From positions 1-46,030 of the forward strand of contig JAAAPE010000080.1 in the NCBI GenBank assembly GCA_009908385.1: a stretch of 46,030 nucleotides of DNA. The letters are read 5' to 3'. The notes beneath the pieces were generated by a model. That model was not told the origin of the DNA. It worked only from the letters and a program-made list of their open reading frames with translations, and ran no database searches. Below are positions 1 through 46,030 of the stretch, in pieces; the first letter of the stretch is position 1; each line of letters begins with the position of its first letter. The translations under genes and the position numbers were made by a program. Origin of the DNA: Gammaproteobacteria bacterium. Lineage in GTDB: Bacteria; Pseudomonadota; Gammaproteobacteria; Xanthomonadales; Wenzhouxiangellaceae.

Positions 1-1
1 C

Positions 2-100
2 CTGCAGAGCCGAAGCAACTCGCTCATCCAGATCCTGGAAGAGCAGGCTGCCGGCATCATCGCGAGACTCGCAGAGCGTCGCCATGGTAGCGCTAGCTAA
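2..100 (+). CDS. C-terminal end of a MotA/TolQ/ExbB-type proton channel protein (partial)
   Basis: The first 100 bases stay open in frame 2 and end in TAA. The last 32 residues contain LIQILEEQAAGIIARLAERR, which reads like the amphipathic C-terminal tail of large ExbB-like proteins. The next gene (ExbB) starts inside it, a 17-base overlap, so the two are translationally coupled. In TonB2-type systems (known from Vibrio) the order is TtpC, ExbB2, ExbD2, TonB2, TPR protein; this fragment sits where TtpC would be. The TtpC assignment is by position and tail similarity only; the channel segments lie outside the window. Confidence 0.6.
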   Translation: MQSRSNSLIQILEEQAAGIIARLAERRHGSAS

Positions 101-608
101 CTTCTTCGAATCCATCCGCGGGTTCATAGAACTCGGCGGGGACGTCCTCTGGGCGATCCTCGTCGTGCTCCTGATGATGTGGACGCTGATCATCGAGCGG
201 TACTGGTATTACTTCCGCGTGCTGCCTTCGCGTCGGCGTGAAGTGCTCGGCGAGTGGCAGGAGCGCGGCGACCACCAGTCGTGGCACGCCAGCCGCATCC
301 GGGAGGAGCTGATCAGCCAGCTCGCGGTGGAGATGAAGCGCAATGTCCGCACCATCCAGACCCTCATCGCCGTCTGTCCATTGCTGGGCCTGCTCGGCAC
401 GGTCACCGGGATGGTTGCCGTCTTCGACGTCATGGCCTTCTTCGGCACGGGCAACGCCCGGGCCATGGCCGCGGGTGTGTCGCAGGCGACCATCCCCACG
501 ATGTCGGGCATGGTCGCGGCACTGTCGGGCCTCTATTTCGGCTCCCACCTCGAGCGCAAGTCCGTGATCGAGACCGAACGTCTCGAAGATCTCCTGCGTT
601 TCGACTGA
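84..608 (+). CDS. exbB: ExbB-type proton channel subunit of a TonB2-like system
   Basis: The 174-residue inner-membrane protein has the MotA/TolQ/ExbB layout. A first membrane helix lies at about residues 17-37 and a cytoplasmic loop follows. Two further helices carry the family signatures PLLGLLGTVTGM and the stretch from GVSQATIPT to AALSGLYFG. With ExbD it forms the proton-conducting motor that energises TonB for uptake through outer-membrane receptors. At 174 residues it is the short ExbB2 kind rather than the roughly 240-residue E. coli type. The ATG at 84 overlaps the preceding ExbB-like gene by 17 bases, and exbD follows after 32 bases, so this is one operon. Confidence 0.9.
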   Translation: MVALANFFESIRGFIELGGDVLWAILVVLLMMWTLIIERYWYYFRVLPSRRREVLGEWQERGDHQSWHASRIREELISQLAVEMKRNVRTIQTLIAVCPLLGLLGTVTGMVAVFDVMAFFGTGNARAMAAGVSQATIPTMSGMVAALSGLYFGSHLERKSVIETERLEDLLRFD

Positions 609-640
609 TTCAACCGCGCTGGCAACAGGTTTCCTAGAAC

Positions 641-1048
641 ATGGCACGTAGACACGCAACCAAGGATGAACCCGAAATCAACATCACCCCGATGCTCGAT
701 ATCGTGTTCATCATGCTCATCTTTTTCATCGTCACGACCTCGTTCATCCGTGAAACCGGGGTGGAAGTGAACAAGCCCGAGGCGCTGACCGCGGAACCTC
801 GACCGCAGGGCAATGTTCTAATAGCCATCAGGGATAACGACGAGATCTGGATGAACAAGCAGCAGATCGAGATACACGAGGTCAAATCCGAGGTGGAGCG
901 GGCCCGTGCCGAGAACCCTGAATCGGCGGTGGTCCTGATCGCCGACCGAGGCGCCCGCACCGGCATGCTGGTGCAGGTCATGGACCAGGTGCAGTCGGCG
1001 GGCATCAACAGGATTTCGGTCTCCGCCGAGCCGGAAGGCGGGAGGTAG
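641..1048 (+). CDS. exbD: ExbD/TolR-family proton channel subunit
   Basis: This 135-residue protein has one N-terminal membrane helix (about residues 17-38) preceded by the family motif EINITPMLDIVFIMLIFF. The motif contains D20, the conserved aspartate that binds the translocated proton. The remainder is the periplasmic ExbD domain. It is the partner of the ExbB encoded just upstream and drives TonB encoded 4 bases downstream (1053). Length and domain order are normal for ExbD2. Confidence 0.93.
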   Translation: MARRHATKDEPEINITPMLDIVFIMLIFFIVTTSFIRETGVEVNKPEALTAEPRPQGNVLIAIRDNDEIWMNKQQIEIHEVKSEVERARAENPESAVVLIADRGARTGMLVQVMDQVQSAGINRISVSAEPEGGR

Positions 1049-1052
1049 CAGT

Positions 1053-1688
1053 ATGAACGCAGGAATCCGATACGCCGTGGCGGTCGTCATCGCAGTGGTG
1101 GTGACCCTGGTGACCTTCTACGTCATGCACCTGCTTATTTCGGGCGGCGGCGGCGACCGCGAGCAGCTTGAACAGCCGCCGGGTATCCGCTTCGGCCCCG
1201 TCGAAATCGATGAAACGGTCGAAACGCGGGACCGGCGCCGTCCACCGCCGCCCCCGCCGCCGGAAGAGCCGCCGCCGCCTCCGGAGATGGAGATCGCGCA
1301 GATGGAGCAGCAGGTGCAGGAAATGCCGCAGCTCGACATGCCGGATCTCGACCTGTCCAGCTCGGGGAGCGGGCCGTTCCTGGGCTCGATGAACCAGGTG
1401 GACCGGAACCAGGAAGGCGACGTCATTCCGCTGGTGAGAATCCAGCCCCAGTACCCGCGCGATGCGGCTATCGCCGAAATCGAGGGCTGGGTCCAGATCG
1501 AATTCACCATCGACGAAACCGGATCCGTGCGTTCGCCGCGGGTGATCGACTCCCGTCCGCCGCGCGTGTTCGACCGGGCAGCCATTCGGGCCATCCTGAG
1601 ATGGAAGTTCAAGCCTCGCATCGTCGACGGCCAGCCCCAGCCGAGGCAGGCGACGCAGACGATCGAGTTCACCCTGGATGATGCATGA
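1053..1688 (+). CDS. tonB: TonB energy transducer, TonB2 type
   Basis: The 211-residue protein has an N-terminal membrane helix (about residues 7-31), a proline-rich periplasmic linker (around residues 63-80, runs of five or more prolines mixed with glutamate) and a C-terminal TonB domain. The domain carries the typical PQYPRDAAIAEIEGWV segment and the closing AILRWKFKPRIVDGQP motif. It transmits energy from ExbBD to outer-membrane TonB-dependent receptors. The linker is short, as in TonB2 proteins of about 206 residues. Its stop codon overlaps the start of the TPR gene (ATGATGA at 1685-1691). Confidence 0.92.
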   Translation: MNAGIRYAVAVVIAVVVTLVTFYVMHLLISGGGGDREQLEQPPGIRFGPVEIDETVETRDRRRPPPPPPPEEPPPPPEMEIAQMEQQVQEMPQLDMPDLDLSSSGSGPFLGSMNQVDRNQEGDVIPLVRIQPQYPRDAAIAEIEGWVQIEFTIDETGSVRSPRVIDSRPPRVFDRAAIRAILRWKFKPRIVDGQPQPRQATQTIEFTLDDA

Positions 1689-2947
1689 TGAAAACCGTCA
1701 ATACTCTTGTGCTGTCCTCGCTGTTCTTCCTGTCCGGCCAGGCCCTGGCCCAGGAAACCGTCGGGGGTTACCAGTGCGGTGTGGAGCGTGAGGTCAGCGC
1801 CGGTGCGCTGACGCAGCAGACCTACAACCGCCTGTCCGAGATCTACGAGGCGATCGGCGAAGAGCTCTATGTCGAGGCCTTCGAGGATCTATCCAGCCTG
1901 CTCGAGCGAACCCGGCGGGACGACTACGAACAGGCCACGATCCTCCAGGCGATGGCGTTCATCCGCGCCCAGCAGGAACGTTACGAAGAAGCGATCGACT
2001 ATTTCAACCGGGCCATCGAGCTCAACACGCTACCGAACAACCAGCAGTTCGACATGATCCTGCAGGTCGCCCAGCTCCACTACGCCGGTGAAAACTACCG
2101 GCAGTCGCTCGATCAGCTCGAGATCTGGTTCTGCGTCACGCCCGACGATCAGCAGAACAAGGTGACCGTCTGGGTGATGAAGGCCAGCATTCACGCCCAG
2201 ATCGAGGAGTTCCGCGAGGCCCTCGAGGCGATCGACCGGGCAATCGCCATGTCGGACGAACCCAAGGAGAACTGGTACCAGCTCAAGCTGGGCATGCACT
2301 TCGAGCTGCAGCAGTACGCCGAAGCGGCCGACGTGCTCCAGATCCTGATCAACATGAGCCCGGAGAAGAAGGACTACTGGGTTCAGCTGGCCTCCATGTA
2401 TGTGCAGCTCGAGCGCAACCGCGACTCGATGGCGGTGCTCGCGCTGGCCCACCGCAAGGGTCTGCTAGACAAGCAGTCGGAATACATGCAGCTGGCCAGC
2501 CTGCAGCAGGAATTCGATTTCCCGCGCAAGGCCGCTGAAGTGATGCAGGAAGGGCTGGAATCCGGGATCGTCGAGAGCACGCGCCGCAACTGGGAAATGG
2601 TTGGTGGCGCCTGGTACGAGGCGCGAGAGCTCGATCGTGCTCTAGAAGCCTACGAGCGGGCCGGGGCGCAGTCGACCGACGGGGAAATCGATTTGCAGCG
2701 TGCGTTCATCCTGGTCGACCAGGAACGCTGGGAAGAAGCCAATGAAGCGCTGACTCGTGCGGTGCGACTGGGCGGACTTTCCGACAGCCAGACCGGAAAC
2801 GCTTACCTGCTGCTGGGTACGGCTCGCTACAATCTTGGCGATAACGATGGGGCGCTCGATGCCTTTAACGAGGCGGAGAATTATGGCAGAGTAGAACGAG
2901 CTGCAAGGGAGTGGATGAATCATATTCGCAGAGAACGCTCCAGCTAG
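1685..2947 (+). CDS. Exported TPR-repeat protein of the TonB2-like operon
   Basis: The 420-residue protein begins with a signal peptide (hydrophobic core LVLSSLFFLSG, probable cleavage after ALA at residue 22). The rest is almost entirely helical tetratricopeptide repeats, for example ATILQAMAFIRAQQERYEEA, RALEAYERAGAQ and LLLGTARYNLGDNDGALDAF. It is therefore a periplasmic scaffold for protein contacts. A TPR gene in this position is a recurrent partner of TonB2-type operons and is thought to assist TonB-dependent transport; the exact role here is inferred. The start could be the ATG at 1685 or at 1688; both overlap the tonB stop. Confidence 0.82.
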   Translation: MMKTVNTLVLSSLFFLSGQALAQETVGGYQCGVEREVSAGALTQQTYNRLSEIYEAIGEELYVEAFEDLSSLLERTRRDDYEQATILQAMAFIRAQQERYEEAIDYFNRAIELNTLPNNQQFDMILQVAQLHYAGENYRQSLDQLEIWFCVTPDDQQNKVTVWVMKASIHAQIEEFREALEAIDRAIAMSDEPKENWYQLKLGMHFELQQYAEAADVLQILINMSPEKKDYWVQLASMYVQLERNRDSMAVLALAHRKGLLDKQSEYMQLASLQQEFDFPRKAAEVMQEGLESGIVESTRRNWEMVGGAWYEARELDRALEAYERAGAQSTDGEIDLQRAFILVDQERWEEANEALTRAVRLGGLSDSQTGNAYLLLGTARYNLGDNDGALDAFNEAENYGRVERAAREWMNHIRRERSS

Positions 2948-2994
2948 GGTTCCAGCTCGTCTGGCGAATAATTCGAAAGTCCTGATCACGACCC

Positions 2995-3002
2995 AGGGAG
3001 GT
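2995..3002 (+). promoter_or_regulatory. Strong ribosome binding site of the lysine-rich repeat gene
   Basis: AGGGAGGT lies 7 bases before the ATG at 3010. It is one of the best Shine-Dalgarno matches in the window and supports that start. The 62-base gap before it holds no clear promoter. Confidence 0.7.
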
Positions 3003-3009
3003 CAGCATC

Positions 3010-3518
<509 letters not shown>

Positions 3519-3522
<4 letters not shown>

Positions 3523-4448
3523 CGAATCAGAACCGGTACCCGGGAGCGGATCGTCCCGCTCCCGGGCCAGGCCTTCCTTCGCCAGGCCGGCTCGTCGATA
3601 CGTTCCTCGACGCCCTGTGGGCAGAGCGCGGCATTGCGCCCGCGACCGCCGAGGCCTACCGCAGCGATCTCGGCCACTTCCTGAGAGCGGTGGACCGGCC
3701 CCTCGAAGCGATCTCTCGTAGCGTCGTACTCGATTTCCTCGCCGGACGAATGCGTTCGGGCGCAAGCACCAACAGCATTGTTCGCCAGCTCTCCAGCCTG
3801 CGCCAGTTTTTCCAGTGGGCGCTCCGCGAGCGCCGCATCGACGCCGATCCGATGCTCGACCTCGATGCCCCGCGGCGTCCGCGATCGCTGCCGGGCACGC
3901 TCACACCCCGAGAAGTGGCGTCACTGCTGGCAGCGCCCGGTACCGATCAGCCCCTCGATGTGCGTGACCGAGCACTGCTCGAGACTCTCTACGCGACCGG
4001 CATGCGCGTCTCCGAACTGGCCAGCGTCACGCTGCCACGCATGAATCTCGCCCAGGGCGTTATCCGGGTGACGGGGAAGGGCGGGCGCGAGCGTCTCGTC
4101 CCCCTGGGCGAATCCGCCTGCGAGGCGATCGACCGGTGGCTGTCCGTGCGCAAGAGAATCGCCCCGTCCGGCGAATGGCTGTTCGTCTCCCGAACAGGCC
4201 GCCAGCTTTCGCGCCAGGCCATCTGGGCGCGCATCCGGCAATTGGCCATCCGCGCGGGAATCGCCTCGCCGGTTCATCCCCATCGTCTCAGGCACAGCTT
4301 CGCGACTCACCTGCTCGACAACGGCGCCGATCTCCGCGTGGTGCAGATCCTGCTCGGCCACGCCGACCTGTCGACCACGCAGATCTACACGCATGTTTCA
4401 CGGGCCCGCCTGAAGGCGCTCCACCGAGACCATCACCCGCGCGGCTGA
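3519..4448 (+). CDS. xerD: Tyrosine recombinase XerD (chromosome dimer resolution)
   Basis: The 309-residue protein has an N-terminal SAM-like core-binding domain (about 22-110) and a catalytic domain (about 125-305). All catalytic residues are visible: R163 in ATGMRVSEL, K187 in TGKGGRER, H255 and R258 in HPHRLRHSFATH, H281 in LLGHADLS and nucleophile Y290 in TTQIYTH. The ending RLKALHRDHHPRG matches XerD rather than XerC. With XerC it resolves chromosome dimers at dif under FtsK control. The start is a TTG overlapping the TGA of the repeat gene (TTGA), with no other plausible start nearby, so translation is coupled. It is followed by dsbC, as xerD is in several proteobacteria. Confidence 0.93.
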
Positions 4449-4526
4449 GCGTTCCACTGCACCGGGTTCGACGATGAAACTTGTCGCCGACACTGCGTTC
4501 CAATAGAACAGCCAGTCGGTGTCGGC

Positions 4527-4532
4527 TATCAT
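4527..4532 (+). promoter_or_regulatory. Possible -10 element for dsbC
   Basis: TATCAT lies in the 138-base gap between xerD and dsbC, followed by a GC-rich stretch like the other -10 elements in this window. I see no convincing -35 at the right distance, so this rests on the -10 alone. Confidence 0.35.
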
Positions 4533-4586
4533 GCGCGTTGCACGACCCCGACCCAGAAACTCGAATCGCCTTGCAAGGAGTACACA

Positions 4587-5324
4587 ATGAGGATCTTTCC
4601 AGCGCTGATCGCGGCCGTCATGCTGAGCCCGGTCGGATCTGCCATCGCGGCCGACGAGACGGCCATCGAACAGCGCATCCGATCGCTCGTTCCGAATGTC
4701 GACAGCCTCGCCATCGCCGAGACGCCGGTGCCCGGGGTCATGGAAGTGCAGGTCAACAACGATGTCATCTACATGTCCGAAGACGGCCGCTATCTCATGC
4801 AAGGGCGGCTGGTCGACCTTGAAACCCAGACCGATCTCACCGATTCGGCCAAGGCAACGCTCCGCCGTGAACAGATCGCGTCGCTCGATCGCGGCGAGAT
4901 GGTCAGCTTCGGCCCTGAAGATGCCGATTACGAGCTGATGGTGTTCACCGACACCGATTGCGGATACTGCCGCCGGCTCCACGATCAGATCGACGATTAC
5001 AACGCCGAGGGCATTCGGATCAACTACCTCGCCTTCCCGCGCGGCGGCCCGCAGTCGGGCACCTTCGAGACCATGGTGTCGGTCTGGTGCGCGGACGATC
5101 GCCAGGAGGCGATGAACACCGCCAAGGCCGGACGGACCCCGCCCAAGGCGCAGTGCGACAACCCCGTGGAAAAGCACTATCGCCTCGGCCAGACGCTGGG
5201 CGTGACGGGCACGCCCGCGCTGCTCACGCCCGACGGCTCCCTGATTCCCGGTTACGTGCCGCCAAAGCAGCTGCGTGACCGACTGGAAAGTCTCGACGCC
5301 GCCGTCGCGTCCAGCGCAGACTGA
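4587..5324 (+). CDS. dsbC: Periplasmic disulfide isomerase DsbC
   Basis: The 245-residue protein has a signal peptide with probable cleavage after SAIA (residue 21), an N-terminal dimerisation domain (about 22-85) and a thioredoxin-fold catalytic domain. The redox motif CGYC is at residues 125-128 and the cis-proline loop VTGTP at 207-210. A second cysteine pair, C168 and C190, matches the structural disulfide of DsbC. It reshuffles wrong disulfides in periplasmic proteins and is kept reduced by DsbD. The ATG at 4587 follows AAGGAG at good spacing. Cysteine-containing exported proteins downstream (for example 23341-24477) are plausible clients. Confidence 0.94.
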   Translation: MRIFPALIAAVMLSPVGSAIAADETAIEQRIRSLVPNVDSLAIAETPVPGVMEVQVNNDVIYMSEDGRYLMQGRLVDLETQTDLTDSAKATLRREQIASLDRGEMVSFGPEDADYELMVFTDTDCGYCRRLHDQIDDYNAEGIRINYLAFPRGGPQSGTFETMVSVWCADDRQEAMNTAKAGRTPPKAQCDNPVEKHYRLGQTLGVTGTPALLTPDGSLIPGYVPPKQLRDRLESLDAAVASSAD

Positions 5325-5387
5325 CTCTCCCGGCCCGCGCCGGCTCGGAATTTCGATTCGGCGCGCCGCGGTCCCCGGGCCGTGGCC

Positions 5388-5393
5388 TATAAT
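5388..5393 (+). promoter_or_regulatory. Likely -10 element for purL
   Basis: A perfect TATAAT lies 38 bases before the purL ATG and is followed by GGCGCG. The 17-base position upstream holds no TTGACA-like sequence. I see no purine riboswitch and no clear PurR operator in the 107-base gap. Confidence 0.5.
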
Positions 5394-5431
5394 GGCGCGT
5401 TGATTCCAGACCAGTTTTCCGGGGTTTCGAG

Positions 5432-8400
5432 ATGATCGTGCTGCTCGGCGCCGACGCGCTGCCGCCCTTTCGCCTGGCAGAGACCGCCGAGGCGCTCTCA
5501 GCGGTGACCGACAAGTCGATCACTCCCGGCGCCCGGGAGTTGTTCCTGGTCGACGCTGACGCGCTGCCCGGAGAGCCGGGGCGCTCACGGCTCCTTTCCC
5601 TGCTCTCGGCCGAGCCTTTCGAAAGCGATCGGCTGGCCGCCGACCAGCTCCTGATCGTGCCCCGGCCGGGCACGGTCACCCCCTGGTCGAGCAAGGCCGG
5701 CGACATCCTCGCTCGCTGCGGCCTGGCGTCCTTCGCCCGCATCGAGCACGCCATCCTCTATTCGCTCGACGGCCTGGACGGCGAGCGCCTCCCCGACTCG
5801 GCCCGCGCACTCCTGCACGACCGCATGACGCAGGTCGTGGTCGACCGGCTGGCCGATCTCGACGGGTGGTTCGAGCAGGGGCGCCCCGAGCCGCTTGGCG
5901 TGGTCGAACTCGGCGATCGTCCGCGCGACGTGCTCGCGGACTACAACACGCGCCTCGGCCTGGCGCTGAGCGATGACGAGGTCGACTACCTGGTCGACAA
6001 CTACGCCCGCCTCGGCCGCGACCCGAGTGATGCCGAGTTGATGATGTTCGCGCAGGCCAACTCCGAGCACTGCCGTCACAAGATCTTCAACGCCGGCTGG
6101 AGCGTCGACGGCGTGCGGCTCGACGACAGCCTGTTCGGACTGATCCGGCAGACGCATGCCGCCACGCCTGACGGCACCGTGGTGGCCTACGACGACAACG
6201 CCGCCGTGCTCGAGGGATTCGACGTCGAAATCCTGGCCACTTCGCCCGGGGCGCCGGCCTACGTGGGCCGACCCGGCCGGCTGCACATCCAGATCAAGGT
6301 CGAAACCCACAACCATCCCACGGCCATCTCGCCCGACCCCGGCGCCGCGACCGGTTCCGGCGGCGAGATTCGCGACGAAGCGGCCACCGGCCGCGGCGCC
6401 CGTCCGGTGGCCGCGCTCACCGGTTTTTCCGTCTCCGACCTGAGGCTCCCCGGCTGGCTCCAGCCCTGGGAGCATGCGCCTCCGCCGCCGGGGCGGCTGG
6501 CCACCGCGATGGAGATCATGCGCGACGGGCCGATCGGCGCGGCGCGTTTCAACAACGAGTTCGGGCGGCCGGCGCTGCTGGGCTACTTCCGCACTTTCAG
6601 CGCCCGCATCGGCGATCGCCTCTGGGGCTATCACAAGCCGATCATGATCGCGGGCGGGGCCGGCATGATCGCCGACGGCCTCACGCACAAGCTGCCGCTG
6701 GCCGCCGGCGACCGCATCATCGTGCTGGGCGGTCCGGCCATGCTCATCGGCCTGGGCGGCGGCGCGGCCTCGTCGATGAGTTCCGGCCAGTCCGACGCCG
6801 ACCTCGATTTCGCCTCCGTACAGCGCGGCAACCCCGAGATGCAGCGCCGCGCGCAGGAGGTCATCGACCGGTGCTGGCAGCAGGGGCAGGCCAATCCCGT
6901 CAAGTCCATTCACGATGTCGGCGCCGGCGGCCTGTCCAATGCCCTGCCGGAGCTGTTGCACGACGGCGGGGTCGGCGGCCGCCTGGAGCTGCGACGGATT
7001 CCGACCAACGATCCCTCCCTGTCGCCGATGGCGCTGTGGTGCAACGAGGCGCAGGAGCGCTATGTCCTGGCCGTCGATCCGGCCGACCTCGACCGCTTCA
7101 GAGCGATCTGCGAGCGCGAGCGCTGTCCCTGGGCCGATCTCGGAGCGGCCAGCGACGACGGACGCCTGATTGTCGACGACCGCGTCGGCGAGCGCCCGGC
7201 CGTCGACATGCCCCTTGAAATCCTGCTCGGCAAGCCGCCGAAGATGCATCGCGATGCGCTGACCGATACGGTTGCTTGGGGCGCGGGTTCGGCCGCGGAT
7301 ATCGATCCGGACGCCGCCATCGAGCGTGTGCTGGCCCTGCCCGCCGTCGGCAGCAAGCAGTTCCTCATCACCATCGGCGACCGGACCGTCGGCGGATTGA
7401 GCGCGCGCGACCAGATGGTCGGGCCGCACCAGGTGCCCGTGGCCGACTGCGCAATCAGCCTGCTCGGCTACGACAGCCACGCCGGTACGGCGATGGCCAT
7501 GGGTGAACGCACGCCCATCGCCGTCCACGACGCCGCGGCGGCGGCGCGCATGGCCGTCGGCGAAGTGCTGACCAACCTGGCCGGTGTTCGCGTGCGCAAG
7601 CCGTCGCACATCAAGCTGTCGGGCAACTGGATGGCGGCCGCCGGCGCGCCGGGTCAGGACGCCGCGCTACGAGCCGCCGTCGAGGGCCTGAGCACGGCCT
7701 GCCTGTCGCTCGGCCTGGCCGTCCCCGTCGGCAAGGACTCCCTGTCGATGCAGACGGTCTGGAACGACGAGGGCGGCGAACAGCGCATGATCGCGCCGGT
7801 CTCGCCGGTGATCACGGGATTCGCCCCCGTCGAGGACGTGCGCGTCCACCTGACGCCGCGCCTCGAGGCCGGCGTCGAGTCGAAACTGCTGCTCGTCGAC
7901 CTGGGCCGGCGTCGGCTCGGCGGATCGGCCCTGTCGCAGGTCTTCGGCCGCGAACTGGGCGAGGTCCCCGACCTCGACGATCCGGCGAGGCTCGGGGCGG
8001 TGTTCTCGACCATGCAGTCGCTGCTCGACCAGGGCCGACTGCTCGCCTGCCACGACCGGTCCGACGGCGGCCTGTTCGTGACCGTGCTCGAGATGGCCCT
8101 GGCCGGCCGCTGCGGCGTGAGCCTGGATCTCGAAACCGAAGACGCGGCGCTCGTCGCTGCCCTGTTCAACGAGGAACTGGGGCTGGTGCTTCAGGTCGCC
8201 GATACCGAGATCGACGCGGTTCGAGAAGCTTTCGCCGCAGCCGGGCTCGCGGATGCGCTGTCGACGATCGGGTGCGTCGAGGCCTCGCATCGCCTGACCA
8301 TCGCGGTCGCCGGTCGGCCCCGGATTGAACGTGACCTGCCCGGCCTGGCCCGCCGCTGGGGTGAAGTCAGCCACCGCATGCAGCGCCTGCGCGATCATCC

Positions 8401-9265
8401 CGAATGCGCGGACGAGGAGTATGACGCTCTCGGCGACTGGTCGCGACCCGGGCTGGCGCCGCGACTGACCTTCGAGCCGGAGTCGCCGATGGCCAACCGG
8501 GGTGCGAAGCCGCGCGTGGCCATCCTTCGCGAGCAGGGCGTCAACGGCCAGCGCGAGATGGCGCAGGCATTCATGATGGCCGGCTTCGAGGCCGTCGATG
8601 TGCACATGAGCGACCTCGAAACGGGTCGCCAGTCGCTCGACGAGTTTCACGGGCTGGCGGCCTGCGGCGGCTTTTCCTTCGGCGACGTGCTCGGCGCCGG
8701 TCAGGGCTGGGCCCGTTCGATCCTGTTCAACGACCGCCTGCGCGAAACCTTCGAGGCGTTTTTCGCCGACCCCGGTCGCTTCGCGCTCGGCGTGTGCAAC
8801 GGCTGCCAGATGCTCTCGGCGCTTCGCGAGATCATTCCGGGCACGGGCGCCTGGCCGGATTTCGTGGTCAACCGCTCGCGCCAGTTCGAGGCGCGGCTGA
8901 GCCTCGTGGGCATCGAGGGCAGTCCCTCGCTGTTCTTCGCCGGCATGGCCGGATCCCGCCTTCCCGTCGTCACCGCGCACGGCGAGGGCCGGGCCGATTT
9001 CGGGGCCGTCGACGCCCGGGACGCGGCCGTCGCGCTGCGCTACGTCGACGCGGACGGCCGGCCGGCGACGCGCTACCCCGACAATCCCAACGGTTCGCCC
9101 GGTGGCGTCACCGGTCTGGCCTCCGACACCGGCCGGGTGACCGTCCTCATGCCGCACCCGGAGCGCTTGCTGCGGCGCGTCAACTATTCCTGGGCGCCGG
9201 CCGAGTGGGGCGAGCTTTCACCCTGGATGAAGATGTTCCACAATGCCCGTCGCTGGCTGGAATGA
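5432..9265 (+). CDS. purL: Phosphoribosylformylglycinamidine synthase (large single-chain type)
   Basis: The 1277-residue enzyme converts FGAR, glutamine and ATP to FGAM, the fourth step of purine synthesis. Length and layout match the single-chain gammaproteobacterial form (about 1295 residues). It has an N-terminal PurS-like part, two AIR-synthase-like ATP-binding repeats (motifs FAQANSEHCRHKIFNAGW and VETHNHPTAISPDPGAATG) and a C-terminal glutamine amidotransferase domain from about residue 1025. The amidotransferase triad is C1122 in GVCNGCQM with H1242 and E1244 in MPHPERLL. The coding sequence is intact and typical in base use. The next gene starts 9 bases after its stop. Confidence 0.97.
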   Translation: MIVLLGADALPPFRLAETAEALSAVTDKSITPGARELFLVDADALPGEPGRSRLLSLLSAEPFESDRLAADQLLIVPRPGTVTPWSSKAGDILARCGLASFARIEHAILYSLDGLDGERLPDSARALLHDRMTQVVVDRLADLDGWFEQGRPEPLGVVELGDRPRDVLADYNTRLGLALSDDEVDYLVDNYARLGRDPSDAELMMFAQANSEHCRHKIFNAGWSVDGVRLDDSLFGLIRQTHAATPDGTVVAYDDNAAVLEGFDVEILATSPGAPAYVGRPGRLHIQIKVETHNHPTAISPDPGAATGSGGEIRDEAATGRGARPVAALTGFSVSDLRLPGWLQPWEHAPPPPGRLATAMEIMRDGPIGAARFNNEFGRPALLGYFRTFSARIGDRLWGYHKPIMIAGGAGMIADGLTHKLPLAAGDRIIVLGGPAMLIGLGGGAASSMSSGQSDADLDFASVQRGNPEMQRRAQEVIDRCWQQGQANPVKSIHDVGAGGLSNALPELLHDGGVGGRLELRRIPTNDPSLSPMALWCNEAQERYVLAVDPADLDRFRAICERERCPWADLGAASDDGRLIVDDRVGERPAVDMPLEILLGKPPKMHRDALTDTVAWGAGSAADIDPDAAIERVLALPAVGSKQFLITIGDRTVGGLSARDQMVGPHQVPVADCAISLLGYDSHAGTAMAMGERTPIAVHDAAAAARMAVGEVLTNLAGVRVRKPSHIKLSGNWMAAAGAPGQDAALRAAVEGLSTACLSLGLAVPVGKDSLSMQTVWNDEGGEQRMIAPVSPVITGFAPVEDVRVHLTPRLEAGVESKLLLVDLGRRRLGGSALSQVFGRELGEVPDLDDPARLGAVFSTMQSLLDQGRLLACHDRSDGGLFVTVLEMALAGRCGVSLDLETEDAALVAALFNEELGLVLQVADTEIDAVREAFAAAGLADALSTIGCVEASHRLTIAVAGRPRIERDLPGLARRWGEVSHRMQRLRDHPECADEEYDALGDWSRPGLAPRLTFEPESPMANRGAKPRVAILREQGVNGQREMAQAFMMAGFEAVDVHMSDLETGRQSLDEFHGLAACGGFSFGDVLGAGQGWARSILFNDRLRETFEAFFADPGRFALGVCNGCQMLSALREIIPGTGAWPDFVVNRSRQFEARLSLVGIEGSPSLFFAGMAGSRLPVVTAHGEGRADFGAVDARDAAVALRYVDADGRPATRYPDNPNGSPGGVTGLASDTGRVTVLMPHPERLLRRVNYSWAPAEWGELSPWMKMFHNARRWLE

Positions 9266-9274
9266 ACTCCGACC

Positions 9275-9907
9275 ATGAACGAACCGAACGAACCGCCTCA
9301 CGACGACAACGACGACAGCCAGAGCGGCCCGGTCAAGGAGATGTTTCTCCTGGCGGCGCTCTACCTGCCGCTGGGCTTCTTCCTGTGGTTCTTCATGGCC
9401 AGCGGGCTCATGTTCCCGACCTCCCGGCTGGTCGAATGGCTGCTGACCGGCCTGTTCCCCGATCTGTTCGAGCGGGTGGTCCAGCTCGGCTACCGGTTCG
9501 AGATACAGACCGGCGTCGTCATGCCGCAGCGCGTCGAGGGGCGCGTGGCCGCGCTCAACCTCGACATCAACCCCATGATTTACGCCTGGGGCATGGCCCT
9601 GCTGTTCGGGCTGATCATGGCCACGCCCCTGCGGCTGTCGCAGCGCTTGATACAGCTGGTGGCCTCGCTGGCGATCGTGACCCTCGTGACCACCTGGGGC
9701 GTGTTCTGGGAGGTCTGGCGGGACCTGGCCTTCCTGTTCGGCCCGCAGGCGGCGTCGGCCGTCCAGACCGCCGGGCTGTCGCCCACGGCCATCGCGCTGT
9801 GCTACCAGCTGGGCTACCTGGTGCTGCCGGGCGTGGTGCCCATCGCGGCCTGGATCCTGATGAATCGCCCCTTCATCGAACGACTGGTCCGCCATCGTCG
9901 ATTCTGA
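9275..9907 (+). CDS. Polytopic membrane protein, possibly exosortase-associated type
   Basis: The 210-residue protein has an acidic, disordered N-terminus (MNEPNEPPHDDNDD) and four hydrophobic segments at about residues 23-48, 101-120, 125-155 and 172-197. Between the first two lies a soluble stretch ending in the conserved-looking LDINPMIYAWGMALLFGL. This arrangement reminds me of the small membrane proteins that accompany exosortase H, but I cannot confirm this. No exosortase and no IPTL- or PEP-CTERM sorting signal is visible in the window. It lies 9 bases after purL and may be co-transcribed; the type II secretion cluster follows. Confidence 0.6.
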   Translation: MNEPNEPPHDDNDDSQSGPVKEMFLLAALYLPLGFFLWFFMASGLMFPTSRLVEWLLTGLFPDLFERVVQLGYRFEIQTGVVMPQRVEGRVAALNLDINPMIYAWGMALLFGLIMATPLRLSQRLIQLVASLAIVTLVTTWGVFWEVWRDLAFLFGPQAASAVQTAGLSPTAIALCYQLGYLVLPGVVPIAAWILMNRPFIERLVRHRRF

Positions 9908-9974
9908 ACCGACGGGCCCGTGCATTGTCTGTTTGAGACGTGTATCACGCGGCCGTCGCCCCGGCCTTCACCGC

Positions 9975-9980
9975 TATAAT
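9975..9980 (+). promoter_or_regulatory. Possible -10 element for the type II secretion cluster
   Basis: TATAAT lies 10 bases before the preferred gspE start at 9991, in the 83-base gap after the membrane protein gene. No -35 hexamer is seen at 16-19 bases upstream. If used, the leader of the mRNA would be only a few bases long. Confidence 0.4.
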
Positions 9981-9990
9981 CGGGACGGAT

Positions 9991-11748
9991 ATGGAAACTG
10001 AAGCGCTCACAGCCACCGACGATACCGAGCTTCTGCCGAGCGTCGGCGACCACCTGGAGGACCGGGCGGCCGAACTGTGCCGGCTGATGATCGATCAGGA
10101 GCGCCTGCGCGAGGAGGACCTCCAGCGCGCGAAGGCCTACCGCGAACAGCACGGCGGCAACCTGCTGACCCTCCTGGTCCGCCTGGGGTTGGTGTCCGAA
10201 CGCGATCTCGCCCGCGCCCAGTCCGAGCTGCTGGGCATCGAGCTGGTGACCGAAAAGGACTACCCCGAGACCGCGCCGCAGGTCGAGTCGATCTCGGTCC
10301 GCTACATGAAGCAGCAGCACCTGGTGCCGATCCGGATCGACGACGACGCCATCGACGTCGTCATGGCCGACCCTTGCGACGAGTTCGCGCTACGCGCCAT
10401 CGGCATGGCCACCGGCCGCGAAGTGCATCCGCAGGTCGGCGTGACCTCGGAAATCGACAACACCATCGAGCGTTATTTCGGCGGTGGCAAATCGGCCATG
10501 GGGCAGATCGCCGAGCACCTCGGCAGCGAGGGTGGCGGCGAGGACGACGAGGAGGATGTCGAGCACCTGCGCGACCTCGCTTCCGAGGCGCCGGTCATCC
10601 GTGTGGTCAACCTGATTCTCCAGCGCGCGGTCGAATCGCGCGCATCCGACATCCATATCGAGCCCTTCGAGAACCGGTTGAAGGTGCGCTACCGAATCGA
10701 CGGCGTGCTGCAGGAGGTCGAGGCGCCGCCGGCCCGATCGACCGCGGCGGTCATTTCGCGCGTGAAGATCATGGCGCGGCTCAACATCGCCGAGCGGCGG
10801 CTGCCGCAGGACGGCCGCATCATGCATCGCGTCGGCGGCAAGGAGCTCGACCTGCGCGTGTCGACCGTGCCGACCGCGCACGGCGAGTCCGTGGTGATGC
10901 GTATTCTCGACCGCGAGGCCGTGGTGCTGGATTTCGCCAGCCTGGGCTTTGCCGATGACGTTCAGAAGCGCTTCGTACACGAGCTCGAGGTGCCGCACGG
11001 CATCATCCTGGTCACCGGGCCGACCGGCTCCGGCAAGACCACCACGCTCTACACCGCGCTGTCGAGGCTCAACACGCCCGAGCGCAAGATCATCACCGTC
11101 GAGGATCCGGTCGAGTACCAGCTCGAGGGCGTCAACCAGATCCAGGCCAAGTCCTCGATCGGCCTCGACTTCGCCCGTGCGCTGCGCTCGATTGTCCGCC
11201 AGGACCCCGATGTAATCATGATCGGGGAAATGCGCGATCTCGAGACGGCCAAGATCGCCATCCAGTCGGCGCTGACCGGCCACCTGGTGCTTTCGACCCT
11301 GCATACCAACGACGCCGCCGGCGGCGTGACCCGAATGATCGACATGGGCGTCGAGGATTACCTGCTGACTTCGACCGTCAACGCGATCATGGCCCAGCGC
11401 CTGGTGCGCCGGCTCGATCCGGAAACGATGGAAGCCTACGAGGTCCTGCCCGAAATGATCGAGGAGCTCGGCCTCGAGCGGCTGACCGACGAGCGGCCCA
11501 TCCGGCTCTATCGTCCGGGCAGCTCCGAGGCCAGCCCGACGGGCTACCGCGGACGGACAGGTATTCACGAGCTGCTTGTGCTGACCGAAGAGATCAGGCG
11601 CATGGTCATGAAGCACGCCACCTCGACCGAAATCGAGAAGCAAGCCCGCAATGAGGGCATGCGCACGATGTACGAGGACGGCCTCAAGAAAGCCTTGCAG
11701 GGCGTCACCTCGGCCGAGGAAGTGCTGCGCGTGACGCAAGAAGCATGA
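9991..11748 (+). CDS. gspE: Type II secretion ATPase GspE (XpsE type), lacking the zinc tetracysteine
   Basis: The hexameric cytoplasmic ATPase powers pseudopilus growth. From the ATG at 9991 it is 585 residues: an N-terminal MshEN-like domain (about 15-140), then the ATPase core. Walker A is GPTGSGKT at residues 343-350, Walker B is IMIGEMRDLE near 410, and the His box and closing GYRGRTGIHELL segment are present. Most GspE proteins carry a CxxC...CxxC zinc motif in the segment after LVRRL. Here the equivalent stretches read LDPETMEAYEV and YRPGSSEASPTGY, with no cysteine. The start at 9991 is preferred over a GTG at 9940 that would add 17 non-conserved residues. Confidence 0.93.
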   Translation: METEALTATDDTELLPSVGDHLEDRAAELCRLMIDQERLREEDLQRAKAYREQHGGNLLTLLVRLGLVSERDLARAQSELLGIELVTEKDYPETAPQVESISVRYMKQQHLVPIRIDDDAIDVVMADPCDEFALRAIGMATGREVHPQVGVTSEIDNTIERYFGGGKSAMGQIAEHLGSEGGGEDDEEDVEHLRDLASEAPVIRVVNLILQRAVESRASDIHIEPFENRLKVRYRIDGVLQEVEAPPARSTAAVISRVKIMARLNIAERRLPQDGRIMHRVGGKELDLRVSTVPTAHGESVVMRILDREAVVLDFASLGFADDVQKRFVHELEVPHGIILVTGPTGSGKTTTLYTALSRLNTPERKIITVEDPVEYQLEGVNQIQAKSSIGLDFARALRSIVRQDPDVIMIGEMRDLETAKIAIQSALTGHLVLSTLHTNDAAGGVTRMIDMGVEDYLLTSTVNAIMAQRLVRRLDPETMEAYEVLPEMIEELGLERLTDERPIRLYRPGSSEASPTGYRGRTGIHELLVLTEEIRRMVMKHATSTEIEKQARNEGMRTMYEDGLKKALQGVTSAEEVLRVTQEA

Positions 11749-11759
11749 TGGATACCAGC

Positions 11760-11850
11760 AAATTCGAAATTCGAAATCCGAAATTCGAAATGCAGCCCCG
11801 AAGGCTGGCGGACGACTGTTTCGGATTTGTTGCTTCGAATTTCGTGCTTC
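11760..11850 (+). repeat. TTCGAAAT-word imperfect palindrome between gspE and gspF
   Basis: The left arm (11760-11791) is made of overlapping CGAAATTCGAA words (perfect at 11765-11775 and 11779-11789). The right arm (11818-11850) carries the reverse complement TTCGAATTTCG at 11834-11844. The middle contains a small CAGCC/GGCTG hairpin (11793-11807). It starts about 12 bases after the gspE stop and ends just before the gspF ribosome binding site. A related, longer element is at 40721-40863. Confidence 0.85.
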
Positions 11851-11868
11851 ACCCGGAGGGTGTCCAAG

Positions 11869-13080
11869 TTGCCTTTGTTTGAGTACAAGGCCGTTACCCC
11901 GGCCGGCGAGACGATGACCGGCGAGATGGACGCGCCGAGCAAGGATCTCGTCATCGCCCACCTGCAGGAGTCGGGCAATATCCCGGTTTCGGCCAAGGAG
12001 GTCGGCTCCGGTTTTCGCCTGTCGGCCCTGTTGCGGGGGCGGCAGGGTCTCAAGCAGGCCGAGATCGGTGATCTTACCCAGCAGCTTGCCACGCTGCTCG
12101 GCGCGGGCCTGCCGCTCGATCGTTCGCTAGGCATCCTGGCCGAACTGGCGGAAAACGACCGGGTCCAGGGGACGGTCGAGAAAATCCGCAACCGGGTCCG
12201 CGAAGGCGGCTCGCTGTCCGAGGCGCTGGAGGAGCGCCACGGCGTTTTCTCGCGTTTCTACATCAACATGGTCCGCGCCGGCGAGATCGGGGGCTCCCTC
12301 GACAACACGCTCGCGCGCATGGCCGAGTACCTGGAACGCTCGAAGGAGCTCAAGGATTCCGTCATCTCGGCGATGATCTACCCGGCGCTGCTGGTGCTGC
12401 TGGCGGTCGCATCGCTGATCCTCCTGATGGGCTACGTGATTCCGCAGTTCGCGCCGATGTTCGAGGAGTTCGGCGGTGAGCTGCCGCTGCTGACCAAGAT
12501 CGTGATGGTCGTCGGTGCCGCGCTTCAGCATTACTGGTGGGCGATGCTCGGCGCGGTGCTGGTGGTCGTGCTCTGGTTCCGTGGGCAGATGCGGCGCCCG
12601 GCCTCGCGTCGGCGCTGGGACCGGCGATTCCTGCACATGAAGGGCGTCGGCGACGTCATCGCCAAGATGGAAACGGCGCGTCTGGCGCGCACCTCGGGCA
12701 CCCTGCTGATCAACGGTGTGCCGCTTTTGTCGGCACTTTCCATCGCCAAGAATGTCATGACCAATACGGTTCTCGGCGACGACGTCGCGGAGGCGGCCAA
12801 GCAGGTCAAGACCGGCACGCCCATGACGCGGGCCCTGGCGACCAACGAGAACTTTCCGCGCCTGGCGCTGCAGATGATCAATGTCGGCGAGGAAACCGGC
12901 AAGCTTGACGAGATGCTTCTGAAGGTCGCCGATACCTATGATCGCGAGGTGCGCACGACCATCGACCGGCTCATGGCACTGCTCGTGCCGCTGCTGACCC
13001 TGGGGCTGGCGCTCGTCATCGGCGTGATCGTGATGTCGGTGCTCATGGCCATTCTCAGCATCAACGAACTGGTGGCCTGA
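11869..13080 (+). CDS. gspF: Type II secretion inner-membrane platform protein GspF
   Basis: This 403-residue polytopic protein has two T2SF domains and three strong membrane segments, at about residues 165-190, 222-240 and 375-398. It anchors the assembly platform and contacts GspE and GspL. The start is taken as TTG at 11869, giving MPLFEYKAVTPAG, the normal beginning of GspF. A GGAGG at 11855-11859 is well spaced for this start, whereas the GTG at 11860 is too close to it. A repeat element separates it from gspE, which is unusual in an otherwise tight cluster. Confidence 0.93.
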   Translation: MPLFEYKAVTPAGETMTGEMDAPSKDLVIAHLQESGNIPVSAKEVGSGFRLSALLRGRQGLKQAEIGDLTQQLATLLGAGLPLDRSLGILAELAENDRVQGTVEKIRNRVREGGSLSEALEERHGVFSRFYINMVRAGEIGGSLDNTLARMAEYLERSKELKDSVISAMIYPALLVLLAVASLILLMGYVIPQFAPMFEEFGGELPLLTKIVMVVGAALQHYWWAMLGAVLVVVLWFRGQMRRPASRRRWDRRFLHMKGVGDVIAKMETARLARTSGTLLINGVPLLSALSIAKNVMTNTVLGDDVAEAAKQVKTGTPMTRALATNENFPRLALQMINVGEETGKLDEMLLKVADTYDREVRTTIDRLMALLVPLLTLGLALVIGVIVMSVLMAILSINELVA

Positions 13081-13135
13081 AGGCCGCGGTTTCCACCCAC
13101 TGTCATTCGCCCGTACCGGGCCGGAGGAAAACTGG

Positions 13136-13546
13136 ATGTACAAGGCTTCGAACAATGCCGGCTTCTCGCTGATCGAGCTGCTGGTCGTGTTGATCATTCT
13201 GGGCCTCATCGCGGGCCTGGTCGTTCCCAACATCATGCAGCGTGGCGAGGACGCCAAGGTGCGCGCGGCGGAAGCCGAGGTGCAGCGTCTGTCGATGGCC
13301 GTCGACGAGTTCTACCTCGACAACGGCCGGCCGCCCAACGAGTTACGCCAGCTGATCGAAAAGCCCGGCAATGCCAGCAACTGGAACGGACCCTACGTCA
13401 ACGACTCTAACCTGAATGATCCCTGGGACAACGCCTACCAGTACCGCTATCCGGGTGAACACCGGTCCTTCGATATCTGGTCCCACGGCGCTGACGGTTC
13501 GCCGGGGGGCGAAGGGCCCAACTCCGATATCAGGAACTGGGATTGA
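13136..13546 (+). CDS. gspG: Major pseudopilin GspG
   Basis: The 136-residue prepilin has a short basic leader ending at G9, cleaved and N-methylated at F10 by the prepilin peptidase. The cleavage motif is GFSLIELLVVLIILG with the conserved glutamate at +5 (E14). The C-terminal segment GADGSPGGEGPNSDIRNW corresponds to the calcium-binding loop of GspG. It forms the shaft of the pseudopilus. A GGAGGAAAA ribosome binding site precedes the ATG. Confidence 0.95.
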   Translation: MYKASNNAGFSLIELLVVLIILGLIAGLVVPNIMQRGEDAKVRAAEAEVQRLSMAVDEFYLDNGRPPNELRQLIEKPGNASNWNGPYVNDSNLNDPWDNAYQYRYPGEHRSFDIWSHGADGSPGGEGPNSDIRNWD

Positions 13547-13550
13547 GTTG

Positions 13551-13700
13551 GATACGGGTTCCGGGTGCCAGGTTTCAGGATCGAGCTGATGAGTTCGGGA
13601 GGACCGCGTTCGCTGCGACCGGCTCCGCGCTCGAGACACCGATCGACCGCCCGGTATTCCGAAGGAGGTCCCGGATCTTCGCTTCGCTCGTCCGGGACGC
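13551..13700 (+). repeat. Repeat-like insertion covering the gspG-gspH junction
   Basis: It begins 4 bases after the gspG stop with a run of near-repeated words (GGGTTCCGGGTGCCAGGTTTCAGG-like, 13557-13580). It ends with a perfect 8-base inverted repeat, GTCCCGGA at 13668-13675 and TCCGGGAC at 13691-13698, around a 15-base loop made of TCGCT-like words. A full Shine-Dalgarno match AAGGAGGT (13662-13669) lies at the foot of the hairpin but has no start codon in frame behind it. The words resemble those in the other non-coding elements of this window. Confidence 0.6.
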
Positions 13701-14152
13701 CGGCGCGACATAATCGCGCGGGCGGGTTCAGCCTGATCGAGCTGATGGTGGTCATGGTGCTCGTCGCCATGCTCTTCGCGGTGATCGGCGTGTCGCTGAC
13801 GCGCTCCATCGGCGGTGCGGAGATCCGCAACGCCGCGCGCGAGATCACCGCCGGCCTCCGCCATACCCGGGGTCAGGCGATCGTCAAGCGCCAGGCGCAG
13901 GTCTTCCAGGTCGACGCCGACGCGCGCACCTGGCAGGCCGCCGGACGCGAAGCGGTCAAGCTGCCCGACGATCTGGAGATCACGCTCGAGACCGCGCGCT
14001 CGGAGATGACCGGCGAGAACGCCGGCGGCATCCGGTTCTTTCCCGACGGCGCTTCGACCGGAGGCAGCATCAAGCTGCTCGCACAGGAGCGCGAATGGGT
14101 GATCAACGTCGGCTGGCTGACCGGTGAGGTCAGCATCGACGAGGAGTTTTGA
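13589..14152 (+). CDS. gspH: Minor pseudopilin GspH with an abnormally long leader
   Basis: The prepilin motif GFSLIELMVVMVLVAMLF and the downstream GspH-like domain (GAEIRNAAREITAGLRHTRGQAIVKRQ) identify this minor pseudopilin of the tip complex. The oddity is the start. The nearest in-frame ATG is at 13589, which gives a 46-residue, Arg/Ser/Pro-rich leader before the cleavage glycine, where fewer than about 25 is usual. The leader is translated from the repeat-like insertion at 13551-13700. No closer ATG, GTG or TTG exists in frame. An ATG-free start or a decayed start region are alternatives. The stop overlaps the gspI start. Confidence 0.8.
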   Translation: MSSGGPRSLRPAPRSRHRSTARYSEGGPGSSLRSSGTPARHNRAGGFSLIELMVVMVLVAMLFAVIGVSLTRSIGGAEIRNAAREITAGLRHTRGQAIVKRQAQVFQVDADARTWQAAGREAVKLPDDLEITLETARSEMTGENAGGIRFFPDGASTGGSIKLLAQEREWVINVGWLTGEVSIDEEF

Positions 14153-14637
14153 TGAGTCTGGCAGGACACGACGATCCGGATCGCGCACGGTTCCCGGTGG
14201 CGGCCTGCCGGCGGAGCCGGCAGGCCGGCTTCACCCTGATCGAGGTGATGGCGGCCTTCATGGTCTTCTCCCTGCTGTTCGGTGTCGTGCTGCAGATTCT
14301 CTCGACTTCGGTCGGCAATACGCGCATGTCGGGCGACTACACGCAGGCGGCGCTGTGGGCCCAGTCCAGGCTCGATACCGTCGGGCTGGAAAGCATGATC
14401 GAGCCGGGCGTGACCCGGGGCGATTTCGACGACCGTTTTTCCTGGACGATGGAGGTCGAGGAAACCGCCGTGGCCGACGGCCGCGGGCTCGACGCGCAGG
14501 AAGGACTGCCCATCGTCCTCTACCATATCCGGCTGACGGTGGAATGGGGCGAAGGCAACCGTGGCCGGCAGGCGGTCTTCGAAACCATGCGCTCGGTCGA
14601 TACTCACTGGCAAGAACGGCAGCGGGGTCGGCAATGA
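14152..14637 (+). CDS. gspI: Minor pseudopilin GspI
   Basis: The 161-residue minor pseudopilin has the cleavage motif QAGFTLIEVMAAFMVFSLL with F27 as the mature first residue and E at +5. The ATG at 14152 overlaps the gspH stop (TGATG). The 26-residue leader is long for a pseudopilin, and its last ten codons (AACRRSRQAG) are encoded by a strong palindrome at 14201-14227. GspI nucleates the tip complex with GspJ and GspK. Its stop overlaps the gspJ start. Confidence 0.9.
   Translation: MSLAGHDDPDRARFPVAACRRSRQAGFTLIEVMAAFMVFSLLFGVVLQILSTSVGNTRMSGDYTQAALWAQSRLDTVGLESMIEPGVTRGDFDDRFSWTMEVEETAVADGRGLDAQEGLPIVLYHIRLTVEWGEGNRGRQAVFETMRSVDTHWQERQRGRQ
14201..14227 (+). repeat. 12-bp perfect palindrome inside the gspI leader
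   Basis: CGGCCTGCCGGC is followed by the 3-base loop GGA and then by its exact reverse complement GCCGGCAGGCCG. It codes for the basic end of the GspI leader, directly before the prepilin cleavage site. Confidence 0.9.
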
Positions 14638-15338
14638 TCATGCAGCGGCATCGCGGCTTCACCCTCATCGAGGTGCTGCTGGCCGTCTCCCTGGTGGCGA
14701 TCATCATGGCGATGGCCTACGGTGGCTTCCGCGCCAGCGTGCGCGCGACGCGCTCGGGCGAGGCGGTGATCGAACAGACCAACCGGCTGCGGGTGGTCCA
14801 GCAGTTCGTGCGTCGTCAGCTCATGCAGACCCGCTCGCTGGTCATCGAGCAGATGGAGGATGGCCAGGCGATCCGGTTCGAGGGCGACCGCGACTTCGTG
14901 CGCTTCGTCGCGCCCCTGCCGGGCTACCTCAGCTACGGTGGCCCCTACGTGCAGCAGCTCAGCCTGGAGCGCGGCGAGGACGGGCAGGAGCTGGTCTTCT
15001 ACTACGCGATGCTCAACGGCTACGAGGACGGCGCCCTGGAGGCGACCACCGACGGGGTCGTGCTCATGGAAGGCCTCGAGGACGCCGAGTTCATCTTCCT
15101 CGACGTCGACGAGCGCGGCGAGGAGACCTTCTGGAGCGACTTCTGGGAATACCCCGAGCGCCTGCCGCTCGCGGTCGGCTTGCTCGCCGACCTGAACAGC
15201 GAACGTGGCCTGGCCTGGCCGGACCTGATCGCCCCGGTGATGATCGACTCCAGCCATACGCAGCGCGACCGCACGATCCGGCGCGCCAGCGACATGATCC
15301 TGCAGCGCAGTCGCGGAAGCGACCGGGGGCGTCGTTGA
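14634..15338 (+). CDS. gspJ: Minor pseudopilin GspJ
   Basis: The 234-residue protein has a short leader (MIMQRHRG) and the cleavage motif GFTLIEVLLAVSLVAIIMA, cut after G8. The large soluble domain carries the GspJ segment QFVRRQLMQ and the strand-rich part from RFVAPLPGY to LVFYYAML. It forms the pseudopilus tip with GspI and GspK. The ATG overlaps the gspI stop (ATGA); an internal ATG at 14640 is a near-equal alternative. Confidence 0.93.
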   Translation: MIMQRHRGFTLIEVLLAVSLVAIIMAMAYGGFRASVRATRSGEAVIEQTNRLRVVQQFVRRQLMQTRSLVIEQMEDGQAIRFEGDRDFVRFVAPLPGYLSYGGPYVQQLSLERGEDGQELVFYYAMLNGYEDGALEATTDGVVLMEGLEDAEFIFLDVDERGEETFWSDFWEYPERLPLAVGLLADLNSERGLAWPDLIAPVMIDSSHTQRDRTIRRASDMILQRSRGSDRGRR

Positions 15339-16237
15339 GAACGCGATGGCCCCCGCGCCAGTCCGGCATCGCACTGATCGTGGTGCTGTGGATACTCGTG
15401 CTGCTGACCATCGTCGTCGGCGTGTACGCCGTGCTGGCGCGCACCGAGAGCATGCAGTCGCGTTTCCTCTTCGACACCACCATTGCCCGCTACGCTGCCG
15501 AAGCCGGCATCCACCGGGCTGCCTACGAGATGAGCAATCGCGACTGGGAAACGCGCTGGGTGCCCGACGGGCGTCCCTACGCCTTCAATTTCGGGGGTGC
15601 CGAGGTGGAAGTGCGCATCACCGACGAATCGGGCAAGATCGACATCAACCAGGCCGGCGCGGAACTTCTTTCCAACCTGTTCATCTCACGGGGTATGGAA
15701 GAGGCGGAGGCCTGGCATCTGGCCGACGCCATCGAGGACTGGCGCGACGCCGACGACCTGCCCCGGCTCTACGGCGCCGAGGAAGACGACTATTTCGCCG
15801 CAGGCTATCCTTACGGACCGGCCAACATGCCCTTCAGCTCGGTCGCGGAGCTGCAGCAGGTCATCGGAATGAGCTGGCAGCTGTTCCGCGACATCGAGCC
15901 GATGCTGACGGTCGATTCGACAAGCGGCGGTCGCGTCAATCCGGCGTTCGCCTCGGCCGACGTCCTGGCCACCATGCCCGAAATGGATCGCGAGTCGGCG
16001 CAACGCTTCGTCGAGGAACGGCAGACCTTCCACCCGGTCGACCAGCAGGCCCTGGCCTTGCCCGACGGGACCATGGTCAGCTTGCAAGGGGGTGGCCGGA
16101 CCTTTAGCATTCGCTCGCGGGCGACGCTGGACAGCGGTACCTGGAGTGAAGTGCAAGCCACGCTCGAATTGGGCGGGGACCATCGCGGTCGTCCGTTTCG
16201 GGTGCTGCGCTGGCGTGACAATGTCGAGGATCGATGA
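15335..16237 (+). CDS. gspK: Minor pseudopilin GspK
   Basis: The 300-residue protein has the leader MRTRWPPRQSG followed by IALIVVLWILVLLTIVVGVY. As usual for GspK, the conserved +5 glutamate is absent. The large C-terminal domain has the family segment ITDESGKIDINQA and the helical insert around LADAIEDWRDADDLPRLYGAEDD-like residues. It caps the pseudopilus tip. The start is TTG at 15335, overlapping the gspJ TGA (TTGA); the next start, a GTG at 15380, would remove the leader. Confidence 0.92.
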   Translation: MRTRWPPRQSGIALIVVLWILVLLTIVVGVYAVLARTESMQSRFLFDTTIARYAAEAGIHRAAYEMSNRDWETRWVPDGRPYAFNFGGAEVEVRITDESGKIDINQAGAELLSNLFISRGMEEAEAWHLADAIEDWRDADDLPRLYGAEEDDYFAAGYPYGPANMPFSSVAELQQVIGMSWQLFRDIEPMLTVDSTSGGRVNPAFASADVLATMPEMDRESAQRFVEERQTFHPVDQQALALPDGTMVSLQGGGRTFSIRSRATLDSGTWSEVQATLELGGDHRGRPFRVLRWRDNVEDR

Positions 16238-17412
16238 ATCAGAGTGCCATCAACGAATACTGGGGCAGCGTCGTTGCCCGCTACCGCGCCGGCCCGCTTC
16301 CGGGGTTCCTGAAATGGTGGCGCGGAGAACTGGCCGGCCTGCTGCCGTCGGGTCTGCGCCAGCGCATGATCCCGCCGCGGCCGGTGCTGTGGCTGGTGCC
16401 GGAGTCCGAAGGCGGCCGTCTGACCGTCTGGGCCGGCGGCGATTCGCCGACGCAGCGCGACAGCTTCGGCGCCGGAGAGGATGCCGGCCTGGTTCGCGAT
16501 CGCTGGCTCGAGCTGGTCGGTGATTTCGACGACGGGCTGCCCGAGATTCGCCTGTGCCTGCCCCCCGAAGACGTCCTGCGGTGCCCCGTCGAGCTGCCGC
16601 TGGCGGTGGAATCCAATCTCGACCAGGCGCTGAGCTATCAGCTCGACCAGCTCACTCCCTTCAGTGCCGACCAGGTCCTGTTCGATTACGACATCATCGA
16701 GCGCGACGCCGATCACGGCCGGCTGCGCCTCGATCTGCGGCTGGCCCTGCGCTCGCGTGTGGATGCGCTGACCGAGCGGCTCGACGCCATCGGCATCAGG
16801 CCGCACGCCATCGATTGCCTCGCCGACGACGGCGAGCATCCGGCCTGTGCCGGCTTCAATCTCCTGCCCGAGGATGATCGGCCCCGCTATGTCTACCGGC
16901 GCGCGCGCATCAACTGGGTGCTCGCCAGCGGGCTGGTGCTGGTGCTGGCGCTGGTCATGGTCGAGTCTCTCTGGCTGCGCCAGCAGACGGTCGACCAGCT
17001 CGAAACCGAGGTCGAGCAGCTGCGCAGCGAGGCCGACAGCGTGCTGGCGCTGCAGCGCGAGCTCGAAGACGCCCTGGCGGCGGCCAACTTCCTGGCCGAG
17101 CGCCGCCGGCGCCAGCCGGTCGCGGTGCAGGTGCTCGACGAGCTCACCCGGATACTTCCGGACGATATCTGGCTGCAGCAGATGCAGATGCGCGGCCAGG
17201 AGCTGCAGCTGCAGGGTCTGGCCGACGCGTCGCAGCGCCTCATCGGGCTGATCAACGAGTCGCCGCTGCTGGCCGACGCGGAGTTCCGCGGATCGATCAG
17301 TATCGACCCGGGCAGCGGGCGCGAACGCTTCAACGCCCAGGCCCGCATCGAAACGGCCCGCATCGAGACCGAAGGAGGCGAGCGTGCAGCTGCTGCCGGA
17401 TCTGGAGAATAA
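16234..17412 (+). CDS. gspL: Type II secretion protein GspL
   Basis: The 392-residue protein is bitopic. The cytoplasmic actin-like domain (about 1-225) recruits GspE. A single membrane helix lies at about 228-248 (WVLASGLVLVLALVMVESLW). A periplasmic part follows, with a coiled coil (about 250-300) and a ferredoxin-like domain. The ATG at 16234 overlaps the gspK stop. It overlaps gspM by 29 bases, so the pair is made together, fitting the GspL-GspM heterodimer. Confidence 0.9.
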   Translation: MNQSAINEYWGSVVARYRAGPLPGFLKWWRGELAGLLPSGLRQRMIPPRPVLWLVPESEGGRLTVWAGGDSPTQRDSFGAGEDAGLVRDRWLELVGDFDDGLPEIRLCLPPEDVLRCPVELPLAVESNLDQALSYQLDQLTPFSADQVLFDYDIIERDADHGRLRLDLRLALRSRVDALTERLDAIGIRPHAIDCLADDGEHPACAGFNLLPEDDRPRYVYRRARINWVLASGLVLVLALVMVESLWLRQQTVDQLETEVEQLRSEADSVLALQRELEDALAAANFLAERRRRQPVAVQVLDELTRILPDDIWLQQMQMRGQELQLQGLADASQRLIGLINESPLLADAEFRGSISIDPGSGRERFNAQARIETARIETEGGERAAAAGSGE

Positions 17413-17995
17413 TCGGCCGCTGGCCATCGGCCTGCTGGCGATCGCGCTGGTGCTGGTCTACCTCGTGGGTTTCCACTGGTTCGTCGTGCGTCACGTCGAA
17501 CTGTCCGATCAGGTTGCGTCCCTGGAAGAGCGAGCGGCGCGCTTCAAGGCGGCGGTTGCGCGTGGGCCGGCGCTCGAATCCCGGCTCGAGGGGCTCGAGA
17601 GCGAGCGGCTCGACAGCGCCCTTTTCCTGCAGGAGACGAACTTCAATGTCGCCGCGGCCGGCCTGATGCGCCGACTTCGGGATATCATTCAGCGCGAGGC
17701 GGTCGATGCTGAGCTGTGCAACATCGTCTCGACCACCAACCGTCAAGACTCCGAGCCTGAACGATTCGAGCAGGTCACGGTCAATGTGCGCATGAACTGC
17801 CCGCTGCCGGACATGGTTCGCATCCTCTACCAGCTGGAGAACAACGTGCCGCTGATCTTCGTCGACAACCTGATCGTCAATCAGCGCATTTCCGCCGATC
17901 GTGCCGGGCAGCGCGGGCGCAGCAACTACGGACAGCTCGACGTGCGTTTCGATATGTACGGATTCATGCCCGGGCAGGTACAGGACGACGCATGA
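17384..17995 (+). CDS. gspM: Type II secretion protein GspM (PilO-like)
   Basis: The 203-residue protein has a short cytoplasmic N-terminus, one membrane helix (about 12-34), a coiled coil (HVELSDQVASLEERAARFKAA) and a periplasmic ferredoxin-like domain of the PilO/GspMb kind. The start is a GTG at 17384 inside gspL, with a purine-rich GGAGGCGAG just before it. It stabilises GspL in the assembly platform. Its stop overlaps the ATG of the next gene. Confidence 0.87.
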   Translation: MQLLPDLENNRPLAIGLLAIALVLVYLVGFHWFVVRHVELSDQVASLEERAARFKAAVARGPALESRLEGLESERLDSALFLQETNFNVAAAGLMRRLRDIIQREAVDAELCNIVSTTNRQDSEPERFEQVTVNVRMNCPLPDMVRILYQLENNVPLIFVDNLIVNQRISADRAGQRGRSNYGQLDVRFDMYGFMPGQVQDDA

Positions 17996-18759
17996 TCGAC
18001 CTGCAGCGCAATCTGCTGACCGCCCTGCTGGCCGCCGGCATTGCCGTGCTGGTCCTGGCGGCGGGTGGCCTGGCGCTCCTGCTGGGTCGTCCCGACGTGG
18101 ACGAGATCGAGCCCGAGGGCCGAACGACGCTCGACGAGGTGCAGGTCGACGTGCCGCGCACCGGGCTGGAGGATTTCGAATCCTACTCGGCGATCATCGA
18201 GCGTCCGGTCTTCTTCTCCGACCGGCAGTTGCCGGTCGTCGAAGTGGCCGAAAACGATGCAGAGCCCGAGTCGCCCGAGCCCGAAGAGGTCGAGGAGATC
18301 AGCGAGCTCAAGGCGAGCGTGGCCGGCATCGTGATCACGCCGGATATGAAGCTCGCCATGGTCGCGGACGAAACGGCCGGCGAGACCATGGTCCTGCGCG
18401 AGGGCATGAGCCTGGAAGGCGAGCAGGCGGCCTGGAGGCTCGAAGCCATCCAGCCGCGGCAGGTGCGCTTCGTGTCGGTCGACGGCCGGCAGGCCGATCT
18501 CGAACTGGCGGTCAACACCAGCGGGCTCGCCGCACCGGCGCGAGCGCGACCGCAGCAGCAGCAACCGCAGGAGCAGCCGGACGCGGCCGACCAGCAGCAG
18601 GGCGAAGAGGGTGCCCAGGCCCGTCAGGAGGCCAGCGAAGAAGCCCGAGCGCGGGCCGAGGAAATTCGAAGGCGCGTGGCCGAACGCCGGGCCCAGCTCC
18701 GGGCCGAGGCCGAACGCCGCGCGCGTCAAAGACAGGAACAACAGGATAACGATGGCTGA
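17992..18759 (+). CDS. gspN: XpsN-type type II secretion protein (GspC functional counterpart)
   Basis: The 255-residue protein has an N-terminal membrane helix (about 9-32) and a periplasmic domain. The segment YSAIIERPVFFSDRQLP is typical of GspC/XpsN homology regions that bind the secretin. The C-terminal third is low complexity: a Gln/Pro run, then an Arg/Glu-rich helix (ARARAEEIRRRVAERRAQL). It sits between gspM and gspD, where xpsN lies in Xanthomonas, and no separate gspC is present. Its role of joining the inner platform to the secretin is inferred from this. It overlaps gspD by 8 bases. Confidence 0.82.
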   Translation: MIDLQRNLLTALLAAGIAVLVLAAGGLALLLGRPDVDEIEPEGRTTLDEVQVDVPRTGLEDFESYSAIIERPVFFSDRQLPVVEVAENDAEPESPEPEEVEEISELKASVAGIVITPDMKLAMVADETAGETMVLREGMSLEGEQAAWRLEAIQPRQVRFVSVDGRQADLELAVNTSGLAAPARARPQQQQPQEQPDAADQQQGEEGAQARQEASEEARARAEEIRRRVAERRAQLRAEAERRARQRQEQQDNDG

Positions 18760-20947
18760 CGACAATCGATCAGGATTCACTCGACTTCCGCTCTCGCTCG
18801 CGATGGCCTGCCTCTTGCTGACCGCCTGCGCGTCGGTGGGGCAACGCCAGGGCGACGACGATCCCACCCGGATCGAACCGGGCCGCAGCGCGGTGTCGGA
18901 CGCGGAGCGCGAGGGTGAGGACGGCATCCGGCTCGACGGCACCTCCGACGAGGACGGCGAAGGCGAGTTCGAGGAGACCGAATTCTTCACTGGCACCGGG
19001 GTGTTCATCGACGAGAGCGCCGCGCGCCCGCGCGCCGAGCCGCCCGGCGAGGACGGCGAAATCACCCTCAACTTCGAGGGGCAGGGCATCCAGGAGGTGG
19101 TGCACGCCATCCTCGGACACATGTTCCAGGAGAACTACGTGATCGCCCCGGGCGTCAGCGGGGAGGTGACTTTCTCCACCGCCAAGCCGATCAAGCGCGA
19201 CCAGATCATGTCGGTGCTCGAGATGCTGCTGCGCTGGAACGGCGCCACCCTGATCTGGCGCGAGGGCCGCTACCACGTGGTGCCGGTATCCGAGGCCGTG
19301 CGTGGCAACCTCGTCCCGAGAACCGACTCGGCGCGCAACGCCCGCGGTTACGAGGTGATGGCCGTTCCGCTGGAGTTCGTCTCGGCCAGCAAGATGGCCG
19401 AAGTGCTGGAGCCCTGGGTGCGCGAGGATGCCGTCTTCAACGCCGACAACGCGCGCAACATCCTTTTCCTGGCCGGCACGCAGTACGAACTGAGCAACTA
19501 CCTGCAGATCGTCGAGACCTTCGACGTCGACTGGCTGGCCGGGATGTCGGTGGGCATTTTCAACCTGCAGCGCATCGAGGTCGACGAGCTGTTGCCGGAG
19601 CTGCAGGGCGTGTTCGGCGAGGAGGGCGAAACGCCGCTTTCGGGCATGTTCCGCTTCATGGCCCTCGAGCGACTCAACGCCGTCATGGTGATCACGCCCA
19701 ACGAGCACTATCTCGAAGAGGCCGAGAAGTGGATCGACCGCCTTGACCGTTCCAGCCCCGAAGCCGGCGCACGCCTCTACGTCTACCGGGTCAAGAACCT
19801 CGAGGCCGACGTGCTCGCCGGGTATCTCGGCGACCTGTTCGGCAGCGGTGGCGGCGGCGGCAGCCGCTCGCGCGAATCGCGCGGATCCCTGGCGCCGGGC
19901 CTGGAGCGGGCCACGGCCAGTTCCGTGAGCGATTTTCAGCGCTCGCAGGCCGGCGGCGGCTCGGACGACCAGGGCTCGCGCCCCACGGCGGGCGGCATGC
20001 AGCTCGGCCAGGACGGTAGCGTGCGCATCACCGCCGTGCAGGAAACCAACTCCCTGCTGATCCAGGCCTCGCCGAGCGAGTACGACGGCATCCTGTCGGC
20101 CATCGAGCGGCTCGACGAAGAGCCGCTGCAGGTGATGATCGAGGCCCAGGTGCTGATCGTCGACCTGACCGACGATCTCCAGTACGGCGTGAGCTGGTTC
20201 CTGGCCAACGGTGCAGTGGACGGCAGCGTCCCGGGTCTTCCGGACGGATTCGCGCAGAGCAGCGACGACAATGCGGTGCGCTTCGGGGCCGGACAGCTGC
20301 TGGGCACCATCACGCGGCAGTCGGTCGGGAACGATTTCGTCTCCGCCACGATCAACGCGCTCGAGACGGTTTCGGACGTACGCACGATCTCGTCGCCCAG
20401 CCTGATGGTCCGCAACAATTCGGACGCCAGCATCAATGTCGGCCAGCAGATCCCGGTGCAGTCGACCAGCTTCATCGGCGGTTCGGGCGAGGGCAGCCGC
20501 TTCGGCAGCGTCCAGTACCTCAACACCGGCGTGATCCTGGAGGTCACCCCGCGGGTCAACCCGGGCGGGCTGGTCTACCTCCAGATCCGGCAGGAGGTTT
20601 CTTCGCCGGGCACCCCGGCCAGCGGCTCTTCCAACCCGCCGGTGGACACGCGCACGGTGCAGACCGAGGTGGCGGTGCAGTCTGGGCAGACCATCATGCT
20701 CGGCGGTCTGATCGAAGAGCGCACGCGCGAGTCCAAGAACGGGGTGCCGGGCCTGCAGCGCATTCCGCTGCTCGGCGGACTGTTCCGGAGTACCACGGAT
20801 TCCGTGACCCGAACCGAAACCCTCGTCATGATCACCCCCACGGTGGTCGAGTCCACCGATCAGCTCAAGCGGGTCTCCGACGAGATGCGCAGCCAGTTCG
20901 AGGCGCTGCGACCCCTGCGCGGCCTGGAACCGGTCCCGCAGGACTGA
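18752..20947 (+). CDS. gspD: Type II secretion secretin GspD, lipoprotein type (XpsD-like)
   Basis: The 731-residue outer-membrane channel starts at ATG 18752 with an AGGA ribosome binding site. The N-terminus ends in a lipobox, LTAC, with C26 as the lipidated residue. XpsD of Xanthomonas is likewise a lipoprotein, so it may not need a separate pilotin, and none is seen here. N0 to N3 domains cover about residues 100-480; a Gly/Ser-rich linker lies near 370-420. The C-terminal secretin domain carries VPGLQRIPLLGGLF and the EVTPRVNPGGLVYLQIRQEV segment. It is the last gene of the E-F-G-H-I-J-K-L-M-N-D cluster. Confidence 0.95.
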   Translation: MADDNRSGFTRLPLSLAMACLLLTACASVGQRQGDDDPTRIEPGRSAVSDAEREGEDGIRLDGTSDEDGEGEFEETEFFTGTGVFIDESAARPRAEPPGEDGEITLNFEGQGIQEVVHAILGHMFQENYVIAPGVSGEVTFSTAKPIKRDQIMSVLEMLLRWNGATLIWREGRYHVVPVSEAVRGNLVPRTDSARNARGYEVMAVPLEFVSASKMAEVLEPWVREDAVFNADNARNILFLAGTQYELSNYLQIVETFDVDWLAGMSVGIFNLQRIEVDELLPELQGVFGEEGETPLSGMFRFMALERLNAVMVITPNEHYLEEAEKWIDRLDRSSPEAGARLYVYRVKNLEADVLAGYLGDLFGSGGGGGSRSRESRGSLAPGLERATASSVSDFQRSQAGGGSDDQGSRPTAGGMQLGQDGSVRITAVQETNSLLIQASPSEYDGILSAIERLDEEPLQVMIEAQVLIVDLTDDLQYGVSWFLANGAVDGSVPGLPDGFAQSSDDNAVRFGAGQLLGTITRQSVGNDFVSATINALETVSDVRTISSPSLMVRNNSDASINVGQQIPVQSTSFIGGSGEGSRFGSVQYLNTGVILEVTPRVNPGGLVYLQIRQEVSSPGTPASGSSNPPVDTRTVQTEVAVQSGQTIMLGGLIEERTRESKNGVPGLQRIPLLGGLFRSTTDSVTRTETLVMITPTVVESTDQLKRVSDEMRSQFEALRPLRGLEPVPQD

Positions 20948-20989
20948 TTTTCATTGAAAAACAACCGACTGGATGCTATGTATCAGGAA

Positions 20990-21409
20990 ATGATGAAAAC
21001 CATTCGCCTTTGGGCGTTCGCGAGCGCGACACTGCTCGTGCTGAGCGCCTGCGGGCCGGCTGAGGAACAGCAGCCCGAAACGGTCGAGGAGCGCGCCCAG
21101 GCGCGCTGGAACCTGCTCGCCGAAGGCGAGTTCGAGCAGGCTTGGGCGTACTACACGCCCGGCTTTCGCGAGCGCATCGAACAGGACGATTTCGCACGCG
21201 ACATGAGCCGGCGGCCCGTTACCTGGCTGGGCGCCGAGGTGCTCGGCTCGACCTGCGAGGAGCCCGACCGCTGCACGGTGACCGTGGAAGTGGCCTACCG
21301 TGCGGAAGTGCCCGGCCTGCGCCAGACCAGTTCGCAGGTCGAACTCTCCCGCCGCCTGGAGGACGAATGGATTCGTCTCGACGGGCAGTGGTGGTACGTG
21401 AAAAACTGA
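20990..21409 (+). CDS. Small lipoprotein of unknown function
   Basis: From the ATG at 20990 this is 139 residues, with a lipoprotein signal ending in the lipobox LSAC (C21). The mature part holds an NTF2-like pattern: QARWNLLAEGEFEQAWAYYTPGFRE followed by strands and the closing LDGQWWYVKN. Two cysteines (STCEEPDRCTV) could pair. It lies 42 bases after gspD and may be read from the secretion operon. Alternative starts are a TTG at 20954 and ATGs at 20978 and 20993. Function is unknown; NTF2-like domains bind small ligands or serve in assembly. Confidence 0.78.
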   Translation: MMKTIRLWAFASATLLVLSACGPAEEQQPETVEERAQARWNLLAEGEFEQAWAYYTPGFRERIEQDDFARDMSRRPVTWLGAEVLGSTCEEPDRCTVTVEVAYRAEVPGLRQTSSQVELSRRLEDEWIRLDGQWWYVKN

Positions 21410-21413
21410 TTGC

Positions 21414-21443
21414 TTTACATTTCCGGATCAATTAGCATAGAAT
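21414..21443 (+). promoter_or_regulatory. Promoter of the abundant exported protein gene
   Basis: TTTACA (21414-21419) and TAGAAT (21438-21443) are separated by 18 bases. This is the best sigma-70 type promoter in the window. Transcription would begin near 21450 and give a leader of about 85 bases before the ATG at 21535. A second -35-like TTTACA is at 21493-21498 without a matching -10. Confidence 0.65.
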
Positions 21444-21534
21444 TACGCATGCTGGGATGGGCTCGGGAGGAGCCGCGCGCGTCCCGCTTGTGTTTACACA
21501 GAGCCCTGTGTCCAACAACTTTAGGAGTGTTGTA

Positions 21535-23118
21535 ATGAAAAGAAACACCTTGACGACTGCGGTACTTGCAGGTCTGACGGGCGTTGCGGGGATGGCGAGC
21601 GTCGCGAACGCTGTCAACGTCAACCCGGACGGCCTTGGTCAGGTGCTGCTGTATCCGTATTACACCGCCCGCGGTGGTAATGACACGCTGATCTCGATTG
21701 TCAACACCACTGAGCGTGGCAAGGCAGTCAAGATTCGCTTTATCGAAGCCCTGAACTCGCGCGAAGTTCTTGACTTCAACATCTACATGTCGCCGTACGA
21801 TGTGTGGACGGCTGCCGTGACCGCGACCGCCGACGGCGGTGGCAAGATGGTCACCAGCGACTCCACCTGCACGGCGCCGTACTTCTACGATGCCGAAGCC
21901 GGTTTCGGTGAGCGCGCGTTCCTCGACTTCGAGTACGCCGGTGACGGCGGCCCGCAGGGTATCGAACGTACCGCTTCGGGTTACATCGAAGTCATCGAAA
22001 TGCACACCATGCTGCCGCAGAGCGCGTCGAGCGACGACCCGACCAACCCGGGTTACGTTCCGTTCGCCTCGAAGCACGTTTCCGGCCTGCCGCGCGACTG
22101 CCAGACCCTGGTGAACTACTGGGCGCCTGGTTTCGCGTTCGACATCTGGAACCAGGGTTCGGTCGACTTCGGCTTCGACACCGATCTCGGTGCCACCGGT
22201 GGCCTGTTCGGCGCCGGCAGCGTGATCAACGTGTCGGAAGGCACGATGTTCAGCTACAACGCCACGACGGTCGACGGTTTCTGGGTCCAGGGTGACTCGT
22301 TCCACACCAACCCGGCCTCCCTCGAACCGGATCTGGGTTCGGGCACGAACAACGTCAGCAATGTCTTCGTCAACGGCGACGTTGTGACCCACGACTGGAC
22401 GGGTGCCCCGTCGGTCGCGGCGCTCAACGCCACGCTGACCTATGACGAGCTGATGAACGAGTACTCGATCAACGAGGACCTCGGTGGCCGTTCGGAGTGG
22501 GTGCTGACCTTCCCGACCAAGCGCTTCCACGCGGACGCCAACGGCGGTTACACGGCAGCGAACGATCCGATTCCGCCGTTTACCCGCACCTGGCACATTC
22601 GCGCGGACGGTTCGCTGAACCTGCCCTGCGAAGACATTGCCTTCCGTGTCTGGGACCGCGAAGAAACGCAGCCGACCGACCCGGTGGGTGACGTGATCGT
22701 GTCGCCGCCGCCGCCGCCGGAAACTCCGTCGATCTTCCAGCTCTGCCGTGAAGCCAACGTCGTTCGCTTCACGACCACCGGCTCCCTGCCGGACGAGTCG
22801 GAGATCATGAAGGAGCCGCTGCGTGCCGACTACCCGCGTCTGAGCTACGTCAACTTCCAGCTGCCTGGCTACACCGACGGTTGGGTGCAGTACGACCTGA
22901 CGACGGTGCCGGGCGCTTCGCCGGTTGCCGCGCTGGGACCGCGTCGTAGCGAGCCTGGTGAGAACGTCGACACTGGTGTCTTCGAGCGAGTCGAAGGTCT
23001 GCCGGTCATCGGCTTCTGGGCCAACACGTTCACCAACGGTGACGTCGCCGGCACGCTGGCCAACTACGGTGGTTCCTTCGACCATCGCGGTAGCCGCAGC
23101 GTCGTGGCTTCCGACTAA
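21535..23118 (+). CDS. Exported protein of unknown function, probably highly expressed
   Basis: The 527-residue protein has a clear signal peptide (cleavage after ANA, residue 26). The mature part starts VNVNPDGLGQVLLYPYYTAR and is rich in strands, with only four cysteines, a PPPPP stretch near 405 and no membrane anchor, sorting tail or known catalytic motif that I recognise. Codons are visibly richer in GGT, CGT and GTT than in neighbouring genes, and AGGAG lies 7 bases before the ATG. With its own promoter and strong terminator, this indicates abundant expression. Its place next to the secretin makes it a candidate cargo of the type II machine or a surface-layer-like protein; both are inference. 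The ATG at 21535 is chosen over upstream starts because it begins the signal peptide. Confidence 0.8.
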   Translation: MKRNTLTTAVLAGLTGVAGMASVANAVNVNPDGLGQVLLYPYYTARGGNDTLISIVNTTERGKAVKIRFIEALNSREVLDFNIYMSPYDVWTAAVTATADGGGKMVTSDSTCTAPYFYDAEAGFGERAFLDFEYAGDGGPQGIERTASGYIEVIEMHTMLPQSASSDDPTNPGYVPFASKHVSGLPRDCQTLVNYWAPGFAFDIWNQGSVDFGFDTDLGATGGLFGAGSVINVSEGTMFSYNATTVDGFWVQGDSFHTNPASLEPDLGSGTNNVSNVFVNGDVVTHDWTGAPSVAALNATLTYDELMNEYSINEDLGGRSEWVLTFPTKRFHADANGGYTAANDPIPPFTRTWHIRADGSLNLPCEDIAFRVWDREETQPTDPVGDVIVSPPPPPETPSIFQLCREANVVRFTTTGSLPDESEIMKEPLRADYPRLSYVNFQLPGYTDGWVQYDLTTVPGASPVAALGPRRSEPGENVDTGVFERVEGLPVIGFWANTFTNGDVAGTLANYGGSFDHRGSRSVVASD

Positions 23119-23170
23119 GGGATTTCCCCTAGTGTGAAGTCCGTCCGGTTTCCGGACCGGAATCGAGAAA

Positions 23171-23200
23171 GGGGCCACCCACTGGGTGGCCTCTTTTTTT
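23171..23200 (+). terminator. Intrinsic terminator after the exported protein gene
   Basis: The perfect 8-base stem GGCCACCC/GGGTGGCC (23173-23180 and 23184-23191) closes on the loop ACT. The stem extends by weaker pairs and is followed directly by seven T (23194-23200). It lies 53 bases after the stop at 23118 and is the only textbook rho-independent terminator I find in the window. Confidence 0.93.
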
Positions 23201-23340
23201 GGTGATTACGGAATCTTTACGGCCGGTTACAGGTCAGATAACTTACAATCCACTAATGTGCGACCAAGTCGGAGCCGCGTGCTCCGGGCCTCTTTACAGG
23301 GAACTCGAACAGTTCAATCAACAGGAATCCCGGAACGGAT

Positions 23341-24477
23341 ATGAAAACCAGGACGTCCCACATTATCCAGGCACTCGCGCTCGGCGCACTGACCTGCGGT
23401 GCGCTGCTCGGTCAGTCAGCCGTGGCCCAGAACAAGCAACTCATCCTTCAGACCCAGCCCGAGCCGACCGTCATCGAGCTTCAGGGCAACATGCAGATCG
23501 ACGGCAACGGCAACATCAACGTCATTCCCGTCGATCCCGAGGCCTGTACGGCCACCGGCGACTGCGAAGGCGTCGACGTGGCCGTCAACAGCTTCACGGT
23601 CAACGGACAGACCTCGAACGTGGAAGTGGCCCAGGGCGAAACCCTGAGAATCCGTTGGGAAAGCCGCGGCGCCTGGGCCTGCGATGGTTCCGGCCTGGCG
23701 GGCTGGACTGCTACGGGCAAGCAGCCCAACAACACGGTCGGACAGGTCGTCTCGACCACCAGCATCGACCCGGGCCCCTACACCGTGGGCCTGAGCTGCT
23801 ACAACGGGACGATCGTGGCCGGAACCACGCCCACGGTCGATATCGACGTCACCGACGAAGAGCCGACGGACCCGCCGGTGCCGGCCGGGTGCGAAGATCG
23901 TGTCCTGCCGTCGACCTGGAGCCGGATGACGACGGGCTCGAACAGCTGCAGTTACAACTTTGGCAGTGCGGGCCAGTCACTTGACACCGACGCCGATTGC
24001 CGTCAGTTCACCGGCGTGTGGCCCTTCGACTGGGAAGACCAGGCCAGCCTGCAGCGCGTCATGGGCATCCCGACGTCCAACCAGGGACGCCATTACATCT
24101 CCCTGCAGTTCAACAGTGGCGTGGTGCCGACCTCCGGCAGCAAACAGATCTCGATCAACCAGCCGCAGACTGCCGGTCTCGACAACCGTCAGAAGTTGAT
24201 CACGATTTCGAAGTGCCCCGGTGATTTCGACCAGGCGGCTATCGCCAGTGAAATGGGATCGGGCTGCATGTGGCAGACGTTCACCGACAACATCCTGTGG
24301 AGCGGTCCGCAGGCAAAGACCCATCCGTTCATCTGTGGTCTGGATGCAAACACCAACTACTACATGAACATCATCTTTACCGACTCGGAACCGGGTACGG
24401 CGCCGCAGAACATCCAGCCCAATACCGACTGCGCTTCCGGCTTCGGATGCGGCTCGCGCTTCACGCCGAGCGGCTGA
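23341..24477 (+). CDS. Exported cysteine-containing protein of unknown function
   Basis: The 378-residue protein has a signal peptide with probable cleavage after AVA (residue 29). The first part contains repeats of NMQIDGNGNINV type followed by an immunoglobulin-like strand domain (about 75-170, VDVAVNSFTVNGQTSNVEV onward). A short Pro/Asp/Glu linker (EEPTDPPVP) leads to a second domain with eight or more cysteines. The window shows no enzyme motif. It follows the terminator at 23171-23200, so it needs its own promoter; TTTACG at 23216 and TACAAT at 23244 are too widely spaced to be convincing. It is another plausible type II secretion substrate. Confidence 0.75.
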   Translation: MKTRTSHIIQALALGALTCGALLGQSAVAQNKQLILQTQPEPTVIELQGNMQIDGNGNINVIPVDPEACTATGDCEGVDVAVNSFTVNGQTSNVEVAQGETLRIRWESRGAWACDGSGLAGWTATGKQPNNTVGQVVSTTSIDPGPYTVGLSCYNGTIVAGTTPTVDIDVTDEEPTDPPVPAGCEDRVLPSTWSRMTTGSNSCSYNFGSAGQSLDTDADCRQFTGVWPFDWEDQASLQRVMGIPTSNQGRHYISLQFNSGVVPTSGSKQISINQPQTAGLDNRQKLITISKCPGDFDQAAIASEMGSGCMWQTFTDNILWSGPQAKTHPFICGLDANTNYYMNIIFTDSEPGTAPQNIQPNTDCASGFGCGSRFTPSG

Positions 24478-24533
24478 TCTCCGGGAACGGCGTGAGGAAA
24501 AAGACACCAAGGAAACGGACAAAAGAGGATTGC

Positions 24534-25517
24534 ATGTTGAAAAGGAAGACCGGCCGGGTCATCGCCTGGCTCGCCATTCCCCTGTTTTTCGCGCAGACAG
24601 CCTCAGGGACTTCCCTGGGGCTGCCTCGCGATTCGGAAGCCTTCGCGTACCAGGGCCCGGTAACCGTCACACAGGCAGATCTCGACGCGTACCTGGACCG
24701 CATTCCCGAGGAACACCGGGGCGGATTCCTGCTCGACAATGAGCGCCTGGCACAGGCGATCGAGAACCTGCTGCTGGTTCGCCTGCTCGGGCACCAGGCA
24801 ATCGAAAACGGCCTGCTCGAGGAGCCTGTCGTGCAGGGCAGCCTCTACCAGACGGCCATGGTCTACCTGGCCGACGAGCGGCGCAAGCGCTACCTGGACG
24901 AGAACATGCTCGACGACTACGAGCAGCAGGCGCGGGAGCTCTACCTGACCCAGCCGTCGATGTTCGAGGTGCCGGCGTCACTCAGCTTCTCCCACATCCT
25001 GGTCAATCGCGGCCAGGGACGCGGCGAGCTCGAGGCCATGGAGCGCATCTTCGAGGTGTATGAGAAGCTCCAGGACGGGGCCGAGTTCGACGCGCTGGTC
25101 GGCGAGTATTCCGACGACCCGTACGTGGACGACAACCAGGGCAGTTACGAGAACGTCGCGCTCGACGAACTCGAAGGCGAAGTGGCCCAGGCGCTCCAGC
25201 TGATGCAGCCCGGACAGATTTCCGAGCCCGTGCTTTCCGACCACGGCTGGCACATCATCCGGCTCGACGCACGTGACGATTCCCGCAAGTTGTCCTGGGA
25301 AGAGGCCGAGGATCAGGCGCGCGAGATCGCTCGCAACCAGCATCGCGAGGAATTGGTGGATTCGCTCTATCGTGACGCCCTCCAGGCCCATCCCTTCCGG
25401 ATCGAACCGGGATCGGTCGAAAAGCTGCTCGAACGCTACGGCGTTCGCGATGCGGGTCGTCCCACCGACGACAGCATCAGCGAACAGGCAAGCGGGGCTG
25501 ACCGGCAGGGCGAATGA
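24534..25517 (+). CDS. Exported parvulin-type peptidyl-prolyl isomerase
   Basis: The 327-residue protein has an N-terminal signal sequence (LAIPLFFAQTASG), a SurA/PpiC-like helical N-terminal region (about 45-145) and a parvulin domain at about 150-250. The domain's first strand is SLSFSHILVNRG and its end is SEPVLSDHGWHIIRLDAR. It would catalyse proline isomerisation in exported proteins. PpiC-type genes are often found beside exopolysaccharide export genes (EpsD-like), as here. The ATG at 24534 follows AGAGGA; an upstream in-frame GTG would add a basic stretch before the signal and is less likely. The stop overlaps the wzm start. Confidence 0.83.
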   Translation: MLKRKTGRVIAWLAIPLFFAQTASGTSLGLPRDSEAFAYQGPVTVTQADLDAYLDRIPEEHRGGFLLDNERLAQAIENLLLVRLLGHQAIENGLLEEPVVQGSLYQTAMVYLADERRKRYLDENMLDDYEQQARELYLTQPSMFEVPASLSFSHILVNRGQGRGELEAMERIFEVYEKLQDGAEFDALVGEYSDDPYVDDNQGSYENVALDELEGEVAQALQLMQPGQISEPVLSDHGWHIIRLDARDDSRKLSWEEAEDQAREIARNQHREELVDSLYRDALQAHPFRIEPGSVEKLLERYGVRDAGRPTDDSISEQASGADRQGE

Positions 25518-26287
25518 ACCGGGCCAACCGGGCGCTGCTGCTACGGCTGATCGGCCGGGAAGTTCGCTCGCGTTTCATCGGCAGCGCCACCGGCTGGGTC
25601 TGGCTGATACTCAATCCGCTCCTCCTTCTGGGCGTCTACGGCTTCGTCTTCGGGGTGATCTTCCAGGCCCGGGTGCCGCCCGGCCTGGACATGCCGTTCG
25701 TCGCCTGGCTCGCGGTGGCTCTCTGGCCCTGGCTGATGTTTTCCGAGGGCGTGCTGCGGGGCGCCCAGGCAATTCGCGAACACGCCGCGCTGATCTCCAA
25801 GGTCGCGCTCAAGCGAGAATTGCTCGTCATCGCTTCGGTGTCCGCGGTTTTTCTCCTGCATCTGTTCGGCTACGTCACCGTACTGACGCTGATCGGGTTC
25901 CTGGCGGACCTGACCTGGCTCGGGATGTTTCGGCTCTCGCTGGCGCTCGTCGGCCTCTACGCGCTCGCGCTCGGACTCGGCCTGGGCCTTTCCGCGGTTC
26001 AGGTATTCGTTCGAGACCTCGAGCAGGCGATGCCGACACTGTTCATGTTCTGGTTCTTCCTGACGCCCATACTCTACGCGCCTTCCCTGGTTCCCGAGTC
26101 ATTGGTCGACTGGCTCTACTGGAATCCGCTGACCTGGGTGATGGGCGAGATCCGGGCCGGCATCCTGCACGGTGAACCCGTTCCGGGCGTCGCGGCCGGG
26201 CTGCTGTTGCTTGGCGGCTTGCTGACGCTCTGGCTGGGCTGGCGTCTGTTCGCCCGGCTCAACCCCTATTTCGAGGACTTCCTGTGA
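25514..26287 (+). CDS. wzm: Polysaccharide ABC exporter permease (Wzm type)
   Basis: This 257-residue ABC-2 type permease has about six membrane helices. The opening RLIGREVRSRFIGSATGWVWLILNPLL and the loop EHAALISKVALKRELLVIAS are typical of O-antigen and teichoic acid exporters (Wzm/TagG). The closing part, FWFFLTPILYAPSLVPESL, is also diagnostic. It forms the inner-membrane channel through which lipid-linked glycan is extruded, with the Wzt ATPase encoded next. ATGA overlaps join it to both neighbours. Confidence 0.9.
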   Translation: MNRANRALLLRLIGREVRSRFIGSATGWVWLILNPLLLLGVYGFVFGVIFQARVPPGLDMPFVAWLAVALWPWLMFSEGVLRGAQAIREHAALISKVALKRELLVIASVSAVFLLHLFGYVTVLTLIGFLADLTWLGMFRLSLALVGLYALALGLGLGLSAVQVFVRDLEQAMPTLFMFWFFLTPILYAPSLVPESLVDWLYWNPLTWVMGEIRAGILHGEPVPGVAAGLLLLGGLLTLWLGWRLFARLNPYFEDFL

Positions 26288-27459
26288 CCGCCCCGCTACT
26301 CAAGCTCGACCGGATCGCCAAGCGCTATCCGCCGACCGTTCAGTCGGGCGAACGCTTGCGGGCGTTCTGGCAGCTCCTGTGGCGCGGCCGGTCTTCCGGT
26401 GGCACGCCGGTGCTGGAGGATATTTCGCTCGAAGTGCTGCCCGGGGAGTCCCTTGCGATTATCGGCGCCAACGGCGCCGGCAAGTCGACGCTGCTGAAGA
26501 TCATCACCGGCGTCCTGGCTCCCTCGAGCGGCGAGATGACTCAGCGCGGAAACATCGCCGCGCTGCTGGAACTGGGCGCGGGCTTCGATCCCGAGTACAC
26601 CGGCCTGGACAACCTGCGATTCAACGCCGCCTTCCTGGGCCTTTCGCCCGAGCAGGTCGAAGAGCGCCAGGACGATATTCTGGCGTTCGCCGACATCGGC
26701 GATTCCATCCACGAACCGGTCAAGCACTACTCATCGGGGATGGTCGTGCGTCTCGGCTTCGCCGTGGTGGCTTCGGTGCGTCCCGACCTGCTCATCACCG
26801 ACGAGGTCCTTGCGGTCGGCGATGAGTCGTTCCAGAAGAAGTGCATTCGCTGGATCGAAGGCTACCTGGCCGACGGCGGAACCATGCTGATGGTCTCCCA
26901 CAACATGTACCAGGTCCAGAAACTCTGCCGCCACGCCCTCTGGCTCGACGGCGGCCGCGTGGCCCTTTACGGGGACGTCTTCGAAGTGACGCAGTCCTAT
27001 CTAGCGTGGCACGAGCGCAAGGACGCCCGCGAAACCCATACGCCCCGCAACAGCCAGGCCCCCTACCGGATGCTGAGTCTCGGGCTCGACGGCGTCTCGG
27101 GCGGGCAGCACGCCGTTCCCCTGGGCGGCCCGCTCGAGGTGAACCTGTCGCTCGGTGCTCCCGACGGCCGGCCGCCCGTCGCCCTGGTCGGCATCGTACG
27201 GGCCGACGGCACGCCGGTCTACGGCGTGGCCACCGATCACGACGATTTCGAAGCGGAGCCGGACGGAGCAGGCGAGTACCGGGTGTCTCTCCGTTTCCCC
27301 GCGCTACCCTTGCTGCCTGGCGCCTACGCCATTCGCGCCCACGCCATGGATCCCGAAGGCCTCAGGATTCATGACACACTTGAGAGCGAGTTCACCGTGA
27401 CCGGTCAAGCCCGGGAACTCGGCTTGATCCGGATCGAGCACGAGTGGCACCGGCGATGA
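26284..27459 (+). CDS. wzt: Polysaccharide ABC exporter ATPase with C-terminal glycan-binding domain (Wzt type)
   Basis: The 391-residue protein starts with GTG at 26284. The ATPase domain (1 to about 240) has Walker A GANGAGKS at 61-68, signature YSSGMVVRLGF, Walker B LLITDEVLAVGD and the switch histidine in MVSHNMY. About 140 further residues, predicted all-beta (from PYRMLSLGLDGV onward), match the C-terminal domain of Wzt proteins that recognise the modified non-reducing end of the glycan before export. This suggests chains are capped, possibly by the methyltransferase at 28561. Four-base overlaps couple it to wzm and the next glycosyltransferase. Confidence 0.92.
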   Translation: MTAPLLKLDRIAKRYPPTVQSGERLRAFWQLLWRGRSSGGTPVLEDISLEVLPGESLAIIGANGAGKSTLLKIITGVLAPSSGEMTQRGNIAALLELGAGFDPEYTGLDNLRFNAAFLGLSPEQVEERQDDILAFADIGDSIHEPVKHYSSGMVVRLGFAVVASVRPDLLITDEVLAVGDESFQKKCIRWIEGYLADGGTMLMVSHNMYQVQKLCRHALWLDGGRVALYGDVFEVTQSYLAWHERKDARETHTPRNSQAPYRMLSLGLDGVSGGQHAVPLGGPLEVNLSLGAPDGRPPVALVGIVRADGTPVYGVATDHDDFEAEPDGAGEYRVSLRFPALPLLPGAYAIRAHAMDPEGLRIHDTLESEFTVTGQARELGLIRIEHEWHRR

Positions 27460-28298
27460 CCGCCGTCGTGGTCCCCGTGTTCAACGCGCCCGAGCAGGCC
27501 CGCCGTTGCCTGGCTGCGCTCGACTCGACTGTGGAGGCCAACCGGCCCGTCATCGTCATCGACGATGCTTCCGACGACCCTGCCATCGAGGGAGTTTTCG
27601 ACGACCTGCCGCGCCGCTGGACGACGGTCCGGAATCGCAGCAACCTGGGGTTCGTCGCCAGTGCCAACCTGGGCATGACCCTCGCCGGCGGCGAGGACGT
27701 GATCCTGCTCAATGCCGACACCTGCGTCAGTGAGGGCTGGCTCGACGCGATCGAGCGATGCCGCGACAGCGACGCGAGCGTCGCTTCGATCACGCCGCTG
27801 ACGAACAACGGCGAGATTGCCTCCATTCCCGACTTCTGCCGGGCCAATCCCTGGCCCGACGACGTCGAGACCTGGGCCCGCGCCTGCCGAAGCGCCGGAC
27901 CGCCGATGTATCCGGACGTGCCCACCGCGGTGGGCTTCTGCATGTTCCTGCGCCGCGCCTGCCTCGACGAGATCGGATTGTTCGACGAGGCCGCCTTCGG
28001 TCGCGGCTACGGCGAGGAAAACGACTGGTGCATGCGCGCCACCCACGCCGGCTGGCGCCACGTGCTCTGCGACGATGCCTTCGTCGCCCACGAGGGCGGC
28101 GCCAGCTTCGGTCCGCTGGGAATCGAGCCCGGCGGCGAGGCCATGGCCACCCTCCTGGCCCGCTACCCGGACTACATGGACCGCGTTCGGGCCTTCATCG
28201 ACGCCGATCCGATGGCGGAGCGCCGGCGGAGGATCGTCGCGCGTTACCGGGCGGTTGGTGGGGCCGGAAGTGAAGGGGCGGAGGCCAGTGGTCGGTAG
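27456..28298 (+). CDS. Family 2 glycosyltransferase
   Basis: The 280-residue GT-A protein starts AVVVPVFNAPEQARRCLAAL. It has the nucleotide-binding VIVIDDASDD stretch, the DXD-like region LLNADTCVSEGW and the acceptor-side GEENDWCMRATHAGW. It would add a sugar to the lipid-linked glycan on the cytoplasmic face; donor and linkage cannot be told. The ATG at 27456 overlaps the wzt stop. The last residues, EASGR and the stop, are read from the beginning of the TCAGTGG repeat tract, so the natural C-terminus has probably been replaced or extended by the repeat. Confidence 0.88.
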   Translation: MTAVVVPVFNAPEQARRCLAALDSTVEANRPVIVIDDASDDPAIEGVFDDLPRRWTTVRNRSNLGFVASANLGMTLAGGEDVILLNADTCVSEGWLDAIERCRDSDASVASITPLTNNGEIASIPDFCRANPWPDDVETWARACRSAGPPMYPDVPTAVGFCMFLRRACLDEIGLFDEAAFGRGYGEENDWCMRATHAGWRHVLCDDAFVAHEGGASFGPLGIEPGGEAMATLLARYPDYMDRVRAFIDADPMAERRRRIVARYRAVGGAGSEGAEASGR

Positions 28299-28428
28299 TC
28301 CGTAGTCAGTGGTCCGTGATCAGTGGTCCGTGGTCAGTGGTCAGTGGTCACTGGTCAGTGGTCAGTGGTCAGTGGTCAGTGGTCAGTGGTCAGTAGTCAG
28401 TGGTCAGTGGTCAGTGGTCAGTAGTCAG
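28285..28428 (+). repeat. TCAGTGG heptamer tract
   Basis: About twenty tandem copies of a 7-base word (mostly TCAGTGG, with TCAGTAG, TCCGTGG and TCACTGG variants) run from the last codons of the glycosyltransferase at 27456-28298. The copies are close to perfect in the centre (28336-28390). The tract is followed at once by a GACGCAC tract. The same pair of words occurs at 42031-42103. Confidence 0.95.
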
Positions 28429-28436
28429 GCGCGCCG

Positions 28437-28516
28437 ACCACTGGCGCACGGACGCACGGACCACAGACGCACCGACGCACAGACGCACCGACGCACAGAC
28501 GCACGGACACACCGAC
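28437..28516 (+). repeat. GACGCACN octamer tract
   Basis: About eight copies of GACGCAC with A, C or G as the eighth base lie here. The opening ACCACTGG (28437-28444) is complementary to the CAGTGG words upstream, so the two tracts can form the arms of one imperfect palindrome. Confidence 0.9.
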
Positions 28517-28543
28517 ATGCCCCTTCCCCGCGGCGCCTCCGGT

Positions 28544-28549
28544 TAAACT
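28544..28549 (+). promoter_or_regulatory. Possible -10 element before the methyltransferase gene
   Basis: TAAACT sits within CGGTTAAACTGGC. An almost identical stretch, CGGTTAAAATGGC, precedes yebC (42140-42145), and each follows a TCAGT/GACGCAC element. No -35 is evident. Confidence 0.4.
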
Positions 28550-28560
28550 GGCAGTTCAAG

Positions 28561-29454
28561 ATGATCGACGAAAGCAGCATGTCCGACCGCCAGCCCCTCG
28601 AATTCACCGGTGAGCGCTTCACGCCCGAGTGCGTGCGCGAGATGGCCTACGAGCACTGGCACCGCTACGCCTGGGCGGCCGAGCTGGTCGGTGGCCGGGA
28701 CGTGCTGGACGCCGCCTGCGGTGAAGGTTACGGCAGCAACCTGCTCGCCGTCCGGGCGAGTTCGGTTACCGGCCTCGATCTGTCAGAAGTGGCGGTAGCT
28801 CACGCGCGTGAGCGTTACTCGCGCGAGAACCTGAGCTTCGACCGCGGCGACGTCACGGACCTTCCTTACGAGGCTGATCGCTTCGATGTCGTCGTCTCGT
28901 TCGAAACGCTCGAGCATCTGGAGGCCCATGAGACGCTGCTGGCTGAGTTCCGGCGCGTCTTGCGCCCGGGAGGCTTCCTGGTCCTTTCCTCGCCCGACCG
29001 CAAGACCTACAGCGACGAGACGGGCTACGACAACCCCTATCACGTGCGCGAGCTCTATCGAGACGAATTCGAGTCGCTCGTCTCGGCGACCTTTCCCGCC
29101 GTCCGGCTCTACGGGCAGAAGCTGGTCTTCGTCTCCGCCCTCTGGCGTCTTGACGGCAGAGAGGGCGGACAGTTCCTGACCGACGAGGAGGGCTCGATCA
29201 GCACCGGTGCGATCCCCGATTATCCGCCGCTGTACTTCATCGCGCTGGCCGCGGCCGACGAGCGCTGCCTGCCATCCGGACCGGGGTTGTCGCTGTATGG
29301 CGATCGTTCGGAATCGGTCTACCGGCACTACAACGACGAGGTCGCCAAACACATCCGGGCCGGTCATCTCCTCGCCGAGCGCGAGGCCGAGATCGAGCGG
29401 CTCAGGGCGCAGCTCGGGCGCCCGTGGTGGCGGCGACTCCTCGGCGGCTCATGA
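28561..29454 (+). CDS. SAM-dependent methyltransferase, possible glycan chain terminator
   Basis: The 297-residue class I methyltransferase has the SAM-binding motif VLDAACGEGYG at 48-58, the acidic motif GLDLSEVAV and the post-motif LRPGGFLVLSSP. The opening LEFTGERFTPE is typical of a family found in polysaccharide clusters. The C-terminus (about 255-290) is a short coiled coil (LAEREAEIERLRAQL) ending in Trp and Arg residues. Together with the glycan-binding tail of Wzt, this suggests it may methylate the growing end and stop elongation, as WbdD does; this is inference. The start at 28561 or 28579 is uncertain, neither having a strong ribosome binding site. Confidence 0.85.
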   Translation: MIDESSMSDRQPLEFTGERFTPECVREMAYEHWHRYAWAAELVGGRDVLDAACGEGYGSNLLAVRASSVTGLDLSEVAVAHARERYSRENLSFDRGDVTDLPYEADRFDVVVSFETLEHLEAHETLLAEFRRVLRPGGFLVLSSPDRKTYSDETGYDNPYHVRELYRDEFESLVSATFPAVRLYGQKLVFVSALWRLDGREGGQFLTDEEGSISTGAIPDYPPLYFIALAAADERCLPSGPGLSLYGDRSESVYRHYNDEVAKHIRAGHLLAEREAEIERLRAQLGRPWWRRLLGGS

Positions 29455-30314
29455 AGGGCACGGGCAGCCCGCTTTCCCGGGTCACGGCGGTCATCGTCAA
29501 CTACAATTCCGGCCGCTGGCTGGGACGATGCATCGAGAACCTGCGCGGCCGCGGCGCGTCATCCCCCGAAGTCATCGTCATCGACAACGCCTCCGGCGAC
29601 GGCAGCGTCGACATCCTGCCCGAACTGCCCGGCATCACGATTCGCCGGGCCCACCGCAATCTGGGATTCGGGCGCGGTGTCAACCAGGCCCTGCGCTCGG
29701 TCCGGACCGACTACCTGCTGATCATCAATCCGGACTGCCTGCTGATTCCGGAATCCCTGTCGCGCCTGGTCGAAGAACTCGATCGGCACGACGACGTGGC
29801 CCTGGTTTCCGGTCGCGTCTTCGACATGCGGGGAATGGAACAGCGCGGCAGCCGGCGCCGTCTGCCGACCCGTCGCCAGGTCCTGTCGGAGGTCCTGCCT
29901 TTCGGGCAGGTCAACGGCATCGACCTGACCCACGAGCCCTCGCCGGAAGAAGCCTGCGACGTGGAAGCCGTCTCCGGCGCCTGCATGCTGGTCCGGACCG
30001 CCGCCCTGGAAGCGCTGGGCGGCTTCGATCCGCGCTTCCACATGCACTTCGAGGATCTCGACATGATGGCGCGGCTTCGCGAGGCCGGCTGGCGGATTCG
30101 CCTGGTGCCTTCGGTGTTCGTCTCGCACGCCGGCGGCGTCTCCACCCGGCGCCGACCCGTGGCAGTGATGTGGGCCAAGCACAAGAGCCTCTGGCGCTAT
30201 CTCAACAAGCATTGCAGCGATGGCTGGGGCTGGTTCAGCCGGTCCCTCTGGTGGCTGCTGATCCACCTGCACGCCGTGGTCATGACGCCGGTCTGCCTGC
30301 TGGTGCGGCGATGA
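29451..30314 (+). CDS. Family 2 glycosyltransferase (rhamnosyltransferase-like)
   Basis: The 287-residue GT-A protein has VTAVIVNYNSGRWL, VIVIDNASGDGSVD, the DXD-like LIINPDCLL and the late motif FEDLDMMARLREAGW, followed by VSHAGGVS. This pattern matches WbbL/RfbN-type rhamnosyltransferases, but the sugar cannot be assigned. A hydrophobic C-terminus (WWLLIHLHAVVMTPVCLLV) may touch the membrane. ATGA overlaps join it to the methyltransferase before and the dehydrogenase-like gene after. It starts at 29451; an upstream GTG at 29424 would give a poorly conserved extension. Confidence 0.88.
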   Translation: MKGTGSPLSRVTAVIVNYNSGRWLGRCIENLRGRGASSPEVIVIDNASGDGSVDILPELPGITIRRAHRNLGFGRGVNQALRSVRTDYLLIINPDCLLIPESLSRLVEELDRHDDVALVSGRVFDMRGMEQRGSRRRLPTRRQVLSEVLPFGQVNGIDLTHEPSPEEACDVEAVSGACMLVRTAALEALGGFDPRFHMHFEDLDMMARLREAGWRIRLVPSVFVSHAGGVSTRRRPVAVMWAKHKSLWRYLNKHCSDGWGWFSRSLWWLLIHLHAVVMTPVCLLVRR

Positions 30315-31162
30315 GCGACGCCGGGATCATCCTGCTACTGGGTGCCAGCGGCCCGGTCGGTCGCTGCTTTATCGACCGCACGGCCGGGAAGCAGGTGCGC
30401 GTCATCGCCGTCTCCCGGCGCAACCCGGCCCGGTCCAGGCCCCATGTCACCTGGCTGCAGCACGACCTCGAAAATGCCCCGGCCGACGTGCGCGCCGGCA
30501 CGCTGATCAGTTTCGGCCCGCTGGCGCACACCCTGTCACAGGTCGCGCAAGGTATCGGCCTGGGTCGCGTCATTGCGCTGAGTTCTGCCAGTACGCTGTT
30601 CAAGCAACACTCCGCCGATCGGGCCGAACGGCGACGGATTCGCGCGCTGGCCCGATGCGAGGTCGCGCTTGCCGACATCTGCCGTGAACGCGGCATCGTG
30701 CTGACCCTGCTCAAGCCGACGTTGACATACGGCGGCGGATCGGAAAGCGATCCGGTTGGCCGGCTTGCGGCGCTTGCGCAACAACGCTCGATCCTGCCCT
30801 ACGCCGGGCGAGGTCTGCGCTCGCCGGTGCACGTCGACGACCTGGCCCGCCTGGCCGTCCAGTGCGTCATTTCCGGTCCATCCAGTGAAGGCAGTTGGCT
30901 GCTGGGCGGCGCTGAGACACTGACCTACCCGGAACTGCTACGACGGGCCGCGGCGTCGCAAGGGCGTCCGGTCCGCTTGTTGCGTTTGCCAGCCTGGTTG
31001 ATGAAGACCCTGCTTCGCGGCGCCCACCTGGCCGGCCGGATGCGCGATATTCGTCCGGTCATGATCGATCGCCAGTGCATGGATCTTGTCGTCGACGACA
31101 CCCCTGCGCGAGAGAGGCTGGCCTGGAATCCGCGGCCGTTCCGCCCCGATCCAGGCCCATGA
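30311..31162 (+). CDS. NAD(P)-dependent epimerase/dehydratase-like protein lacking the YxxxK pair
   Basis: The 283-residue extended short-chain dehydrogenase fold has the nucleotide-binding loop GASGPVG (11-17), strand VIALSSAS, the proline-rich LLKPTLTYGGG and a substrate-side region (SPVHVDDLARLAVQC). The catalytic YxxxK of active nucleotide-sugar epimerases is not visible: the place where it should stand reads IRALARCEVALADIC. It may be an altered reductase or a non-catalytic member. Four-base overlaps with both neighbours place it firmly in the polysaccharide operon, where it would modify a sugar or lipid intermediate. Confidence 0.8.
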   Translation: MSDAGIILLLGASGPVGRCFIDRTAGKQVRVIAVSRRNPARSRPHVTWLQHDLENAPADVRAGTLISFGPLAHTLSQVAQGIGLGRVIALSSASTLFKQHSADRAERRRIRALARCEVALADICRERGIVLTLLKPTLTYGGGSESDPVGRLAALAQQRSILPYAGRGLRSPVHVDDLARLAVQCVISGPSSEGSWLLGGAETLTYPELLRRAAASQGRPVRLLRLPAWLMKTLLRGAHLAGRMRDIRPVMIDRQCMDLVVDDTPARERLAWNPRPFRPDPGP

Positions 31163-32103
31163 GCGGCATGCCCCGACGTAGCCTGGGCGCGCGCCGGCAG
31201 TCTGTTTCGCTGCTCGGGCTGGGTTGCGCCAGCTTCTGGGCGCATCCGCGTTTTCCCCTGGCGCGAGCCAGGCAGGTGCTGGAACGAGCGCTCGAGCTCG
31301 GCGTCGATTTTCTCGATACCGGTGCCTCGTATGCCGGCGGCCTGGCCGAACGCCGACTCGGGCGGCTTTTGCGCGAGCTGGACCGCGACCCCCACGAATT
31401 GGTGGTCGCCACCAAGGCCGGTACCCTGGTCGGCCCTGAGGGAAGGCTGATCAGGGACTTCCGGCCGGCTTCGATCAGTGAACAGGTCACGGGCAGTCTC
31501 GACCGGCTCGGCATGCAGCGGGTCGCCCTGCTTCAACTTCACGGGCCGCAGCCTGACGATCTGAGCGACGAGCTGCTTGCTGCGCTTGAGCGCGAACGGG
31601 AGGCCGGGCGGGTCGAGATGCTCGGCGTCAATGGCGGCGAGGCGGTGATCGCCAGGGCGCTCGAGTGCGGGGTATTCGATGTCGTCATGCCTTTCGTGTC
31701 GGTGCTCAGGCCCGAGGGGCGAGCCAGCGTACGCGCCGCGGCGGCGGCGGATGTCGGTGTCGTCGCGGCCGAACCACTCGGACGCATGCTTTTCGCGCCA
31801 CCGCTGCTCGAATGGCTGACCCGTCCCAGTGGCCTGTGGTATCTGGCCCGTGCACTGGCTGGCGGACGCGGGTTTCTGCGTGAGCGCCGCAGGCTTGCCG
31901 GCGTGCTGAAGGCACCGGGCTGGACACCGGCACAACTCGCCTTCAGGTGGGTCATCGAGCAGCCGCAGGTCGCTTCCGCGGTGGTCGGCTCGACCAATCC
32001 CGATCACCTGTCCGAACTTGCGCGTGTGACCGAACTGCCGCTGCCCGAGCCGGTGGCCAGTGCACTCGACGCGTTGCTGCACGAAGGAGGCGGGGTGTCG
32101 TGA
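31159..32103 (+). CDS. Aldo/keto reductase
   Basis: The 314-residue TIM-barrel oxidoreductase has the complete catalytic tetrad: D53 and Y58 (DFLDTGASY), K86 (VVATKAG) and H128 (LLQLHGP). The C-terminal FRWVIEQPQVASAVVGSTNPDHL is the NADPH-binding end of the family. It would reduce a keto group with NADPH. The polysaccharide context suggests a keto-sugar substrate, as proposed for aldo/keto reductases in other glycan clusters; this is inference. The ATG at 31159 overlaps the previous stop. Confidence 0.88.
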   Translation: MSGMPRRSLGARRQSVSLLGLGCASFWAHPRFPLARARQVLERALELGVDFLDTGASYAGGLAERRLGRLLRELDRDPHELVVATKAGTLVGPEGRLIRDFRPASISEQVTGSLDRLGMQRVALLQLHGPQPDDLSDELLAALEREREAGRVEMLGVNGGEAVIARALECGVFDVVMPFVSVLRPEGRASVRAAAAADVGVVAAEPLGRMLFAPPLLEWLTRPSGLWYLARALAGGRGFLRERRRLAGVLKAPGWTPAQLAFRWVIEQPQVASAVVGSTNPDHLSELARVTELPLPEPVASALDALLHEGGGVS

Positions 32104-32972
32104 ATGCATCCGGAAAGCCAGCGCGCGTTGCTGTCGTCGTGCTCAACTACAACGGCGCCGCCGATACCATCGCCTGCCTGGATTCGCTTGCGGCGCTCGA
32201 TACGGCGCCGTCGGCGATTGTGGTTGTCGACAACGCGTCCAGCGACAACTCGGTCGCGGCAATTCGGATGGCCCATTCCGGGGTGGAGCTGGTCGCCAAT
32301 GCCGAGAACCTGGGCTTCGGTGCCGGCCAGAACGCAGAGCTCGAGCGCCTGGTTTCGTCGGGCTTTGACTGGATCTGGCTGGTCAACAATGACCTGCGCG
32401 TGCGACCGGATTCGCTCGGCCAACTGCTCGAATTCGTCGCGCGGCATCCCGGGATGGGGGCGGTCGGCACCTGTATCCATGACGTCGAACAGCCCGACTC
32501 GGTGCTGGCCATCGGCGGTGGCACCGTCAACCACTGGCTGGGGCGTTCATCGCATGTGCGGCGTCGCGGGCGCAGGCCGGACTACATCACCGGCGCCAGC
32601 ATGCTGCTCAACGCCCGTGCCCTGGCGCAGGTTGGCCTGTTCAACGCCGATTACTTCATGTACTGGGAGGATGTCGACCTGTGCCGCCGCCTGGACGCTG
32701 CCGGCTGGTCGATCGGCGTGGCCGAATCGGCCGTGGTCTGGCATCGCCACTCGGCTTCGGTCGGTGGTGAGGGCGCGCTCAAGGACCGCCTGATCAACGC
32801 CTCGGCCGTGGGCTATTTTTCCCGGCACGCTCCGCTGGGCGGCTGGCCGGCGATCGTGTTCGGCAGTCTGCTGCGAATCCTGCTGCGCCTGAGCACGGGG
32901 CGCTGGCGCGAGGCCGGTGCGGTGTGGCGGGGCACGCGCGAAGGCCTGCGCCGGTTCAAGCGAAACGCGTGA
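32100..32972 (+). CDS. Family 2 glycosyltransferase
   Basis: The 290-residue GT-A protein has VAVVVLNYNGAADTIACL, IVVVDNASSDNS, WLVNNDLRV and YWEDVDLCRRLDAAGW. It starts with GTG at 32100, overlapping the aldo/keto reductase stop. The C-terminal segment (LGGWPAIVFGSLLRILLRLS) is hydrophobic and basic, likely membrane-touching. It is the last gene of the rightward polysaccharide run and ends 17 bases inside the leftward glycosyltransferase gene. Confidence 0.88.
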   Translation: MNASGKPARVAVVVLNYNGAADTIACLDSLAALDTAPSAIVVVDNASSDNSVAAIRMAHSGVELVANAENLGFGAGQNAELERLVSSGFDWIWLVNNDLRVRPDSLGQLLEFVARHPGMGAVGTCIHDVEQPDSVLAIGGGTVNHWLGRSSHVRRRGRRPDYITGASMLLNARALAQVGLFNADYFMYWEDVDLCRRLDAAGWSIGVAESAVVWHRHSASVGGEGALKDRLINASAVGYFSRHAPLGGWPAIVFGSLLRILLRLSTGRWREAGAVWRGTREGLRRFKRNA

Positions 32973-33993
32973 GCAGATCCCGCGTGGCGCGCGCGCTGCG
33001 TCGCCAGCAGAACCGGGCGCTTCGTTCCGTCGCCCTTGCGGCCAGTTCCCGGCGGAGTCCGCCACCGGACAGGGCCTGGCGCAGCCCTTCGGCGATCGCT
33101 TCGGGCGAGTGCGGATCGACCCGCAGCCCGGCCTCGCCGACCGACTCGTTGAAAACCGGGATATCGCTGACGATCACCGGTGTGCCGCAGGCCATCGATT
33201 CGAGCGGCGTCAGCCCGAAGCCCTCGTAGCGCGAGACACACAGGCTCCATTCGGCCCCGCTGTAGAGGGCGGGCAGGTCGCGGTCCTCGATGTGCCCCGT
33301 CGCCAGCACGCCGTCGGGCCATGCCCCGAGTCCAGCGTCACCGAACACGGCCGGGTCGCCCGCGGCGCCGGCCACGACCAGCACCAGGTCGTCGGGTAGC
33401 TGTGCACGTGCCCGTTGCCAGGCCTCGAGCAGGGCCGGAATGTTCTTTCTCGGTTCCAGCGAGCCCAGCGCCAGCAGGTAGCGGCCCCGGCCCAGTCCCA
33501 GCCGGGCGCGAGCAGCCTCGATCGCTTGGGCGGATGCCGGACGGAAGTCCTCGCCCACCCCGCAGGGGATCACGGACGTGCGATCGACCGGAAGGCCACA
33601 GGTGGCGATCAGCCGTCGTCGGGTGAACTCCGAGATGGCGATCACGTGCCGGGCCCGGCGAACCAGGCGCGGCAGCATGAAGCGGTACCAGCGTGCAAAG
33701 CGCCGGTTGAGCCATTCGGGGTGATCGAGCGGGACTACATCGTGCACCGTCACCACCTGGTTGCGCCAGGCCAGCGGGCCCGAATGCACCGGCGACCACA
33801 GCAACTGGCTCCGGCGCAGCCTGGCCGGCAGGACGAACTGTTCCCAGGCGTGTCCGGCCAGCCCTCGAGAAAGCGCGACCGGCGGCGTGATGCGCTCCGG
33901 AGGACTGTCCGGCCAGGCCGCCAGGATTTCCGAAACATAGCGCTGAACACCGGTCGGCGGGCCATGAAGGACTCGGGTGTTGACGACCGGCAT
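32956..33993 (-). CDS. Family 4 glycosyltransferase
   Basis: The 345-residue GT-B protein has the donor-site segment LALGSLEPRKNIPALLEAW and the family motif SRYEGFGLTPLESMACGTPVIVSDIP, which contains the EX7E glutamates. It resembles mannosyl- or rhamnosyltransferases of O-antigen clusters; the donor is unknown. The ATG at 33993 is chosen, with a GTG one codon upstream as alternative. It is convergent with the rightward GT2 gene, sharing 17 bases, and lies 18 bases after ettA on the same strand. Confidence 0.88.
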   Translation of the reverse strand: MPVVNTRVLHGPPTGVQRYVSEILAAWPDSPPERITPPVALSRGLAGHAWEQFVLPARLRRSQLLWSPVHSGPLAWRNQVVTVHDVVPLDHPEWLNRRFARWYRFMLPRLVRRARHVIAISEFTRRRLIATCGLPVDRTSVIPCGVGEDFRPASAQAIEAARARLGLGRGRYLLALGSLEPRKNIPALLEAWQRARAQLPDDLVLVVAGAAGDPAVFGDAGLGAWPDGVLATGHIEDRDLPALYSGAEWSLCVSRYEGFGLTPLESMACGTPVIVSDIPVFNESVGEAGLRVDPHSPEAIAEGLRQALSGGGLRRELAARATERSARFCWRRSARATRDLLTRFA

Positions 33994-34011
33994 CACGGTG
34001 GGGGCTCGTGA

Positions 34012-35682
<1,671 letters not shown>

Positions 35683-35749
35683 GAGTGCTTGCTGCTGGTT
35701 GAACGCCAGTCGATGGATGTGGGGGCGAGTGTAGCGGATTACCAATTGA

Positions 35750-35779
35750 GGTTTCAGGTTTCAGGGTTCAGGTTTCAGG
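35750..35779 (+). repeat. GGTTTCAG-word repeat, first copy of a 30-bp direct repeat
   Basis: Four overlapping GGTTTCAG/GGTTCAG words. All 30 bases are identical to 42919-42948. The sub-word GGTTTCAGGGTTCAG (35757-35771) recurs inverted at 35963-35977, so the 190 bases between are framed by an inverted repeat. Confidence 0.95.
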
Positions 35780-35962
35780 AGCGCCGTCCGAGGCCGAGGG
35801 ATCGTTGCCGACAACCCTTGCGCCTTGCTCGCTTAATGCTTGGGCATGAGCGGGATAGAGGCCCCAGGCCGCGGCCGGGTCTCGGCCGATCACCGCCCGG
35901 CGAAGCCGGCCCGCATGGCGGGCGTCCCGCGCCGCCGGAACCCCGAACCCCATGGCTTCCTA
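35780..35962. other. Unassigned GC-rich segment between ettA and the OleD-like gene
   Basis: The 341-base gap 35683-36023 contains the repeat at 35750 and its inverted partner at 35963. Between them is a GC-rich stretch whose minus strand stays open for 61 codons (35953 to 35768) and has protein-like composition (GRLRRAVIGRDPAAAWGLYP). It could be a gene remnant carried with the repeats; I do not recognise it and do not call it a gene. No clear promoter for either flanking gene is seen here. Confidence 0.4.
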
Positions 35963-35977
35963 CTGAACCCTGAAACC
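35963..35977 (-). repeat. Inverted copy of the GGTTTCAG word
   Basis: CTGAACCCTGAAACC is the exact reverse complement of 35757-35771. It is followed by a decayed tail resembling further words. It lies 46 bases before the start of the OleD-like gene. Confidence 0.9.
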
Positions 35978-36023
35978 GATTTCCAGCTAACCTGTAACGC
36001 GTCAATCGAAGGAAGGCAAATCC

Positions 36024-37010
36024 ATGCGAGTACTGGTAACCGGAGGCGGCGGATTTCTTGGTCAGGCCATCGTCCGCCAGCTGGTCGAGCGGGGCGATTC
36101 GGTGTCGACCATCAACCGCTCCGACTACCCCGAGCTGGGCGAGCTCGGCGTGGTCTGCCATCGTGGCGACATCGCTAATCGCGCCGCGGTCATGGCCGCC
36201 GTCGACGGCGTAGAGGCGGTCATCCACGTGGCCGCCAAGGCGGGCCCGGGGCTGTACGCGCCGGATTTCGTGGCCGCGAACGTTATCGGTACCGGCAACG
36301 TCATCGAGGCTTGCCGGGCCCACGGCGTAAGCTATCTGGTCCATACGTCATCGCCCAGCGTGGTGCATGCCGGCGGGGATATCGACGGGGGCGACGAATC
36401 GCTGCCTTACCCGGATCATTTCCCGGCGCCGTATCCGGCCACCAAGGCGGAGGCCGAGCGGCTGGCGCTCGCCGCGAGCTCGGACGCCATGAAGGTCTGT
36501 GCCCTTCGCCCGCACCTGATCTGGGGACCGGGCGACAACCAGCTGCTGCCCCGGCTGATCGAGAAGAACCGGGCCGGTCGGCTAAAGCTTCCGGCGCCGG
36601 AGAAGCTGATCGACACCGTCTATATCGACAACGCCGCCGAGGCGCACCTGCTCGCGCTCGACAACCTGGCCGGACCGGCGACGGCGGCCGGCAAGGCGTA
36701 TTTCATTTCCAACGGCGAACCCATGCCTGTCGGGGAGATGCTGTCGAAGATGCTCGAGGCCGGCGGAGAGACGCCGCGACTGGGCAGCGTGTCGCCGCGC
36801 GTGGCGATGGTCGCGGCCACCCTCGTCGAGTGGTTCTGGCGCGCGACGCGGCGCCGGAGCGACCCGCCGCTTTCGCGTTTCGTGGTCGAGCACCTGGCCA
36901 CGGCGCACTGGTTCGACCTCTCCCAGGCCCGGCGTGATCTCGGGTACGAGCCGGCGATCAGCATCGCCGACGGGCTCAGGCGGATGGCGAACTCACAGGC
37001 TCCATCATAG
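36024..37010 (+). CDS. OleD-like NAD(P)-dependent 3-beta-hydroxysteroid dehydrogenase family reductase
   Basis: The 328-residue extended short-chain dehydrogenase has nucleotide loop GGGGFLG (7-13), the HTSSPSVVH strand, catalytic Y137 and K141 in PYPATKAEAE, and the segment LRPHLIWGPGDNQLLPRLIEK. The overall pattern is very like OleD of Xanthomonas and Stenotrophomonas, which reduces 2-alkyl-3-ketoalkanoates in long-chain olefin synthesis. OleA, OleB and OleC are not present in this window, so the pathway cannot be confirmed. AAGGAAGG precedes the ATG at 36024. Its end overlaps the convergent kinase gene by 6 bases. Confidence 0.82.
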   Translation: MRVLVTGGGGFLGQAIVRQLVERGDSVSTINRSDYPELGELGVVCHRGDIANRAAVMAAVDGVEAVIHVAAKAGPGLYAPDFVAANVIGTGNVIEACRAHGVSYLVHTSSPSVVHAGGDIDGGDESLPYPDHFPAPYPATKAEAERLALAASSDAMKVCALRPHLIWGPGDNQLLPRLIEKNRAGRLKLPAPEKLIDTVYIDNAAEAHLLALDNLAGPATAAGKAYFISNGEPMPVGEMLSKMLEAGGETPRLGSVSPRVAMVAATLVEWFWRATRRRSDPPLSRFVVEHLATAHWFDLSQARRDLGYEPAISIADGLRRMANSQAPS

Positions 37011-37658
37011 CCCGCGGCGCCGGGCCCAGTGGTTGACGCGCTCGATGCGCGAGCGCCGCACGAGGTGGCGGTCGAGTTCGTCGACACGATCGTAGCTGCC
37101 GTACTTGAGCTTGACCCAGCCATTGAGGTCGATCTGGCGAAGATAGCCGAACAGCCAGTGATTGAGCGGCCGCCACCCCGGTCTGCGCACCACCGCCGCA
37201 CCGAGATCGATGATCGCCGGGCGTCCGTCGCTCGCTACCAGCACGTTCTTCCGGCTCTTGAGGTCGCCGTGTGCCACGCCGCGGCCGTGCATGGCGACGA
37301 TGATCTGCCTGAGTTCATCGAAGAAACGCGGCCGGTCGGGCGGTATCGCGTGCCGGAGCAGGTCGCCTTCGAGGTATTCCAACGCCAGATGGCAGCCGCC
37401 GAACAGCCCCAGGCAGCGCGGAAAGCCGGCCAGGCCCGCGATGCGTCGATAGGCCTGGAACTCGCGTCGCAGGGACAGGCGCCTCGCCTCGCGCGCGATG
37501 CCGCGACCCCGCGGGGACTTGACGGCGAGATCGAGCCCCGGCGCCTGGACGCGCACGATCGTGCCCTGATTGCTGTCCGCCACCAGGGGCCAGTCCGCGG
37601 GATTGAAATCCGCGAACAGGGATTCGAGCCTTTCGGTCCGGGATTCTGCCTGCGCCAT
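37005..37658 (-). CDS. Small protein-kinase-fold enzyme (RIO/LPS kinase-like)
   Basis: The 217-residue protein has a kinase lysine in DLAVKSPRG (K47), a catalytic loop HGDLKSRKNVL (130-140, D132 and N138) and the metal-binding DLG at 151-153 (IIDLGAA). The short lobes and AHGDLKSRKN motif resemble lipopolysaccharide core kinases (InaA/WaaP/KdkA) and RIO-like kinases rather than eukaryotic-type serine kinases. A sugar substrate is plausible near the polysaccharide genes but not shown. The ATG at 37658 is chosen; an upstream extension to 37751 is open but unlike a kinase. Confidence 0.78.
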   Translation of the reverse strand: MAQAESRTERLESLFADFNPADWPLVADSNQGTIVRVQAPGLDLAVKSPRGRGIAREARRLSLRREFQAYRRIAGLAGFPRCLGLFGGCHLALEYLEGDLLRHAIPPDRPRFFDELRQIIVAMHGRGVAHGDLKSRKNVLVASDGRPAIIDLGAAVVRRPGWRPLNHWLFGYLRQIDLNGWVKLKYGSYDRVDELDRHLVRRSRIERVNHWARRRGL

Positions 37659-37783
37659 GCCCGGATCATATCGGATCGGCGTCGGTGCTCCGTACGAAAA
37701 ATCTGTGCCCGCGGACTCGAAAACCGGTCGCTGGGCCCCCACAATACGCACTTCGAGAGGATTCAGACGGGGATTTTTGAACG

Positions 37784-38110
37784 ATGCCTATCTATGAATA
37801 TCGCTGCCGGGCCTGCGGGCACGAAATGGAGAAGCTGCGGAAGCTGTCCGATCCGCCGCTCGTGGACTGTCCGGAATGCGGCGAGCCGGCGCTCGACAAG
37901 CTGATCTCCGCCGCCGGTTTCCGGCTCAAGGGCGGCGGCTGGTACGAAACCGACTTCAAGAAGGACAACAAGCGCAACCTGGCCGGCGAAGGCAAGTCCG
38001 AGAAGAAGTCCGACGGTGGAGGCAGCTCGAAGGCCGACAGCAAGCCGTCCAGCGCTTCTGACAAGAAGGCCAGCGACACCAGCAGCACCTCGTCCGGGCA
38101 GGCGGCCTGA
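37784..38110 (+). CDS. FmdB-family zinc ribbon protein
   Basis: The 108-residue protein starts MPIYEYRCRACGHEMEKL, the signature of the FmdB/CxxC putative regulatory family. Cysteines C8, C11, C29 and C32 form the zinc ribbon. The second half is a Lys/Ser/Gly-rich disordered tail, as in other family members. It lies 3 bases before aspS, its usual neighbour in many proteobacteria. Function is not established; nucleic acid or ribosome contact is the usual guess. Confidence 0.9.
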   Translation: MPIYEYRCRACGHEMEKLRKLSDPPLVDCPECGEPALDKLISAAGFRLKGGGWYETDFKKDNKRNLAGEGKSEKKSDGGGSSKADSKPSSASDKKASDTSSTSSGQAA

Positions 38111-38113
38111 TCG

Positions 38114-39886
38114 ATGCGTTCTCACCTGTGCGGAGAAGTCGACGAGACGCTCGACGGCCAGACGGTCACGGTCTGCGGCTGGGTCAATCGCGCCCGTGAC
38201 CTGGGCGGCCTGATCTTCGTCGGCCTGCGCGACCACGCCGGCGTGCTGCAGGTCGTGGTCGAACCCGACAACCAACCCGCCTTCGCCGAGGCCGAAAAGC
38301 TCAGGAACGAGTTCTGCGTTCGACTCAGCGGGACGGTGCGCATGCGTCCCGAAAGCCAGTGGAATCCCGACATGCCCACGGGCAAGGTCGAGATGCTGGC
38401 CGACTCGGTCGAGATCCTGAACGCTGCCGCGCCGCTGCCGCTTCTGATGAACGACGAGGACGGCGAGGAAGTGCGCCTGAAGTATCGTTTCCTCGACCTG
38501 CGCCGGCCGCGCCTGCAGCGCAACCTGCGGCTGCGGTCCAGGCTGACCGGCGCGATCAGGAAGTTCCTCGATGCGCGCGAGTTCGTCGACGCCGAGACGC
38601 CGATCCTGACCCGAGCCACGCCGGAGGGCGCCCGCGACTACCTGGTGCCCAGCCGCGTGCATCCGGGCAGCTTCTTCGCGCTGCCGCAGTCGCCCCAGAT
38701 CTTCAAGCAGATCCTGATGATGGCGGGCATGGACCGCTACTACCAGGTCGCGCGATGCTTCCGCGACGAGGACCTCCGGGCCGATCGTCAGCCCGAGTTC
38801 ACCCAGCTCGACATGGAAATGGCCTTCGTCGAGGAATCCGACGTGCAGGACACGGCGGAAAACCTGATCCGGCAGGTGTTCCGGGACGTGCTGGACGTGG
38901 ATCTGCCCGATCCCTTCCCGCGCATGACCTATGCCGAGGCGATGCGTCGCTATGGCTCCGACAAGCCGGATCTTCGCATCGACCTGGAGCTGGTCACGAT
39001 CTGCGAGCACGTGCGCCACGTCGAATTCAAGGTCTTTTCCGGCCCGGCCAGCGATCCGGCCGCGCGCGTGGCCGCGTTGCGCGTGCCCGGCGGCGCCGAG
39101 CTGACGCGCAAGCAGATCGACGGCTACACCGATTTCGTCGCCCGTTACGGCGCGAAGGGCCTGGCCTGGATGAAGGTCAACGACGCTGCCGCCGGACTCG
39201 AAGGCGTCCAGTCGCCGGTGGCGAAGTTCCTCGACGAGCGGGCGGTAACCGGCATCCTCGAGGCGACCGGCGCGAGAGACGGCGACATCCTGTTCTTCGG
39301 CGCCGGCGAAAAGCCGGTGGTCAATGCCTTCCTCGGCGCGCTGCGCCTGCAGGTAGCCCGGGACCTCGATCTGGTGGCCGAGGGCTGGAAGCCGCTGTGG
39401 GTGGTCGACTTTCCGATGTTCGAGTACGACGAGGAAGACGGCCGCCACTACGCGCTGCACCATCCCTTCACGGCCCCCGCGGTCAACGACGGCGAGGCGC
39501 TCAAGGCCGATCCGGTCAACGCGCTGTCGCGCGCCTACGACATGGTGCTCAACGGCTCGGAAATCGGCGGCGGCTCGATTCGTATTCACGACCCGAAGCT
39601 GCAGCAGGCCGCATTCGACGTGCTCGGCATCGACGAAACCGAGGCGAAGGCTCGTTTCGGTTTCCTGCTCGAAGCACTGAAGTACGGCTGCCCCCCGCAC
39701 GGCGGCATCGCCTTCGGCATCGACCGCATCGCCGCCCTGATGGCCGGGGAGGACTCCATCCGCGAAGTCATCGCCTTCCCCAAGACGGCCAATGCGTCGT
39801 GTTTGATGACCGGGGCACCCGCAGCCGTGGAGGCCGATCAGCTCAAGGAGTTGAAATTGAAGAGTGAGGCCAGCGGCGAGGAATGA
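38114..39886 (+). CDS. aspS: Aspartyl-tRNA synthetase
   Basis: The 590-residue class II synthetase has exactly the length of E. coli AspRS. An N-terminal OB-fold anticodon domain (1 to about 110, [21 protein letters not shown]) is followed by the catalytic core. Motif 2 is [18 protein letters not shown] and motif 3 [13 protein letters not shown]. The bacterial GAD insert lies between them (about 285-420). It charges tRNA-Asp. The start is 3 bases after the zinc ribbon gene. Its stop runs directly into a palindromic element. Confidence 0.97.
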
Positions 39887-40078
39887 ACAAGAACCAAGCA
39901 CCAATTTGCAAACAAATCTCAATGACCGAATGATCAATGTTCAAAACGAGGGGGCGGGCACCCGTTTCGGTCATTGCAAGTTGATCATCGGTTCTTGTTT
40001 GAAAGTTGGAAATTGGTACTTGGTCATTCACAATCCGAGATTGGTGCTTGGAATCCGGACATTCAGGACGACGGCCAC
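39887..40078 (+). repeat. Long imperfect palindrome after aspS
   Basis: It begins at the aspS stop. Perfectly complementary word pairs are CAAGAACC (39888) with GGTTCTTG (39990), CCAAGCACCAA (39894) with TTGGTGCTTGG (40041), CAATGACCGAA (39920) with TTCGGTCATTG (39966), and TGATCAA (39931) with TTGATCA (39981). The order is roughly nested around a GC-rich centre (39948-39963). The element has much lower GC than its surroundings. The word CAAGCACCAA recurs in the next element at 40740. Confidence 0.9.
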
Positions 40079-40084
40079 CAACTC

Positions 40085-40720
40085 ATGACCGCAGTCACCG
40101 ATCCCCGAACCGTCGTCCTGGTCCACGGCCTCTGGTGGGGCCCCTGGAGCATGGGGCTGCTGGCCCGCCGGCTCGAACGGCGGGGCTTTAGGACGCAGGC
40201 CTTCGGCTATCCCACCATGAGACAGTCGCTGCGGGCCAATGCCGAGGCCCTGCGTGAGTTCGTCGCCGGCCTGTCGCTCGAGCGGGTCGACCTGGTCGGC
40301 CATTCCCTCGGCGGCCTGGTCATCCTGCGCATGCTCGACGAATTCTCCGACCTGCCGCCCGGCCGCATCGTCCTGCTCGGCTCGCCGGTGCAGGGATCCG
40401 CGGTGGGCCGTCGCGTGGCGGACCGGCCCCTGTTCAAGCCCCTGGTGGGGCAGGCCAGGACAGCCCTGGAACGCGGCTTCTCCCACGCCCCGGCCGGGCG
40501 CGAGACGGGTGTGATTGCAGGCAGCCGTTCGGTCGGCGTCGGGCGCCTGTTCGGGCCGTTGGATACGCCCAACGACGGCACCGTGACGCTGGCGGAATGC
40601 CGGCTCGAAGGCGCCGCCGAGTGCGTGCTGCCGGTGACGCATACGGGATTGGTGACGGCGCCGGGGGTGGCGCGAGCGACTTCGGGCTTTCTGCGTTCGG
40701 GAAGTTTCGGGGATTGCTGA
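40085..40720 (+). CDS. Alpha/beta hydrolase
   Basis: The 211-residue alpha/beta-hydrolase has the oxyanion segment VVLVHGLWWGPW, nucleophile elbow GHSLGG with S74, a likely acid in LDTPNDGTVTL and the histidine of LPVTHTGLV. The NDGTV...H ending resembles PGAP1/lipase-like esterases. The ATG at 40085 begins the conserved part and has no strong ribosome binding site. The gene lies between two palindromic elements in an insertion that parts aspS from yebC. The substrate is unknown. Confidence 0.85.
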   Translation: MTAVTDPRTVVLVHGLWWGPWSMGLLARRLERRGFRTQAFGYPTMRQSLRANAEALREFVAGLSLERVDLVGHSLGGLVILRMLDEFSDLPPGRIVLLGSPVQGSAVGRRVADRPLFKPLVGQARTALERGFSHAPAGRETGVIAGSRSVGVGRLFGPLDTPNDGTVTLAECRLEGAAECVLPVTHTGLVTAPGVARATSGFLRSGSFGDC

Positions 40721-40863
40721 AACCTAAAATTCGAAATATCAAGCACCAAATCCGAAACAAATCCGAAATACGAAATTCGAAACCCGGGCCTGGAGCTGGC
40801 AGCCGTTTCGGGTTTCGAATTTCGAGCTTGTTTCGGGTTTGATGCTTCGTGCTTCGTATTTCG
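40721..40863 (+). repeat. Long TTCGAAAC-word palindrome after the hydrolase gene
   Basis: The left arm (40721-40783) and right arm (40804-40863) are made of CGAAAT, TTCGAAAC and CAAGCACCAA words. They are imperfect reverse complements over about 55 bases; GAAATTCGAAAC (40772-40783) and GTTTCGAATTTC (40812-40823) match exactly. The centre is GC-rich (40784-40803). It starts at the hydrolase stop and ends 18 bases before the end of the convergent gene. Confidence 0.92.
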
Positions 40864-40880
40864 CGCGCTTACCGCGCGAG

Positions 40881-41915
40881 TCACTCCCACGGATTGCAGT
40901 CGTACCCGGCCGTGCGGATCAGGCGTTCGGCCTCGAAGGAACCTTCACCCAGTTCGCCTTCGGCGAAGTCGTAGCTGACCAGCAGTCGGTTGCAGTCGAG
41001 CGCCTCGATCGTCATCGTGCCGATCGAGAAGATATCGACGTCTTCTTCGCTGAAGCTGCCGGGCCCGGAGGTGATGAACTCGCCGCCGTAGAGCTCGAGC
41101 ATGTCGAGCGTGACGATGTCGAAGCCGGGTTCGAGACCCGCCCTGGAACCGATGACCCAGAACGGCGCCCCTTCGAAGTAGGTGAACAAGATCGCCGTCA
41201 CGTTGTTGGTATCGTCGAACGCCTCGCCGATCTGCAGCACGAGGCCGCTGAACGGGATGCCGTCGACGGTGTACTGGCCGGACATGCGGCCGTGCAGCAC
41301 CTGGTAGGGGTCCTGGGTGGGGTCGAGCTCGGGCACGTAGGGCTCGATGATGAATCGCTCGCCGTTGGGCGCGGCGATCGGTGAATAGTCGCCCCAGAAA
41401 AGCTCGAGCGTGAACACGCCGTTGTAATCGTCGGGGCCGAACTCCGTTGCGCCGTCGAGCGAGAACGGGTCGACGCCCAGCATGTAGGTCACCGGCGTTT
41501 CGTTGATGATGTTGGCCGAGGCGCCGACATTGCCGACCGCCGGATGGCGGATCAGCTGAGCCACGTGCATGGGCAGCGTCGTCTCGCCGGCTTCGGCGTA
41601 GACCTTGGGGACGAGGACGGGGTCTCCCGAGGTCTTCTGCAGCCGGACCATGACCACCGAGTAGCCTTCGTCGTGGCAGCCGGTGCGCCAGATCGTGACC
41701 TGCACCTGCGCGTCCTTGCTGGTCGAGCCGATCGACGGCACCGAAATGTTCTCGTTGAACAGGGTGTTGGCGGGCGAGGCCGGCGCGCTCGGCAGGTCGA
41801 CCGCCACGCAGCCGGGCGGGAAGGGCGACTTGAGATCGGTGAGCACGTTGATCTCGCCGGTCGCGGCGGCGCGGCCGACGATGAGGAAGGTCAGTGCGAG
41901 CAGGAAGTAGCGCAT
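40881..41915 (-). CDS. Exported protein of unknown function
   Basis: The 344-residue protein has a short signal peptide (MRYFLLALTFLIVGRAAA, cleavage after residue 18). The mature part is acidic and strand-rich, with four cysteines (PPGCVAV, RTGCHDEG, EALDCNRLL, GYDCNPWE) that could form two disulfides. I recognise no enzyme motif. The C-terminal portion (from GRMSGQYTVDGIPFSGLVLQIG) looks like a small beta-sheet domain often seen in exported proteins of this group of bacteria. The ATG at 41915 starts the signal peptide directly. It is transcribed against its neighbours. Confidence 0.78.
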   Translation of the reverse strand: MRYFLLALTFLIVGRAAATGEINVLTDLKSPFPPGCVAVDLPSAPASPANTLFNENISVPSIGSTSKDAQVQVTIWRTGCHDEGYSVVMVRLQKTSGDPVLVPKVYAEAGETTLPMHVAQLIRHPAVGNVGASANIINETPVTYMLGVDPFSLDGATEFGPDDYNGVFTLELFWGDYSPIAAPNGERFIIEPYVPELDPTQDPYQVLHGRMSGQYTVDGIPFSGLVLQIGEAFDDTNNVTAILFTYFEGAPFWVIGSRAGLEPGFDIVTLDMLELYGGEFITSGPGSFSEEDVDIFSIGTMTIEALDCNRLLVSYDFAEGELGEGSFEAERLIRTAGYDCNPWE

Positions 41916-42030
41916 GGTTCGGTCGCTCGTTGAGGCGTGGCTCCATTCTAGCGCCGCTTTCTGACCGCTGGCTGAACGACGGCGCGATGTTCGTCGCAGG
42001 TCGGGGCCGCGGTCCCGGCGGGCGGGGGCT

Positions 42031-42103
42031 GTGGTCAGTGCGTCAGTACGTCAGTAGTCAGTACCTCTGACGCACGGACGCACGGACGCACGGACGCACA
42101 GAA
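42031..42103 (+). repeat. TCAGT/GACGCAC two-word palindromic element
   Basis: A short series of TCAGT words (42035-42062) is followed by four GACGCAC words (42069-42100). GTGCGTCAG (42038-42046) and CTGACGCAC (42067-42075) are exact reverse complements. The word order is the same as at 28285-28516. The 115 bases between this element and the gene start at 41915 show no other feature. Confidence 0.9.
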
Positions 42104-42139
42104 CCCCGCCGGCCGGGCGAATCCGGCGCATCCTTCGGT

Positions 42140-42145
42140 TAAAAT
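42140..42145 (+). promoter_or_regulatory. Likely -10 element for yebC and the ruv genes
   Basis: TAAAAT within CGGTTAAAATGGC lies 35 bases before the yebC ATG. It would serve yebC and probably ruvCAB-ybgC-tolQ. No -35 is recognised. A GGAGG ribosome binding site follows at 42166-42170. Confidence 0.5.
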
Positions 42146-42180
42146 GGCCGACTTGTCATCATCATGGAGGCACGCGACCC

Positions 42181-42918
42181 ATGGCCGGTCACAGCAAATG
42201 GGCCAATATCCAGCACCGCAAGAAGGCGCAGGACGCCAAGCGGGGCAAGATCTTCACCCGGTTGATCCGCGAGATTTCGGTGGCCGCGCGCGAGGGCGGC
42301 GGTGATCCCGACAGCAACCCGCGGCTGCGGCTGGCGATCGACAAGGCCAACGGCGCCAACGTGCCCAAGGACAATATCGAGCGTGCGATCAAGAAGGCCA
42401 CCGGCGAGCTCGAGGGCGCTTCCTACGAGGAATTGCGCTACGAGGGCTATGCCCCGGGGGGCGTGGCGGTGATGGTCGATTGCCTGACCGACAACCGCAA
42501 CCGCACGGTCTCGGAGGTGCGCCACGCCTTCAACAAGCACGGCGGGAACCTGGGTACCGACGGGTCGGTGGCCTTCCAGTTCGAGAAGAAGGGCGTGATC
42601 ACCTTCGCGCCGGGTACGGGCGAGGACAAGGTGATGGAAGCGGCCCTTGAAGCCGGCGCCGAGGACATCGTCACCGACGAGGACGGCTCGATCGAAGTGC
42701 TCACCGAGCCGGAAGAGTTCGAGGCCGTTCGTGACGCCTTCCGCGCCGCCGGCCTGGCCTTCGAGGAGGCCGAGGTCACGCAGCGCGCGAACAATCTCAT
42801 CGAGGTGGACGTCGAGACCGGAAAGAAGGTGCTGAACTTCCTCGACGTGCTCGAGGATCTCGACGACACGCAGAATGTCTGGTCGAACGCGGACATTCCG
42901 TCGGAAGCGTATGAGTAA
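42181..42918 (+). CDS. yebC: YebC/TACO1-family translation and transcription regulator
   Basis: The 245-residue protein starts [20 protein letters not shown], the invariant YebC opening, and continues with the three-domain pattern ([35 protein letters not shown]). Bacterial YebC proteins have been described as DNA-binding regulators and, more recently, as helpers of translation through proline stretches. GGAGG precedes the ATG. It stands before ruvC as in many gammaproteobacteria, but here a repeat element separates it from ruvC. Confidence 0.95.
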
Positions 42919-42948
42919 GGTTTCAGGTTTCAGGGTTCAGGTTTCAGG
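42919..42948 (+). repeat. Second copy of the 30-bp GGTTTCAG-word repeat
   Basis: This is identical over 30 bases to 35750-35779. It starts on the base after the yebC stop codon and ends 27 bases before ruvC. Confidence 0.95.
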
Positions 42949-42975
42949 GGGACTGGCGGGCTGCGTCGGTTCGCC

Positions 42976-43464
42976 ATGAGAATCCTCGGCCTCGATCCCG
43001 GTTCGCGTCGTACGGGGGTGGGCATCATCGACGGCGAGAAGCTGGTTCATGCCGAGACGCTGAAGCTGGGTGAGGGGCCCATGCCCGAGCGGCTGGGGCG
43101 GATCTTCTCCGAGCTGCGGCGGCTGATTGCCGATTACCGCCCGGAAGTGGCGGCGGTCGAGACCGTGTTCATGAGCCGCAACGCGCAGTCGGCGATCAAG
43201 CTCGGCCAGGCCCGCGGGGCGGCGATCTGCGCGGCGGTCGAAGCCGGACTCGAGGTGCACGAGTACGCGCCCACCGCGATCAAGCAGGCCATCGTCGGGC
43301 GCGGGCGCGCAGGCAAGGAACAGGTCCAGCACATGATCCGCGCGATCCTCAAGCTGGACTTCGACCCGGGCGAGGACGCCCACGATGCGCTGGCCGCGGC
43401 CCTGTGCCATCATCACACGGCACAGACCGCCAGCCGACTGCCGCCCGGAGTGGTATTGCGATGA
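42976..43464 (+). CDS. ruvC: Holliday junction resolvase RuvC
   Basis: The 162-residue nuclease has the RNase H-like fold. Its four catalytic acids are visible: D7 in LGLDPGSRRTG, E62 in AVETVFMSRN, and D134 and D137 in GEDAHDALAAAL. It cuts Holliday junctions bound by RuvAB. Its ending overlaps the ruvA start by 4 bases (ATGA). Confidence 0.97.
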   Translation: MRILGLDPGSRRTGVGIIDGEKLVHAETLKLGEGPMPERLGRIFSELRRLIADYRPEVAAVETVFMSRNAQSAIKLGQARGAAICAAVEAGLEVHEYAPTAIKQAIVGRGRAGKEQVQHMIRAILKLDFDPGEDAHDALAAALCHHHTAQTASRLPPGVVLR

Positions 43465-44045
43465 TCGTCCGACTTCAAGGCACCCTCGTTTCGCGCCAGC
43501 CGCCGGCGCTGGTGGTCGACGTGCACGGCGTCGGCTACGAGGTCGAGGCGCCGCTGAACGTCTTCGACCGCCTGCCGGCCGACGGCGAGCCCGTGACCAT
43601 CCTGACCCACCTGGCGGTCAAGGAAGACGCGCACACCCTCTACGGCTTTCTCTCGGAAGCCGATCGCAAGCTGTTCCGGGAGCTGCTCAAGGTATCGGGC
43701 ATCGGCCCGCGCCTGGCCCTGGCCATCCTGTCGGGCGTCAGCGGCGACGACTTCGCGCTGATGGTCGAGGCGGGCGACAGCCAGGCCCTGACCCGCCTGC
43801 CGGGCATCGGCAAGAAGACCGCCGAGCGCCTGATCCTGGAAATGCGCGGCAAGGTGTCCGACCTGGGCGGCTCGAGCGGTGCCGGCGGCGGCGCGCTCAG
43901 CGCGGAGGCAGAGGCGCGCGAGGCCCTGACCGCGCTGGGTTATTCCTCATCGGAAGCGCTGAAGATGATCAAGGCGGTCGGTGACAAGGAGCTGCCGGCC
44001 GAAGCGTTGATTCGTAACGCGCTTAAGAAGAAGATGCAAAGCTGA
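43461..44045 (+). CDS. ruvA: Holliday junction DNA-binding protein RuvA
   Basis: The 194-residue protein begins [20 protein letters not shown] (OB-fold). Two helix-hairpin-helix motifs follow ([16 protein letters not shown] and [16 protein letters not shown]). The flexible linker leads to a C-terminal domain that contacts RuvB ([19 protein letters not shown]). The ATG at 43461 overlaps the ruvC stop, and the stop overlaps the ruvB ATG. Confidence 0.97.
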
Positions 44046-45082
44046 TGAGCGAGGAAAGACTGGTCACCGCCGAAGTCGACCGCGACGAGGCCCGCATCGA
44101 GGCGAGCCTGCGTCCCGGCCGTCTGCGCGAGTATATCGGCCAGTCGTCCATGAAGGAGCGCCTCGGGATCTACCTGGAGTCGGCCCGCGGGCGCCATGAA
44201 GCGCTCGACCACGTGCTGATCTTCGGTCCGCCCGGCCTGGGCAAGACCACCCTGGCGCACGTCATCGCCCACGAGATGGACGTCAACGTCCGGCAGACCT
44301 CCGGCCCGGTGCTCGAGCGCGCCGGCGACCTGGCCGCGCTGCTGACCAACCTCGAGCCCGGCGACGTCCTCTTCGTCGACGAAATCCACCGCCTGAGTCC
44401 CGTAGTCGAGGAAGTCCTCTATCCGGCGATGGAGGACTACCGGATCGACATCATCATCGGCGAGGGGCCGGCGGCCCGGTCGATCCAGCTCGACCTGCCG
44501 CGTTTCACCCTGGTGGGCGCCACCACCCGCGCCGGCCTGCTGACCTCGCCGTTGCGCGATCGTTTCGGCATCGTCGAGCGGCTCGAGTTCTACGGCCCCG
44601 AGGAGCTGGCCGAAATCGTGATTCGCTCGGCGGGCATCCTCGGTATCCAGGCCGAACGCGAGGGCGCGCTCGAGATCGCCCGGCGCGCGCGCGGCACGCC
44701 CCGGATTGCCAACCGCCTGCTCAGGCGCGTGCGCGACTTCGCCCAGGTTCGCGCCGACGGCCGCATCGTGGAAACCGTGGCCGCCGAGGCCCTGGAAATG
44801 ATGCAGGTCGACGCTCGTGGCTTCGACGCGATGGACCGGCGCCTGCTGCAGAAGCTGGTCGAGGATTTCGGCGGCGGCCCGGTGGGCGTGGAAAGCCTCG
44901 CCGCCGCGCTCTCGGAGGAACGGGGCACGATCGAGGACGTGATCGAGCCCTACCTGATCCAGGAGGGCTTCCTGATGCGCACGGCCCGCGGCCGCATGGC
45001 CACGGCGGCCACCTGGAAGCACTTCGGCCTCAATCCGCCCGACCGCCCCGACGACCTGTTCAGCAATCGCTCCGAGACATGA
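44045..45082 (+). CDS. ruvB: Holliday junction helicase RuvB
   Basis: The 345-residue AAA+ motor has Walker [10 protein letters not shown] (about 61-69), Walker [12 protein letters not shown], sensor 1 GATTRAGLL and the C-terminal winged-helix domain ([19 protein letters not shown]). It drives branch migration with RuvA. The start overlaps the ruvA stop (TGATG) and the end overlaps ybgC by 4 bases. Confidence 0.97.
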
Positions 45083-45504
45083 CAGGACCCTTCCGCTACC
45101 GCGTCTACTGGGAAGACACGGATGCCGGCGGTGTGGTCTACCACGCCCGCTACCTGGCCTTCTTCGAGCGCGCCCGCACCGACTGGCTGCTGGCCATGGG
45201 GTTTCCCCAGGTGCCCATGCGCAGCGAGCAGAACCGGCTCTTCGTCGTGCGGCGGGTGGACATCCGATTCATCGCACCGGGGCGCCTGGAAGATGAACTC
45301 GAGGTCACGATCGACGTCGAACATCTTCGAGCGGCGTCGCTCACCTTCGCCCAGCGCATGGTGCGCGCCGACGACGGCGAGCTGCTGGCCACCGCGCGCA
45401 TCGACGCCGCGTGCCTGGCCGCCGACCGCTTCGCGCCGGCGCGCATGCCCGAAGCGCTGCGCACGGCCATACAACGACAACAAGAGAGACAGGAATCGCA
45501 ATGA
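45079..45504 (+). CDS. ybgC: Acyl-CoA thioesterase YbgC of the Tol-Pal cluster
   Basis: The 141-residue hotdog-fold thioesterase has the signature [27 protein letters not shown]-like start, with the catalytic aspartate at residue 15. It hydrolyses short acyl-CoA thioesters and is the standard first gene of the tol-pal cluster. It overlaps ruvB and tolQ by 4 bases each. Confidence 0.95.
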
Positions 45505-46030
45505 ACGGCGAGTTGCAAGTCTGGGAACTGATTCTCGAGGCCAGTCTGCTGGTCCAGTGCGTCATGGGGCTGCTGGTGGCCGCCTCGGTGGCCTCGTGGA
45601 TGGTCATCTTCCGCAAGCGGCAGATGCTCTCCCGGGCGGAGACGCGCTCGCGCAAGTTCGAGGAAAAGTTCTGGTCAGGCGCCGATCTCAACAAGCTCTA
45701 CGACTCGGTCGCCGGCGATCGTGAACCGCGCGAGGGGCTCGAGGCCCTGTTCGAATCGGGCTTTCGCGAGTTCACCCGCCAGCGCGAGGAGCGGCGATTC
45801 GACGCGGATTCGCTGACCAACGGGGCGCAGCGCGCCATGCGAGTGACCCTGACGCGGGAAATGGACCGGCTCGAGCATCGTCTGAGCTTCCTGGCCACGG
45901 TCGGCTCGGTCAGCCCCTACGTGGGCTTGTTCGGCACGGTCTGGGGCATCATGAATTCCTTCCGCGGGCTGGCCGGTTCGCAGCAGGCCACCATCGCCAT
46001 GGTCGCGCCCGGCATTTCCGAAGCGCTGAT
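45501..46030 (+). CDS. tolQ: TolQ, inner-membrane subunit of the Tol-Pal motor (cut by window end)
   Basis: The reading frame from the ATG at 45501 stays open to the end of the window (176 full codons). The protein opens [20 protein letters not shown] with a first membrane helix at about 10-38, a long cytoplasmic loop, and the TolQ/ExbB signature VGSVSPYVGLFGTVWGIMNSF. The stretch MVAPGISEALI begins the third helix. With TolR it uses the proton gradient to energise TolA during cell division. Position after ybgC confirms TolQ rather than ExbB. Confidence 0.95.
   Translation, partial: MNGELQVWELILEASLLVQCVMGLLVAASVASWMVIFRKRQMLSRAETRSRKFEEKFWSGADLNKLYDSVAGDREPREGLEALFESGFREFTRQREERRFDADSLTNGAQRAMRVTLTREMDRLEHRLSFLATVGSVSPYVGLFGTVWGIMNSFRGLAGSQQATIAMVAPGISEAL

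What the first reader, a model, noticed from the sequence alone, without database searches (positions are those of the whole stretch)
11760..42948. A class of word-built palindromic elements spread through the window
Eight elements (11760, 13551, 28285, 35750, 39887, 40721, 42031, 42919) are composed of very short words repeated with small changes: TTCGAAAT, GGTTTCAG, TCAGTGG, GACGCACG and CAAGCACCAA. At least five can fold as imperfect palindromes with a GC-rich centre. Six begin within about 15 bases after a stop codon, two of them on the stop itself. Different sequences sharing one architecture and one insertion preference suggest a common origin process, such as a non-coding mobile element or a templated synthesis mechanism. 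I know of no named family that covers them all.
Basis: partly seen in the sequence, partly recalled or inferred. Interest (0 to 1): 0.75.

Follow-up and report, generated by a model that had tools for sequence, protein, structure and literature searches.

The report
Dispersing hairpins built from 7-letter words
Between the genes of this Wenzhouxiangella bacterium sit hairpin-like DNA elements made of repeated 7- or 8-letter words; related species gain, lose and swap them at the same places, but what copies them is unknown.

Summary
The window is from a Wenzhouxiangella species. Seven of the eight elements are word arrays or word-built palindromes; 13551 is at best a remnant. Six of eight fold better than shuffles.

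The five words reduce to three families: I GGKTTCA; II GTCNGTR(C) (TCAGTGG plus GACGCACG); III a long [CG]AANNN stem (TTCGAAAT plus CAAGCACCAA).

A word-blind search finds period-7/8/14 arrays at 15.1 per 100 kb in the own sample, against 0.2 in 67 loci of other Pseudomonadota. Relatives show empty sites and other words in the same gap; one gap's element resembles the elements of a different gap in two other species rather than its own orthologs. Paired arrays face inward (32 FR, 0 RF). So the elements disperse.

No stop-codon preference remains once space for a ribosome-binding site is allowed. RVT_1 and Y1 transposase are absent from the genome richest in family I, so RT-templated synthesis and REP/RAYT are unlikely.

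Closest known: Xanthomonas GGGANTN heptamer arrays, partly inverted pairs. This is a new variant of that kind; mover and function are unknown.

The parts
11757..11851 (+). Family III element (CGAAATN words), left arm 11760-11791, right arm about 11818-11851, between gspE and gspF
   Evidence: z -3.1; nhmmer E 5.9e-16, a training sequence; genes overlap in G016 and lie 2 to about 12 bp apart in G035, G037, G014
13551..13725 (+). Remnant at best: one GGTTTCAG copy plus a separate GGTCCCGGATC..GTCCGGGAC hairpin; not a word array
   Evidence: z -0.2; arrays in the same gap of G016 and G017
28285..28517 (+). Family II element: GTCNGTR arm 28286-28428, GACGCACN arm about 28436-28517; the gene's stop 28296-28298 lies inside the element
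   Evidence: z -6.0
35748..35977 (+). Family I long element: GGKTTCA arm 35748-35779, core with GGAGCG start and GGCGAAGCCGGCC hairpin, TGAAMCC arm 35964-35977; in a divergent gap
   Evidence: (z -4.1); centre 79% identical to the ortholog in L040 over 177 columns
39888..40060 (+). Family III element, CAANNNC dialect, directly after the aspS stop
   Evidence: (z -3.6); genes overlap with no insert in G037 and G014
40719..40879 (+). Family III element, CGAANNN dialect, at the stop of the next gene
   Evidence: (z -7.0); projected gap -4, 13 and 12 bp in G036, G014, G020
42031..42102 (+). Family II element: GTCAGTRC arm and GACGCACG arm, divergent gap upstream of yebC
   Evidence: z -6.1; G016 has a family I element in the same gap
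42918..42948 (+). Family I single arm (GGKTTCA x4) between yebC and ruvC; does not fold (z -1.2)
   Evidence: genes overlap with no insert in G035 and G036; word arms in G016, G037, G020

Best explanation
These are short non-coding hairpin elements whose two arms are inverted arrays of a 7- or 8-nt word, and they disperse from site to site, much like non-autonomous transposable elements whose ends are word arrays. Shown: they are spread over the genome, absent from the same gap in some relatives, replaced by other word families in others, present in very different numbers in different species, and paired arms face inward; in one gap the element resembles elements that two other species carry in a different, neighbouring gap. 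Inferred: an unidentified DNA-acting enzyme (transposase or recombinase) recognises the word arms and copies or exchanges the elements; arm length then changes by slippage; survival only in gaps explains why they sit beside stop codons. No cell function needs to be assumed.
For: Copies on at least 32 contigs; 19 family I sites in the 384-kb own sample. Matches of the exact 18-mer in the family: 0 to 279, 25 of 43 genomes positive. Nine window gaps hold a 7-11 nt word element in at least one of eight genomes (window plus up to seven relatives; I left out gap 2948 with a 15-mer coding repeat and gap 21410 with a period-9 run in G036 only). Unrelated words in 5 (11749, 28299, 35746, 39887, 41916), related dialects in 3 (13547, 40721, 42919), one genome only in 1 (38111). 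In 5 of 9 (11749, 38111, 39887, 40721, 42919) some genome has the genes overlapping or at most 3 bp apart. Element does not follow the gap: G035's element after the hydrolase-like gene scores 177 and 170 with the aspS-gap elements of G017 and the window, 108 with its own genome's aspS-gap element, and 64 and 73 with its orthologs. Shared interior in family I: 31 of 49 strand-wise centres join one BLAST cluster at E 1e-3, some links through inner word arrays; of 27 distinct elements 14 carry GGRGCG and 13 TTTTCC at the inner edges, against 0.05 and 0.03 per shuffled centre; motifs chosen after seeing the centres. Polarity: FR 32, RF 0, same direction 10.
Against: No enzyme or autonomous copy was found. 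No target-site duplication can be judged, because the nearest genomes compared are only 86-88% identical in aspS DNA. Only 6 of 27 family I elements carry both inner-edge motifs in one orientation; 6 carry neither. Ectopic gene conversion between existing hairpins would explain the swapped element too. Loops of many elements are not shared between copies.
Confidence: 0.6

Rival explanations
1. Local origin: slippage makes the 7/8-mer arrays at each site and template switching copies one arm into the other, with no movement between sites.
For: Array length varies; period 7 was linked to polymerase slippage in earlier work, as told in the discussion of PMC4692102; block runs of one word variant in G012 look like local expansion.
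Against: The same word on at least 32 contigs, partly shared family I interiors, an element resembling another gap's elements. Variable letters of the two arms do not match: 33 of 78 when paired from the centre (shuffled mean 0.51) and 40 of 78 from the base (shuffled 0.52), so the arms do not visibly template each other.
Confidence: 0.15
2. Ectopic gene conversion: old hairpins stay in place and are overwritten by one another, which keeps the words alike and swaps them between gaps.
For: The swapped element of G035 ends at the same right flank as its orthologs; the same gaps are occupied in several species.
Against: Gaps with overlapping genes in several relatives need gain or loss, not only overwriting; match counts range from 0 to 279.
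Confidence: 0.15
3. Selected RNA hairpins (terminators, attenuators, mRNA stabilisers or protein-binding sites) kept for their function.
For: 6 of 8 fold with z <= -3; fixed word frame with one free letter in families I and II.
Against: Free letters are not complementary between arms; found in co-directional, convergent and divergent gaps alike; gain and loss between close species; no Rfam match up to E 0.5 in the window.
Confidence: 0.07
4. Templated synthesis by a reverse transcriptase or telomerase-like enzyme.
For: Word-like arrays with one free position in two families.
Against: RVT_1 found in 12 of 43 family genomes, not in G000 (85% complete), G015 or G016, the last 99% complete and richest in family I.
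Confidence: 0.03

Closest known systems
Xanthomonas GGGAATC/GGGANTN heptamer arrays (PMC4692102; abstract and sections 3, 10, 14, 16 read)
   Same: Heptamer arrays, 89-93% intergenic, on average 28 nt from the upstream gene, conserved letters at word positions 1-4 and 6, 70 and 75 inverted convergent pairs, function unknown; Xanthomonas belongs to the same order (recalled).
   Different: [quoted passage not shown] Here three main families and 24 canonical words in the own sample, octamers too, and frequent gain, loss and replacement.
TAACTGA direct repeats of Beggiatoaceae (PMC4679880; abstract and section list seen)
   Same: Intergenic heptamer arrays, 169 sets in one genome.
   Different: Mostly just upstream of start codons, one word, only one indirect repeat.
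REP elements with RAYT (PMC3733652; passages and listing abstract seen)
   Same: Dispersed intergenic palindromes, inverted dimers.
   Different: REPs are 20-40 bp with a GTAG or CGTC tag; here word arrays, and no Y1 transposase match in G000 or G016.
MITEs (general knowledge; PMC10969869 seen in a listing only)
   Same: Short, non-coding, inverted ends, empty sites.
   Different: No terminal repeat of fixed length, no target duplication seen, no partner transposase known.

Membership tests
Intergenic heptamer arrays with inverted pairs (Xanthomonas type) | Unit of 7 nt in tandem, over-represented in non-coding DNA | tested here: met
   64 of 93 arrays fall in the 8.5% called non-coding; 30 of them p7, 19 p8. 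One of the 64 (3110-3327) is probably coding
Intergenic heptamer arrays with inverted pairs (Xanthomonas type) | Convergent inverted pairs | tested here: met
   32 FR, 0 RF, 10 same-direction pairs in the G000 and G016 samples
Intergenic heptamer arrays with inverted pairs (Xanthomonas type) | Unit GGGANTN, able to form a quadruplex | tested here: not met
   Tandem GGGANTN (>=2): 0 in G000 and 1 in G016 samples. Four G3 tracts: 0 of 57 intergenic arrays in G000, but 6 of 47 in G016, so some family I arms there could form one
REP | RAYT (Y1) transposase in the genome | tested here: not met
   PF01797 not matched in G000 (85% complete) and G016 (99%); 19 of 43 family genomes have it
REP | GTAG or CGTC tag at the hairpin foot | not tested
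   Not scanned
MITE | Presence/absence at orthologous sites | tested here: met
   In 5 of 9 element gaps some genome has overlapping genes or a gap of at most 3 bp
MITE | Terminal inverted repeats | tested here: met
   Inverted word arms, but of variable length; single arms exist (42919)
MITE | Target-site duplication | tested here: inconclusive
   Junctions read; relatives too diverged (86-88% in aspS)
MITE | Partner transposase with matching ends | tested here: inconclusive
   Of possible movers only RVT_1 and Y1_Tnp were searched
RT- or telomerase-templated repeats | Reverse transcriptase gene | tested here: not met
   No RVT_1 match in G000, G015, G016

The most novel reading that the evidence does not exclude
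An unknown system reads short words with one or more unread positions (GACGCACN, CCTGAAN, [CG]AANNN) and uses them as phased recognition units to move or build hairpins; each lineage runs its own vocabulary, and vocabularies replace each other at the same gaps. L203, L250 and L271, contigs of unknown and differing origin, suggest that it is wider than this family.
Probability: 0.15. Interest if true: 0.85.

Novelty: new variant of a known kind. Interest (0 to 1): 0.6.

Why it matters
Heptamer repeats in bacterial gaps have been reported without a known cause or role (PMC4692102). Here one genus shows gain, loss and word replacement at the same gaps, with match counts from none to hundreds. That makes their origin testable with close strains and with the richest isolate, and it shows that gaps inside core gene runs (gspE-gspF, yebC-ruvC) are rebuilt repeatedly.

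Tried and rejected
Reverse transcriptase as writer: not matched where family I is richest. RAYT: not matched there either. Stop-codon targeting: not beyond geometry. Arms copying or pairing with each other at the free letters: no excess. A general rule of one free letter per word: a word-blind test over 88 arrays gave 0.106 of variant pairs in the same column (80 of 753) against 0.09-0.10 expected. So the rule is shown only for some words: family I, 36 of 44 arrays variable at that column and 0-8 at the others; GACGCACN 8 of 9; CCNGAAC 6 of 7; GACNACT 4 of 5; CGAAATN 2 of 3. That call picked arrays by frames already chosen and ignored the free column when filtering words, without that exemption, agrees for the main words. 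Families I and II rising together: weak, Spearman 0.36, p 0.019 over 43 genomes; 0.34, p 0.06 over 30 of the genus; I and III 0.14, p 0.36. A vocabulary shared by the phylum: CGCAAAGACGCAAAGACGC in 1 of 299 genomes, the own one. Known RNA: no Rfam match up to E 0.5. Plasmid carrier: the family I element gave 13 records with partial matches, none covering 80%; the aspS-gap element none; the low-complexity filter was on. Text search for words: 6 words, 0 papers; 6 words, 4 papers, none on bacterial repeats by title; topic searches.
Full report
Where it is. AspS of the window is 92% and 91% identical to Wenzhouxiangella sp. 15190 and W. sediminis.

What is there. All eight places were read. With a word-blind finder for local periods 4-15, the own sample (window plus 20 stretches, 384,134 bases; the stretches come from contigs that had family I hits, so density is biased upward) gave 93 arrays, 64 of them in the 8.5% called non-coding. 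Intergenic periods are 7 (30), 8 (19), 14 (4), 15 (4) and seven others; one of the 64, at 3110-3327, is probably coding. The 29 coding arrays have periods 6, 9, 12 and 15 plus five of period 7. One order-5 Markov copy gave 5 arrays, three others 21. Period 7/8/14 arrays per 100 kb, coding ones included: own sample 15.1; G016 12.8; synteny-chosen G037 26.7, G017 16.5, G035 6.7, G014 3.3, G036 0.0; ten further aspS loci of the family or unclassified gammaproteobacteria 10.3; and 0.2 in 67 aspS neighbourhoods of other Pseudomonadota. G015 had 5 intergenic arrays of all periods in 200 kb, G010 none in 62 kb, G004 three in 83 kb. So the density is a feature of some species only.

Three families. 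Family I is GGKTTCA: position 5 of TGAAACC departs from consensus in 26% of 264 words, the other six in 1-5%. Family II is GTCNGTR(C): in octamers the last letter of GACGCACN takes all four bases, and 7-mers and 8-mers alternate in some arms. Family III joins TTCGAAAT and CAAGCACCAA: nine elements align along one stem with AA at 7-nt steps; eight of nine share an AAACAA step and most a CGAAAC..GTTTCG cap, while loops do not align well. An HMM built from these nine finds them again, as it must, plus copies in L009 and L039/L169 and a weak one in L026. Other words occur: 24 canonical words in the own sample, 57 over all groups.

Shape. Six of eight window elements fold with z <= -3. Where neighbouring arrays of one family lie within 350 bp, they face inward in 32 pairs and outward in none; 10 pairs point the same way.

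Movement. Gaps between orthologous genes were compared with up to seven relatives (lengths there are projected from BLAST ends) and read base by base. Between gspE and gspF the window has a CGAAATN element and G017 about 300 bp with other words, while the genes overlap in G016 and lie 2 to about 12 bp apart in G035, G037 and G014; G036 has 51 bp without an array. Between yebC and ruvC the genes overlap in G035 and G036, and word arms sit in the window, G016, G037 and G020. Between aspS and the next gene, CAA words sit in the window, G017 and G035, GCAAAGAC words in G016, and the genes overlap in G037 and G014. In the following gap the window and G017 have the CGAA dialect, but G035 has a CAA element that scores 177 and 170 with the aspS-gap elements of G017 and the window, 108 with its own genome's aspS-gap element, and 64 and 73 with its orthologs. 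Family I interiors are partly shared among unlinked places. Numbers by species are very uneven, with overlapping matches in one array counted apart: family I 0-329 by a degenerate 23-mer, in 30 of 299 genomes of the order, 28 of them in the own family; the reversed control was silent except in G350 (18) and G492 (1). GACGCACN triple in 6 of 43 family genomes, G012 162 and G000 63, G016 none. CGAAATN triple in 5 of 43.

What it does not do. Beside-the-stop placement is what is left when a gap is small and the next gene needs a ribosome-binding site. Free letters of the arms do not match, so pairing does not hold those letters; the frame must be held by recent common descent, by exchange among copies, or by a reader of the word. 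I cannot tell these apart, and a word-blind test did not find one free letter per word as a general rule. Neither RVT_1 nor Y1_Tnp is needed, since G016 shows neither. No G-quadruplex is needed: four G3 tracts occur in 0 of 57 intergenic arrays of the own sample, though in 6 of 47 of G016.

Reading. Dispersal is shown; the mechanism is inferred. I commit to movement or exchange of hairpins by an unidentified DNA enzyme acting on the arms, at 0.6. Rivals are ranked in their own section.

Known relatives. The Xanthomonas arrays (PMC4692102, abstract and sections 3, 10, 14, 16) share unit length, place, fixed-plus-variable word positions and inverted pairs. They differ by word, quadruplex potential and positional stability. 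This is why I call the present case a new variant of a known kind.

Noticed in passing
window 3115-3320: Fifteen-base repeat AAGAAGGCTTCCAAG, 13.7 copies at 97% match; probably a coding repeat, with a longer one in the same gap of G036.
   Followed up: no
window 13547-13744 and the following gsp genes: In several relatives extra sequence with GGTCCCGGATC..GTCCGGGAC hairpins lies just before the prepilin-like FSLIEL / FTLIEV motif, near or inside the leader.
   Followed up: partly
L022 993-2163 and 13850-14997: Two blocks of about 1.1 kb with nested hairpins and no called gene; the first is edged on both sides, the second on its left, by octamer arrays of the TTTTTTCG type.
   Followed up: partly
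L203, L250, L271 (viral contigs): Dense period-7 word arrays, partly other words (CTGAGAA, GACGAAT), in contigs of 63, 35 and 68% GC; origin unknown, may be mislabelled bacterial DNA.
   Followed up: partly
plasmid hits H2-H4 and H6-H8, e.g. CP082470.1 1526-1559: The six listed Salmonella plasmids (of 11 Salmonella records matched), each about 4.7 kb, hold a 33-34 bp match to the GGTTTCAG arm at 94%.
   Followed up: no
G012, e.g. C126:5143-5277: Long GACGCACN arrays in which the free letter changes in blocks (T run, then C run), as if expanded locally.
   Followed up: no
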